Below, piece after piece: positions 1-64,000 of a stretch of 64,000 bases of DNA; position 1 is the first letter of the stretch, and every line of letters begins with the position of its first letter. The DNA comes from Ctena decussata (taxonomy: Eukaryota; Mollusca; Bivalvia; Lucinida; Lucinidae): contig OZ022500.1 in assembly GCA_963989385.1 (NCBI GenBank), positions 113,873,842-113,937,841 on the forward strand, given 5' to 3'. Both the position numbers and the translations under genes were made by a program. Below the pieces are notes generated by a model, which worked only from the letters and a program-made list of their open reading frames with translations, was not told where the DNA came from and searched no databases.

Positions 1-1444
1 CCAGTGCAGTCAGATGTTGGATCAACTTGTAAAAAATGTCAGCGAGAGCGCATACGAAATAGAGATCTCAGGCACAAACACAAAGGTCGCAGGAAACCGA
101 CAACGAGGGCAAACACCCCTATTGTAATTCAATTAGAAGATACAATTCGGGCAGCGATACAACAACGACAGAAATCCAGGGAGAATCTCCTGAAGAAACA
201 GGAGAGTAGTGAAACCAACGATGAGCGAGACGGTGAAACTGACAACAGTTCAGACAGGGGAGATTCTGAGGGGAGGGACAGTAGAACATATAAAAATTCC
301 AAAAACTTAAGTGCCTTCATTAATGAGGTGGAGAAAGTACAACAAAAGGATATTAACTGTGTAAAAGGTAACTTAAACTCTGATAAATCCAGTAACGAGA
401 AAAAAGTTGCAGAATTTGTTTTAAATAATGCTCCCCTGTCACAAACATCTACAAAAGCAGTGGTTAAGAAACGTAGTATTGTAGAATGTGAGAATGTAGA
501 TGTGATATGCAATGATTTGAACAGTGTAGAGTCGACTCAAGAAGACACAGAAGAAAGTGAAATAGCATCTACAACGTCAAGTTCAGAAATCCAGTCTGAT
601 TCAGACATATCCAACATTCACGAAGCTTCGGTGTATCAGGAATTTACACCTGAGGAACTGAAAAAACTTGCAGAGTACACGACAGGGTGCCCTCTGATTC
701 GTTATGAATGTCCCCCATCAGAATGTCCACAGTGCCAGTGGTATAATAACCAATTCCTTGACTCAGAGTCAGTGTGCCATACGCATAATCACAAAGTTTC
801 ACAGAAACTGTCTCAACGCTCATCCAGGCATAATAAACATTGTACAAAATATGCTCAGAACTCGTATCATGGTGTGCCTTTCCAGCCATATCCAAGTGAA
901 ACCCAGGAAACGTCCAACTCTGACAGTGACCTTGAAGAGGTCACCGACCAGGAGAATCTCATAGAAAACTGTCAGGATCTGGAGCAGGAAGTTGATCTTT
1001 ATAATACCAGTTTGTCACGCTCGGAGAGAAACAGTTATATTAGATCAGACAGGCAATCGAACCATAAGCAATTGTTTGACATTGATATAGCTGGCAAGCA
1101 AAAATCACTTTATGGCCTACAAAGTGACCAGTTTCTGGACAGTGTATACATAGACCTGACCGACAGTGATGTATCATTTACAGTGTATTACCATCACAAT
1201 CTTATTGAAAACCAAGGCTATACATCATACTCAAGTACCTATGCAAAGTATACGTTATCCAACATCACTGGATCACACCTTCATGGACCGGTTCAACCTT
1301 ACTTCACCGTGCCATACTATCACCAGTATGTCTACTGGCCATCCTATTATACTCCCATGTATAATCTGACTGCGCCATTCTGTTTGCCTCCGGATGAGAA
1401 ACTTCCAAAGACAGTCATGATTCCACCAGAGGAGCTGCCCAAAT
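1..1444 (+). CDS. CNOT6: Exon 1 of visible CNOT6 gene: ~481-residue low-complexity region, 5'-partial
   Basis: An open frame runs from the window edge (CCA GTG CAG...) without a stop to a strong donor GTAAGT at 1445. Translation starts with a CxxC (C10, C13) and a highly basic stretch (about residues 15-32, possible nuclear localisation). It then becomes Ser/Asp/Glu-rich and disordered-looking. A Cys/His cluster follows (C230, C237, C242, C245, C259, H260, H262, H264), and after another acidic region a Tyr/Pro-rich tail at about 385-465. I recognise no domain. The exon ends after one base of a codon (phase 1), and exon 2 begins with the two bases that complete it (T + TT, Phe), so it can splice directly onto the CNOT6 linker exon 23 kb away. 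Vertebrate CNOT6 has no comparable segment. It may be an insertion, an alternative cassette exon, or part of a different transcript. Whether the true exon start lies in the window cannot be judged. Confidence 0.65.
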
Positions 1445-4400
1445 GTAAGTATACAAGTCATTTTTGTCACGCCTTGTCATAAGACGGATCTAGATTTTTG
1501 GGATTGTTTTGGAGGAGAAAACCCCAGCTTATAATTGAATTGAACAAGACTGGCCCCAAGGTTATAAAACTTTTTTCGTGCTCAACTCAGCTGAGCATGA
1601 AATTTTCTCTGCTGATAAATATGAAAATGCCAACTAATGTTGGCATTTTCATATTCATAAGCAGAGAAAATTACATACTCAGCTAAACTGAGCAAGAAAA
1701 CATTCTGTACTTATCAGCAATTTGCTATTTATTAGCAGGTAAAATTTCATGCTCAGCTGAGTTGAGCATGAAAAAAGTTTTATAGCCAAGGGTCCTGATT
1801 TACATATTTGGGGTTATTTTTGGAAGGGAACCTTGATGTATAGCCAAAGAGTGGAAAGCAAGTCATAGGTATAGATTTTGTAGCATCAGTGATGGTTACA
1901 GCATAAACTTCCGGCAAGTTTCTGCTTTTGCTCTCTTCAGTGTTCAGGTATTCTGCAGAATTCTCTTCGATATAAATGCATTTGAGAACTGCCTATTTGA
2001 GAAATACTGATTAAGCCGTGACACGACAAAACCAACAAAGTGGCATGTGCCCCAAGCAAAGACTAAGTTCTGCCTGGGCATCAACCCGTTCAGATCAGAG
2101 TCTTTGCTGTTGGCACGGAGGTAACATAGATACTTAGCTACCCTTTAAGCACAAAGCAAAGACTCTGATCAGACTGGGCAGTGCCCAGGCTGATCTTAGT
2201 CTTCACTTTTTGTTGGTTTTATCATGTCGCGACTCAGTTATCGGAAACTGCATGGAGGGAAAGATGATTGCGTTACTTGAAGTAAATAAGTTAAGGGGTT
2301 GATGCATTTGCATTAGATCAGTCATATTAAGACCACAGCATCTTTTGAGGTTAATAACCCAATCTGATAAAAATAATCCGTTCAAAGCTAGTTTAACTGC
2401 TATTCATCTAATATTCAAATTTGTTATCCTTCAACTACTGTTATTGTTTTGTTATATTGAAAGTATTTAGAAAATGCAAGTCATTTGTGATGAATTTCAG
2501 TTTGGTCTGGGCTACACTGTTAGCGAATCATGTAAACCGTTACATGCATTGATAGCTTGAAAAATCTGAAGGATTTTTCTCACACATTGTGCCAAAACAG
2601 GCCTTTAATGAACCTTGTGGTTGTAATTAAGCAGTAGATAAGTATCTATCAGTAGCTATATGGTTATCTTTTCATTGAAGGAAAAAAGTGAATATAAAAA
2701 TTGAGTGAAATGCTTATGAATGTTGCACTTTATTACTCGTTGTGTATTGACAGATTTAGACCAAATAACAAATTCTGTCTCAGATTTCTGATATGAAATC
2801 CTGACGAACGAAAATGTCACAGACTAAACATTACAAATTTGAAAGTGTTTACGTAGGTAACAGTTTAAATGATTCCTCTTCGGTTTAATGAAGTTCATGG
2901 TATTAAGGTGTGCAAGAAATAGTTCTGATGACCTGACAAGCCTCAGATGAGTGGGCATCTGAACCTTTGCTGTGCATTTAGAGGGTAGCTAAGGGTCAAA
3001 TCTACCTCCATGCTGACAATGTCTCTGATCAGACTTGGGTATGCCCAGGCTGATCTGTGTCTTCGCTGGGTGCACATGCTACTTTGTTGGTTTTGTCATG
3101 TCGCGGCTCATATGTATTGCTTTTCCAGTGTCGTCAACAGTGGCGTAAACTTTTGTCTTGTATTCGTGTTTGGTTTTAGTTGTGACAATGCACTGACAGG
3201 TGAGACACTGCATTCTGTGGACTTTTCTTCATCAAATTTGGCTTGTCTCAAACTGTGGATGTGGTCTATTCTGTGGACTTTTCTTCATCAAATTTGGCTT
3301 GTCTCAAACTGTGGATGTGGTCTATTCTGTGGACTTTTCTTCATCAAATTTGGCTTGTCTCACACTGTGGATGTGGGCTATTCTGTGGACTTTTCGTCAT
3401 CAAATTTGGCTTGTCTCAAACTGTGGATGTGGTCTATTCTGTGGACTTTTCGTCATCAAATTTGGCTTGTCTCAAACTGTGGATGTGGTCTATTCTGTGG
3501 ACTTTTCTTCATCAAATTTGGCTTATCTCACACTGTGGATGTGGTCTATTCTGTGGACTTTTCGTCATCAAATTTGGCTTGTGTCAAACTGTGGATGTGG
3601 TCTATTCTGTGGACTTTTCTTCATCAAATTTGGCTTATCTCACACTGTGGATGTGGTCTATTCTGTGGACTTTTTGTCATCAAATTTGGCTTGTCTCACA
3701 CTGTGGATGTGGTCTATTCTGTGGACTTTTCTTCATCAAATTTGGCTTGTCTCACACTGTGGATGTGGTCTATTCTGTGGACTTTTCTTCATCAAATTTG
3801 GCTTGTCTCAAACTGTGGATGTGGTCTATTCTGTGGACTTTTCTTTATCAAATTTGGCTTGTCTCACACTGTGGATGTGGTCTATTCTGTGGACTTTTCT
3901 TCATCAAATTTGGCTTGTCTCAAACTGTGGATGTGGGCTATTCTGTGGACTTTTCTTCATCAAATTTGGCTTGTCTCAAACTGTGGATGTGGGCTATTCT
4001 GTGGACTTTTCTTCATCAAATTTGGCTTGTCTCAAACTGTGGATGTGGGCTATTCTGTGGACTTTTCTTCATCAAATTTGGCTTGTCTCAAACTGTGGAT
4101 GTGGTCTATTCTGTGGACTTTTCGTCATCAAATTTGGCGTGTCTCAAACTGTGGATGTGGTCTATTCTGTGGACTTTTCGTCATCAAATTTGGCTTGTCT
4201 CAAACTGTGGATGTGGTCTAGTCTGTGGACTTTTCTTCATCAAATTTGGCTTGTCTCGATCTATTGGTTGCCTATTAGGCTACCAATCTTGGGATACTGA
4301 GCCCCTACTCTACCTGTCTTAACTGGGTTCCCCCATCTCCATGTGACATTTGTGTAGGTAAGCCGTTACACCTGAGTTCATTCACTTGCTGTTGTTTGTC

Positions 4401-7400
4401 TTGGGTTGTGCTAAAAATGTGGTTTTGAGCCGCGGTCACATTGTCATGTTGTTTCAAAAAAAGTGATATTTTTGTCATTGGTCTGGGATTGGTTTTGATA
4501 TTAAGAAGGTCTCTCCATAAAAGTCCACGTTGTAGAGTTGATTGATAGATGAGCTACCATACTTTCACTGAGCTACCATAATGACCCTAAATATAGGACA
4601 CGGTAGCCAATTACAGTAATTACCAGTTATTTGAATACATTTATTTTTAATTTTTCTTTCCTGTGATTGTTAAAAAAACTGGAAATGAGAAAAAGGCAAA
4701 CAGTGTAGACCCTGATCAGACTGCTCCTAGAGGAGCAGTCTGATCTAGGTCTACCCTGTTTGTTCGGGAACATCTTCCGAACTGTTTGCGGTCGTTTTGG
4801 TATGGCAGAACACCTGGATCATGCTGATATAACTCATTCCATGCCTCTTTCACAACAATTAAACGAATTTTGTGGTAAAATTTATCATTTTCATAATTTG
4901 TAAACAAGTAAACAAATGAATTAATGAGTCGGCTATGTCTCATAACCTTTTTTGAAAGGGCAGATGAAGAAAAAAGATTTTATAGCATTTTTCCCCAGGA
5001 ATTTATGGTAGATACTAAGGTCACTGAATCCAGTTACCCCACCCATTACTGCTGTCATGGTATTATGTAATTGGGATAGCATTAGGAACTGTTTTGATCA
5101 GCTTCCTGTTAAATACAGTAACCCTATTTGGGATACTTTAACCACAATGGAAAACGTATGCAACAAACATCTGATCAAGACTGCAGTTACCACAGACTTT
5201 GTAAGAACAGTAAGCATTTGTGGTAGCATGACTGGCATCAGTGTTTGGAATCCTTTCCCCGTCATACCTCCTGGAAGGAATTATGGGTTTCAGTTGTACT
5301 AACAGACATAGATCATTAGGAGACATTTAATTGCTGAAAAGGTTTTGATGACCTTGACCTCATTGCAGGTCTTAGAATAAAAACATGGTATGTCCGCACC
5401 CTGTCTCCTGGACCAGATGGGAGAAGGGGCAAGACTGAAAAGGTTTTGGGGACCTTGACAGAATTTTCAAGTCAGTGGCTGGACTTGCATGGGTATGTAA
5501 TGGAGACAACCAAAAGAGCTATTTATGTTATGACCTTGACCCTATAGTTTCCAGGTCACCGGAGGACAAGATATCTCTTGAACCATTAGGTGGATTTCAC
5601 CAAACTTGCATGATTAAGTTTTGGTGACCTTTACCTATTTTCAAGGTCGCATGAAAATTTTTAGAAAAGATGACACTGTTGGGAATGTGCTTGGGAGCAG
5701 GGAGAGGAACAATGTGCAACTATAACAGGAGTGAGGATGTAGTATTACCTGTCCAGCAGTGGCAGTGTAAAACTTTTGTAGCTTTGTTGTGACCATATGT
5801 AGGCTTATTCCCAAAGAGCATTTCAGTAATATTCCTTGACTGCTGCCTTTCAGGCTTCTCCCACTGGGCACACAAGATTGAATGAACCTTGAATCAACCT
5901 TGATTCAACATCACAATGTTGAATCAAGGTTGATTCATGGTTCATTCGAGGCCATGGGGAAAGGTGGGTTGGTGGTAGGTTGGTGACCATAACAAAGACA
6001 ACTTTAGTGGTTTAATACCCCCTATCAGGTCATCACAGATTATCAAATATTTATCTGTGATGGTAATTTTGATTTTATAATTGAAGAGAGAACACAAAAA
6101 TAGGTCAAAGTTCAGTAGATTCAAGTACATTTAAATAAACCCCAGGAGACACTGGTCATTTGAATATGTGTTTGAACTAGGCTGGATGTCAATTAATTGA
6201 ACTATCATGATTTAGATTGGCTGCAGGGCTTCTGAAGTTATATCAGATTGGATGGTACTTTTCTTTGTGTTATTGCTTCATAAAAACCAGCAAGATCTCA
6301 AATGAAACCTTTGTTTTTGTGGATATATACCAGAAAAATGTCAAAATATGCCATGCCAATATACTTAACAAAAAAAGAAGTGCTACATAAGTAGTTTGTT
6401 GGGCACACTCTGTTTAAACAACATGGCTCAGTGTTCACAGGGTATAATCGATTCCGCCAATTTTCGCTTCCTGCAGAGACTGTCCATCATATTTGGCTTC
6501 CGCCGAGACTGTCCGCGAACTCTTGCTTCCTGCAGAGACTACTGTCCTCAAGGAATGGCTTCCTGCCGAGACTGTCCGCGTGATTCTGCTTCCTGCCGAG
6601 AACCTCGGCAGGAAGCAGAATCACGCGGACAGTCTCGGCAGGAAGCCATTTATCATGTACAGAAGTCTCGGCAGGAAGCAAGAGATCATGGACAGTCTCG
6701 GCAGAAGCCAAATATGACGTACAGTCTCTGCAGGAAGCGAAAATTGGCGGAATCGATTATACCCTGTGGTGTTCCAGAGAAGAAAGAGTAACAGGGATAA
6801 TTTAAGGATATTTTTACATATTTCTGCATAAAAATATACCTTGTGACCCCTCTTTAGAACAGCCTGGGTGCCGTCTCCATATAGGGGCCATATGGAATAT
6901 TCATGCATGAAACTTCACTATGGGTTTAACACTTTAAGCGCCAAAAAGCAGGCCACAAAATTTACATTGCAAGTTTTCAAAAAATATTTCATCCAAGCTA
7001 TATCATATTGAGAATTCAAAGACTAGGGGGCAAACATCATAGTTCCTGATGAGGTGGCTCATAATGAGCCCATAATGAGCCACCTTATCAGGATCTCTGC
7101 TGTTTGAAAAATTCAGCTATTTTCAACACTGGCATTTAAAGTGTTAACTCTCATTGAGTTGTATACCCTTTCCAGAAATTTGTGTCATTTTCAAAATTTA
7201 TTCTTCATGCGGAAGGAGAAAGCAAAAAAAGTGGCGGAACTTCTGCACTTAGATGGCACTGCTGCTTTAGATTGATCTGTTTGCAAAGCCATTGTTACGG
7301 TTAATCACAGTAAAAATTCTAAGTAAGGGGACAGATAAGTCAGAGCAAACAGGAGCAGTCTGATCAGGGCCTACACTGTTTGCTATTCCATCTGCATTCT

Positions 7401-10400
7401 TTTTAATGCATTACTGAATTTTAGGTCGTTACAGCAGTAATTTTAGGTGTCCCAATTTTTTGAATTTTTACAATATTTCTTGATTATTTCTGCAGCTTCT
7501 GATACAAGATTCTTCAAGATTTCAGGGTTCTTTGGTGTAAATACATAAAAGAAATGAATGCTAAAGGGTATGTAGCACTTTACAATACAAATTGATTAAG
7601 ATTATAAAATTATGACTTTTGTTTGAGGGCAGAGTTGCTCATAAAGCCAAATTTTGGGAATGGAATTGTTCTGCTTTTCTGACCATAAAGAATATATCTG
7701 AAATGTCATAAAAACAGCTTTGGTATTCTATTGTATTCTGTTTCAATCTTAACAACGTTCACCAAGTGGCTCAGCCTCCTTCAGGACAGGCAATATAATA
7801 GCCTGAGTCTTCAACATTTATTAAGGAACTTTAATGAAAATAGACACACTTCAAATTTTAAGATATCTGCAGCTCATTTTTGATAAAAAAAATGAAAGCA
7901 GCCTCAAACAATATGTTTAATTGATTGAACGAAAATAGGAGGGACTGCATTAACTGAAAGTCATAATTTAAAGCTTGCATAATGTACAATTAGGGGAGAG
8001 TCGGGTAACTTCGGACAGCAGGTAAATTCGGACAGTGACATTTTTAGCTCACCTGAGCACGAAGTGCTAAACGTTAGGTATTATGATCGGTCTTTGTCTG
8101 TCGTCCGGCGTCAACTTTTGCTTTAAACGACTTCTTCTCCAAAACTGCTGGACGGATTTCGAAATAATTTCACAGAAATGTTTCTTTGGGGACTCTCTAC
8201 CAAATTTGCTCAAATGGTTCCACTCCGCTGAACAATATGGCCACCAGAGCTAAAAATAGAAAAACCTTTAAACGACGTCTCCTCCAAAACTGCTGGGCAG
8301 ATTTTAAAATGATTTCACAGAAATGTTCCTTAGGAGACCCTCTACCAAAATTGCTCAAATGTTTTCGCTCGGCTGAACAATATGGCCGCCAGAGCTAAAA
8401 ATAGAAAAACCTTTAAACGACTTCTCCTCCAAAACTGCTGGGCCAATTTTGGAATAATTTCACACAAATGTTCCTTAGGAGACCCTCAACCAAAATTGCT
8501 CAAACGGTTCTGCTCCGCTGAACAATATGGCCACCAGAGCTAAAAATAGAAAAAAAGCTTTAAACATCATCATCTCTGAAGCCAATGGCTCGATTTCAAA
8601 ATAATTTCACAGAAATGTTTTACTCATGGCCCTGAACAAAAAGTGCTAAAACGGTTCCACTCCGTTGAACAAAATGGCTGCCAGAGCTGAAAATAGAAAT
8701 AAATCTTAGAATGACACAGAGGGCACAGTTATGATACAATCATCATGAAACATTGTCAGAATGTTTATCTAAATGAAATCTAGACCATCTTTGAAACTGG
8801 GTCATGTGGGATCAAAAACTAGGTCACTGGGTCAAATCTTAGAAAAACCTTGTGCACACTCTAGAGGGCACAGTTATGATCCAATCTTCATGAAACTTTG
8901 TCAGAATGTTTTTTTATATAAAATATAGGCCAAATTTGAATCTGAGTCTTGTGGGGTCAAAAACTCACTAGGTCAAATCTTAGGAAAACCTTGTGTACAC
9001 TCTAGAGGGCACAGTTATAATCCAATCTACCTGAAACATTGTCAGAATGTTTATTTTCATGAAATCTATACCAGATGTGAAACTGGGCCATGTCAGGTCA
9101 AAAACTAGGTCACGAGGTCAGTTCTTAGAAAAACAGTGTGAACGCTTTAGAGGACACAGTTTTGTTCTAATCTTCATGAGACTTTGTCAGAATGTTTGTC
9201 TCCAACAAATCTGTCCCAAGGGTGCAACTTGGTCATGTTGGGTCAAAAAGTAGGTCACTAGGTTAAACCTTAGAAAAACATTGTGTACACTCTAGAGGGC
9301 ACCATTTTGATAACTTTGTCAGAATGTTCATATCCAAGAAATCTAGACCAGGTTTGAAACTGGGTCATGTGGGGTCAAAATCAAGGTCATTAGGTTAAAT
9401 CTTATAAAAACCTTAGGTACACAATAAAGGGTTCATTTTCCATTTAATCTTTGTGAAACTCTGTCTGTCGGTCATATGGATGTCTCTGAGGTCAAGTTCA
9501 CAAGACACTCAGGTGAGCGATCCAGGGCCATCATGGCCCTCTTGTTTCCTTTATATGTCAGTTGTCTGCTGTTTATCTTTGAAATCAAGTTAAGTCCTCA
9601 GGTTATTTTTGAGATGACTAGCATCTATACATTCTCCCTAAAACACTATGTAGACTGGCCCCTTATTGGAACCACTTTAGCAAGCAGGTCTTATTTCGGA
9701 ACACAAAATTTAATGTATTTTCATGGAGAAACGTGGCAAAAGTATGTGCACTTAGTACTGGTTAACCGCTTAGGAGGTCTAAGCCTGCCCAGGAATAGTG
9801 TGTCTAGATTAATAACTGACTTCCGGACATGACCATTTACCACAGACATAAAGCAATAACACAACAACAACAACATAAAGAAACAAAAAAAAAAAAATTC
9901 TGAAAGTGTGTTGTAAAACCTCATGTTAAATGGAACCAAAAGTTCATTGATACGAGGATAGGTCAGTTACCTTAATGCCCTGTCCGATATGTGTGCAACA
10001 GCTTTGTCCAGTTTGGGGACATAGGTAATTGTCCAAAGAGCATATTCAGTTCTATCAGCTGTGATCTGTATATGATGAACTGACTGTTCAATGCCAAATT
10101 AACCTACTTGTTTTGGTATCTAACCATTATGCTAGTAGAGTGGCACAGGCCAGCTTGGCACTCTTGCTTTGGGCTTAGGACACTCTTTTAAGCACTTGAC
10201 TATTTTTTTTTAATTTTATGTACTTTTTGGTTTGTTAATAGTCTATTTACGCATAATTATGGTCTATTGGACTCTCTGCTACCATGTGAGTAATAATTGA
10301 CCGTGAAAAGGCAACTGAAAGTGTCAATTATTTTGTTTGTTATTATTTTTTTGTGTCCTAGAAACCGATTTCAGTAATATACTGCGTTTTTCTGATCATA

Positions 10401-13400
10401 GTCAGACTCAGGTGCTTCTACGTATTGTTTGACATATGGTAGCTCATAAAAAAAGGTAAAGATTTCCCATAGCCTAATAGCCGTAGGGGCAGTGGGGGTT
10501 AGAGACCCACTGTATCTTGGGCACAGCTGATGAAAGGCGGAGCCCATCCCTCTCCTTTCGCTGCCTTAGCCTTCCCTGATTCGAAAAAGGTACCCGTTTA
10601 CTGCTGGGTTGACAGAGAGAGTTTTCCAGTCATCGCATGGCGACAGTGAGCCGCGAACTCACGACCTTACGGTGACTTTCTGCACTACGGCGCCTCTCTA
10701 ATAGACCATGAAAACAAAAAAGCATTTATAAACTATCACATCTGGATCATCACAAAATTACTGTGCAAACAGTGCAGACCTAGATCAGACTGCTCCTGTG
10801 GAGCACTCTGATCAGGGTCTGCACTTTTTGCTATTCAGTCAATAGTCTTTATTTAACAAAGGGCTTTGACAAGTAGAAGTTAAATGCGGCATTTTTTGGA
10901 TTTAATGGTGAACTTTCTAGGGTGAGGGTGAGTGAGTGAACCCACCAACACATGATTCATACAGAGACGGGAACCTTATTTCAAAGTCTCATTCAAAAGG
11001 CCGGAGTGGTAGGGGTTTGAACCTGCAACCCCTCAATTGGTAGCCTAGTGTGTAAACCACTAAATATTTATGGAGACTTCCGTCGCCATCTGAAGATCAG
11101 CTCATTCATAAATTAATATAGGATAATTTTGGCATCGCTCAACGTGTCCCAACATGAAGGGTAATTACGATGAAAACTACATTGTTTCCTACTTAAGTAA
11201 TGGCGAAAATGTGTCAATAACATGTATTTTTATGGCAGGTAAAGGCAATATGACACAATCATTGTGTCTCATATTAACATAGATTTGCATTCCTAATGTT
11301 GAGAAATGACCTGACAAGTTTCAGGAGCAATCAGCGAGTACTTTTAAGCTGTGCTATGAGAAAATACTGAAAAGCAGCTTAGGCTACATATCTATGAGTC
11401 TGATCAGTTGAAAGGACGTCCATTACATAGGATATTGGATAGTTGTTTAACATTTTAAAGTCTTTATGAACTTTTGTGTGAAGTGCTTTGAATAGCAAGT
11501 TGCAGCTTTCACAAAAGATTCCCAACCAAGCAAAATTTTTATCACGTTCAGGGCAAAATTTTGCAAGCTAAGGCGCTGAGTGATCCCTGAATTCATCTTA
11601 CAAACCAAATATCATTCCACTAAAGTTGTCTCCCTTGTAAAAATGGGAGACAATTCATGGGGGTGTATCAAGGCATATTAAAGGAAAGCCCAAATTTTCT
11701 TCAAGAGAAATACCAATATTTCCCGCAAGAATGTGGAATCAGGCTTGGCAGAATTCTTCAGCACACCATTCCCATTTAATTAATCAGTGTAAAGAAGTAT
11801 ACCTTTGCCAGGAAACAAGAATGAATGAAATAAATATTGCTTAATGGCCTATAAACTAGTGAATCAATTGCCATATGTTAAAGACATAACATTTTATGGC
11901 CAAAACATGAATGAAAGTTACAGTTGTTTTTCCAATCTATTGTATTTCACAGTAGCAAAATGATGGACTTGTCAGATAAATTAGAAAAATGTCAGCAGGT
12001 AGCCCAGAGGAGTGGAAAGAATAAAGTTATTCAAGTACATTTACCTTAGCCCTGCTGATAGCTTGAGCCTAGTGGGTTAAGAACTGGCCTGCTAAGCTAG
12101 CAGTCCTGGTTCGAATCCTGATGGAGGCCATCTTGTTTTCTCCATTGCATGCAACCTTTCATTATTGCCCTTTTATCAGCTCTACCCTAATGTGCTTAAG
12201 TATTGGGACAGCTAAAAATATTTAATTTTCCATTTGTCCCAAATGGAAAATTCATTATTTTTAGGTGTCCCAATATATACGCATATTACTGTATGTGAAA
12301 TACTGTTGATTGGACTGTATCAGCAGAATACCTAATAGCACAGTGTCCGAACTCACTGTACCATCTCTTCCGGTTTTCATAGCGTTGAATCGAGAGTACA
12401 AAGTTCGCTTATAACCAGTAGTCGGAATTCGTTATTATGTCCCCCCACCAAAGGTGAGGGGGGACATATTGTTTTCAGTGCGGATCCCGTCGGCGTCGGC
12501 GTCGGCGTGACAGATTCTTGTATGCGCGATATCTCTTGAACCAATGGATAGAATTTCACCAAACTTGCATGGATATATTATTGGGACAAGCTTATGAGCT
12601 GATTAGATTTTGGTGACCTTGACCTCATTTTCAAGGTCACAGGAGGACTTAGATGACAATTTCTTGTATGCGCTATATCTCTTGAACCAATGGATGGAAT
12701 TTCACCAAACTTGCATGGATACATCATTGGGACAAGTGTAAGAGCTGATAAGATTTTGGTGACCTTGACCATATTTTCAAGGTCACAGGATGACTTAGAT
12801 GACATTTTCTTGTACCATATTTCTTGTATGTGCGATATCTCTTGAACCAATGGATGGAATTTCACCAAACTTCCATGGATATATCATTGGGACAAATGTA
12901 AGAGCTGGTCAGATTTTGGTGACCTTGACCTTATTTTCAAGGTCGCAGGAGGACTTAGATGACAATTTTTTGTACCCACTACATCTCCTGAACCTATGGA
13001 TGGAATTTCACCAAACTTGCATGGATACATTATTGGGACAAGTTTTTGAGCTGATTAGATTTTGGTGACCTTGACCTCATTTTCAAGGTCACTGGAGGAC
13101 TTGGATGACAATTTCTTGTACCCACTATATCTCCTGAACCAATGGATGGAATTTCACCAAACTTTCCTGGATACATGATTGGGACAAGTTTATGAGCTGT
13201 GTAGATTTTGGTGACCTTGACCTTGTTTTCAAGGTCACTGGAGGACTAACATGGCAATTTCTTGTACCCACAATATCTCCTGAACCAATTGATGGAATTT
13301 TGCCAAACTTTCGTGGATACATGATTTGGACAAGTTTAAGAGCTGAACAAAATTTTGGTGACCTTGACCTCATTTTCAAGGTCACAGGAGGATTTAGATA

Positions 13401-16400
13401 TGTGAAAATTTCACTAAATTTGATGTATCTCTTTAAGCTTTGGCTTGATTTCCACTTTACTTTCCCGGTCTGGCCACATACTTTCGTTTCTCCTTCCGCT
13501 GATTCAAGAAGGGCAGTTGTCAGTTACTGGCGAAAGTATGTGCACTTAGTACTGGTTAACCGCTTAGGAGGTCTAAGCTTGCCCAGGAATAGTGTGGTTA
13601 GGTTAACTGACCGTCCCGACATGACCTTAGTTGTTTACCGTGGACGTTAAGCATCAAATCAACCAACCACTTTACTTTCATAGATATACCTATGGGACAG
13701 TCTCAAGAGTGTAGTGTGTTTTGATGACCTTGACCCCATTTTCAAGGTCAAAAGCTATCTTACAAATGCGTATTTTTCTCTCTTAAAAGTGAGATATCCT
13801 TAACCAGTGGATGGATATTCATCAGACTTGCATGAATGTATCATTGTGACAGGTTTAAGACATGTTTAGTAGTTGGTGACCTTGACCCATTTTTGAAGGA
13901 CTTAGTCTTCTATCTAGGATATCTTTAGAACCAGCGGATGGATTTTGTCCAAACTTGAATAGATATTGTATTTGTACAGGCTTTTTATTCATTAGAGGGG
14001 ATTGGAAATGGGCTGGTGGGGGGACATCAGTTTTTCTCTGGAAAACATTTCTAGTGTTTTGTTATTTATCCGGAATCTGCTGCGTCATTTATAAATATTC
14101 AGCTTGGAAAATGTAAAGAGGTAAGTTTAATATAATTTGCTCTTCGGTCTTTTACTTTGTTACCCTGTACAATGAAAACTTCATGGCTGTCACAGAAATT
14201 TTATTCTGAACAGCTTAATTTAACACGAGTTTGTGTCGTGCAAAACCTAGCTATCATCCTATTACCAAAACTAACAAACTGTAGATTGATAACGCCTTCC
14301 GTAAATTTTAAAGATTTTTTATAAAACATGGAAGAAAAGGCTCAAAAAGGTTGTAGAATCATGCCAAGGGCAATTTGAAAACTGTACCGTTTACATCCAC
14401 CCATACAGGACATTGTACAGGGCAGTAAAGCAAAAGACCGAAGAGCAAATTATATTAAACTTACCTTTTTACATTTCCGAAGCTGAATAACTATAAATGA
14501 CGCAGCAAATCCTGGATAAAATCTCAAAACATTATGATTTCCGACTACTGGTTATAAGCAAATGTTTGTACTCTCGATACGACGCTATGGAAACCGAAAG
14601 AGCTGGTACAGAGTGTTCGGATACTGTGAATAGTAAAAGGTTTCATGGCATCTCAACAACCTCTTTCTGGGAGATGGCTCAATATAGATGGAATTGTTGT
14701 CTTAAAGGGTCATTAAACCCGGAACAACTAACGAATCAGGAAGAGCAATTTTCTTTCCTTTAAGAGTAAATCCCAGTTTCACAGTATCCGAACGCACTGT
14801 ACCATCTCTTCACGTTTTCATAGCGTCGAATCGAGAGTACAAACATTCGCTTATACAAGTAGTCGGAAATCATTATGTTTTGAGATTTTATCCGGAATTT
14901 GCTGCGTCTTTTATAGTCATTCAGCTTCGAAAATGTAAAGAGGTAAGTTTAATATAATTTGCACTTCGGTCTTTTACTTTATTGCCCTGTTCAATGTTGT
15001 GTATGGGTTGATAGTAATGAGTACAGTAATCAAATCGCCCTGGGCATGATTCTAAAACCATTTTTAGCCTTTTCTTACATTTTTAAAAAAAATCTTTAAA
15101 ATAAACAGAAGGCGTTATAAATCTACAGTTTGTTAGTTTTGATAGTATGATGATAGCTAGGTTTTGCACGACACAAACTTGTGTTAAATTAGCTGTTTGG
15201 AATAAAATTTCTGTGATGGCCAAGAGGTTTTCATTGTACAGGGCAATAAAGTATAAGACCGAAGAGCAAATTATATTAAACTTACTTCTTTACATTTTGG
15301 AAGCTGAATAATTATAAATGACGCAGCAGATTCCGAATAAAATTTCAAAACATAATGATTTCCGACTACTGGTTATAAGCGAATTTTGTACTCTCGATTC
15401 AACGCTATGAAAACCGGAAGAGATGGTACAGTGCGTTCGGATACTGTGAGTTTGAAAGGGTTAGTTGTCTTGGGAAGCAATCAGGAAGTCACAGAAAGTT
15501 AAAAATGGTGAAAAAAATATGGATGCATCAGGTATCCCAATAATTGGGGTAATTTTGTATTTTAGCATTTACTGAAGATCCAGTATTAATCCTTATAATG
15601 CCCCTCTCTAATATATGCTCTCAGCCTCTTTTAAGAAAATAAAGTTATATTATCTTGCCTGAATTCCTGTTTGCTTGTGTGGATGACATATCTGTTCAAC
15701 AGGGGGTCTTCTTATAGAGGAAAGAATTTGCTCCTTGCAGAGCAAATGCTTTCCTTTAAGAGTTGACCCCTACTAAGAAGATAGCCAAAAAGTAGAGTTG
15801 CTTCATCTGAAAGTATAAGGTAAATGGCAATGGTTGATTTTTACCACCTTTTAGGCTTTAAATAACAACCCCATTTTGTAAAATGCAATGCCCAAGGGGC
15901 TTTAAATAGGATTAATATGGTAAGCACTTCTCTTGTTTTTCTTGGGTCTTTTTGTCTTTGATGGTTCTTGTTTCCCAGCAGGTTTCTCCAGGAAAGGCAA
16001 TAGGTTTATGTTGACATATCTGACAGTTTACTGAGGAAATCAATAAGAAAATTGAATGCAGCTCCAGAAAGTATGTTTTGATCCAAGAAGTAAGAAAAAA
16101 AGCCATCATGGAATCAAGTCTTTTAGGAAAGTATTTGCTCCTAGAGGAGCAAAATCCTTTACCTTTAAGAGTTGACCCCTTTTGAGAAGGAAGGCTAAAG
16201 CGAAAACGATGTGTTGCTTCCCCTGATATTGTACCAATTCACCTTGACATGTTGATGGAAATTATATATGTAGTACTATTTTTGGGGGTAAACCATTTGG
16301 TATAGTTGTTGAAGGCTTGCCTGCTTGTCATCTGTTGTCTCTTGGTGACAGCATATTTCTGACATTTCTCAGAATGAACTTGATGATTCAGTACATTATA

Positions 16401-19400
16401 GTTTTCTTTCCAATTCTCATAACAATGTTCCCCAGGGGAATCCATAACGATAAGAGGGAGTATTTGTTTATGATAAGGGATAATTTTTGTTAATTCTGCA
16501 TAAAAACGTATATTGCGACCCCTCATCTGAACCGAGACGGTTCAGATGAGGGGTCACAACATATGGTTTCAATGAGAAATAAGAAAGATTATCCGTCAAT
16601 TATCATCAAATATTCCCTCTTATCTACAGCTCTGTATAATGCACCACATGGCACTGAGTCTGTCCATTTCCTCCTCAATTCAGGAGGAGGATGATTCAAT
16701 ATATTCAGTACAGTTTTCTATATGATATAAATCTGGTGAACTTGAAGAAAACCAATCCTGTAATTTTAATTTCTGTGGAATTTCTAATGAAAGAGTGAGC
16801 AATGAAGTTCATGCAGGTTGGGTCTAAATTACTACCATAGTCACCCTGACAGTTGGGACAAAACAACTACCGATTATAAGGATGATTATTATTAATAATT
16901 TTTCAAAGGTGTGAGTTTTACAATTTCGTTCTAATGTCCAGAATAGCTGGCAGACTAGAAGGAGGAGACATGAGATCTGGGTCTACACTGCCTAGTCAGG
17001 CACTTAATTATGTCCCAATTATCATTTTGTATCATTTTATGCTAAATTGGTTCCAGCAGCAGTTCTTGTGTGACTCACATTAATTCTTTTCTTCTGACTT
17101 GATAGACAAATTAGTAGATATTCATGAAATATAGATCCATGTATGTCATTTTCTGATGTTCTGTGTTAACAGAATGATCCTAAATTTGCAGACAAACAGT
17201 GGTGACCCAGATCAGACTGCTTCTAAAGAAGAAGCAGTCTGATCAGGGTCACCACTGTGTTGCACTTAGCCTTCAAATTTCTAATATTTTGGATACCTTG
17301 TCTGGTAGTACAATAAAATTAATTTAAATTTTAGCATGATTAAAGTGATCTGATAAGATGTGGCAATATTTATGGCAATTTACGGTAACAGAGGAGAAAA
17401 TAAGTACCGAAGCTCAGGGAATGATCAATATGTCACGATGGAATCGTGAGCCGATCAGTGACTTTAAATGGAATTCGTTCAGATGCAGTAGGAGTGCTGG
17501 TGTTATATCCTGAAAGTGTGTTGTCTTTAGATGTCAACAGAGAATATTAATTATAATCTCCTGTCACACATCTGATCCCTTAAATGTATGAAACAGTCGT
17601 TGCACTGAAGTTTAAGATACCTGTATTCTATTTGCAAACAAAATACATTCTGGACAGAATATCTGTTTGAAGTCAGAGAGTTGTGTAAGGATGGCAAGAC
17701 TGAATTCAGTGACTTAAGTAGAGAAAAACATAGCACACCAAAAACTGACAAGAGACCACAATCAGTAGGACAAAATATTAGACCAATTAACCACTCAAAA
17801 CTCCACAAATAGACCAAATGACCACCTATAGGACCAATAGACCATTTAAATTTCAATTGACCAGTATTGACCAGTAAATGACCACTTTGGGGATATTGAC
17901 CGGACCAGTTTCAACCAGTTCAGACCAGAGTGGTTACAAATGTTAACTGCCAATCCGGGATTCCTGTAACTGTCCAACCCAGAGCTTCAGTGTAAAGCGA
18001 ATGTAATGATAATTCAGAGTTAATTTATGTTTGTTCTATGTAAAAGAATTGAGCAGCCAGGTGACAAAATCAACAAAATGGCATATGTGCAACCAGTCAT
18101 CTGCCCAGTCTGATTAGAGTCTTTGTTGTCAGCATGGAGGTAGCTTATAGCCTTAGCTACCCTTTAAGTGCAGAGCAAAGACCCTGGTCAGAATGGGCGG
18201 ATGCCCAGGCTGATCATAAGTCTTTGCGTGGTGCACATGCCACTTTGTTGGTTTTTTCATGTCACAGCTCATATGTTGTGGCCCATATTGGTATTATTTT
18301 GATGCTGTGGTTCTAAGTAATGATGGGTCAGAACATATGGTTTATTTGAGAAACAAGGTAATAATTGTACGAGAATTATCATAAGACTTCTCACCCGGAG
18401 CTACATGTATGCTTATTGAACAAAGCCCAGTTGTTTTGAGCAAAGCTGTGACATGTTTTTCTAGGCCATATTTACGTGCCATGTGCAACAGTCATATCCT
18501 TGACACTATATTGGCTCAAGACTCAGATGATCATGAGTCACGCTGACATACTGGATAAGAACTGTCAAAGTACATTGCAGCTAGCCTGCGGGTTCCTTGT
18601 TGATTATCGCAAAAATTTTCTTACTCTCGAACTTGACATGATGTAACAAGACATAGCTGGTGGGAAAAATATTATCATCATGACTTTAGAATAGCCCTTG
18701 ATTGTCATGGAATGGTCTGCTAGTTGAATCTGTTCTCTATGTCATACAGCTTACTGAGAGTCACATAATACAAAAGAAGTGCAACTTTAAAAACAACCAT
18801 TATATACGATTAAGTTGTCAGATAATTTTGAGAAACAGGTTATTGAACAAATTAGAGTATGTTGTGTTTCTCAAAAGCATCCAGACACCTCAACCCTTTC
18901 TGTCATGGCATTTTGTACCAGTTAGTGTTCTCTAAAACGTAAAAAATATGGTAGTCTTTGATCAGACTGTTCCTCAGGAGTAGGCTGAGCTTGTTAGACA
19001 AGGGGTGTTCCTCAAGTTGGTGTAACAATATTTAAGGTCTGCTTGCAGCATTATGATGTATTGGCATGAAAGCTTAATTTTGAATGAGAGCCAATTTATG
19101 CACGGTCACACATATTAACAGGCAGTCACGCAGCATTTGCCTGACTAACAGCTGACGTAAGGCCTAAATCAGTGAAATAGTGTAAGGGGTTTTGGCACTG
19201 AAATTCATTATTCTGCACTTCTTTTGCCATACTTTTATAATGGTGTTTAATTGTCATTATACCATTGTCTCAATATGACTGAAAAAATATTGAAAAGGGC
19301 ATAAATCTTAGAAGCTACTACCACCATAAAAATGCAGTGCTAGACCTTTAAGATACAGTGCTAGCTTTTACCACCACTAAAAGCTGTGTTTGCTATCACC

Positions 19401-22400
19401 ACTAATGTGCAGCCCTAGCTATTAGCATCATTATGATGCAGATTTATAGCCATGGCCCCCTTTTAGATGCAGTGTGTACTATGATCATCACTGAAATGGT
19501 GTGCTAGCTATCATCAGCACTAACTGGTGCAGTGGTAGCTATTACCATCCCTGAGATGCAGTGTTTGCTATCACCACCACTAAGATGCAGCCCTAGCTAT
19601 CACCACTATTAAGATGCAGAGATTTAGCTATGACCACCATTTAGATGCAGTGCTAGCTATGATCTTCACTAAAATATAGTGCTAGCTGTCGCCAGTACTT
19701 AAAGGTGTAGTCCTAGCTATTACCACCACTAAGATGCAGTGTTTGCTATCACCACTGCCACTAAGATAAGATAAGATAAGATAAGAAATTTTATTTTGAG
19801 ACTGCATGACATAAGGTAACAAGAAACATAAGCCCTTAAGGGCTTTTGACTGTCTATAACATAGTTAACTAAGATGCAGAGTTATAGCTATGACCACCAG
19901 TTAAATGCAGTGCTAGCTATGACCATCACTAAAATTGAGTGCTGAATGTCACCAGTACTAAGGTAGAGTGCTAGCTATTACCACTACTGAGATGTAGTGT
20001 TACCTATCACCATCATAAGATGCAATGCTAGCTATGACCACCACTTAAATGCAGTTCTAAATATTACCTCCAATAAGATGCAGTGCTACATATCATAGCC
20101 TTTAAGATTAAGTGCTAGCTGTCTCCATCACATGTGCATTGCTAGGTATCACTATCACAATGAATTTCTATGTAGACATAGATACAGTCAACTCTTGATA
20201 TCTCGAATACTGATAGCTCGACGTTACTCATATATCAAAGAATATAGTTTGGATACATTCCCAATTTTTATTTACTTTTCAATTCCTGTTATCTCAAACT
20301 ACACATACCTCAAGAAAATTTACTTTGAGATATTAGTAGTTTGGGACAAAGTTTGATTTGGAGATATCGAGAGTCTACTGTACAATACTAGCTATCTTTA
20401 ACTACTGTTAATGTGCAGTTCACAAAGAAGCAGTGCTAGCTTATAATTGTGTGCCACCAGGTGCAGTGCTAGCTATTATCACCATAAAACTGCAGTGTTG
20501 GCTATTATCACCATAAAACTGCAGTGCTAGCTATTATCACCATAAAACTGCAGTGTTAGCTGTTATCACCATAAAACTGCAGTGTTAGCTATTACGGCCA
20601 CAGCAAAGATGCATTGCTTGTACAGATGAAATGCAAACTCAGAATTTCATTCTTACTACTTGCAATGCATGTTAAAATATATATTATCTTGAGTATGTTT
20701 GTAAACATTGGCATAACCTATGTTTGTGCTTAGTGGTAAAAATGTCTTCACCTGTGTGATTAAATGTTCTTTTTCAAACAAACCGGTCAATCTTCATTTA
20801 ACGATGGCCTTCGTCAATTATGCAGTAACGGCTGCACAACTATGAAATGCCATTACGATATATCTTTGAACCTGTGATATTTCATGCATTAGTACCATCA
20901 TACGCCAGCTCTATTACCTCAATTCTGAATTTTTTAACCTTATCAATCAAAATTATGAGTTTTTGTTTTGCAAAGCACTCCATCAACCTCAAGGTGAATC
21001 ACATTTTTAAGTCCTACCAAACTAAATTTATACTGCAGCCCTAGATACAGAACATGGGTGTTAAAACAAATTCCTGGGCCCAAATTTTTAAAGCTAACAA
21101 CATCGTTAGTTAAGGTTGCCTTAAAAATTTCAACTGTTAATATCTCAAATATGCTAATATTTTTTGTTGAAGAAATGTGAGAAGCTTTTGCACTGCAAAA
21201 GCTTCTCACATTTTTTCGCAAAAAATAACTGTGTATTTGGTTATAAAGTCATAAAACATTTAATGAGTTTACCCCTTAACAAGCTGGTTAGGCTAATGAT
21301 ACTTCGAACAACTGGGCCCTGGACATTTTTCTTATTTTACAAATGAATGCATCTTGTGCAGACATGTCTTTGCAAAGTGATTTTCAGAATTGTTTATAGC
21401 CATCACTGCATTTTAGAGGTGGTGTTAACTATAACCACCACTGCATTTTTGTGGTGGTGATAGCTACTTCTACAGCTTAGTAACTAAGTTATCAACAACA
21501 ACCATCTGCTTTAAAAAAGGATTACTTCAATTTGTATTGGAAGTAGGTTGAAGTTACGTTCTTTCACTTCATTGCTTTGATTGAAAACTTAAATCTACAG
21601 TTACTTCTGTTAAACATGTTTTGCTTCGATCAATTTACTCTAACTACAGTTTTGCTCAGATTGCAACATGTGTCCCATGGTAGAGTTTCTTCTTTGTTTA
21701 CGATATTCTTACTACAAACACTGCCTCAGGACCTGGTTATACTCTATCGATCTCGTATTAAGTTCGCTGATCATTGATTTTGCTCACTTCAGTGTGTATG
21801 TTAGATATGTAAGATAAATATGGGGCACGTTTTTAATAGCGCATCATCATACGTCAGTTTGAAGCATTGGTCGCCAGTTTGTCTTTCCTGCAACTAGCGG
21901 AATGAGAGGTCTATGAAGGTAAAAGTACCAAGTCACAATTTCCCGATGAAAATTTATCATATGAGCCACAATTAGACAAAACCAACAAAGTGGCATGTGT
22001 GCCCAGCGAAGACTTAGAGCAGCCTGGGCATCTGCCCAGTCTGATCATTGTCTTCGTTGTCCTCATGGAGCTAGCTTAGATTATTAGCTACCCATTAAGC
22101 GCACAGCCAAGACTCGGATCAGACTGGGCGGATGCCCAGGCTGATCAGAGTATTCACTGGGCGCATATGCCACTTTGTTGGTTTTGTCATATGGCTCATA
22201 TATACAAACAGTTTTTGAGCTGCTTTATCTGATCTACACTGTTGGCAAATTCAACAATTTTCAGTTGTGGTGCATTAAGTATTATATTGTTGCATGCTAT
22301 GTTGAACTAGGTACTGTTAATTTGGCAAAATTCTGCAACTGCACACAACCACAAGGGCATGAAGAGTAAATGGAGACTTCTTGAATTAATGACAAGTCAT

Positions 22401-25400
22401 GGTGCCATGTATCACTGATAAGTGAATTTGGTCATGTATCTTACGGAAGAAAGCTGCAGATGTACAAAAATGGCTGTCAAACTTATACGTCAGTTAGTAG
22501 TATTTAAGTTTTGTAAGGCTCATCTTACAAAGTGATATGTGATATCCTCAGCTGAAACCAGTGATATGCATATGTTTTGTTACGGGGATTTTGATTTTTT
22601 TAGTGCAGACTTGGATGTGTTGTCAGATTCAGTATTGAAATGTGATCTGCGGTGTTGACTCACATACACCTTAATTGTAACCTAAAGTAACCAACATCAG
22701 TCAGTGAAAACTGACATCAGACTGCTTTGAGAAGCAGTCTGAAGTGGATCTGTTTTGCACTGGGGATCTGTTTCGCACTTGTTTTCTAAAACAGTCCCTA
22801 GCTTTATTAACTTGACAGGTTGACTTAGAAGACAAAAGATGGATGGATGGATGACGTTGAATTTTACGTTCAACAGTATTTCAGTCATATCAGGATGATG
22901 GCAGGGTGATAATGGAAGTCTGTATGCAGTGGAACCCCGTTGAGGATTGAAAACATCTCCTAGGTTGCAGTATTTGAATATTTACCGTAATAGACCCTAA
23001 ATATTCGGACTGACAGGTCTGAGCAAACATTGTAGACCCAGATCAAACTGCTCCTGATCAGGGTAGGAGCAGTTTGATTAGGGTCCACAATGTTTGCAAT
23101 TCATTAAGTATCATTTGGATGCATTAATGTGCGTAAAACCAATTTTATGAGAATTTTGTAACAATAATTGTCCAATTTTAAGGTCATAATTATCGGTAAG
23201 GTTTAATGAGGTTCTTACAACATCTACCCCACCCAGCATTGATGAAACATCATGGATGTTGTATCAACATTGGCTCAACATTGTCCAAACATTGCATACC
23301 CACTGAATTTCCAAGGAAAAGTGAGCAGAGATTAAACTTGTAAATACTTTTAAGACTGTCATTAAAGTCTATAACATCTATAACGTGAACATGATATTTA
23401 TTTGCTTATTAAATTTCCTTTCCAGCCAAAGAGGCTTTTACTTCATATATTAAATATCAGTGAAACTGATCCTAAGACGTGTCATTAAGGATGGAATGTA
23501 CGACGTAGCTTCTGGGTTGCTGTAGATGCGCTGCCCAGATATTAAAGGTGGAAGACCTTTATGATACTGGTTTCTGTGCAAAACATTTTGAAGAAAGAGG
23601 AATGTTTGTGATATCGCCATAGCATTTGCTTTGATATAGAATATATTAGCCCCCTGGATGAGGCCCCCCTGGTTTGTGTCAGTGGCCCATAATTAGGCCC
23701 TAGGTTATTGTTGTAAGTTTTTGCTTATAATACTGATATACGTTTAATTAAATGGAGGCTTTAGATATGTTACAAAGTTCACTTCGTAAGTTCATAAAGT
23801 TGAAATATTTTAGCTGACACCATCTGGATGCTGCTGCTGATGTAAGGTCAGCGTCACAGGCTTGAACATTGGTATCAGATCTGGATTACAGTAATGTGCG
23901 TATATATTGGGACACCTAAAAATAATGAATTTTCCATTTGGGACAAATGGAAAATTTATAATCTTAGGTGTCCCAATACTTAAGCACATTAGGGGTAGTT
24001 TCATTGTCTCACCTGGGACTAGCAGGAGCAAGACATAGGTGTTACTTTTCTATGGTCATCGGCAGCGTACAACTTTTTGTCAAATTTTCTTGTTTACTGG
24101 TCTATTTTGTGACTTTGTGCAGATAGGCAAGACACCGCACACAGAGATTTGTTTTTGGGCAGTGGTACTGGCCGAGTATATGCAAGCCCCTGCTTACTTG
24201 TTCTTAAGTGGGTTAATTAATTGATTAGTATGTATTAGTAGGCTGGGTAATTAGGGTATTATCCCTAATCATCAGTGTTCAGAGAAAAAAGTGATCAGAA
24301 TTTCTCTTTATACTGTTTTGGTCAATGAATATTTATTGCTTATTATCATAGGTAGCTTAAAGCCTAATTATTTATTCATACTCGTTTCTTTTATCTTCCA
24401 GTTAACGCCTCACAGCCTCCACACAGACACTGGATCCCGCTTGCAAGACCAGAACCAGGCCGCCATGCAGGTATATCTATAGTTTTGTTATACCAAGTGG
24501 GCACATGAAGGTGAAATGATGTTGCACTGATGTCGATGCGACATTATATCCCATCGACATCAGTATGACGTCATTTCAATGTCATGTGCCTCTTCCATTA
24601 TAAATGATACACAGCCATCAGATGTATGGGCATAGCACCTCTTTTTCTCAGGGATGAGAACGTTCCTGATTGATCAGGAATTCCTGATTTGAGTGTCCAA
24701 GAAATATATCTTGAGACACAAGCGAAGTTGATTTACACGTCTATAAGAATACAACAAAATCATTTTTCTTCAGTCAAAGACCCTTTTTTTTGCCCACCAG
24801 ACTTTGTCAGGCACAAATTTATGTAAAATTTGGCTCAGGAGAAGGATTTCATGGGTCTGAAACATTGCTAAAGTTTATTTTCCTGATTGGCTCTTTAGAC
24901 CTCATTCTCATCCCTGTTTTCTGTCATTTTATCAAAGGGGGATAGTTTTTGTGACTTGCTGTTTGCTTCCTTTATGATGTAGTCCTTTAAATGGTGTCTA
25001 CTATATTGGAATTGGCTCCTTTTTGAGAATTGAGACAAACATGAAAATTGCATAGTTACTTTCCCAAGATTGTGTATTGATACAATTTGGATTGACCAGG
25101 ACTGTGATATGTATATTCAGCTAGAGCTAGACATCCCACTTGCTTTATCTGATTGGCAGGACAGTTCTAATAGTTACAACACTTGATAACCCTTTAGAAC
25201 AGTCAGTTTACCCTTACAGGCACTGACATTGCTTTTAAATGGCCAACTATTCAGACCATGAACAGGTGTGCACCTTCTGATCTGAGTTTGTAGGATTTGT
25301 CAATGCCTGAGATTTGGTAGATTGTTGCATTTATCCTACCATTAATATGAGAGTTAAAAATAGATATGAGCTGCAACATGACAAAACCAAAGTAGCATGC

Positions 25401-28400
25401 CATGGCTATTCAAAGGGGAGGCAATTCGAAATTGATGCCCTTTCAAAATCTTTCAAATTTTATTAAAGTATATTAAGGGAGGTACAAAGGTTTCTCTGAT
25501 TTTCACTCTGCAGGATCTAAGTAAGTACACACATAGTACAATTAATGGTTTGCAATTTTCAAAACAAATTTTGTTTCCTTGATATGAGTTCCTCATAAAC
25601 ATGTTAAATTTTGCGAGCTGCTGAATAGTTCCTTGTAAACATGTTAAAGTTTGCAAGCTGCTGAATGCATAAGCAGTTATCGTATAATTTTCAGTCTTAG
25701 TGAATAAGTACCTATATATGGAAGCGTAATTTACATTTCATGGTAACGGATGACATGGACATAAAAGACAAAAGTGAAAATTCGGAAAATCGGGACTCCA
25801 AAAATAATTACCGTAGTTGTCCTAAAAATGAAAATGCTTGGTTTTACAATGCAGTAATGCATCCAACAAAAGCAGATGGAATGACAAACAGTGTAGACCC
25901 TGATCAGACTGATCCAGTCTGATCTGTGTCTGTTCTGTCTGTCCCAATACTTAGAACTGTTACGATAGGTTTAATATTCTTCTCACAAACCAATTCACAT
26001 GCAGTTGAACATGGAGCAGAACAAGGCTCAAGATTACCGCTAAAGTCATAACTATTAGAATAGAAGTTCCTGACCAGAGTAGGCTAAAGTTAGACACTGA
26101 TCAGAATGTGCATGGGGGTGACAGAAGCTTCACCTCCTTTAAATGACAAGCATTTCAGTTCCAAGGTGATAACAACAACTTCATGAGTTATTACAACAGG
26201 TTGACAGTATTTTCCTGTGCTGTTAGAGGCATGCATACAGTCTCCAGTCCCAGAGTGCTAACAACAACTTCATGTGATATTACAGGTTGACAGTATTTTC
26301 CTGTGCTGTTAGAGGCATGCATACAGTCTCCAGTCCCAGAGTGTTGACAGCAACTTCATGTGATATTACACGTTGACAGCATTTCCGTTACTGTTAGCAC
26401 CTAAGCAGCATGCATACAAACATTCCAGTTATTCCTAGTGTTGACAGTAACTTCATGTGATATTTCATGTTGACAGTATTTCCTTGTGCTGTAAGCGGCA
26501 TGCATACAAACATTCCAGTCTCATAGTGCTTACAGCAACTTCATGTGATATGACAGTATAATGACAGCATTTTCATGTGCTGTAAGCTTCATGCATACAA
26601 GCAGTCCAGTCCCAAAGTACTGACAGCAACTTCATGTGATATTACAACATAGTGAAAGTGTTTTTCTGTGCTGTAAGTGGAATGTATACAAAATTTCAGT
26701 CCCTAAATGTCAACAGCAACTTCATGTGATATTATAACATGTTATTGCATAAAAAGCAGTGCAGAGAGGTATTAACAGCGGTGCATCAACCAGCGAAAAG
26801 CCGTGTTTCAACAAGGGTTTTCAAGCGCTGTTGATGCACGATGACATAACTTTCATTATGCAAGTGCCGGGCCACTAAAAAAATCCGCCATGCAACTTTG
26901 TCTCTCCGGTTTCGGTTGAATTACAAAAATTGGTGGTGCGCTACCTAAGAATGCCCCTATAATGACGTCATCATGCCTATGTAATCTGACATCATCGTCG
27001 TGACTCAGGTTTAAAGCGATGTTGTTTACATTCTTATGATGCCAAATGGAGAGTAAATAAGTGTTAAAGAAAACATGCATCTCAAGCTTTCAGCAATCAA
27101 GAACTGCAGGATGGTATATGAATGGATCAGGCTTGTTCTGCATGGAAATTATTGCTCAAGGTATCTGCTTTTTGTTGATTAATTTGCAATCTATTTTGCA
27201 TCAACTACAACGACCATCTTGGACAATTTTCCGAAATATTGAGGTTGAATAGGATGATGGCAGCCATTTTGAATAGCTGAATGCTCTTGGGCCCGGAAGA
27301 CAAATATTAGTAAAAAGATGCACCAGCGCATTGGCTGTCAAACGGTGACAAAATATAGTGCCAAGTTTGTTCTCAAATATTAACAAATAATTTGTTGAAT
27401 TTATGCAATAACAGCGATCAAACATTTTCCAATGCATTAACATTTGCCAGGTCCCTTGGGAGATGTTGAAAACCTCGGCCTTCGGCCTCGTTTCCAACAT
27501 CTCCCTCAGGACCGGGCAAACGTTAATGCATGAAAAACCATGTTTGATCCCTATATTGACAGCATTTTCATCCCTGTAAGATATATTAAAATATACCAGG
27601 CCCAAAGTGCTGTCAGCAACTTCATGTGATGTTACAGCATGGTGGCAGTCTGGTAACTCATGTACTTTAAATAGCATGCATTTCAGTGAAAGGCAGTCAG
27701 TAATGTCAGAGTATCCGAACTACATGTACAATCTCTTCCGGTTTTCATAGCGTTGAATCGAGAGTACAAACGTTCGCTTATAACCAGTAGTCGGAAATCA
27801 TTATGTTTTGAGATTTTATCCGGAATCTGCTGCGTCATTTATAGCTATTCAGCTTCGAAAATGTAAAGAGGTAAGTTTAATATAATATGTGCTTCGGTCT
27901 TTTTCTTTATTACCCTGTACAATGTCGTGTATGGGTGGGTAGTAATTAGTACAGTTTTCAAATCGCCCTTGGCATGATTCTTAAACCATTTTGAGCATTT
28001 TCTTACATGTTTTATAAAAAATCTTTAGAATAAACGGAAGGCGTTATCAATCTACAGTTTATTAGTTTTGATAAAAGAATGATAGCTAAGTTTTGCACGA
28101 CACAATCTCGTGTTAAATTAAGCTGTTCTGAAAAAAAAATCTGGGACGGCAAGGAGTTTTTAGCTCACCTGGCCCGAAGGGCCATAGTGAGCTATTGTCA
28201 TACCAATGCGTCCGGCGTGCGTCGTGCGTCGTCACACAATGTGTCCGTCAACACCTAAAAACAAATATTCAAACATCTTCTTCTGTAAAACTACTGGTCC
28301 CATGGTTCTCAAATTTCACATGGAGCATGACCTGACTCCAGGGTCTCAGAATTGTAAAATTGGGTCAGGTTGAAAATCCAAGATGGCCGCCGTTACGAAA

Positions 28401-31400
28401 AATAGCAAAAACAACAAAATAAACTTCTTCTCCAGAACCACTGGGTATATTTGTCTGAATTTTGGCATGGAACATCAGTAAAACCTTGGTATTCAAAATT
28501 GTAAAAATGAAAAAAATCTGTAGCGGAGTTTTGTCACAGTGACCTACTTTCTGTTTATGAGTGTAATTTTGCTCAAATGCCAATGTCAAAAAAGGACCTA
28601 TTTAAACAACTTCAAACAACTTCTTCTCTAAAACCACTGAACCCATGGATCTCAAATTTCACATGGAGCATGACCAGACTGCAGGGTTTCAAAATTGTAA
28701 AATTGGGTCAGGTCAAGAATCCAAGATGGCCGCCATTACTAAAAATAGCAGAAACAACAAAATCAACTTCTTCTCCAGAACCGTTTGGTATATTTGGTTG
28801 AAAGTTTGCGTGGAACATAAATGGGGCCTTGGTATTAAAAATTGTAAAAATAAAAAAAATCTATTGCGGAATTAGGTCACAGTGACCTACTTAGCGTTTA
28901 CAAGACCGATTTTGCTCAAATGTCAATATCTCAAGAAAATGCAACCAATTCTGACCAGATTTGGTCAAAAATGGTTCTTGAATGGAATTATTTCAATTTT
29001 GTGCCAGTTGACTATCCAAGATGGCCACCATGGGGGCCGTTACTAAAAATAGCACAAAGATAAAAATGACAATTACTCAAGAACCCTTGAATGGAATTGG
29101 ACCAATTTTGTGTCAGAATGTTCCTTGCATGAAGCCGTTTCGATTAATTGCAATTCGGCATTCCAAGATGGCCGCCATCTGGTGTTACTAAAAATAGCAC
29201 AAACATGAAAATGACAATTACTCAAGAACCCTTGAATGGAATTGGACCAATTTTGTGTCAGAATGTTCCTTGCATTAAGCCATTTCGAGTAATTGTAATT
29301 TGGCATTCCAAGATGGCTGCCATCTGGTGTTACTAAAAATAGCACAAACATAAAAATGACAGTTACTCTAGAACCCTTGAATGGAATTGGACCAATTATG
29401 TGTCAGAATGTTCCTTGCATGAAGTCGTTTCGATTAATTGCAATTTGGCATTCCAAGATGGCCACCATCTGCTGTTACTAAAAATAGCACAAAACATGAA
29501 AATGACAATATCTCAGTAACCGCTGAATGGATTTTGATGAAATTTGTGTCAAAATGATTCTTGCATTGAGATGTTTCAAAAAATTCTAACTGTAGACCAG
29601 TCATATTGGCCTCTGTTACTAAAAATAGAAAAATGTGAAAATTAGAAAATGTCAATGGAATTGGGCTAATTTTGTGTCAGAATGTTCCTTTCATTAAGCT
29701 TTTTCGATTTTTTCCATTTTGGCATTCCAAGATGGCCACCATCTGCCGTTACTAAAAATAGCACAAAACATGAAAATGAATATATCTCAGTAATCGCTGA
29801 ATGGATTTAGATGAAATTTGTGGCAAAATGATTCTTGCTTTGAGGTGTTTCAAAAATTAACAAATATAGATACGTCAAGTTGGCCTGTGTTACTTAAAAT
29901 AGCAAAATGTGAAAATTGGAAAATTACTATGGAAATGGACCAAATTTGTGTCAAAATGGTCCTTGCATGAAGGCTTTTCGATTTTTTGCATTTTGGCAAT
30001 CCAAGATGGCCGCCATCTGCCGTTACTAAAAATAGCACAAAACATGAAACTGGCTATATCTCAGTAGCCCCTGGATGGATTTTGATGAAATTTGTGGCAA
30101 AATGATTCTTGCATTGAGGTGTTTCAAAAGTAAATAAATAAAGACCAGGCAAGCTGGCCTCTGTTACTAAAAGTAGCAAAATGTGAAAATAAGAATATCT
30201 CAGTGGAATTGGACCAATTTTGTATCAGAATGGTCCCGTTGCATAATAGCCAGGTGAGCGATATCAGGCCCATTTGGGCCTCTTGTTCATTGTACAGGGC
30301 AATAAAGTAAAAGACCGAAGAGAAAATTATATTAAACTTACCCCTTTACATTTTCGAAGCTGAATAACTATAAATGACGCAGTAGATTCCGGATAAAAAC
30401 TCAAAATATAATGATTTCCGGCTACTGGTTATAAGCGAATTCTGTACTCTCGATTCAACACTATGAAAACCGGAGGAGATGGTACAGTGCGTTCGGATAC
30501 TGTGAATGTTTTTCATTCTCTGTTTGTCGAAGGTAGTTTTGTATTGACCTAATGCATATGGAAGACAATATGTTTGCTATACCAGAATCATATCCTTGTT
30601 TCTTTTTGCGGAGATGACAGATAATATTCAACTTGATTATTATGCAGTAGATAAAGGTTAAAATGACATAATTAATACAGGTCATAAATAAAGAAAATAA
30701 TTGGAACACACTTGCATAGAAAGTCTAATAATATGATGAATGATGGATTGCGTCTTTCATTTTAACATTAAGAGACATTGGGCAAAGAGTGCCTTTTTGT
30801 TTCATGGATATATGTTTGAGTATGCATGAGTATGCACATCTTGATTCGTGTTAAGTTTTCAAGACCAGAGGATGAAGGGTCCTTTACATGCAGGAATCTT
30901 AAGGTGGCATAAGAGAATCATAGGTGAGGGCCTGGTTTTGGGGCAAAGGCCGCATTGGGGAATGAGTGGGGCGATTTTTTTTTTATTTAACCTGATTCCG
31001 CAATTGTCAACAATTTTGCAGAAGTAATATTTTTTGGTCTGCTTTTTGGGGCTTTGAGGGTTGGGCTAGCCTGTTTATTATTTGGATGAGGTGTTTGACA
31101 GAACAAATGAAACAGTGTAGATTCGGATTAGAGAAGCAGTCTGATCTGAGTTCAGGTTGTTTGCAAACATCTGCGGTTGAGCTCCAGCAAATTGAATATT
31201 AAGAAAGTTTGATGAATATTAGTGATACTCAGAACAAGAGTCAGATTTCAGAAATTTAAGTAGACACTTCATATGTGTCCCTTGTCATATGTGTCCCATA
31301 AATTTTCATAAAAATTCACAAAATACATCCAAAGGCAAGGTTAACCAGGTAGGAGAAACTTAGCTATGTGAGCTATATATGGTCTTATAAATACAGAAGA

Positions 31401-34400
31401 AGGCACTTTTTTCAGTGTTATTACCATGTGATGGGATTTTGTTGGATTTTTTTATATTACCCAAAATACATCACCTTTGGCTTAAATGGTTTTAAAGAGG
31501 GTTTACATTGTAGTTTTCAGGAGGTTTGTCAAGAGCAGTATAATCAGGGTCTGCACAGTTTCCTTACAGATTTTAAAAAGTATTGAGGTCCCAGATAGGA
31601 TACATTTCAGGGTCCGTCCTCTCATATCTAAAATCAAAGTTGATATTATGTCACACCTTAATATTTATGCTATTATTTTTTGGATACATATATCAAATTC
31701 AAGATTAATTAATAATAAAAACTAATTAAAAGTCATTGCATAAACAGGGGCATAATTGGGCAACACAATAATGAGGCTAACAATTACACAAATGGGTTTA
31801 GTGTTCAACTATATATGGTAAACACATTTCTCTCATTTCATCTCAAGTATCAAACTTTACAAAAAAAAAAAAAAAAAAAAAAAAAATCATTAGTTTCTTA
31901 AAAAAAGTTCGTCCAAGACCTAGTGGCGGTGAACCAAAGCATCTGTTGCGTGTTTATGCCTGCACAAAGATATTGCACTGATTGTTCGCTATTGACTATA
32001 TTTCTGCCTCGGTTACTACGACGTTTAAGTTTAATATATTCTCCCAGTTGTCGCGGTCATTGACGCATAATGGCCTCTGCAGGAGACTTTGAATTGGGAC
32101 CGTCTAGTATTTCATTCCCCGATATTGCCGACAAAAGAACGTATTTGTTTGTTAATTGGAATATAGGTTGAAATCAGCTGGCGAAAAACAACATAGATAT
32201 TGATACAAATACGCAATTTTAAAGTGAGTCACCATAAACTGCAGAAAATAAAAATAAGCGATCAGCTGTCATCATAATTTATAGATTTCTGTTTCACATT
32301 TAGGCCAGTTTCTTGAATTTTAGCTTAACTATTTAGACAAAAATTTATGAGCAAACAGTGAAGACCCTGATCAGACTGCTCCATGATCCTGATCAGACTG
32401 CTGCATTGGAGCAGTCTGATCAGGGTCTGCACTGTGTACCAACCTTTCTGTAAAATTTCCCTCATATAGGACAAAATTTATGGACTTCTCAAAATTTGAA
32501 GATGGTCTGAAAGTCAAAGAAAGATATCAAAATACTTCGAGTAAATATGACAAGAGTTTAATTATAGTAACAATTATTAAAACAATAACAAATCATGAAA
32601 ATTGTCATCGCTTTATGAGTGATGGTATTTCATGTGACAGTAAAGCCATTAAAGCATCAACGGAAGTAAGCCAAGAAAAGTCCAAAACTAAGCTTCAATT
32701 TTAAAACAAGTATCAGCTTGTCACAGAAACCTGCCATGATGACTGTCTCGAGGTACTGTGTAAAATTAAAATTGTAAAGAATTCAACATTTAAACAAATC
32801 GACATCAACAAGGCTTCCCATTAGAGGCTCACCAACCCTCGGGCATTTAAAGGTGAAGCCCAGCTCTTTACTTTCACTGTCTGTATCCTTCCCTGATTTG
32901 AAACGGGTATCTGTTTGCTGCTGGGTTGGCAGAGAGAGTTTCTCAGTCACTGGCTGGCCCAACAGGGTTGTCAGATCCTCATCCTAATCTGCACCACAGT
33001 CAAGTTCCTGAAACCACTGGACATGATGATGTGCCTTGGACAAATGCTTGCAACTGTTATTACCTTATTGCAAATTTTAAGGCAAAAATGATCAGCATGA
33101 TTATGGTGGTAGGTGATTTTTCTGGCTTCTGTGCTATGTTTATACACAAAAATTCTTTCTGATGGGAAATATAGAAATACATAGATTTCTGTTTAGCATT
33201 TCTGCTTGATTCACATGAGAACTGACAGAAACTGTCATAAGATGAATCATGTATATTATTATAATTATTATTATTATTATTATCTGTCATCAACAAAAAT
33301 AAGAGAGAAAAAAAATGTGCATTTGTTTAAATAGTCAGAGTGCAGTAGAATGATTTAAGCTGTTATGATAAGCCTTATGCAGGGTCAAGTTTTTAATAAA
33401 GGGTCAAGTTTGTAGTTACGCATTTAATTGTGACATTTGAAAGCGCTTTAGTGACTTTTGTTAAGATATTTTCATGATTTTGTTGTTTGTTGGGGGTTTA
33501 AAAGTGCACACAGGTTATCAATATTAGTTTTCTATAGGGAGTTGGTATTCAAGCTTACTTATATAAATGCATATGGATCTTTCATGTGCTTATGAAAAGA
33601 GCTTCTTAAGTAAATTGAGTGCAACCTTATGTGCTTGGTTGAATTTGAATGAAATGGTTTTACTAGACCCGACATGTTCTTAGTTTACGCGCTCCCTATA
33701 ACAGTTACCATACCTTTACAGTGCAGTGACAAAAGAAAGCTGTAAGAAGATTAGAATTTGGTGATAAAAAGTTTTGTGGCTTTAGCAATTCTTGATCAGA
33801 ACTCTTGATGAGGAACGATTTTTCCAAGTCTTTGTCTCATTTAGACTGCTTTAGCAACAAAAAGTGACATAGAGTGTCTTGCTTAAGCCTTGTTTTTGTC
33901 ATCATCATGTCTCCCTCAACACCAGGTCTTTATTATTCAATACTCTGTGAACTAGTAAAATCTGCTTAAAAATTAAGCCCCATTTCTTGGAGACTATGAT
34001 CCCTTTTTATGAAATTCTATATCATGAGCTTATATCATGGAACTGCCTCAAGCTCTAACATTGTAGCACTTTTTGACCTTGACCTACTTCTTTATGGTAT
34101 GTTAAAACTAGCTAATTCTGTGTTCAGATCCATTTCTCAGTGACTAAAAGGTCTTCTGTGATGATACTTCATGCAAGGTTACATCTTGACATTGTCTCTG
34201 GATACCAACATCATTAATTTTGCTGTCTGACCTTGACCTGCTTTTCATGCTCTTTTGAACAGCTTGGCAGTCTTATAAGGGTCTTGCATGTTTACATGTG
34301 TCAATGAACTGTGGATCTTGAGGAAAGTGAAGACTACCCTAATGTGCTTAAATATTGGGACACTTAAAGACCATAAATTTTCCATTTGGGACAAATGGAA

Positions 34401-37400
34401 TATTAATGGTTTTAGGTGTCTCAATACTTAATAGTCTGAGTCTTTGCTGTAAAGCAACTTTCCCAATGGCAAAGCTCAAATAAAAGCATCCATCAACTTT
34501 TGAAGGACGTGCAAAATGCACAGAGTTGCAATTCAGTACTAGTACGAGAACTAAAATAAACTGGGGCTTATTTGTCAACATATTTTTATTTGAACACGGA
34601 AATACAAGGTAATTTGTCAAACATGTCTATAAAAATTCTGTTTAAAGGCCTTGATGAAATATGCATGCATAAGTCACCTGTGCACAGGCATGGTTGGGGT
34701 ATATACTGTATGCCTTTAGAAATCTACATTATGTTTAGCGAATGAGTAAATTTTACAGTCATGTTATGATGAGACTGCCCACCTGCGCAATTACATGCAT
34801 CAGTAAGGTAGATTTTTGTAGGATGCTTCTCTAGTTATTAGTTTTATTTGTCTGTGTGTCAGTTATTGTTAATGAGTGTTATGGAAATGATTTTAATTAA
34901 AGGTATTTGATGAAGTATTGTCAGCAGTAACCTTATTTCAGTGCTTTGATCGATTAGGCGGCTGTCACCAATCTAGAAAATATTGGCAATAAATACAATA
35001 CTGAAGTAGATCACATTAACTGCTAGCCTACAAATCTGAGGTTCAAATAGTAAAAGATAAAGGTCATTAAGCATTTTGCGATAGTTTTATTTTCATGAAA
35101 CTTCATACTCATGAGGTTTCGTGAAAATGATTTTTGCGAAACTTTGGGAAAATCAAGTCATTGCTAGCATTTTGCAGATTTACACTATAAAACTTGTGAG
35201 TTGAAAAGCAAAAGGTGCAGATTCTGTAAAAAATGTCTCAAGTTGGAGATTTAACACTTAAAGCAGAATTTGCAAACAGTGTAGATCCTGATGAGGTGGC
35301 TCATAATGAGCCACCTCATCTAGATCTACACTTTTTGCCCTCTAGTTTTTGAGTTTTCAATATGATATAGCTTGGATGAAGCATAGTTTGAAATTTTTGC
35401 AGACGTAAATTTTGTCGTCTGCTTTTTGGGGCTTGAAGGGTTAAATCTCAGTTTATGTGTATTTATGAGAAAAATATAATAAAAAATAAGATGAGGAACT
35501 TTTCAAACACAAAGTTTTTGCTGCTCACCTTCTTTTAATGCTAAGTAATGATAGTGATAGTTGCTAGTAGGTAGGCTAATAAGGAAAATTGTAGACTGGC
35601 AAGAAAAAGAATATTTCAAATTATAGGGAAAAATCTTGTATCAAAAGAAATAAAGGTGGCTCTGAAAAGATTATAGGCAAGTTTCATGTTACACAACCTC
35701 AAACAGTAATTTCTTTTCCTCCTCCAGCATATTTCAAACTATTACATAATGACCGAAAAAAATTATGAAATAAAATACCACATATGGAGGCAGGAACAGT
35801 TCTTAACAACAAGTTTTTTCTGTAGTTAAGAATTTCCTTTGTTCTCAGTATTCCCGTAGGTGTGTGGCAGTATCAAGATACTGCATTTACGCATACATAA
35901 ACATTTGGTGGGATTGAAATTAAGGACTCAGGCAGAGACCCCAGTTTGCTTGGACATAAGGCCCAAGTAGATGGCATTATTTTGATTTTGCCCAGTCACA
36001 CACTAGTTGACATCAGAGGTATACATGACTGGAGCTTCCTCATTCCTCATACATTTGATTGGATGTTTTAGGTGAATGGGGACTCTTCCACGTTTTTTTT
36101 CGCAATCTTTACAAAGAATAGCAATGTTTGTGACTTCTTGTTTGCTTCCTTGGATGATGAAGCCCTTCCAAAATGGGGTCTACTCTGAAAAGAAAGAAAT
36201 TGCTCCTAAGGGAGCAAATTCTTTTCTTTAAGAGCTGACCCATGTTGAGAATGGAGGCAAAAAATGAAATGTTAATGTTGTTCCCCTGAAAGTGTCTCAG
36301 TGTTCTCAATATGACTGAAAGGGCCGTAAAACTTTAAGTCATAAGTCATCCTCTGTGCTGTGGATATTCAGTTCACTTTTACCTTGAACAAGCAGCCTCT
36401 GGCAATAGCTGTACTGTTAGGTGATAGTTTTTGACTTGTCCAAGGAGGCATGAAAAATGCCAGTAGTTAAATAATATGAGAGCCCTAAGTGCCACCGCAC
36501 CTACACAAGCATATCAACAACTTGTGTTTTCACCTGTGACCATACAAATCTTAGGTCTTCCTCATTAATTTGTAAATAAATCTAGGTAGCTCCTTTCGCA
36601 CAAGTTCAGTGTTAAGAAGTTTGAACTTCGGCATGTACTGTTTAACTACACACCTATCTGGCTTATTTATGGAAAGGACATAATAAGTAATACTTGAAAT
36701 GAACATTATTAGAATGTCTCATACATATTTAGAATGTCTGTTAACTCTTTAAGCCCCAGTGACACAATTAGCAAAATTTGCAAACAGCGTAGATCCTGAC
36801 AAGGCGGCTCATAATGAGCCGCCTCATCTAGATCTACACTATTTGCCCTATAGTCTTTGAATTCTCAATATAAAAAGTCTTGGACAAGGCATTTTTTAAA
36901 TTTTGCAGACGTAAATTATGTCGTCTGCTTTTTGGTAGTGAAAGAGTTAAGGAAAAGGAAGTGGGAGGGCAATTTTTTAAGCGGGGAATAAGGCCGGTTT
37001 AAGCAAACAAACACTTGAAAAAATGTAGGTGGTTTTGTAGTATTTTATCAGTCGTAGTAAGAGTAAAGTCTGCCCTAGATAAGTGGTAGTACCATTAATG
37101 ACCCAAAATATCGTGACACCGCAGCCGGCTGCAGTAATTTTAATGGGCCTAAAGTCCAAACAATTTTAATGAACCTGAAATTGGAACGAGTTGACTGTTC
37201 TGTCAGTAGATATGTCAAAAATTGCAGGCGGGATGACAAACAGTTTAGATCCTGACCAGACTGCTCCTTGGGAGGTCTATACTGTTTGCCCTGGAATTTA
37301 GGGTCATTTTGGTAAGTTTAAAGAGGACACTTCATTCATACGAGCTTGGAACAGGGAGTGACCTACAAACGGGCAAAGCTCTTGATAGGCCAAAATTTAA

Positions 37401-40400
37401 AGGACCAAGATTAACTTTGGTTTGTTAAAATAGCATAAAACATATGTCGTAGAATCTCATAAGAGTTGTCTCAGTTTGGAAGTGCCGAAGGTCTTCCATA
37501 GTATATACATTTATATGGCAAAATTAGAAAATTATAAAACAATTTCCTAATCTTTTTCTCCAAATATTATAACATGCATGAACCTGGCTTAAGGTGAACA
37601 ATGTTTTGTGTTGACAAGAGGGATAGGTGGACACAGTGAGGCACTGTCAAAGTCTTGCTCATTCAGGGAGTGTTTAATGTGATGTGAAAATCAGTACAAG
37701 CATTGTGGTATTTTCGGACGTAACTAACAACTGACCTATCCTAGTGTCCGCCAACTGAGATGGATGACTTCGCAGCGTTTTTGGCCTTATCAACAGTATT
37801 TGTCATATTGAGCCCATGGAACAGTTTTGATGAAATACTGTGTGCAGTGGAACCCCATTTTTGATAGAAGGGAATTCCGTCCCCAGTGGGACTTGAACCT
37901 GTAATGCTAGCTTAGCAAGTTAGCACGTAACCCACAGAGCTACTGGTGTTCCTGTCAATGCTGTTGCGGCTACCATAGAAGATGGCAAAGTTTTGACAAC
38001 TTAATTGTTAGTTTTGGATGGCACTACCCTTGTGTGTTGTATATTGGCCTGTGTGAGGCTGAGAAACAGAAGATTTGTTTCCAATTGTGGCATCTTATTG
38101 GAGCTGCCATGGTGTGGTAGTTTTGAATTAAGATTCCTGTTTCCTATAAACCAATATTGTAAGTCAAAGATTTTATCAAACTGATACAGCTGAAGCTGTC
38201 ATGAGTCTTCAGCAGTTGTCTAATCTTCCATAAAAATGACTTATTCCGACAGTGTAGATCCAGATAAAATGCTGCAGAATGCAACAGCTGATCAGGATCT
38301 ACAATTTGCATAAAATTTACTGTAATGTCTATGAAATAAGAGACACCCCTAGAGTGAATTAAAATCTGAAAAAGTTCCTTCAAGAGCAGAGAATACATAC
38401 AGAAGTAGGAATATGGGCCAGACTACGTAGTTTCGGCTAATAAAGCCTCGTCAGTGACCCTGACAATATCTGGTGATGAAACCAGAAAGAAGCATACTGT
38501 AATTTCTTAATTTTAATTGGGCAGTCGATTCAAAGACTGATTAATTTCAAAAGGATCCAAATAATATAACACACGACGATTTAGAATAATAGTGTAAATC
38601 GATCTCAAATTTTAGATTTTTCAGAATATATCCTCTGATCCCAAAGGATGTAAATAAAATATAATCTGCACTATGGATGATGTACGGGGAGACTGGACTC
38701 GTCCACTGGGTACAGATTTGTCAGAATTTTGGTAGTTGTTTTTTTTCTTTAAATAAAACTATGTTACATGTATCTCATGAAAATATTGTCTCTCTTTTCA
38801 GCTATCTTCACTGTAATGTGCTACAATGTTCTGTGCGACAAATACTGCACACGCCAACAGTACGGCTACTGTCCATCATGGGGCCTCAACTGGGAATACA
38901 GGAAGAAGGGTATTATGGATGAGATACGGAACTGCTCAGCAGACGTTATCTGTCTCCAGGTCAGTAATCCGCATACAAGCAGAAAAGCGAGGAAAATATG
39001 TCAGTTAGCATGTGAAAACAGCAAAGACTCAGATCAGACTGTGCGGACATGTCCGCACAGTGATCAGAGTCTTTGCTGTTTGCAGTATAGATTCTTCGGT
39101 CGATACAAACACAGAAAGACGCTTATTCAACTATTTATATGCTTCTGGGTTTTCAGTCAATGCTCACAGTTGCACTGGGCGGAGATGCACCTTTTCTAGT
39201 GGTGTACCTCTTACGTCATAAGCTTTTGTGTCTCAACCGTCTTACGCTCTGATTTATATATTTTTAATGCTTTTGCCCAAATAAATTGCTGTAAGAGGAA
39301 AATTGCATATTTTTTGGAGAAATTTGCATATTTTTCTGACCCATCAAGCCATGGCTCAGCAACCAGAGACTGTCAATCTCATATGTTATGGCATATTACC
39401 AGCGTCAAGATATGGTTTTAAAGATTGCTGTTACAGCTTGTCAACGTGACCTTACCATCACGTGAGAAGGTTTGTCAAGAAAATATGGGCTATATAAGCA
39501 GTGTTCCAGATAAGCAGGGGTAACAGGGATATAGAGATCATTTTCCATATTTCTTCATAAAACATTTATCAAGGCTCCTCTAAACTGTTGCATGGAGACT
39601 GTGAGATGGTTCTAATGAGGGGTCGCAACATATTGTTTGTCAGATTTGTTTTGGTTGAATTATCATCGGGATTCTAACTTATCTGGAGCTCTGGCTAAGG
39701 ACTGCAATCGTATAAATTTTCGAAGTGAATTGATTTTCGTGATTTTCATGCTGAGCAATGTGAGAATTGAAATCCCCATGAATACACCATTTTTACAAAA
39801 TGATTACCATTGGTAATGGACAAGCGTGTAGCAAAATAAAAAAAAATTAGGAAACACCAGTGGCATATTGGACATCCGTGGTCACTGTCCGATTTACTAT
39901 AATTTACTAAGAACTACACCTTTTAGTACAAGCTATAAAAGTTACAATTATTTTAACTGTCACCGTTTATGAAAGCATACAGGTCATTGATCTGATGAGA
40001 CATGTTTTATAAGGTTTAATTTATTGCTTGTCCCCTTGGAGTCATTGTTCTAGGAGCCAGTAACTCTACTAATGATTACATGTTTGGGTTTCTTTGGAAA
40101 AAAATTGTCATGTCGGTGTCTTCTAGATGTGTGTCATTGTCATTATAATGTGTCAAAGTAGGTCAGTGAAACAGATTTTGTGGAAATTATGCTTTAAACA
40201 GAAGCAGCTTTAAAATATACATGTACAATACAGTCTAGATATTCAGGCAGCATTCTGTGAGCAGACATTGTGGACCCAGGTCAGACTGCTCCTAAGGAGC
40301 AGTCTGATCAGAGTCTGCACTGTTTGGTACCATTTCCAAAACACCTCCCATAGTAGTATGAATGGGCTTGTCTAAATTTAGATATGGAAACATCAGTTAC

Positions 40401-43400
40401 AAAAAATTTGGGTGTCAGAATATTTATGATAAATATGAAAAAGTGTGTTATCAAGTTCATTTACATTTATATGACTTTTAACAGAGTTTCTTATAGAGAA
40501 CTAACAGGCAGGGTGAACAGTTTAATAACAGAGGTGGCAGCTTGGTACAGCTTCATCTGCTGGAATAGGTTGCTGCAGTAGACCCTTAAATACTGGTGAC
40601 CACATAAGTAGTTAAAACATTGTTATCATATGACATCGCTGTTATTCAGTGGATAAGGCCGTGTCATAAAAATCGTATGACATATATATAATAACAGTTT
40701 GGCAATTCTTACTAAAATCAATTTAGTTTGAAGGAGTTAAAATCCCATTTTAAAGGGTTATATGATAAACAGAATCTTACACCCGAGGTCATTTCATAAT
40801 GATGAAATTTATGAAACTCGCCAAAGGCTCGTTTCATAAATTTCATATGAAATGACCACTTGTGACAACATCCATGTCAACAATGCATTTTCTTACTAAA
40901 ATCATGTTCGGTTTGGAGTAGTTAAAATTCTATTTTAAAGGGTCATATGATAAACAGAATCTTACATTTATGGTCATTTCATATGAAATTTATGAAACTG
41001 ACCACTTGTGACAGCATCCATGTCAACAACACATTTTCTTACTAAACTCATGTTCAGTTTGAAGGAGTTAAAATCCCATTTTAAAGGTTCATATGACATT
41101 CGTTGTCATTTCATATGAAATTTATGAAACTCGTCGATGGTTGGTTTCATATATTTCATATGCAATGACTACTTGTGTTAAAGATCCTCTACATTCTAAA
41201 TTCCATATAGACATAGTAGGTGAGCTAAAAATTTCTCAAAGTATAGTAAAGGACATTAAAGATGAAAAAGATTTGTTTTAGGCAGAACTAATTTTGAACT
41301 TCCTGATTTTATAACTACCATGTTTTTTTTTTAAAAAACAAAACAAAACAGTACAGTAAACAGTCACACTATTATTTATGGGCTTTTCAACCCAATGGAC
41401 AGTTATAAAAATATTGGAAAGCAGTTCAAACCCTGACCAGTTGATGAGAGATGGCTACATTTGATCTTCATCTGCCCTTTGCTTTAGGCTTTCTTTCTGA
41501 AAAAAAAAACAAAAAAACCAAAAAAAACAATGGGTAGAAAATATAGGGTAGATAATCTTTTACACCAAATTAACTTCCTTGACAAGTTTGCATTGTAGGT
41601 TAGTAAATTGTAGTAAGAAAGTGACAATGAATATGAGAAAAGGTGCCATATATTATATTTATTTCTTTATAAGATGGTGTTTAATTTCCCCCCAAAAAAA
41701 TCTAGACTCGTCTCACAAGATGGATTGTCTAGAATTGGGGACTGATTTACATATTTGGGGTCATTATGGAGATGGGGAACACCCTTTCTTAAAGCCAGAT
41801 AAATACATATTCTAATGAGTTTGTAAATTACCTTGGCATTTAACAGATTCTTAAGACATACTTTGTTAATTCGTTAGTTTTCGTCAGGCAATTAAAACTT
41901 TTTTGGAAGATTCTTTGGACTAGTTCCTTGATGTTACAAAATGTATGACACTTCTTGCATGTCTCAGCAGAAATATACGTATTTTGGCGGGTTATGCGTA
42001 AATAAGGTGCAGAGTTCAGCAGCTATATGGGTTATTTTTTGTGTGGTTTATCATAATAACCTGAAATATTCGGACCCTTTACCCATTGCTAAAATTTTCT
42101 TGAAGAATCAAGAAAGTTGAGTTTACTGTCTGGTGACATGTAAGAAAAAAATAGCCGGCAGAGTAGCAAACAGTGTAGACCTTGATCTGATTGCTCCTGA
42201 GGAGCAGTCAGATCTGGGTCTGCACTGTTTGCTCACACACTTTTGTCCCAGTACTTAAGATCAATGTGACTTGTTTTTTTGCGATCCAAGTACAGTTCTA
42301 ACTAACAGTATTGGAAAACATCTATTCTGATTAAAAAAAAACAGGCCAAATCATCCCTAAATGTACATTTGGCTATGTAAATATGAAAAGCTTTTATCAT
42401 ATGTCATATTTTCATATCAAATGTTGTCATACTTTGTATATAAGCGCCATTGTTAAATGGAAACATTTATTTTATTGAACAGATTCAGTCGACACTGAGA
42501 CAAACAGCATAAATACAGTTGCTTGGACAAAAGAATCCAATATGGGATTTTATTACCATATCTAGGTTTTCTATACCCAGGTGATAATGGGCCATTATTA
42601 TTATTTTTATTGGGATGGAAGCAGTTATTTATTTATATGGAAGATCGAAGTTGGGCTTATTGTCTGCCTTGAAACATAGGTATTGCTTATCCGGTTGCAT
42701 TGGCTGTGTAAACATTATGTCGAGTTTTCTGGTTTAGCTCTGCTTTTGTGACAGTGTGCAACAAGACATACCTATTTATTTGGCTGTTAACTCTTTCAGT
42801 ACCAAAAAGCAGACAACAAAATTTACGTCTGCAAAAATTAAAAAAATGCCTTGTCCAAGACTTTTTATATTGAGAATTCAAAGACTAGAGGGCAAACAGT
42901 GTAGATCTAGATGAGACGGCTCATTATGAGCCGTCTCATCAGGATCTTCGCTGTTTGCAAATTTTTGCTTATTGCGTCACTGGGGCTTAAAGAGTTAAAA
43001 GGGGATGGGGCACAAGGGAATATTTTGTCCTGTTTGTCGAGAAGATGTTTTATTATAGAAGTATGATGGCTGAAGGCAGAGACAATGCAGACACTGATCA
43101 GGCTGCATCTTAGGTATAGTATAGTCAGGCCATTTGAGAAATGAGTGAGATGATCTTGAAAATGAAATAAACCAGAAGCTAGAATAAACTTTCCGTAAGA
43201 TTATGAGTAAAGGGCAATCCCTCTACAGCCTAAAATAAGGAGACAATTTCTCAGACAAATATTAAAGATTTGTAGAAAAATACATTGAAAGCTCCAACAT
43301 TGCACTGTTTTGCGTGCCTGTTAATATAGGCAGAACTATTTCACCCATTTGGGCAAATGTGCCTGCATTCACGTCCCACTTTGCCTAGGAGCCCCGGTAG

Positions 43401-46400
43401 CTAAGTAGGTTAAGTGCTGGCCTGCTGAACTAGCAGTCCCGGCTTCGAGCTCCGCTATAAGAGGGAATATTTTCAATTGTAAATGTGTTTCTATTGCACA
43501 CAGCCTTTCATAATCACCCACCCGTCATCGTGATATGACTGAAACACTGTTGAAAAGGATGTAAAATTGCAAGTCATCCATCCATCCCACTTTGCCAAGC
43601 ATTGGTTTAAGTTTGCAAACTGTCCTGTACATGTACAGGTCTTGTTTTATGGGGAATATAAAAATATTATCTTGTCTGGACCTCTAGCTGACACCTCAGG
43701 TGTCGTCATAATATAAAAACGATCACAATACTTGTTTATAATATGTATGGTAATGGCAGTAGTATTACGGCAGAAAGGTCTGACCCTGTACTATACTGCT
43801 CCATCAGGAAGGTAGAGTCTGATCAAGGTTTACACAGTTTCTGTTAATCCAGCCTTTTTGGGACACTGCACATAATAGTAAATTTGTAATACATTGTTTA
43901 TATTTTAGTACAGTTGCAGTAATTGGTTAGCATGTCCCAATATTTTGGATGGGTTTGGTATACAGTAGATCAATGACCTATATGCTTTTCTTCATTTTGC
44001 CTTACTTTTTGCATATAAGGGGTATATTCATCTCAAAAAGCCATGAATTTGGCAAGCTTAGTGGAATGATTAGCATGTCACCTGCCAAGTTCACAATAAA
44101 TAGGCTCTTTCAACCTGCTAAAAGAAAGATTTCCCATACTTGCAACTGCCATATTAGGATGACTGTGTGCACATTCAGGGGGAGCAAATCTGCCAGTTTC
44201 ATTTTTGTATTCACCCTCTTGGTTTGGGTCAATTCTTGTAGGAAAGAAATTGATCCTTCAGGAACAAATTCTTCCCTTAAAATTAGACACCTTTTTTGAA
44301 GAGTAACCAGACTTGAAATCACCTGAGTTGTTTCCCTTGGAAAAGGGTTGAAAATCATGGGAGTGTAGCCATACACCGTAGTACCGTTGGAACAAAAACT
44401 TAAAAATGTTGTTTATATAGAAATAAAATATTGTTTAATTTAAAAATGTTTCTTTTTCTTCAACAGGAAGTTGAAACAGACCAATTCTATAACTTCTTCC
44501 TGCCAGAGTTGGAAAGAGAAGGATACAACGGCATCTTTTCTCCAAAGTCCCGAGCAAGAACAATGACGGAGCAGGAACGAAAACATGTGGATGGTTGTGC
44601 TATTTTCTTCAGAACTTCAAAGTGAGAATCATATCAGCTGAATTTAGAGCACCATCCACTAGACTGCAATGCTTTCTTTTTTTTGTGCATTTTCAGCTGG
44701 CCAAGCTGGTTCTTTTTTTTTTCTAACTCTTTAAGCACCAAAAAGCAGACCACAAAATTTATGTCTAAAAAAATGAAAAAAAAACAACGCCTTGTCCAAG
44801 ACATTTCATATTGAGAATTCAAAGACTAGAGGGCAAACAGTGTAGATCCACATGAGGCGGCTCATTATGAGCCGCCTCATCAGGATCTACGCTGTTTGCA
44901 AACTATACTATTTTTGTCAGTGGTGCTTAAAGTGTTAAGCTGATTATAATGGTATTTAGGAACATAGAAAAGAAAAAAAATCACCTTGAATGTCATTTTT
45001 CAAATTTCACTTATGTTGAAGGTCATTAGCTGTGGGGGAGGCCCTAGAGTAGACACAACAAAACAAAAATAAAAAAATAAACTATCAAATCTTTGGTTTC
45101 TTCTTAGGAAGAATCAATAATTGCTTGTTAGTTGTTTACATTCAAGAGCTTCAGGGAGGCGTCCACATTCAAGAGCTTCAGGGAGGCTAACAAGCAAAAA
45201 AAATAAATATCTGAAGCAGTGACTATTATATACTTACTATGTAATTATTCTAAATATAGAGAGACTTTACAAATTATTTCAATTATTGTAGCTATTGAAC
45301 TAACCAAGGATAAATTGACACATCACAAATTGGTCTCCATTGCACACAGCTTTTCATTATCACCCTCCCATCGTCCGGAATACTTTTCAAAAGGGTGTAA
45401 AATCCCAAGTCATCCATACGTCCATCCATAGTAGAATAACAAACTGCAGACCCTTATCAGAAGGCCCCTGACGGGCAGTCTGATCTGGGTTGTACATTGC
45501 TTGTTCAGGCTCATCTGTCCCATTATGTGGGGCCAATATGGTGAATATCAATGTTAATTATTCATTTTTTCTCTATGAGCAAAAGATACAGTTGATCATT
45601 TTAATGTCAGGTTGACATGCTTTGAAGATTAAGAAATTTACAGTTTTTGAAGTACATTTTATGATGGATCTGGACTGCTGTAATTAGCCCCAGATAGTGG
45701 GACACCTTTCCCAATTATGGTAACTGGGTACACTTTCAGGGGAAGCAATTCTTCTGTTTTCATTTTTGTCTTCTTTATCACTTGGGGATCAACTCTTTAA
45801 GGGAAGAATCCCCCCCCCCCCCACCCCCGGAGCAAATTCTTTCCTTTAAGAGTAGACTCCTTTAAGAAGGGCTTTGTCATCCAGGGAAGCAAACAGGAAG
45901 TCACTTGAGTTGTTTCCCTTTGTAAAAATGGTGAAACAGCCATGTCCCTTAATATAATTGTCCTTAGATTTGAACAGGTCCATCAGTTTGTCATGAAAAA
46001 AAAAGTTTTCAGAATGGCAAACAGGGAAGACACTGGTCAGACTGCACCTTTTAAGAGAATGTAGCCATTTGATCTCAGTCTGCACCATTTGTCCCAGTAT
46101 TCACTTTCATCATAGTACTGTAATGACCCGAAAACATCGTACACCGGAAAGTGGATTTTAAACACATTAGTGCATCCAAATGATGCTTTAGTGAATTGCA
46201 AACATTGTAGACCCTGATCAAACTTCTCCTTCAGGAGCAGTTTGATCTGGGCTTACAATGTTTGCTCAGACCTGTCTGTCCGAATATTTAGGGTCATTAG
46301 GGTCATTACGTTAGTCAAGTTATATAGATATAAGTGATTTATGAACATTTTCCATGACTGATGATAATATTTCACTTAATAAAAATGTAAGCTAATTAAT

Positions 46401-49400
46401 TGGTAAATAGTTAAGTCACTCATCAGTAAGATATTGAGTCTGGACTAAAAAATCTAATCACACATATACTATACTTACCATAAAATTCAGAAAAAACGTG
46501 AAACATAAACCTAGATCAAACATGCACCACTTTCTAACAAATTTATATAAGAAAAAGCCTAACACAATGAAGAAGCAAGGACTTAACCCACTTCATTCGG
46601 GATACCCCTTTAGGGGTATCTGGGCAAACAGTTTGGATCCAGATCAGGCCCCAGATGTTTGTGGGGCCTGATCTGAGATCCAAACTGTTTGCTGCCTAGA
46701 CATTGTTTCTACAAGAGTTAGTTAGACCAATAGCATCAAAATATTCTTGATTTTTGATGCAGACGACAATTTAAGCAGACGACAAAACATACCCAGAATG
46801 CAACGGGTTAATGGGCTTATACAAATTCAAAGGTTGCAGAAATGGCCACAGTGACTGAATAGTTTAAATACATGTACAAGATTCAACCACAGATTTGAGA
46901 TGTATAACGTTGGTTGCAGCTTGAGGCTGATGTTAATGACCCACGCAAAGGGTAAGTCTTCACATTAGCCGAGGGCGGCAGCAAACATTAAACACCAAAA
47001 ACAAAGTGGTCGAATGTGTTATTCTTTAGTAACACACTTTCAGTTTATTTCCTGTAACACGGCTTCATCAGGATGCATATTCTAAAGCACATTTAATTGG
47101 AAAACCTCAAATTTGTTCACGTATGCCCGTCACATTTCAGGTTTCGGTTGATGAAAGAACACCTAATTGAGTTCAATCAGCTAGCCATGGCCAATGCCGA
47201 GGGTTCTGATGAAATGTTGAACAGAGTCATGACAAAAGACAACATTGGCCTAGCAGCTCTACTGGAGACTAAAGAGGGTGTCTTTGAAAGTAGCGGAGGT
47301 AAGCAGGCCTTATGGCCAGAGTCCCTAGAGCAAACAATGCAGACCCTGATGAGCAGTCTGATCAGCAACAGTTGTACAAACTGTGTTGCTCTATATTGGA
47401 GATTGAAGAATCCATTGTAAACACAGAGAAATATCTCCTAGTTTATAATGAACATAATTGTAAATGACATGAGAATGAAGTATTGCAGAAAATTACTTTT
47501 TGATAAGGAGAATTCCTAAGTCACTGCTGCACTAGAGATACACGAATATCATACCATACCTCTGCCAGGTTGCTATGGTATTCATGGTGCACCCTTGGCC
47601 TTGCAAGTATCATTGTCATTTGACAGTGATGTCACAGTGATATCACCAATGATGCTGTCACTAAGGCTTTAGTGACATCACTATGATGTCACCCACAGCT
47701 GTAAGGTTATGTTGTGCATGCTATAGCATACTATAGCACGGATGTGTTATGCATACTATTGATAGTACAATAGTGATTGAAAGTCACACAGTCAAATATA
47801 TAATTTGACAATTTTATAGTAGAACTTCTAAATACATATACAGTAGATTGGCATATTTATAAGCATTTCACCTTGTCATTTATGTCATAAGGACTGTAAA
47901 TTATATGAATCATGTTTGTTCATGTCATTTTGAATTATTCTGGAAAAAAAACACAATGAGTGAATTGTCTTGATCCTATAATGTGTGTCAGGCATTTCTG
48001 TGGTTACCAGTCCACATTTCACCTTGTTTGGAAACCACAAATCAAAGAACCATGTCAAGGGAAAACATGTTTGATATCTGGTTGCCATGGGCATAGTTTA
48101 AAACAACGAATGGAATGGGTTGTATGGAATGGGTTGGCAGGGATAATCTCCAGCTCTACCCATGGATCTGGAATGGCACTCTCACAAAAAGAATTTGCAA
48201 AGAGAGCAAATTCTTTTTGTAAGCATGCCATCCCAGGCTTTAGGAGCAATTGTAGCCAATGTAATGTAAATTATCCTATCCATTCCACTTTACTCATTCC
48301 ATTTCAGATTTTTGTCACCCGACATAGGCGGAGGGGGACTATAGAAATGACCCTCGTCCGTCCGTGTGTGTGTCCGTCCTTCCGTCCGTCCGTCCGTCCG
48401 TCCGTCCGAAATCTTGTCCCCGCAACTCCTTCTACGTCTTTCATCGGATTGATTTGAAATTTTACAGATTGTATTCTTATGATATGAAGATGTGCATGTG
48501 GTTTTCGATTTTTGTTTCGGCCATTTTTGATGGAGTTACAGCCCTTGCTGACTCAGACCTTCCGAAATCTTGTCCCCGCAACTCCTCCTACATCTTTCAT
48601 CGGATTGATTTGAAATTTTATAAACCATGATATTGGCATGTTGTCTTTGAAGAAGCAATCTTAACGGGCCTAGGTTTCTGATACATAAACAGGGCGAAAG
48701 AAGTTGAACCCCTTGTAAAACTATCCCATAGGCTTAAGACAAAATCACTTGTGTTTCATTTTATGTAACTTCCTTGTGCATATGAAATTTTCTGTTGTGA
48801 AACAGTTCTGCATCCTCTTGACATGTTCTGTTCCACAAATGTCAGTCAGCTGCCTACCAAGGCCCAGTGAATTGTGTCAGTGTACTAGTTTCATGCCCTA
48901 TCAATTCTACAGTAAAATTCAGGGTACCTTTATGACCCTAAAATTTTGGACACCCGAAAGTCGGACAATTATTGTTTGAAAATTCTGAGAAAGTTAATTT
49001 CACACACATTAATGCATCCAAATGATGCTTAGTGAATGGCAAACGTTGTAGACCCAGATCAAACTGCTCCTTCAGGAGCAGTTTTATCTGGGTCTACAAT
49101 AATTGCTCAGACCTATCTGTCCAAATATTTAGGGTCATTACGGTATGTTTTGCAAAATTTGTCAGGGATCAAGAGACACTTGAAGCTTCTAGCTGACACT
49201 TTGTAAGGTAACTTAAGATGCTACATAGAACTTGAGATACATTTCAAGTTTTTGCTGTGATTTGGCTTTAGGTAATGAAAGTGTAACTCTGGACATTTTA
49301 AGGTTTCCTCTTCCAAAACTACCCCAGATATGTAACTCGGATTTCCGTGAATCTGCTATGAGATGGTTTTTTCTCTTCCAAAACAAATTTTAAAAAATCC

Positions 49401-52400
49401 AAATCGTATAATAGGTCTAGCTTGTTGGGATCCAAATAAGTACTTTTAGCTGAAAAGAAATGTTTAAAGAGTGGAATTTAATACTTTGTATACAGTTTCT
49501 CTGTGATATGTTTGTTTTGAAAAAAAAAAATCTATTTTGTTAAAAAAATGTACGTTTTGGGGGTAAAAAGTACGAGCTGATTATTAAACATTGTAATTTG
49601 AAAAACAAAGGCTGTATTTAAATGGAGCTAAATAGAGATAAGAGCTGGTGGAGACTGATATATGATAGTTGTTTTGCTGCAGAAGAAATTAAATCTTTTC
49701 AAGGACTTGCGAGAATGTCACGTAATATGGCAAATGTCATGTTCATGTTAAGTATATGTGGTGGTGTAAAAAAGGAAAAAAGTCAATAAAAAAATAGTAA
49801 ACTGGGTCTCACTTTCACAAATCAAATAATTTGTCACATTTGACTGTCAGTAAGTCTCCCGATAATTTTGATGTTTTCCTCCTATTTCTGTTAAAAATAT
49901 TTTGCGGCGCGGCATTTAATTCTCAGTCTGAGATGATTGTAACAAGACGTCAGAATGTGGTGTTGTTGTTTAGCAACAAGAAAAATTAAGAAGAAATTAC
50001 CATTAAACACTAAGTAAAAACATTTAGGCACATGGGGATCTACTCTGTGAATTTCGTTTTTTGCCTCCCTTCTATAAGGGAATCAACTCTTTAAGTCTTT
50101 AATAGTAGACCCCATTTCTGGAGGACTATATTGTCAAGGGAAGCAAACAAGAAGTCACCAGAGTTGTTTTTCTTTATAAAAATGGTGGCAGAAAAACACA
50201 TACCATACAAGTTAAGCAAGAATACAAATTACCAAGCACATTGTAAAACACAAGTACAGTCAACTCTCTAGACATCTCAAAGTCGAACTTCAGCCCAAAC
50301 TACTGATATCTCAACGTAAATTTTCCGATCCCAGACAATTTACTTTGAGATACCAGTAGTTTGAGATAAAAGGTGTTGATGTGTAAATTCTTTGATGTAA
50401 GAAGATCCTTTGAGATATCAGGGTTCGAGATAACCGGGAGTTGACTGTATTGGGATAGATATGTTGAACAAACAAACAGTGGAGACCCAAGTCTGCACTG
50501 TATGCAACACTGCCTAAAGGGGCAAATACAGTTTTAATCCTATTATCCTGCATTTAATAAAAGGGAGGGGGCATTATATTTAGAGCATATAAAGTAGTAA
50601 ATTAGCCACTGAAATAAACAGCTTCTACAGTGAATGGATATACATGTAAATTCTACTACTTCCCTTTTTTGTTGCCCTTGGGCCGTATTAATAAAGCCAC
50701 TTAAGTCGTTGCTATGCGGTTGCTAAGGCTAAATATCTATAAAGGAGATTCCCTACAACTATGAAATTCGGTCTGGAGGAACAGTCTTTGTAAGACTGTT
50801 CCTCCAGAGCAAATTTCATAGTTGTAGGGAATCTCCTTCAAAGAAATTTAGCCTTAGCAACAGCATAGCAACCACTTAAGTCGTTTTATGAATACGGCCC
50901 CTTCTCAATAGGAGTCAACTCTAAAAGGATCTTTTCATAAAAGTAGACCTTGTTTGGAAGAGCTACCTATACTCCTTAGATGATTTTAAACATCTCGAAA
51001 AAAGGGGCAGGGGGTGTTCAGTAGAGCAGGGGAATTTATTAGGATTGATATGGTAGACTTGTCCAAACTCAAAGGTGGTTGGGTCGGGTGATGGTGCTGG
51101 GTACAGTGCTCCAGATAAGAAGGGGTAACAGAGATAATTTAGGGATAATTTTCCATATTTCTCCATTAAAACATATTTTGTGTCCCATCATTAGAACCGT
51201 CTCGGTTCTAATGAGGGATCACAACATATGTTTTCGTTGAGAAATAAGAAAAATTGTCTTCAAATTATCTTCATTACCCCCTCTTATCTGGAGCTCTGTG
51301 GGTAACTTTCAATGCCGGGGCGTCCTACTAATTTGGATAATAGTAGGGCAAGGGCCTACTGTGCTTGCAGTAGGTGCGGTTGGGGGTTGTTTGGACTTTT
51401 TTTTGTCTCTCTCTTCTATCATTTCTGTCTTCTTTCTCCCTCTCTCTGGGAGACGGCCCGATATAGACTGAATGCTGTCTCAAGGGGCCGTTAAACAACC
51501 AACCACCCAACCAATCATTACAGTAATAATCGGTTATAGTAAAAATGCCTCTGTACATAGAAATAGGGGAAATTCCTTATATGGAATTCTTTGTGGTTAA
51601 GGTAAATCAAGGACATGAAAAAATATTTCTTGCATCAAATGAAAATGTGAAAAAGACAGGTAATTAATCAGTAGAACCATCTTACTCTACATGTTGGGAC
51701 ACCCAACAATTTACTGTAAAAAATTGATTATTGACAAAATTGATCTACAGTGTACTGTCTAGCAATATGGAAAAGAATTGTAAATTAATATGAAAAAAAA
51801 AAATAAGAAGAAATGATAACAACTGAAGGAAAGGAAAACTGTGTAGACTCTGACTGGACTGCTCAGTGGGTTTAATACTGTTTGCTTGGACATTTAAAGC
51901 TTAATAATTAGGGTTATTTCAGTAAAGTTCTGAAGATGAAATGTGACGAGCTTTCAATGCTCTAGGTCAAGGTAACAGTTGTAAAATACTAATATACCAC
52001 TAGTAAAGATCCTAAACAGACTGTAGAGCTGGTCAAAATTTTGTTATAGTGGTTATTGGAATCTTGAGGCCCCAGGTGGGCAGTAAAGGCTTAGGGCTAA
52101 CTAATATATCACTCTATATGAGCCGCGACACAACAAAACCAACAATGTGGTTGTGCACCCTGCGCAGACTCAGATCAGCCTGGGCATCCGCCCAGTCTGA
52201 TCAGAGTCTTCGCTGTCCGCATAAAGGTAGCTTAGACCCCTAGCTATCGTTTGAGCACTTAACATAGAGTCTGATAAAACTAGGCGGCTGCCCAGGCTGA
52301 TCTGAGTCTTCGCTGGGCGCACAACCACATTGTTGGTTTTGTCGTGTCGCGGCTCATATGTACTTGACTCTTATTAAACTACAGTCATGCATTCTGCATT

Positions 52401-55400
52401 TACCATAAACAGTTAGACACGTCAGCCATTCTTTTCTCATATCAGGCTATGCTTGATAAAGCTTGCAACAAACAGTGTAGTTCCTAATCAGACTGCTCCT
52501 TCAATAGGAGCAGTCTGATCAGGATCTACACTGTCTGCTTGGCATTTATGTCCAGACATTCAAGATAAATGCTGCACTTTCCCCTTGAGCTGTGGATTAT
52601 AAAGTACTAGCTTACAAAAAAGCCGATTTTAAGAGGATTACATGCAGTTTGTAAGAAGATTAATAATTATAAGCGATACAATGGGGTAAGGATTCTTAGA
52701 ACATTCTTATGCAAGCAGCAAAAACTCAGATCAAGCTGCCCATGCATGCATTCTTCTTAGTGTCTTCCAGTGTTCCAATTTATAGTGCCTGGACCTGGTA
52801 CAAGCTATATAGGAATGGAGGGGATGTTAACCTGTCTGCTCAGATTAACAGGTTGATTAGTGTGTTCCTTGTCTTTCACATGTCCTAAGATGTCTGTTCT
52901 TGTGCGCCTTACACGTGTCTGCTTGAGCATGATTGAAACTAAGAGTACCAAGGTCACTGCAGTGCAGTATTGGCGCTGTTCGAACAAACATGTCATTTGA
53001 GCCACTATGTGACAAAACCTGTATTGGGGCATACTTGAACTGGATGGATACTAGACAGTCTTGAACACAGGCAGTCAGATCATCTCATGTTCTAGAGGCC
53101 AAAAGTGGACTTAAAGACTTTACATATCATAACATAATGCGATGTTTGCAGGCTGATCCAGGCAATACAGGGTAGAAATATGCTAAGATGAGTTTGCAGA
53201 GATGCAGTTGTTTTGATTTGTGAAAGAGGTGCTTAAATTAGTATTAAACTTTGAGCTGTTTAGCAAGAAGAAAGTGCAGACATTCAAGACTCCTGTCAGC
53301 CTGCATATTTATGCCCAGACATTAGTTAGTCTAGCATATTTATGCAGGCTGATCAGAGTTGTTGATGTTCATTATAAGATAAATCAGAAGCCTTAAGGCA
53401 GGGCTATGCATGTTAAAGACTTAAGTTCCTACTGGGGAATATTGTTACAAGAATTGCAGAGACAACAAGTGCATCTAGGGAAGTCTCTGATCAGTGATCA
53501 AGCCCCAGTAGCTCAGTGGATTTAGTGCTGCCCAGTTCTTTCCAACCGTAAATAGGGTTCCATTGCACACAGCCTTTCATAAGCCTGCTGGAGCTGGAGT
53601 TCTTTCCAACGGGTTCCATAATCATCATTTCATCAGCCTGATATGACAAAAGTACCATTGAAAGGGCCATAAAACCATAAGTTTTCCATCCATCTGAACA
53701 GTGATCAGACTGCTTTGATCAGACATTGCATGGGGACAGCTCACATCATTGCTTCTTTTAAACTGCATATGTTGGAAGCAAACAATGTTGGAAGTATGTT
53801 TACTTCATTTATGCTTCAGCATAATGCTGCCTGTCACTGCATATCTATAAAGGAGATGAGCCGTCATAAGTTTTACTATATTAAAGTAGGCAACATTTAT
53901 ATAAAATATGTAAAATGTCAGTCTTACTGCTGTCGTGAATTTTGACAGATATCATATACCTTTGAACAAATGTCTTGTGTTGTTGAAGAATTAGCTGTTA
54001 AATAACCAAGTAAATCACATGTTTGTCGCAAATCATAAAACATGCTACTGTGATTGCCTTTAATATTAGGACATAATATTATTAAGGAGAATGGTTACAC
54101 TTGCTTTCAGGGGAGGCAACTTTGTTGTTTTCACTTTTGCTAACCTTTCCAATTGGGATCTACTCTTAAAGGAAAGAATTTGCTCCTTGAGGAGCAAATT
54201 CTTACCTTTAAGAGTTGACCCCCTTTTGGAAGGGCTGGGATATCTAGAGAAGCAAACAGGAACTGACAAAAGTCGTTTCCCTTTGTAAAAATGATGGAAA
54301 AAAACATTTCTGGTATTAGCCTAAAATTTGAAGAGATCGATTTTACTATTTGATAGTATGCAGACCCTGATCAGAGCCCCAAAACAGGTGCTTCTGTCTC
54401 AAGCAATACTAATATACACATTAAAATAAATATTATTCTAACACAGTGCACCTATAGAAGCAATGGAAAGTTTCCGTGTTTTATTCTGCAACAATTTACT
54501 GTTTCGGAGCATGTGAGTCTAATTCTGGAGGTCACTGGCAATACTGATGTAATTTTATAACGTTTTCGAGACGTTAGAGAGTGTAACGTCTCTTTTCTGT
54601 CTAAAATCGCAGTAAAAACAAACATTTATCTTAGATACAGTTAAGAATATTAGCGGGAGAATGAACACGCTTGCAGGAAAATTGGGAGAATTTGAATGAA
54701 AATAATAATTTTTCAGCGTTTTTGCGTGTTAGAATCGAAACAGGTTAGCTCTAGCATTGAATTGTTGAGTAATAATTAACTCTTTGTCGGTCAGTTGTAA
54801 GTAGATATATCACTCCCGCTCCGCGCTCGTGATATGATCTACTTTACAACTGACCTCCAAACAGTGAATTAATACTCAACAATTCAATGCTAGAGCTGAT
54901 CTATTTCTTAAATAAAGTGTAGCACAAACAAGCTCGGAAACCCTTTTGACAGACGTCATTTAGAAGTACTGTGCTTAGTGAGCAAGACACAATCTGGTCA
55001 GTGCATGCACAGTTGCAGTCTGATTGTCAAAGGTGAGGTTTTCTCTTGACATGGCCCTAGAGTCAAGGCCAGTGCAACAAAGTGAAAATAGCAATATAAT
55101 ATTTAGGGATAGACATAGTCTGTCAAAGATACCCAGATGTTGTTATGAGTGCTTTAATTAATGAGAATTCTTAGCTGCTATTCTGCAGCATGTGACTGCT
55201 GCACATTAAATTAGAAGTAACTAGAAAACAGATTTTATTTATCCTTTTATTCAAAGAGACAGTCAGGACACCAAGGTCAGCTTGCAGTCATATTAGGGTC
55301 CATGCTACTCATTTTATGACATCAGTAAGAACAGATTTGAGAAAAGCAAAGGCAATGATCAGACTGGTTTGTTTGTGCAAGTTGATCTTGGCTTTTTCTG

Positions 55401-58400
55401 TTCACATAAGAGATAAACCATCAGATAGAAGAGTGTTGAAAGGGAGAGTTCCAAAGTAGTTTTTGTTTATTCTCCCTGAAAGGTACATAGTACATGTACT
55501 ATTATTATTATTATGTTATGACCCCTCATTTAGAATGACCTTGTCAAGGCATTTCTAATGAGAGGTCACAACATATGCACAACGACACCACAAAACCGAC
55601 AAAGTGGCATGTGCGCCCAGCAAAGTCTCAGATCAGCCTTGGCATTTGCCCAGTCTGATCAGAGACTTTGCTGTGCACTTATAGGGTCTAAGCTACCTCC
55701 ATTCACATAGTGATGACCCTGATGATCAGACTGGGCGGATGTTCAGGCTGATCTGAGTCTTTGCTGGGCTCACATGCCACTTTGTGGGTTTTGTCATGTA
55801 GCACTCATATGTTATATGGAGAACAAAAAATCACAGAATTTTCATGAAATGACTCCTTCAGAGCTCTGTTGGTCATTATCAATATGCTCAATAAATTCCT
55901 TTTGCTAATAAACATATCTTTTAAATTTTTCAGCTGGAAGCACACCACCAGAGGGCCTCATCAAGCAGCCAATCCTCATCGTGACAGCCCACATGCACTG
56001 GGATCCAGAATTCTCCGACGTCAAGTTGATTCAGACAATGATGCTGATGTCGGAACTTAAGCGTATTGTGGAGGAGAGCTATCACCTTGTGCGCCCAAAT
56101 GCCCCCGCTAGCCACACCCCAGACTGCAATACCATACCCATGATACTTTGCGGTGATCTCAACTCATTACCAGAATCAGGTTGGGGGATTTTTACAAAAT
56201 TTTAAGTTTTCAAGATGACATGGGGTTAATTTCTCCATAAAAATATGTTGTTGCCCCTCACTGGAGCTGTTTCAATGTTTATGTGGTGGTTCTAATAAGG
56301 GGCCACAACTCAAGTTTTATAGAAAATTACAGTCTATAATTACAACTGCATGTGTTTTCACTAATTCTATGAAGGGGAACAACTTTCATGACCTTTTGCT
56401 TCCCTGAATGATATGGCCATACTAAAATGGGGTCAACACTCAAAGGAAAGAATTTGCTCCTAAGGAGCAAATTCTTTCCTTTAAGAGTTGGACCAAATTG
56501 TGAAGGGTGGTAAAAGTGGCTGAGTTGTTTCCCCTGAAAGTGACAGCAATCACCTTTTAGATTTATTTGACGTTTTTTTTGTTTTTTTTTGTAACAGACA
56601 AGTGACATCTAAAATTGAGTATAAGTCTTGTTGTATGCAGGATTTTTTATAATTGAGATTTCAGGCATTAGACAACTAATCAGAAAGTTAGAATCAAATC
56701 CTGCTATAAGTCAGTTCTGTAGGTTTTGAATGAAAAAAAAATAACCACATGTACTACATAGATATGATTAAATTTATGCTGTATTGAAAGTCTTATTGAG
56801 ATTTGCTTAGACTAACTTAATTGAATATTATATAAATACATCATTAAGGAGAGGACAAATATAGGGATAGCATCTCATCTTTCAAAACTTTTGTATGTAT
56901 TTATTGTCATTTGCAGGTGTTATAGAATATCTATCATCAGGGAAGGTTGCAGGGAACCATTGTGACTTTAAGGAGCTTGGGTATGAAGCATGTCTTCAGA
57001 CATTTAACTGTAACAAAGATGGTACCCAGCTTACACATAATTTTAAACTCTCCAGGGCCTATGAGAATGATGATATGCCTCATACAAATTACACGTAAGT
57101 ATTTTAATTTTCTTTTATAAAGCTGTAGAAAAAACACATATTTAAAGCAAATGTTATGGATACACATTTATCTTTTTTCACCATTTTTGTCTTGTCTGGG
57201 TCTAGCAGGAGTGAGACTTGTTGAATTCTTTTCCGGCAGTGTTGTTGGCAGAAACTTTGAGTCTAGGGGCCGTATTCATAAAGCCACTTAAGTCGTTGCT
57301 ATGCGGTTGCTAAGGCTAAATATCAATAAAGGAGATTCCCTACAACTATGAAATTTGGTCTGGAGGAACAGTCTTTGTAAGACTGTTCCTCCAGAGCAAA
57401 TTTCATAGTTATAGGGAATCTCCTTCAAAGAAATTTAGCCTTAGCAACAGCATAGCAACCACTTAAGTTGTTTTATGAATACGGCCCCAGATCTTTGGTT
57501 TAGCTCTGTCTTGTGACAATGTGCAGACAGGGGACACGTAGCATTATGCCACTTGTTGCAAAGGGAAACAACTTTTGCACCTTTCTTTTTGCTTCCTTGG
57601 GTTCTGAAACCTTCTCAAGGGAGCTACTCTGTTGTCTGCATATAGAACTGTAAACCCTTTATTCTAAGAATTTTCACTATGATAAAGCTTGGAGGAAACA
57701 TTTTTTTGAAAACTTTCAGAACTAAATTTTGTTGTCTGCGTTTTTGGCACTTTAAGGGGAACATTTAGTCTGCTAGCCGGGCCGCGTAGCGCAATCGGTA
57801 GGGCACCTGACGCATAAGTCGAGGTTCTGGGTTCGAAACCCGGTCTGGCCACATACTTTCGTTTCTCCTTCCCCTGATTCAAGAAGGGCAGTCGTCAGTT
57901 ACTGGCGGAAGTATGTGCACTTAGTACTGGTTAACGGCTTAGGAGGTCTAAGCCTGCCCAGGAATAGTGTGGTTAGGTTAACTGACCGTCCCGACATGAC
58001 CATAGCTTTTTACCGTGGACGTTAAGCATCAAATCAAATCAATCAATTTAGTCTGCTGTACATGAAAAGACAAGTTTCAGCCATTCATCAGGATCTGACT
58101 GCTACCTAAAAACAGTTTAATCAAGGCCCCCCCACTGTTTGATATTCAGTTTCTTACCAAACTTTAAAATAATGAACTGGTTTATGGAAACACCCCCGAG
58201 AGAGGGGAGGACACTTTGACATATAATAATTTGCCTCCCTTCTCAAAGGTGGCTTTGTCATCTCGGGGAGAGTTGGGTAACTTCGGACAGCGGGTAAATT
58301 CGGACAGTGACATTTTTTCCTTTATATGTCAGTTGTCTGGAACTAAAACAAAACAATAACGGTCAAACAGTGAAAATCCTGATGAGACGGCTCATTATGA

Positions 58401-59120
58401 GCCGTCTCATCTGGATTTTCACTGTTTGCAATGCTATGTCCGAATTTACCCGCTTGTCCGAAGTTACCCGACTCTCCCCTAGTGAAGCAAACAGGGAACA
58501 CAGAAATAGTTTACCTTTGTAAAAATGGCAGAAATACATGAAGGTGTACACATAAACTTTAAATTATGAAAAAAAAAAAAGGTTCGGTATATTCCAGATT
58601 TGCTTTGCTGCCATGTATGCAAGGGAGACAACTTCAGTAGAATTGTTTGCCTTGTAGGGGAACTCCCTTAAAGGAAAGAGTTTGCTGAGAGCCAATCTTC
58701 CCTTTAATAGTGGTCCCCTGCCAGCTCTCTAACATTGGTCCCCTGCCAGAAGGGAGACAAACTTCTGTAGATATGAGAGTGATCCAAATTAAAATTTAAA
58801 AATCCTTCATAAAATCCATGTATTTACTGTATTTCAGGTATGACTTCAAAGGTATCATAGATTACATCTTCTTCTCAAGAAAGTACATGAATCTTCTTGG
58901 ACTGTTAGGTCCGATGGATGAGAACTGGTTTACGGACAATAAAGTGGTCGGCTGTCCTCATCCGCATATTCCATCTGATCATTTCGCATTGTTTGTCGAG
59001 TTCGAGTTACCCGTCCCATACCCAGCAGTCAGTGACATAATAGGTGACAATAAAACTAGTGGCAGCTCTACGGGCAGGGAATCATCAAGTTCAGGTGGGA
59101 ACTTGCCGAAACTGAGATAA
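1..59120 (+). CDS. CNOT6: CCR4-NOT catalytic deadenylase (CNOT6/CNOT6L-like), 8 visible exons, 5'-partial
   Basis: Joined coding sequence of exons 1-1444, 24402-24470, 38802-38959, 44467-44621, 47141-47298, 55934-56179, 56917-57094 and 58838-59120, about 896 codons plus stop. Every internal junction is AG/GT and in phase. The product is the Mg-dependent 3'-5' poly(A) exonuclease of the CCR4-NOT complex, which shortens mRNA tails in the cytoplasm. Counting from the window edge, the EEP catalytic set is present: N513 (MCYNVL), E558 (LQEVET), H681/H683 (AHMHWDPE), D736 and N738 (GDLNSLP), D811 (IIDYIF) and H851 (PSDHF). It should therefore be active. The leucine-rich repeats that bind the NOT1/CAF1 side in this family are not visible and must be encoded upstream. 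CNOT6 and CNOT6L are vertebrate paralogues, so the symbol means the single invertebrate orthologue. The tie between exon 1 and the rest is inferred from splice phase only. Confidence 0.9.
1552..1795. repeat. MITE with ~50-bp terminal inverted repeats (CTCAGCTGAG type)
   Basis: The ends match as inverted repeats over about 50 bases, including TATAAAACTTTTTTC and CTCAACTCAGCTGAGCATGA. The interior also folds (ATGCCAAC/GTTGGCAT around 1630). It lies about 110 bp after the exon 1 donor. No second copy was seen in the window. Confidence 0.8.
2014..2236. repeat. MITE, GCCGCGACACGAC-ended family, copy 1
   Basis: Terminal inverted repeat of about 40 bases (GCCGTGACACGACAAAACC with AACAAAGTGGCATGTGC). 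Inside are two hairpins built on GACTCTGATCAGACTGGGC and its complement, separated by TAGCTACCCTTTAAG. Eight copies are seen in the window. Confidence 0.88.
2935..3113. repeat. GCCGCGACACGAC-ended MITE, degenerate left half (copy 2)
   Basis: The right arm is well preserved (GCCCAGGCTGATC to TTTTGTCATGTCGCGGCTC). The left arm is recognisable only as GCTGTGCATTTAGAGGGTAGC. It ends about 100 bp before the 56-bp tandem array. Confidence 0.7.
3215..4258 (+). repeat. Tandem array, 56-bp unit, ~18.6 copies
   Basis: The unit starts CTGTGGACTTTTCTTCATCA and ends GGATGTGGTCTATT; starts at 3215, 3271 and so on are exactly 56 bp apart. Units differ at a few recurring positions (CTTCATC/CGTCATC, CAAACTG/CACACTG, GGTCT/GGGCT). 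Because 56 is not a multiple of 3 and no phase of the unit has a forward stop, all three + frames stay open and spell one 56-residue peptide cyclically. This is a minisatellite, not a gene. Confidence 0.95.
4696..4763. repeat. Solo GCAAACAGTGTAGA hairpin
   Basis: Arms GCAAACAGTGTAGACCCTGA + TCAGACTGCTCC with mirror; apex CTCCTAGAGGAG. An upstream ATAATGACCCTAAATATAGG (about 4577) may mark a diverged ACCGTAATGACCC MITE end. Confidence 0.85.
5879..5947. repeat. Hairpin AATCAACCTTGATTCAACAT
   Basis: TGAATGAACCTTGAATCAAC arms mirror GTTGATTCATGGTTCATTC. CCCACTGGGCACAC precedes it; a similar GTGGGCACATGAAGGTGAAA hairpin lies at 24495-24595. Confidence 0.78.
6438..6768. repeat. Foldback element made of ~30-bp repeats in mirrored arms
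   Basis: The ends CACAGGGTATAATCGATTCC and its complement close a long palindrome centred near 6602. Each arm is built from about five direct repeats (starts 6467, 6497, 6526, 6559, 6589) of the pattern CTTCCTGCCGAGACTGTCCG, with variable spacers that are only partly mirrored. Open frames here on both strands (MASAETV...) are products of the repeat. Confidence 0.88.
6926..7147. repeat. TTAA-flanked piggyBac-like MITE, copy 1
   Basis: TTAA at 6926-6929 and 7144-7147 flank inverted ends TTAACACTTTAAGCGCC and TTTAAAGTGTTAA. The interior holds the palindrome GGTGGCTCATAATGAGCC, with one arm duplicated. Terminal form and TTAA target match piggyBac-type elements. Confidence 0.8.
7993..8045. repeat. 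Left arm of a GGGGAGAGTCGGGTAACTTC MITE, interrupted
   Basis: It is identical in layout to the left arm at 58265 through GACAGTGACATTTTT. It is then cut by the AGCTCACCTG element (8046-9544) and resumes at 9545 with TTTCCTTTATATGTCAGTTG, as in the uninterrupted copy at 58312-58335. The right terminal arm is not found afterwards. Confidence 0.85.
8046..9544 (+). mobile_element. Non-autonomous AGCTCACCTG element (Helentron-like), copy 1
   Basis: Left end AGCTCACCTGAGCACGAAGTGCT has a hairpin (AGCAC/GTGCT) right after AGCTCACCTG. Right end has CTCAGGTGAGCGATCC, the hairpin GGGCCATCATGGCCC and terminal TCTTG. The interior is made of about 120-155-bp repeats (four GACTTCTCCTCCAAAACTGC units, then about five TAGAGGGCACAGTTATGATC units). 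No transposase or helicase frame is present. Insertion into a T tract, terminal hairpins and subterminal inverted repeats fit Helentron-associated elements; the class is an inference. Confidence 0.72.
9731..9870 (+). mobile_element. Same SINE family, diverged 3' fragment
   Basis: It matches the body from AAGTATGTGCACTTAGTACTGG through GGTCTAAGCCTGCCCAGGAA to a CAACAACAACAACA tail and an A-run. The tRNA part and first half of the body are missing. Confidence 0.8.
10480..10705 (-). mobile_element. tRNA-derived SINE, third family, minus strand
   Basis: On the minus strand, GGCGCCGTAGTGCAGAAAG and GGTCGTGAGTTCGCGGCTC form an A/B-box pair. The body (CTGCTGGGTTGACAGAGAGA as read on +) is shared with 32880-32945. 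Confidence 0.7.
10764..10831. repeat. Solo GCAAACAGTGCAGA hairpin
   Basis: Near-perfect arms with apex GCTCCTGTGGAGC. No TIR recognised around it. Confidence 0.85.
10960..11070 (-). mobile_element. tRNA-like SINE head, minus strand
   Basis: On the minus strand TAGTGGTTTACACACTAGGC and a B-box-like GGTTCAAACCC resemble a tRNA half. The acceptor stem does not pair cleanly. Confidence 0.5.
12050..12180 (+). mobile_element. Second-family SINE, head and partial body
   Basis: The tRNA-like head contains GAGCCTAGTGGGTTAAG and B box GGTTCGAATCC. The body continues TTCTCCATTGCATGCAACCT and ends near TTATTGCCC. A MITE with TATTGGGACA ends starts at once afterwards. Confidence 0.75.
12185..12293. repeat. 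Short palindromic MITE (TATTGGGACACCTAAAA type), copy 1
   Basis: Left end TACCCTAATGTGCTTAAGTA, apex TTTTCCATTTGTCCCAAATGG, right end TATACGCATATTACTGTA. Almost the whole element is one foldback. Confidence 0.82.
12440..14054 (+). mobile_element. TGTCCCCCC element with ~146-bp internal repeats, nested in copy A
   Basis: It starts with the hairpin TGTCCCCCCACC/GGTGAGGGGGGACA (12440-12470), continues with GTCGGCGTCGGCGTCGGCGT, and ends near TGGTGGGGGGACATCAG. The interior has about seven units of 145-160 bp carrying TGGTGACCTTGACC at 12611, 12757, 12917, 13063, 13208, 13356 and 13721. The larger last gap is a SINE insertion at 13465-13666. The uninterrupted target is seen in copy B at about 14873-14892. 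Confidence 0.8.
13465..13666 (+). mobile_element. Same SINE family, 5'-truncated, 13-bp target duplication
   Basis: It starts at CCGGTCTGGCCACATAC, just after the B box of the tRNA part, and runs through the whole body to the ATCAACC tail. CCACTTTACTTTC repeats on both sides (13452-13464, 13667-13679). Inserted into the TGTCCCCCC element. Confidence 0.9.
14664..14745 (+). mobile_element. SINE 3' end fragment between long-TIR copies A and B
   Basis: GGGAGATGGCTCAATATAGA and AAAGGGTCATTAAACCC match the element at 51405-51510. No tRNA-like part. Confidence 0.5.
14780..15448. mobile_element. Long-TIR element, copy B (uninterrupted, 669 bp)
   Basis: Both arms of about 210 bp are complete (CACAGTATCCGAACGCACTG ... 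CAGTGCGTTCGGATACTGTG). The central part contains TTTGCACGACACAAACTTGT. It serves as the empty-site reference for both nested insertions. Only about 150 bp separates it from copy A. Confidence 0.88.
16442..16638. repeat. AGAGCTC-ended foldback MITE
   Basis: CGATAAGAGGGAGTATTTG to CCCTCTTATCTACAGCTCTG, apex CTGAACCGAGACGGTTCAG. The left tip is lost. Confidence 0.82.
17192..17263. repeat. Solo hairpin, GACAAACAGTGGTGACCC variant
   Basis: Apex TGCTTCTAAAGAAGAAGCA; the arms carry GGTGACCC in place of GTAGACCC on both sides, so the change is compensated. Confidence 0.83.
18050..18274. repeat. GCCGCGACACGAC-ended MITE, copy 3
   Basis: Both arms are present; the terminal repeat has diverged (GAGCAGCCAGGTGACAAAAT). 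Two internal hairpins and the TAGCTACCCTTTAAG spacer are recognisable. Confidence 0.85.
19764..19868 (-). mobile_element. Retroelement 3' end with AAGAT repeat tail, inserted in the array
   Basis: A run of AAGAT repeats (19764-19785) followed by AATTTTATTTTGAGACTGCA and a CCCTTAAGGGC palindrome. Read on the minus strand it ends in TCTTA repeats, like a retrotransposon tail. The sequence ACTAAGAT occurs at both borders, a probable target duplication. Confidence 0.55.
20185..20380. repeat. pogo-like MITE, copy 2
   Basis: It starts CAGTCAACTCTTGATATCTC, ends GATATCGAGAGTCTACTG, and has TA on both sides. It interrupts the GCAGTGCTAGCTAT array. Confidence 0.8.
21173..21216. repeat. Perfect hairpin AATGTGAGAAGCTTTTGCA
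   Basis: AATGTGAGAAGCTTTTGCAC faces its mirror TGCAAAAGCTTCTCACATT with almost no loop. CCTGGGCCCAAATTTTTAAA upstream and CAACTGGGCCC downstream hint at a larger MITE at about 21075-21315. Confidence 0.75.
21960..22200. repeat. GCCGCGACACGAC-ended MITE, copy 4
   Basis: Both arms and the central TAGCTACC spacer are present. The ends carry ACCAACAAAGTGGCATGTG and its complement; the flanking TATGAGCC/GGCTCATA extends the palindrome. Confidence 0.88.
22984..23198. repeat. MITE, ACCGTAATGACCC-ended family, copy 1
   Basis: Left end ACCGTAATAGACCCTAAATA; right end AATTTTAAGGTCATAATTATCGGTAA. The interior hairpin GCAAACATTGTAGACCCAGATC and mirror is followed by ATCATTTGGATGCATTAATG. Confidence 0.78.
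23888..23995. repeat. TATTGGGACACCTAAAA-type MITE, copy 2 (inverse)
   Basis: Left end TACAGTAATGTGCGTATATA, right end CCCAATACTTAAGCACATTA. Reverse orientation to copy 1. Confidence 0.82.
24402..24470 (+). CDS. CNOT6: Exon 2: short linker exon before the nuclease domain
   Basis: A 69-base exon is preceded by a pyrimidine tract ending in AG at 24400-24401 and followed by donor GTATAT at 24471. In frame it reads ...NASQPPHRHWIPLARPEPG.... This aligns with the vertebrate linker that has QPPPRSW or LPPRPW just before the nuclease; the Pro run and the Trp are shared. It enters in phase 1 and leaves in phase 1 (final G of an Ala codon completed by CT of exon 3). It is isolated between introns of 23.0 kb and 14.3 kb, so gene finders could easily miss it. 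A reading in another frame (LTPHSLHTDTG) has no family match. Confidence 0.85.
24495..24595. repeat. Foldback 25 bp downstream of exon 2
   Basis: GGGCACATGAAGGTGAAATG pairs with CATTTCAATGTCATGTGCC; inner GATGTCGATGCGACATTATA with CCCATCGACATCAG. It could form structure next to the exon 2 donor. Confidence 0.75.
25884..25941. repeat. Solo hairpin, short apex
   Basis: ACAAACAGTGTAGACCCTGA with GATCAGACTGATCCAGTCTG apex; the right arm has diverged (GTGTCTGTTCTGTCTGTCC). Confidence 0.75.
26100..26740 (+). repeat. Tandem block, ~90-bp unit, ~7 copies
   Basis: The motif CAACTTCATGTGATATTACA recurs at about 26178, 26267, 26353, 26450, 26538, 26629 and 26719 (spacings 86-97). Each unit also carries a GCATGCATACA segment. 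One more unit lies beyond an insertion, at about 27555-27700. Confidence 0.85.
26745..27555. mobile_element. Unclassified insertion splitting the 90-bp array
   Basis: Sequence between the seventh unit and the last one is unrelated to the array. It starts near TTGCATAAAAAGCAGTGCAG and ends with the foldback 27412-27551. Flanking array pieces match each other, so this is inserted DNA; its class is unknown. Confidence 0.55.
27412..27551. repeat. Foldback with GGCCTTCGGCC apex
   Basis: GCGATCAAACATTTTCCAAT and AATGCATTAAC arms mirror CGTTAATGCATG and CATGTTTGATC; inner arms GGGAGATGTTG/CAACATCTCCC; apex CCTCGGCCTTCGGCCTCG. Confidence 0.82.
27706..30504. mobile_element. Long-TIR element, copy C, split by AGCTCACCTG element
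   Basis: Left arm 27706 onward and right arm to 30504 correspond to copy B. The sequence stops at GGCAAGGAGTTTT (28160) and resumes at 30286 with TTCATTGTACAGGGCAATAA. Copy C itself sits beside the 90-bp repeat remnant. Confidence 0.85.
28161..30285 (+). mobile_element. Non-autonomous AGCTCACCTG element (Helentron-like), copy 2
   Basis: Left end AGCTCACCTGGCCCGAAGGGCC, right end CAGGTGAGCGATATCAGG plus hairpin AGGCCCATTTGGGCCT and CTTG. The architecture matches the element at 8046-9544, but hairpin sequence and interior differ. The interior has about 145-bp tandem units (AAGATGGCCGCCATCTG at 29163, 29309, 29454 and later). It lies inside the long-TIR element 27706-30504; the empty site is seen at 15221-15240. 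Confidence 0.75.
31861..31886. repeat. A-run (26 A)
   Basis: An uninterrupted A tract lies just upstream of the GC-richer island. No target duplication or gene copy ending here was recognised. Confidence 0.9.
32070..32166 (+). other. Possible cryptic first exon or exon fragment inside intron 2
   Basis: Within a locally GC-richer, non-repetitive stretch (about 31905-32180) an ATG opens MASAGDFELGPSSISFPDIA, continuing to ...TYLFVNWNI. A potential donor GTTGAA follows at 32167. The coding length is 97 bases, phase 1, which is the phase needed to join exon 3 at 38802. Without splicing it stops two codons later. I recognise no family. It could be an alternative promoter/first exon giving a CNOT6 lacking the leucine-rich repeats, a captured exon fragment from another gene, or chance. 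Confidence 0.2.
32351..32438. repeat. Hairpin with duplicated left arm
   Basis: GCAAACAGTGAAGACC is followed by two CCTGATCAGACTGCT units, then one mirror arm AGCAGTCTGATCAGGGTCTG. The duplication gives two alternative foldings. Confidence 0.82.
32815..32990 (-). mobile_element. Third-family SINE fragment, minus strand
   Basis: It shares CTGCTGGGTTGGCAGAGAGA, CCTTCCCTGATTTGAAACGG and GAAGCCCA with 10530-10620. The tRNA-like head is not recognisable. Confidence 0.6.
34338..34432. repeat. TATTGGGACACCTAAAA-type MITE, copy 3
   Basis: CTACCCTAATGTGCTTAAAT to GGTGTCTCAATACTTAA; right tip truncated. Confidence 0.78.
35251..35444. repeat. TTAA-flanked piggyBac-like MITE, copy 2
   Basis: TTAA at both ends (35251-35254, 35441-35444). 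Internal hairpin at about 35269-35338: GCAAACAGTGTAGATCCTGA, apex GGTGGCTCATAATGAGCC. GCAGACGTAAATTTTGTCGT lies near the right end. Confidence 0.83.
36095..36300. repeat. GGGGAAGCAACT-family MITE
   Basis: Hairpin AAAGAAATTGCTCCTAAGGG and mirror, right end TGTTGTTCCCCTGAAAGTG. A tail of the second SINE family (ATATGACTGAAAGGGCCGTA) follows directly. Confidence 0.72.
36741..36950. repeat. TTAA-flanked piggyBac-like MITE, copy 3
   Basis: It begins TTAACTCTTTAAGCCCC and ends GTGAAAGAGTTAA; TTAA is at both borders. Internal hairpin 36778-36848 has apex GGCGGCTCATAATGAGCCGC. Confidence 0.86.
37236..37289. repeat. Solo hairpin, right arm shortened
   Basis: ACAAACAGTTTAGATCCTGA, CAGACTGCTCCTTGGGAGG, then GTCTATACTGTTTGCC. 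The GATCAGACTG half of the right arm is deleted. TTTAGGGTCATTTTGGTAA follows as a likely ACCGTAATGACCC MITE end. Confidence 0.72.
37840..37960 (-). mobile_element. tRNA-like SINE head on the minus strand
   Basis: Read on the minus strand it gives CCAGTAGCTCTGTGGGTTAC, ending with B-box-like GGTTCAAGTCC. The anticodon region is not intact, so a working tRNA gene is unlikely. Confidence 0.62.
38248..38310. repeat. Solo hairpin, degenerate
   Basis: GACAGTGTAGATCCAGATA, apex GCTGCAGAATGCAACAGC, right arm GATCAGGATCTACAATTTGC. Confidence 0.7.
38802..38959 (+). CDS. CNOT6: Exon 3: start of EEP nuclease domain
   Basis: The acceptor is TCTCTTTTCAG and the donor GTCAGT at 38960. It encodes AIFTVMCYNVLCDKYCTRQQ followed by YGYCPSWGLNWEYRKKGIMDEIRNC-type sequence and ends VICLQ. 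This is the N-terminal beta strand and first helix of the EEP fold. Asn513 in CYNVL is the conserved metal/substrate Asn. Identity to animal CNOT6 is very high, so the call is secure. The exon ends on a codon boundary directly before the catalytic Glu codon of exon 4. Confidence 0.96.
39018..39083. repeat. Hairpin intermediate between two module types, 60 bp after exon 3
   Basis: GCAAAGACTCAGATCAGACT, apex GTGCGGACATGTCCGCAC, right arm ATCAGAGTCTTTGCTGTTTGC. The arms match the module inside the GCCGCGACACGAC MITEs, while the GTTTGC end matches the solo hairpins. Confidence 0.85.
39499..39695. repeat. AGAGCTC-ended foldback MITE, diverged
   Basis: CAGTGTTCCAGATAAGCAGG to AACTTATCTGGAGCTCTGG. 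The central hairpin is poorly conserved (TAAACTGTTGCATGGAG). Confidence 0.75.
40261..40326. repeat. Solo hairpin
   Basis: GCAGACATTGTGGACCCAGG ... apex CTCCTAAGGAG ... AGAGTCTGCACTGTTTGG. Confidence 0.83.
40690..41180 (+). repeat. ~145-185-bp tandem units with palindromic TTTCATATGAAAT core
   Basis: TTCTTACTAAA starts units at 40706, 40890 and 41036. Each unit contains AGTTAAAATCCCATTTTAAA and the palindrome GAAATTTATGAAAC/GTTTCATAAATTTC. One unit has lost one side of the palindrome. Confidence 0.75.
42166..42232. repeat. Solo hairpin
   Basis: GCAAACAGTGTAGACCTTGA, apex GCTCCTGAGGAGC, right arm GGGTCTGCACTGTTTGC. A CCTGAAATATTCGGACC about 110 bp before it resembles an ACCGTAATGACCC MITE end. 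Confidence 0.85.
42787..42998. repeat. TTAA-flanked piggyBac-like MITE, copy 4 (inverse orientation)
   Basis: It begins TTAACTCTTTCAGTACC and ends GGCTTAAAGAGTTAA. Internal hairpin has apex GACGGCTCATTATGAGCCGT. Orientation is opposite to copy 3. Confidence 0.86.
43384..43600 (+). mobile_element. tRNA-derived SINE, second family (GTCATCCATCC tail)
   Basis: The head GCCCCGGTAGCTAAGTAGGT is tRNA-like, with a B-box-like GGCTTCGAGCTCC. The body has TTGCACACAGCCTTTCATAA and ATATGACTGAAACACTGTTG, ending AAGTCATCCATCCATCC. Confidence 0.8.
44467..44621 (+). CDS. CNOT6: Exon 4: EEP nuclease, catalytic Glu
   Basis: Acceptor TTCTTCAACAG; donor GTGAGA at 44622. The first codon is the metal-binding catalytic Glu558 (EVETDQFYNFFLPELEREGY). 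The rest contains the CNOT6 signature FSPKSRARTM and EQERKHVDGCAIFF. It exits in phase 2 (AA of a Lys codon). If the intron were retained, translation would stop at once (AAG TGA), so only spliced mRNA encodes enzyme. Confidence 0.96.
44723..44938. repeat. TTAA-type MITE, copy 5 (one border CTAA)
   Basis: It begins CTAACTCTTTAAGCACC and ends GCTTAAAGTGTTAA. Internal hairpin has apex GGCGGCTCATTATGAGCCGC. It sits 100 bp downstream of exon 4. Confidence 0.83.
45325..45432 (+). mobile_element. Second-family SINE, 3' half
   Basis: It matches the body from CCATTGCACACAGCTTTTCA to AAGTCATCCATACGTCCATC. The tRNA head is absent. Confidence 0.7.
45439..45504. repeat. Solo hairpin, degenerate
   Basis: ACAAACTGCAGACCCTTATC, apex AGGCCCCTGACGGGC, right arm TCTGATCTGGGTTGTAC. 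It follows a second-family SINE tail. Confidence 0.7.
45728..45940. repeat. GGGGAAGCAACT-family MITE with a C-run in its hairpin
   Basis: Left CACTTTCAGGGGAAGCAATT, right GAGTTGTTTCCCTTTGTAAA. The apex region carries an uninterrupted C tract followed by ACCCCC at about 45808-45826, replacing GAATTTGCTCC of the left arm. Confidence 0.72.
46117..46310. repeat. ACCGTAATGACCC-ended MITE, copy 2 (inverse)
   Basis: Left end ACTGTAATGACCCGAAAACA; right end AATATTTAGGGTCATTAGGG. It contains the same GCATCCAAATGATGC segment and hairpin as copy 1, in inverse orientation. Confidence 0.8.
46583..46811. repeat. TTAA-flanked MITE, copy 6 (diverged subfamily)
   Basis: It begins TTAACCCACTTCATTCGGG and ends GAATGCAACGGGTTAA. 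The interior hairpin keeps GCAAACAGTTTGGATC arms but has a different apex (CCCCAGATGTTTGTGGGG). A CAGACGACAAAA motif shared with the other copies lies near the right end. Confidence 0.78.
47141..47298 (+). CDS. CNOT6: Exon 5: EEP nuclease, central part
   Basis: Acceptor CACATTTCAG; donor GTAAGC at 47299. It completes Lys609 with G and reads FRLMKEHLIEFNQLAMANAE, then MLNRVMTKDNIG, which are CNOT6 hallmarks. The end (LLETKEGVFESSG) enters the region that is variable between CNOT6 and CNOT6L, a surface loop before the HMHWDP strand. Exit phase is 1 (G completed by CT in exon 6). Confidence 0.96.
47330..47395. repeat. Hairpin remnant 30 bp after exon 5
   Basis: GCAAACAATGCAGACCCTGA, TGAGCAGTCTGATCAGCAAC; the right arm has degenerated. 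It begins just downstream of the splice donor. Confidence 0.65.
48301..48660 (+). mobile_element. Partial element with CCGT repeats (ACATAGGCGGAGGGGGACTA type)
   Basis: Start CACCCGACATAGGCGGAGGG, then a TCCG tandem run at about 48357-48408, then two copies of AATCTTGTCCCCGCAACTCC with ATCTTTCATCGGATTGATTT 130 bp apart. It resembles the 5' part of other bivalve elements of this kind; the right end was not found. Confidence 0.6.
48926..49143. repeat. ACCGTAATGACCC-ended MITE, copy 3 (inverse)
   Basis: Left end ACCTTTATGACCCTAAAATT; right end AATATTTAGGGTCATTACGG. Interior hairpin 49041-49110 with apex CTCCTTCAGGAG. Confidence 0.8.
50257..50447. repeat. pogo-like MITE with TA target duplication, copy 1
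   Basis: It starts CAGTCAACTCTCTAGACATC and ends GATAACCGGGAGTTGACTG, flanked by TA on both sides. The CAGTCAACTC..TCTCGAAC terminal form is typical of pogo/Tigger-type Tc1-mariner elements. Confidence 0.82.
50680..50901. repeat. MITE, GGGCCGTATTAATAAAG-ended, copy 1
   Basis: Inverted ends GGGCCGTATTAATAAAGCC and GACTTAAGTGG-type with GAATACGGCCCC. It has near-perfect arms around GGAACAGTCTTTGTAAGACT. Nearly identical to 57266-57488. Confidence 0.9.
51103..51298. repeat. AGAGCTC-ended foldback MITE
   Basis: CAGTGCTCCAGATAAGAAGG to CTTATCTGGAGCTCTG, apex TTAGAACCGTCTCGGTTCTAA. Confidence 0.85.
51405..51510 (+). mobile_element. SINE 3' end (CAAGGGGCCGTTAAAC type)
   Basis: GGGAGACGGCCCGATATAGA, CTCAAGGGGCCGTTAAAC and tail AACCAACCACCCAACCAATC. 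A related stretch is at 14664-14745 (GGGAGATGGCTCAATATAGA ... GGGTCATTAAACCCGG). Confidence 0.6.
52116..52360. repeat. GCCGCGACACGAC-ended MITE, copy 5 (well preserved)
   Basis: The ends TATGAGCCGCGACACAAC and GTCGTGTCGCGGCTCATA are close to perfect complements. Both internal hairpins are intact. The outer TA or ATATG/CATAT may be the target duplication. Confidence 0.9.
52468..52539. repeat. Solo hairpin
   Basis: ACAAACAGTGTAGTTCCTAA, apex TGCTCCTTCAATAGGAGCA, right arm AGGATCTACACTGTCTGC. Confidence 0.84.
53502..53695 (+). mobile_element. Second-family SINE, internally rearranged
   Basis: The head GCCCCAGTAGCTCAGTGGAT loses its B-box half. TTCTTTCCAAC and the CCATTGCACACAGCCTTTCA or GGGTTCCATAATCATCA segment are partly duplicated. 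The tail ends TTTTCCATCCATCT. Confidence 0.72.
54090..54302. repeat. GGGGAAGCAACT-ended MITE with GAATTTGCTCC hairpin
   Basis: Left TTTCAGGGGAGGCAACTTTG, centre hairpin AAAGGAAAGAATTTGCTCC and mirror, right GTCGTTTCCCTTTGTAAAAA. The same family is seen at about 36095-36300, 44165-44350, 45728-45940, 50030-50195, 56370-56545, 60255-60440 and, partial, at 15690-15830, 16130-16230 and 58610-58770. Confidence 0.8.
54743..54901. repeat. Foldback with CCCGCTCCGCGCTCG apex
   Basis: Arms TAGCTCTAGCATTGAATTGT and GTCAGTTGTAAGTAGAT mirror the right side. The apex is GC-rich in an AT-rich setting, as in the foldback at 27412-27551. Confidence 0.82.
55573..55810. repeat. GCCGCGACACGAC-ended MITE, copy 6
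   Basis: Both arms are present with diverged tips (ATGCACAACGACACCAC; GTCATGTAGCACTCATAT). It directly abuts the hairpin of an AGAGCTC-family MITE at about 55515-55572. Confidence 0.85.
55934..56179 (+). CDS. CNOT6: Exon 6: EEP nuclease, HMHWDPE and GDLNS motifs
   Basis: Acceptor AAATTTTTCAG. After a variable Gly/Pro-rich start (AGSTPPEGLIKQP) it encodes ILIVTAHMHWDPEFSDVKLI, a helix ending in RIVEESYHLV, a second variable loop (RPNAPASHTPDCNT), and IPMILCGDLNSLPES. Asp736 and Asn738 are catalytic; the residue before the Asp is Gly where vertebrates have Ala. The donor at 56180 is CAG/GTTGGG, a poor match beyond GT. Read-through would add only GWGIFTKF and stop, giving a nuclease that lacks the last two catalytic residues. 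Confidence 0.95.
56370..56545. repeat. GGGGAAGCAACT-ended MITE in intron 6
   Basis: Left GAAGGGGAACAACTTTCATG; hairpin AAAGAATTTGCTCCTAAGG and mirror at about 56440-56485; right GAGTTGTTTCCCCTGAAAG. It fills a quarter of the 737-bp intron after the weak donor. Confidence 0.82.
56917..57094 (+). CDS. CNOT6: Exon 7: EEP nuclease, C-terminal half
   Basis: Acceptor TCATTTGCAG; donor GTAAGT at 57095. It encodes GVIEYLSSGKVAGNHCDFKE, a stretch aligned to the vertebrate LxNFSC region (QTFNCNKDGTQ), then LTHNFKLSRAYENDDMPHTNY. The last motif corresponds to ITHGF.L.SAYE..LMPYTNY of vertebrate CNOT6. Exit phase is 2; Thr803 is completed by exon 8. Confidence 0.96.
57266..57488. repeat. MITE, GGGGCCGTATTCATAAAG-ended, copy 2
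   Basis: It differs from copy 1 at only a handful of positions over about 220 bp (for example ATCAATAAAGG for ATCTATAAAGG, TTATAGGG for TTGTAGGG). It lies in intron 7, 170 bp after exon 7. Confidence 0.9.
57775..58045 (+). mobile_element. tRNA-derived SINE, full-length
   Basis: The 5' part is tRNA-like, with an A-box region GCGTAGCGCAATCGGTAGGG and B-box GGTTCGAAACC; the acceptor arms GGGCCGC/GTCTGGCC roughly pair. A conserved body follows (CTTTCGTTTCTCCTTCCCCT, TATGTGCACTTAGTACTGGT, TAGGAGGTCTAAGCCTGCCC), then a tail of ATCAA repeats. A target duplication ATTTAGTCTGCT flanks it (57763-57774 and 58046-58057). Pol III transcription and LINE-driven insertion are known for this class. Confidence 0.9.
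58265..58480. repeat. MITE, GGGGAGAGTTGGGTAACTTC-ended, complete copy
   Basis: Left GGGGAGAGTTGGGTAACTTC + GGACAGCGGGTAAATTCGGAC; right arm is the complement (GTCCGAATTTACCCGC, GTCCGAAGTTACCCGACTC). The centre carries the shared hairpin with apex GACGGCTCATTATGAGCCGT, the same apex as TTAA MITE copy 4. Confidence 0.88.
58838..59120 (+). CDS. CNOT6: Exon 8: EEP C-terminus and stop codon
   Basis: Acceptor CTGTATTTCAG. It encodes YDFKGIIDYIFFSRKYMNLL, then LGPMDENWF, and GCPHPHIPSDHFALFVEFEL. Asp811 and His851 complete the active site. After the conserved domain comes a Ser/Gly-rich tail (SGSSTGRESSSSGGNLPKLR) ending at TAA 59118-59120. The tail after the catalytic His is 45 residues, longer than the roughly 26 in human CNOT6L, and is probably disordered. 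Confidence 0.96.
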
Positions 59121-59701
59121 TACAAGCTGTGCCTCGTGAGATCATTATCAGTTATTAGTGAGATTCTAATCTCGGACATTATACCTGCTTCATAGTGGAA
59201 AAAATGGACCAGTCAGATATCAGAGCTTCCAATGAATTAAAATTTTGGGAGTACAAATTAGCATTTTTACTTGATTCTCAGCAAAACATGTTTTGGGATC
59301 TGATGAGAATTGCCTCCATGAGGCGATTCTAATGAGATGTCAAAACATAAATTTCTCAAATAAACAGGAGAAAAGTAAATCAAATATTAAATTCCATAAT
59401 TTTTCCTTGGGGTGTTACAGAGGAGCTTTGGTGATTACAACAGTCGCACAGGCAGCTTTTTCATTTCTAGTAAAAGAATTACCCATAATTAGATCACAAG
59501 GTCACTTTAGCTTGTTTTCATGCTCGATTTTCGGTCCTTTTTCTCATAATGAAGCACATTTCTACATTTTGTAATAGTCGTTTGTGTGTAAGGTCATGCT
59601 ATGACATTTTAATGAACTGTTTTTATTGGACAAATTGTGACATGAGATTTTATCATTCATTTTCATTTTTAAAGCCAACATTTGAATGAGATGTGAATAA
59701 A
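59121..59701 (+). other. Probable 3' UTR of CNOT6 with AATAAA
   Basis: The AT-rich sequence after the stop contains a canonical AATAAA at 59696-59701 (GTGAATAAAGAACC), a plausible polyadenylation signal. A weaker CAAATAAAC lies at about 59356. Part of a MITE of the AGAGCTC family (ACC TCATTAGAAC-type hairpin) may overlap 59280-59350. A longer UTR that uses later signals cannot be excluded. Confidence 0.5.
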
Positions 59702-60254
59702 GAACCTTTCATGCAGTCAGCAATCATGTTATAATTTTTATGAAACTTTTTCATTCGTCTTTTCATTTCACTTTGTTGCATACAATATTTCACTGCCTGT
59801 AAAGTTAACATGAACAAAGGGAGAGAATTTCATTGATATTGTACAGTTGTCTGTCTTGAACAGTCTATCACACTCGTTCCCAGTTTTCAAAGCTTAGTCA
59901 GTATTTTCATATCATCTAGAACAGGGGTTAATCAAATTGTGTTATGGATGTGGTTCTGATAGAAAGTGAATGGATCTTTAATACTATTGAGCTCTAGGTA
60001 ATGGTAATTTTGGATGATAATTTCAGTTTATTAGAAAAGCACACTTTTTGACTCGTCATTAGAACCGCCTCAATGAGGCGTTTTCTAATGACAAGACACA
60101 AAGTATGCTTATACTGACCAATAAAATTTTCTGAGAATTACGATTAAAATCTCTTCTAACTTGGAGCGCTCTGTCTGATTGCAAAATAGCATGTGCCATA
60201 AGAATAAAACCAAGTGCTTACAGGGCAGTTTAAGCAGTGATTTAAGGTAAATGG

Positions 60255-60440
60255 GTACATTTTCAGGGGAAGAACTCTGGTATTTTCCTTTTTGCATTCC
60301 ATGTCAGTGTCAATGGGAGACAACTCTTAAAGCAAAGAATTTGTTCTTCTAGTAGACCTCGTTTGGAAGGATCACTTTATCTAGGGAAAGAAGCAAAAAG
60401 TCACAACAGTTATTCCCCTCTGAAAAGTGGCAGGAAAAAA
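60255..60440. repeat. GGGGAAGCAACT-family MITE, downstream flank
   Basis: Left GGTACATTTTCAGGGGAAG, hairpin reduced (AAAGAATTTGTTCTTCTAG), right GTTATTCCCCTCTG. Confidence 0.68.
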
Positions 60441-60721
60441 ATAAACATGAATATGAACCCATACACTTTAACTTCTTCGAAGCTGCACATATTCATCAGT
60501 ATCAAAACCTTGAACTTTCAAACTGCAGCGCAAATGCATTTCAGGCTCTAATTCTTGTAAAGCAGACCTTTAAGCCAATGCATCATTTTTTTTTCTTAAT
60601 AAGGAAAATGAACCTTAATTACCTTCGGTATTATGCTGCCTCATCCAGTAATTGTAATTATTCTACAATTTAAATGAATTTGCATTCAAGTTTACTATCT
60701 CTTAATGTGGCAGAACTATGC

Positions 60722-60780
60722 AGCATGAAACCTTGATTAGACTACTCCTGAAAGAGTAGTTTGATCTTGGTCTACACTGA
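60722..60780. repeat. Solo hairpin, degenerate, downstream flank
   Basis: AAACCTTGATTAGACTACTC, apex CCTGAAAGAG, TAGTTTGATCTTGGTCTACA. Confidence 0.7.
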
Positions 60781-60893
60781 CTTTATAGGTACTTCTGTCA
60801 TTAAGGTGAACAGGTACACTGTTGGGGAAGAAACTGTTGGCATTTTCATTTTTTTGGCTTTTTGAAGAGCAAATTCTTTCCTTTCAGAGTAGA

Positions 60894-61102
60894 AACCCGG
60901 TCTGGCCACATACTTTCGTTTCTCCTTCCCCTGATTCAAGAAGGGCAGTTGTCAGTTACTGGCGAAAGTATGTGCACTTAGTACTGGTCAACCGCTTAGG
61001 AGGTCTAAGCCTGCCCAGGAATAGTGTGGTTAGGTTAACTGACCATCCCGGCATGACCATAGCTGTTTACCGTAGACGTTAAGCAACAAATCAATCAATC
61101 AA
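60894..61102 (+). mobile_element. Same SINE family, 5'-truncated, 15-bp target duplication
   Basis: It starts at AACCCGGTCTGGCCACATAC and has a complete body and ATCAATCAATCAA tail. TCCTTTCAGAGTAGA flanks it (60879-60893, 61103-61117). The target is the arm of a GGGGAAGCAACT-type MITE. Confidence 0.9.
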
Positions 61103-61284
61103 TCCTTTCAGAGTAGACCTCTTATTGGGAGGTCTCATCACCTATGAGATCAAACAGGAAGTAACAAAGGTTGTGCTCCTTGAATAAAATAGCAGAAAAA
61201 TACATGGAGTTGTATCTGTATGCCTTAAATGGTGAAATGCTCTGCTTTTTTTTTCTAAATTAACAATACAGATTGATGTAGAAA

Positions 61285-61430
61285 ATTTAAATAATGATCA
61301 TTAAGTGTTAAGTATAGAATGCTCTTGAAATATATTTCCTTTACAAGTGTTTATGGCAGGACATTTAAATAATGATCATGAAGCGCTAAGTAAAGAAAGC
61401 TGATGAAATATATTTCCTTTTAAATTGTTT
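61285..61430 (+). repeat. Direct duplication, ~77-bp unit, 2 copies
   Basis: ATTTAAATAATGATCATTAAG and ATTTAAATAATGATCATGAAG begin the two units; GAAATATATTTCCTTT closes each. Confidence 0.75.
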
Positions 61431-61745
61431 ATAGCTTTGTTGCCAAAATATCACAGCATGTTCCCCAAATCTGTTGCTGATATGTTAATTTGAGCTGCAG
61501 CCGGAAAAAAACATCTTATTGCATATGCAAAGACTTAGATCAGCCTGTCAGTCCAAACAATGTTGATTTTCTCAGAACCAGAGATTTTCTGGATGCAACC
61601 TGTGAAGACTCTGATCAGACTGCACAGATGTGCAGGCTGACCCGAGTCTTCATTGATTGCACATAAAGTCTGGCTATTTTCTAATAATGTTGCTTATTTC
61701 GATACAGATTGGAGAGAGCTACCTTGAATTATATCATTAATATAA

Positions 61746-61951
61746 TCAGAGCTCTAGATAAGAGGGAGTATTTGGTGATAATTAGGGATAATTTTTGTTA
61801 ATTCTGCATAAAAACATATGTTGTGACCCCTCATCTGAACCGTCTCGACGAGACGGTTCAGATGAGGGGTCACAACATATTGTTTCAATGAGAAACAAGC
61901 AAAATTATCCTTAATTATCATCAAATACCCCCTCTTATCTAGAGCTCTGAT
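61746..61951. repeat. AGAGCTC-ended foldback MITE, best copy
   Basis: TCAGAGCTCTAGATAAGAGG and its mirror close a near-perfect foldback about 206 bp long. The centre is CTGAACCGTCTCGACGAGAC, flanked by ATGTTGTGACCCCTCAT. Confidence 0.9.
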
Positions 61952-62011
61952 ATTATATCATAGGGATGATCAGTTTGGAGAGAGCTACCTTAAATTATAT
62001 CATTAATATTA

Positions 62012-62250
62012 TATGAGCCGGGACACGAGAAAACCAGCAAAGTGGTTGTGTGCACAGTCTAGACTCAGATCAGCCTGGGCATCTGCCCAGTCTGATCAGT
62101 CTTTGCTGTCCGCATTGAGGTAGTTTAAACCCATAGCTACCCTTTAAGTGCTTAGCGAAGAGTCTGATCAGACTGGGTGGATGCCCAGGCTGATCTGAGT
62201 CTGTGCTCAGCGCCCAACCACTTTGTTGGTTTTCTCGTGTCGCAGCTCTA
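62012..62250. repeat. GCCGCGACACGAC-ended MITE, copy 7
   Basis: The ends are TATGAGCCGGGACACGAG and CTCGTGTCGCAGCTC. A short direct repeat of flanking sequence (CATTAATATTATA) occurs on both sides, as if the element landed in a locally duplicated stretch. Confidence 0.88.
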
Positions 62251-62761
62251 TTATTTCATTAATATTATATAAGGATGATCAGGTCGATGTTCTTTACATC
62301 CATGAATATAGGAGACAGCTGATTAGCATATTCTAATGATGATTCTAAATAGTTGCATAGTTACTGCTCATAAATTCTTATTTCTGAAAATGTTTAGGCA
62401 ACTGGTAAAGACATAGATCTAAATGCTTGAAAGACCAGGTCTATACTGTGTGTAATTTTACCAAGCAAGTATGTGGAACAGTTATTAGAGAGAATAAAAT
62501 TTAGATTTACATGGTACAGTGCTGGAAGTTTTAAAAATTTGCCATAACAAGTGTGTATTTACATTGGGGTATCACAGATACCGAGTCACAACCTCAGATA
62601 CTATGTAAAGCCGTTATATTAAAGTGAATGAGTACACTTTCAGGGGAAGCAACTCTGTCATTTTCATTTTTGCGTCTCTTGATAGTGGAATCTCTTAAAA
62701 GGATTCTTCCCTTAAGAGTAGGTCCCATTTTGGAAAGCTTTGTCTTTCACTGATTCAAACA

Positions 62762-62833
62762 GGAGCAGTTTGATCTGGGTCTACATTGTTTGCTCAGACC
62801 TGTTTGTCCAAATATTTAGGGTCATAACGGTAA
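62762..62833. repeat. ACCGTAATGACCC-ended MITE, right half only
   Basis: It starts at GGAGCAGTTTGATCTGGGTC and runs to ATTTAGGGTCATAACGGTAA. It is fused directly to the truncated GGGGAAGCAACT-type MITE on its left, so one element interrupted or replaced part of the other. Confidence 0.7.
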
Positions 62834-63176
62834 CAAGGAGTGTTTTGTAGTGAAACTATCATTTGTTTTCTGCAAGGGAATAAGACAAATAAAAAGGCTC
62901 AATTTACCTTGCTTTTAAGTAACAGTTAAAGGTATATGCTCTCTATTGCTATAAATAACAGGAAAATGAGATCAATGTTCAACTAATGAGTCCTTAATGG
63001 TTGTGCAACATATGGACTGATGTGTTTACAAAGTCATTTAAATATCTAGTAAACACCTTTTCATTACTGATGATGTGGCATAACATCTTGCCTAACTGTA
63101 CTGAAGTGTATCAGCACTGGTATTGAAATTGACAAAGGATCTGATTTGGCCATGTGATTCAGACAAGCAGCCAATT

Positions 63177-63413
63177 TGAGCTGCTACACCACAAAACAAA
63201 GCAGCATGTGCGCCCAGCAAAGACTCAAATCAGCCTTGGCATCCCCCCAGTCTGACCAGAGTTGTTGCTGTCGGCATGTTGGTAGGTTAGTCCATTAGCT
63301 ACCCTTGAAGCGCACAGCGAAAACTCTGATCAGACTGGGCGGGGATGCCCAGGCTGATCTGAGTCTGGCCTGGGCTTACATGCCACTTTGTTGGTTTTGT
63401 TGTGCCGTTGCTC
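63177..63413. repeat. GCCGCGACACGAC-ended MITE, copy 8
   Basis: Full-length with diverged left tip (TGAGCTGCTACACCAC). The internal hairpins and TAGCTACCCTTGAAGCGC spacer are clear. Confidence 0.85.
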
Positions 63414-64000
63414 CTTTACTGTTTATCCACACATTCAGATCTTTCAAAATGATGTAGAACAGATTTTGATAGTGAATTTTCCATACAGATTCTACTAGTT
63501 TATTTGTTAGCTAACATAAATTATGAAAAAGTTGTTTGTTTTAATGCTATTAAAACCAGTTTTTCCTGTATTTATTTTGCTAGTAACTTGACCTGTATAG
63601 GAGCATGTTACATGGCTGCAGGTAACAAAAAATTTGAATGGTAATTCTGGGATTTTTTTTCTTCAAAATTTTCATAAAAGACATACATTGTGACCCTCAG
63701 TAGAACTGCCATAGTCGGATAGTTCTAAAAGGGGCCACAACATGAGACACATCATGTGATTTTAAACTGTGGCATTGGTGACAAGCAAAGGCTCTAATCA
63801 GGCTGCACATAAGTGCTAGTCACATCAGCCATCTGTAGAGGTGGCTGAATTCACACAGCCAACAGTGAGGTCTCTGGTTACTCTGTGTGATTGAGAAGGA
63901 TGATCTGGGTATCACATGACAAAATTGCTGCATTGTTGGAAATCACATGATGTGGCTCACCTGTTTTCATTGAGAATGAACAAAAAGCATCTTAGACTTG

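Follow-up and report, generated by a model that had tools for sequence, protein, structure and literature searches.

The 64,000-nucleotide stretch analysed here, called the window throughout (G000:C3:113873842-113937841, within a 1.658-Gb assembly), is DNA of animal type with many introns and surrounds exons of a CNOT6/6L-like gene; the one exon compared matched CNOT6L with an E-value of 1e-27. A sequence-only reading of this DNA had proposed that MITEs with unrelated ends carry one common hairpin, and its core proved to be real, at the places given, and far above chance. The arm core GCAAACAGTGTAGA, with three or fewer mismatches, occurs 60 times in the window against 7.7 expected, a number that 0 of 100 shuffles reached, and GATCAGACTG, with at most one mismatch, occurs 70 times against 4.1 expected. 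Exact matches to the apex GACGGCTCATTATGAGCCGT lie at 42915 and 58386 only, and there are eight window matches with up to three mismatches where 0 were expected.

A genome-wide search with the arm as query, the check that the sequence-only reading had suggested, returned 32,879 exact matches (16,461 + 16,418) to a 14-base arm sequence, against 8 (4 + 4) for the reversed control. We built a covariance model on 14 window hairpins and obtained 165 matches at E<=0.01 from 285 kb searched on both strands. The best 150 of these were aligned and correspond to 80 separate places, with 41 in 200 kb of genome picked by coordinate alone, 30 in the window itself and 9 in stretches that had been selected for an arm; three of the 80 are other hairpin families (fam2 and fam3). 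The 41 coordinate-picked places, two of them fam3, give a density of about 20 hairpins per 100 kb, which extrapolates to about 300,000 in the whole genome. Counted by hand, the 100 rows of the hairpin listing, in which two hairpins were entered on both strands, comprised 62 GC/GC, 21 GT/AC, 1 AT/AT and 16 without a full match.

MITE families were named by their flanks and ends: TTAA-1 (TTAACTCTTT..), TA-1 (TACCGTAATGACCC..) and TA-2 (TAGGGGAGAGTCGGG..), with the further families TTAA-2 (one copy), TTAA-3 (L030:2838, L031:7138 and L026:5382) and G (TGAGCCGCGACACGAC.., with two hairpins). TA-1 ends in ACCGTAATGACCC and TA-2 in GGGGAGAGT, and both have TA target sites. The hairpin was found in all four TTAA-flanked elements for which it had been reported, which are TTAA-1 copies: 35251-35444 on the minus strand (hairpin 35272-35338, near end to the left, TTAA at both ends and the flank of the family), 36741-36950 on the minus strand (hairpin 36780-36846), 42787-42998 on the plus strand (hairpin 42892-42958 with apex GACGGCTCATTATGAGCCGT; its long flank has 99-100% identical relatives genome-wide) and 44723-44938 on the plus strand (hairpin 44833-44899), where the left target-site duplication reads CTAA. 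A fifth TTAA-1 copy, outside the range of that reading, lies at 6926-7148 on the plus strand, with a hairpin at 7030-7107 in which a piece of the apex is duplicated. The single TTAA-2 copy (46583-46811, minus strand; TTAACCC..GGGTTAA) has its hairpin at 46624-46692.

Three TA-1 copies, reported as starting at 22984, 46117 and 48926, likewise contain the hairpin and have left ends 1-3 bases off ACCGTAATGACCC: 22983-23198 on the minus strand (hairpin 23023-23097), 46116-46313 on the plus strand (hairpin 46198-46265; right end tandemly doubled) and 48925-49145 on the plus strand (hairpin 49039-49106), whose left flank was used as the genome query. The element at 4574-4802 (plus strand) is TA-1-type by its ends, with a hairpin at 4696-4763 followed by a duplicate of the arm end, and the right part of a TA-1 element with its left arm deleted (junction CAAACA/GGAGCAG) lies at 62744-62832 on the plus strand. 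The TA-2 element, which has a GGGGAGAGTCGGG TIR, occupies 58265-58479 on the plus strand and holds, as reported, a hairpin within its GGGGAGAGT ends (58363-58429). A related form was said to occur twice in each GCCGCGACACGAC-ended element, and these G elements, all on the plus strand, do contain a pair of hairpins, spaced about 100 bp apart. In the copy at 52119-52356 a 36-bp TIR is followed by a hairpin at each end (52155-52220 and about 52255-52320); the others lie at 21962-22198 (hairpins 21999-22064 and 22099-22164), 62014-62249 (62050-62113 and 62148-62213) and 2012-2236, the last with a shortened right flank. A solo hairpin is present at 52468-52538 and a candidate solo hairpin, without a modelled MITE flank, at 40261-40327.

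The hairpin is a quasi-palindrome of about 67 bp with two 33-bp arms and, in the three young families, a spacer of one or two bases. In the 14 window hairpins 91.8% of cells are paired and the arms covary, as the sequence-only reading had noticed (covariation 0.311 versus 0.158 when shuffled, with 0 of 500 shuffles as high and slid partners at <=0.068). Folded as single-strand DNA, six hairpins were far more stable than their shuffles (z -5.4 to -16.5). One position is conserved as unpaired, with T.T or, on the opposite strand, A.A. Of 79 loci, 55 show T.T or A.A at position 18 and 20 have an A-T pair there, and positions 17, 19, 20 and 21 are 85-97% paired; with the fam2 and fam3 rows removed, the mismatch is seen in 33 of 52 non-G and 22 of 25 G hairpins. 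Some TTAA-1 and TA-1 copies are paired at the mismatch position. The orientation of the mismatch in TTAA-1 is opposite to that in TA-1, TA-2, TTAA-3 and G, and in GCCGCGACACGAC elements A.A is followed by T.T, so that the two hairpins are oppositely oriented. Four TTAA-1 copies have a common A.C mismatch, which suggests that a mildly damaged source was still able to move. Both 33-bp arms look homologous across hairpin types, for example the A arm GATCAGACTGCTCCT and the T arm GATGAGACGGCTCAT, and this homology makes a convergent origin very unlikely.

Several other repeats lie in the window. An unrelated 66-bp hairpin, fam2 (15704-15769, 36176-36241, 54156-54221 and 56430-56490), shows a T.T or A.A mismatch at position 6 of the arm in 13 of the 16 loci sampled, and its apex GCTCCT resembles the A type. 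The 73-bp hairpin fam3 (16504-16568, 51169-51233 and 61812-61885 in the window, and L025:1617 and L033:2397 elsewhere) occurs in at least two different surroundings and is perhaps another common module. A 56-bp tandem satellite at 3026-4407 directly follows a truncated G element. A 206-bp repeat that is 93-95% identical between copies (13464-13669, 57839-58044 and 60896-61101) overlaps similar open frames (..YWRKYVHLVLVNRLGGLSLPRNSVVRLTD..) at two of the three places, and two nearly identical 123-bp palindromes are located at 50729-50851 and 57316-57438.

Genome queries made from flanks only gave 1,544 first-look candidates for TTAA-1, 2,378 for TA-1 and 1,915 for TA-2; among the best-scored 40 per family, identity was 99-100%, 90-95% and 97-99%, respectively, the last two without the window copy. 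We fetched 20 of the best-scored 40 per family, which are the nearest relatives of the window copies, so that a branch lacking the hairpin might have escaped notice. The hairpin or its remains was present in all 60 fetched copies (20 each of TTAA-1, TA-1 and TA-2), which were picked by flanks with the hairpin left out of the query. The TTAA-2, TTAA-3 and G families likewise carry it. Most fetched copies have TTAA (TTAA-1) or TA (TA-1 and TA-2) at both ends and then unlike host DNA, and a few have one end altered or lost. The presence of the hairpin or its remains in every copy, with differing host DNA beyond the ends of most, implies that the hairpin is carried along within the moving MITE. 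The elements are short and numerous, with TIRs and a target-site duplication of constant type, in line with the definition of MITEs; their TIRs, TTAA or TA duplications and internal hairpin do not fit Helitrons or Helentrons.

Averaged across the six families, identity is about 0.6 in the left arm and falls to about 0.3 outside, with values of 13-47% at every one of the 24 far positions and at 28 of the 30 near ones. On either side, the families cease to resemble each other at the base of the hairpin. Without the target site, the distance from the hairpin to the near end is 35-37 bp in TA-1, TTAA-1, TTAA-2 (from one copy), TTAA-3 (from two copies) and G, a constancy noticed post hoc, and 50 bp in TA-2; the far flank measures about 98-136 bp. 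In G, a hairpin lies about 36 bp in from each of the two ends; in the copy at 2012 the distance is smaller. The motif TGTCCGAATWT, beside the hairpin in the near flank, is common to TA-1 and TA-2 (p 0.001; in the 30 flank comparisons no other value fell below 0.01), so these two families are possibly relatives. The sequence-only reading held that the ends of the elements at 42787 and 58265 share nothing. Between TTAA-1 and TA-2 no common end sequence was indeed seen, but TA-1 and TA-2 do share TA sites and this motif.

One account of a common hairpin would be descent alone, from one hairpin-bearing ancestor MITE whose ends have since diverged beyond recognition, with no need for exchange. The TTAA-1, TTAA-2 and TTAA-3 ends are alike by eye (TTAACCC type), a likeness with which the near-flank comparison disagrees (p 0.29-0.995), and both the near-flank motif of TA-1 and TA-2 and the similar near-end spacing in all families fit such an ancestor. 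We nevertheless consider it unlikely, as the arms have stayed alike with flanks at background, the two kinds of target site, TTAA and TA, imply different transposases, and the hairpin tree places the T-type hairpins of TTAA-1 and TA-2 together, opposite TA-1, TTAA-3 and G, with support of 93/93 (97/93.7 after removal of TTAA2_w46624, the TTAA-2 row, which formed a long branch). Forcing TA-1 with TA-2 or TTAA-1 with TTAA-3 was rejected for the whole hairpin (p 0.03 and 0.04), in which paired columns are not independent, and was not rejected for single arms (AU p 0.11-0.26); the end kinship of TTAA-1 and TTAA-3 is by eye only, with a flank comparison of p 0.29. The disagreement between hairpin and end groupings points to exchange of hairpins between families, to which the trees lend modest support. 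The identical apex at 42787 and 58265, the key argument of the sequence-only reading, was set aside as proof of transfer and is a weak one: the left half of the GACGGCTCATTATGAGCCGT apex is already present in four sister TTAA-1 copies (L035, L036, L043 and L045), from which 42787 differs in the apex by a single base.

In young copies, base change per bp was equal in hairpin and flanks (0.0529 versus 0.0556 in TA-1 and 0.0112 versus 0.0115 in TTAA-1), so that copies drift once inserted. The 35 fetched young copies with an intact hairpin contain 55 one-sided arm changes and 0 two-sided ones, and the window copy at 42892, which is apart from the 35, has one two-sided change. By comparison, the three family consensuses show nine two-sided differences (positions 8, 11, 13, 15, 22, 24, 25, 27 and 32) and three one-sided ones (positions 1, 9 and 17). 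The Fisher test of young copies against consensuses gives 5e-9, in which the positions are not independent events because the TTAA-1 and TA-2 consensuses are both T-type. The natural reading of these alignments is that only a copy with a paired stem can act as a source, and that source copies would be under selection for a DNA hairpin; rare arm-to-arm template switching could be another source of two-sided changes.

Such switching might even operate without selection, repeatedly overwriting one arm with the sequence of its partner, and the covariation would then have a mechanical cause. Deletions and duplications concentrate in the hairpins, TA-1 copies L057 and L069 have repeated arms, and in TTAA-1 copy 42892 an A.C pair may have been corrected to A.T. 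Against this, none of the 55 changes in the 35 fetched copies is two-sided, the one two-sided change being that of the window copy, and homogenisation should erase the mismatch at pair 18, which persists in all three consensuses although the pairs to its left and right have changed in concert. We regard homogenisation as the whole explanation as improbable, to about the same degree as descent alone.

Indels of at least 3 bp in 57 copies numbered 23 in the hairpin and 3 in the right flank (Fisher 0.004), in a count that omits TA-1 copies L062, L064 and L069, whose right ends matched poorly, and in which the right flank of TTAA-1 was itself part of the copy-picking query. TA-2 copy L085 lacks nearly all of its hairpin; this loss begins in the left flank and is outside the 23. 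An earlier indel comparison was dropped because left flanks had served to pick the copies. Thirteen of 19 deletions cross the dyad, and microhomology of at least two bases accompanies 63% of deletions versus 28% of possible positions. This instability suits palindrome extrusion in DNA. Copy L069 contains about three tandem copies of one arm, possibly the start of a satellite, and the one-arm deletion junction CAAACA/GGAGCAG recurs at 7340-7383 and 62744-62793, in opposite arms.

To classify hairpins outside complete elements we used an inner-flank profile that models the inner flanks of TA-1, TTAA-1 and TA-2 only, with false calls of 1-3% per family and doubtful calls taken as leads. Among 87 loci with long enough flanks, it called 8 TA-1, 9 TTAA-1 and 3 TA-2, made doubtful calls of TA-1 at 12 and of TTAA-1 at 5, and gave none at 50. 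By our own sorting, the 50 comprise the unmodelled 28 G, 4 TTAA-2/3 and 1 fam2 loci and 17 others, including 4696, which has TA-1 ends yet was missed by the profile. One TTAA-1 call, L018:6459, is actually a fam3 hairpin. Two loci that had been read as solos, 7340 and 25884, received firm TA-1 calls, and two more, 45439 and 51834, doubtful ones. The hairpin at 52468 is 60/66 identical to the A type and has no modelled flank; that at L028:8810 is 62/66 identical and has a doubtful TA-1 flank call (p 6.9e-4, in a test with a false rate of 28/1000 at p<2e-3). Both differ from the A type by 6-9%, and their joined flanks (70 + 70 bp at 52468) match only themselves genome-wide and are thus single-copy DNA; in the same search, a TA-1 flank used as control found 428 candidates, with scored relatives 80-85% identical. 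In simulation the flank test still recognised each modelled family at divergences as high as 30%, succeeding in all 100 trials per family. No target-site duplication is visible at 52468 or L028:8810. The solo hairpins are a mixture of some TA-1 relics and two well-kept ones in single-copy DNA. The possibility raised by the sequence-only reading that all of them are eroded MITE interiors applies to 7340 and 25884 and was not shown for 52468 and L028:8810.

These two loci bear on whether the hairpin moves by itself, as its own mobile unit (for instance a single strand or filler at repaired breaks) that landed in several MITEs, which in turn spread it. The unique flanks of both solos beside the hundreds of candidates for the control, the full power of the flank test up to 30% simulated divergence, and the loss of similarity between families just outside the hairpin, on either side, are what such movement would leave. 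On the other hand, neither a target-site duplication nor an empty/filled pair was seen, the hairpin is inside MITEs in 60 of 60 family copies, L028:8810 has its doubtful TA-1 call, the profile missed 4696, and, with two solos searched genome-wide, low-copy MITEs with unfamiliar ends or partial MITE deletion could look alike. Self-movement seems somewhat less probable than either descent alone or homogenisation. Less probable still is a fuller version, in which a eukaryotic DNA-hairpin parasite, a self-inserting 67-bp quasi-palindrome with an orientation-marking mismatch, rides unrelated MITEs at a set distance, aids their spread and is passed between them. A role as transcribed RNA (a small-RNA precursor or regulatory hairpin) is also very unlikely: the three consensuses fold stably as long RNAs (-51 to -56 kcal/mol) and several elements lie between exons of the CNOT6-like gene, but the window has 0 Rfam matches at the gathering score and a spacer of 1-2 bases in the young families would better suit a DNA palindrome. 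The sequence-only reading had offered a choice between a self-moving hairpin, template switching between elements and convergent selection for the structure; the two-sided excess favours selection for the structure and the trees modestly favour exchange, convergence is very unlikely, and self-movement improbable.

We favour, at about even odds (a probability of roughly 0.5), the reading that the hairpin is a cis-acting DNA module, selected and exchanged among MITE families. It would be carried beside one end by several families that are probably moved by different transposases, and only copies with a working hairpin would serve as sources, the structure being selected at the level of the element. 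The hairpin would act as DNA, extruding as strands part, and repair-linked template switching among the very many copies may move it between elements or convert it. Much more tentatively, its role may be architectural, that of a joint or junction beside one end. A joint might let the ends of an element of about 210 bp meet, or a junction might draw a junction-binding host protein to one end, and either would serve unrelated transposases. HMG-box proteins prefer four-way junctions. According to a review (PMC7827188), the ends of Sleeping Beauty must be separated by about 300 bp and the DNA-bending protein HMGB1 aids the element, which makes a joint role plausible for short MITEs. Selection for pairing across families with probably different transposases would point to a general cis requirement of MITEs and bears on why some of them reach thousands of copies and others fail, and the extrapolated 300,000 or so hairpins form a natural set for hairpin instability in an animal.

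Three hairpin patterns had 0 matches in viral contigs; in prokaryote contigs the first pattern had 0 and the second 5, by sight unlike the hairpin context here. In the accessible text covered by a literature search, with subscription papers mostly outside its scope, there was no report of a hairpin common to MITEs with unrelated ends; looking for the hairpin sequences as text strings led to two unrelated papers, and PMC6934838 proved to have no bearing on the question. Ordinary piggyBac-type (TTAA) and Tc1/mariner-type (TA) MITEs are alike in TIRs, target sites, a length of about 210 bp and neutral decay, and differ from the elements described here, in which one internal hairpin is common across different ends. 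The pearl MITEs and satellite-bearing elements of bivalves are also modular and non-autonomous with internal sequence in common, but the common modules in the accessible accounts (PMC5139131, PMC8268682) are satellite-like rather than a 67-bp hairpin, and only one satellite there is described with junctions located non-randomly in a palindrome (PMC5139131). Bacterial REP sequences and REPINs, with their RAYT transposases, resemble our hairpins as short imperfect palindromes that occur singly or as inverted pairs, comparable to G elements, and in their compensatory changes, with singlets read as remnants; in the accessible account (PMC3116915) REPINs are held to be RAYT-linked replicative units, whereas the present hairpin lies within TTAA or TA elements with TIRs. 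On whether the palindrome is itself the mobile unit, the loci here point both ways, with 60 of 60 fetched family copies inside MITEs and 2 of 2 examined solos in single-copy DNA. The highly conserved domains (HCDs) of SINEs, which together with REPINs are the nearest parallels, include, as far as the accessible text goes (PMC6887750), a V domain in the MITE MER6; each is likewise an internal module common to non-autonomous elements of different origin, with module exchange and function debated and one HCD case in a TA-flanked MITE. Elements with otherwise unrelated parts have a module in common here too, apart from the near flanks of TA-1 and TA-2, although the carriers have TIRs and TTAA or TA sites in place of the pol III head and LINE-like tail of a SINE. 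The V HCD is about 120 bp, and HCDs are found on retroposons and are not described in that text as palindromes, whereas the module here is a hairpin with covarying arms in several families of DNA-transposon MITEs whose target sites differ, and would be the equivalent, among DNA transposons, of what the HCDs are among SINEs.
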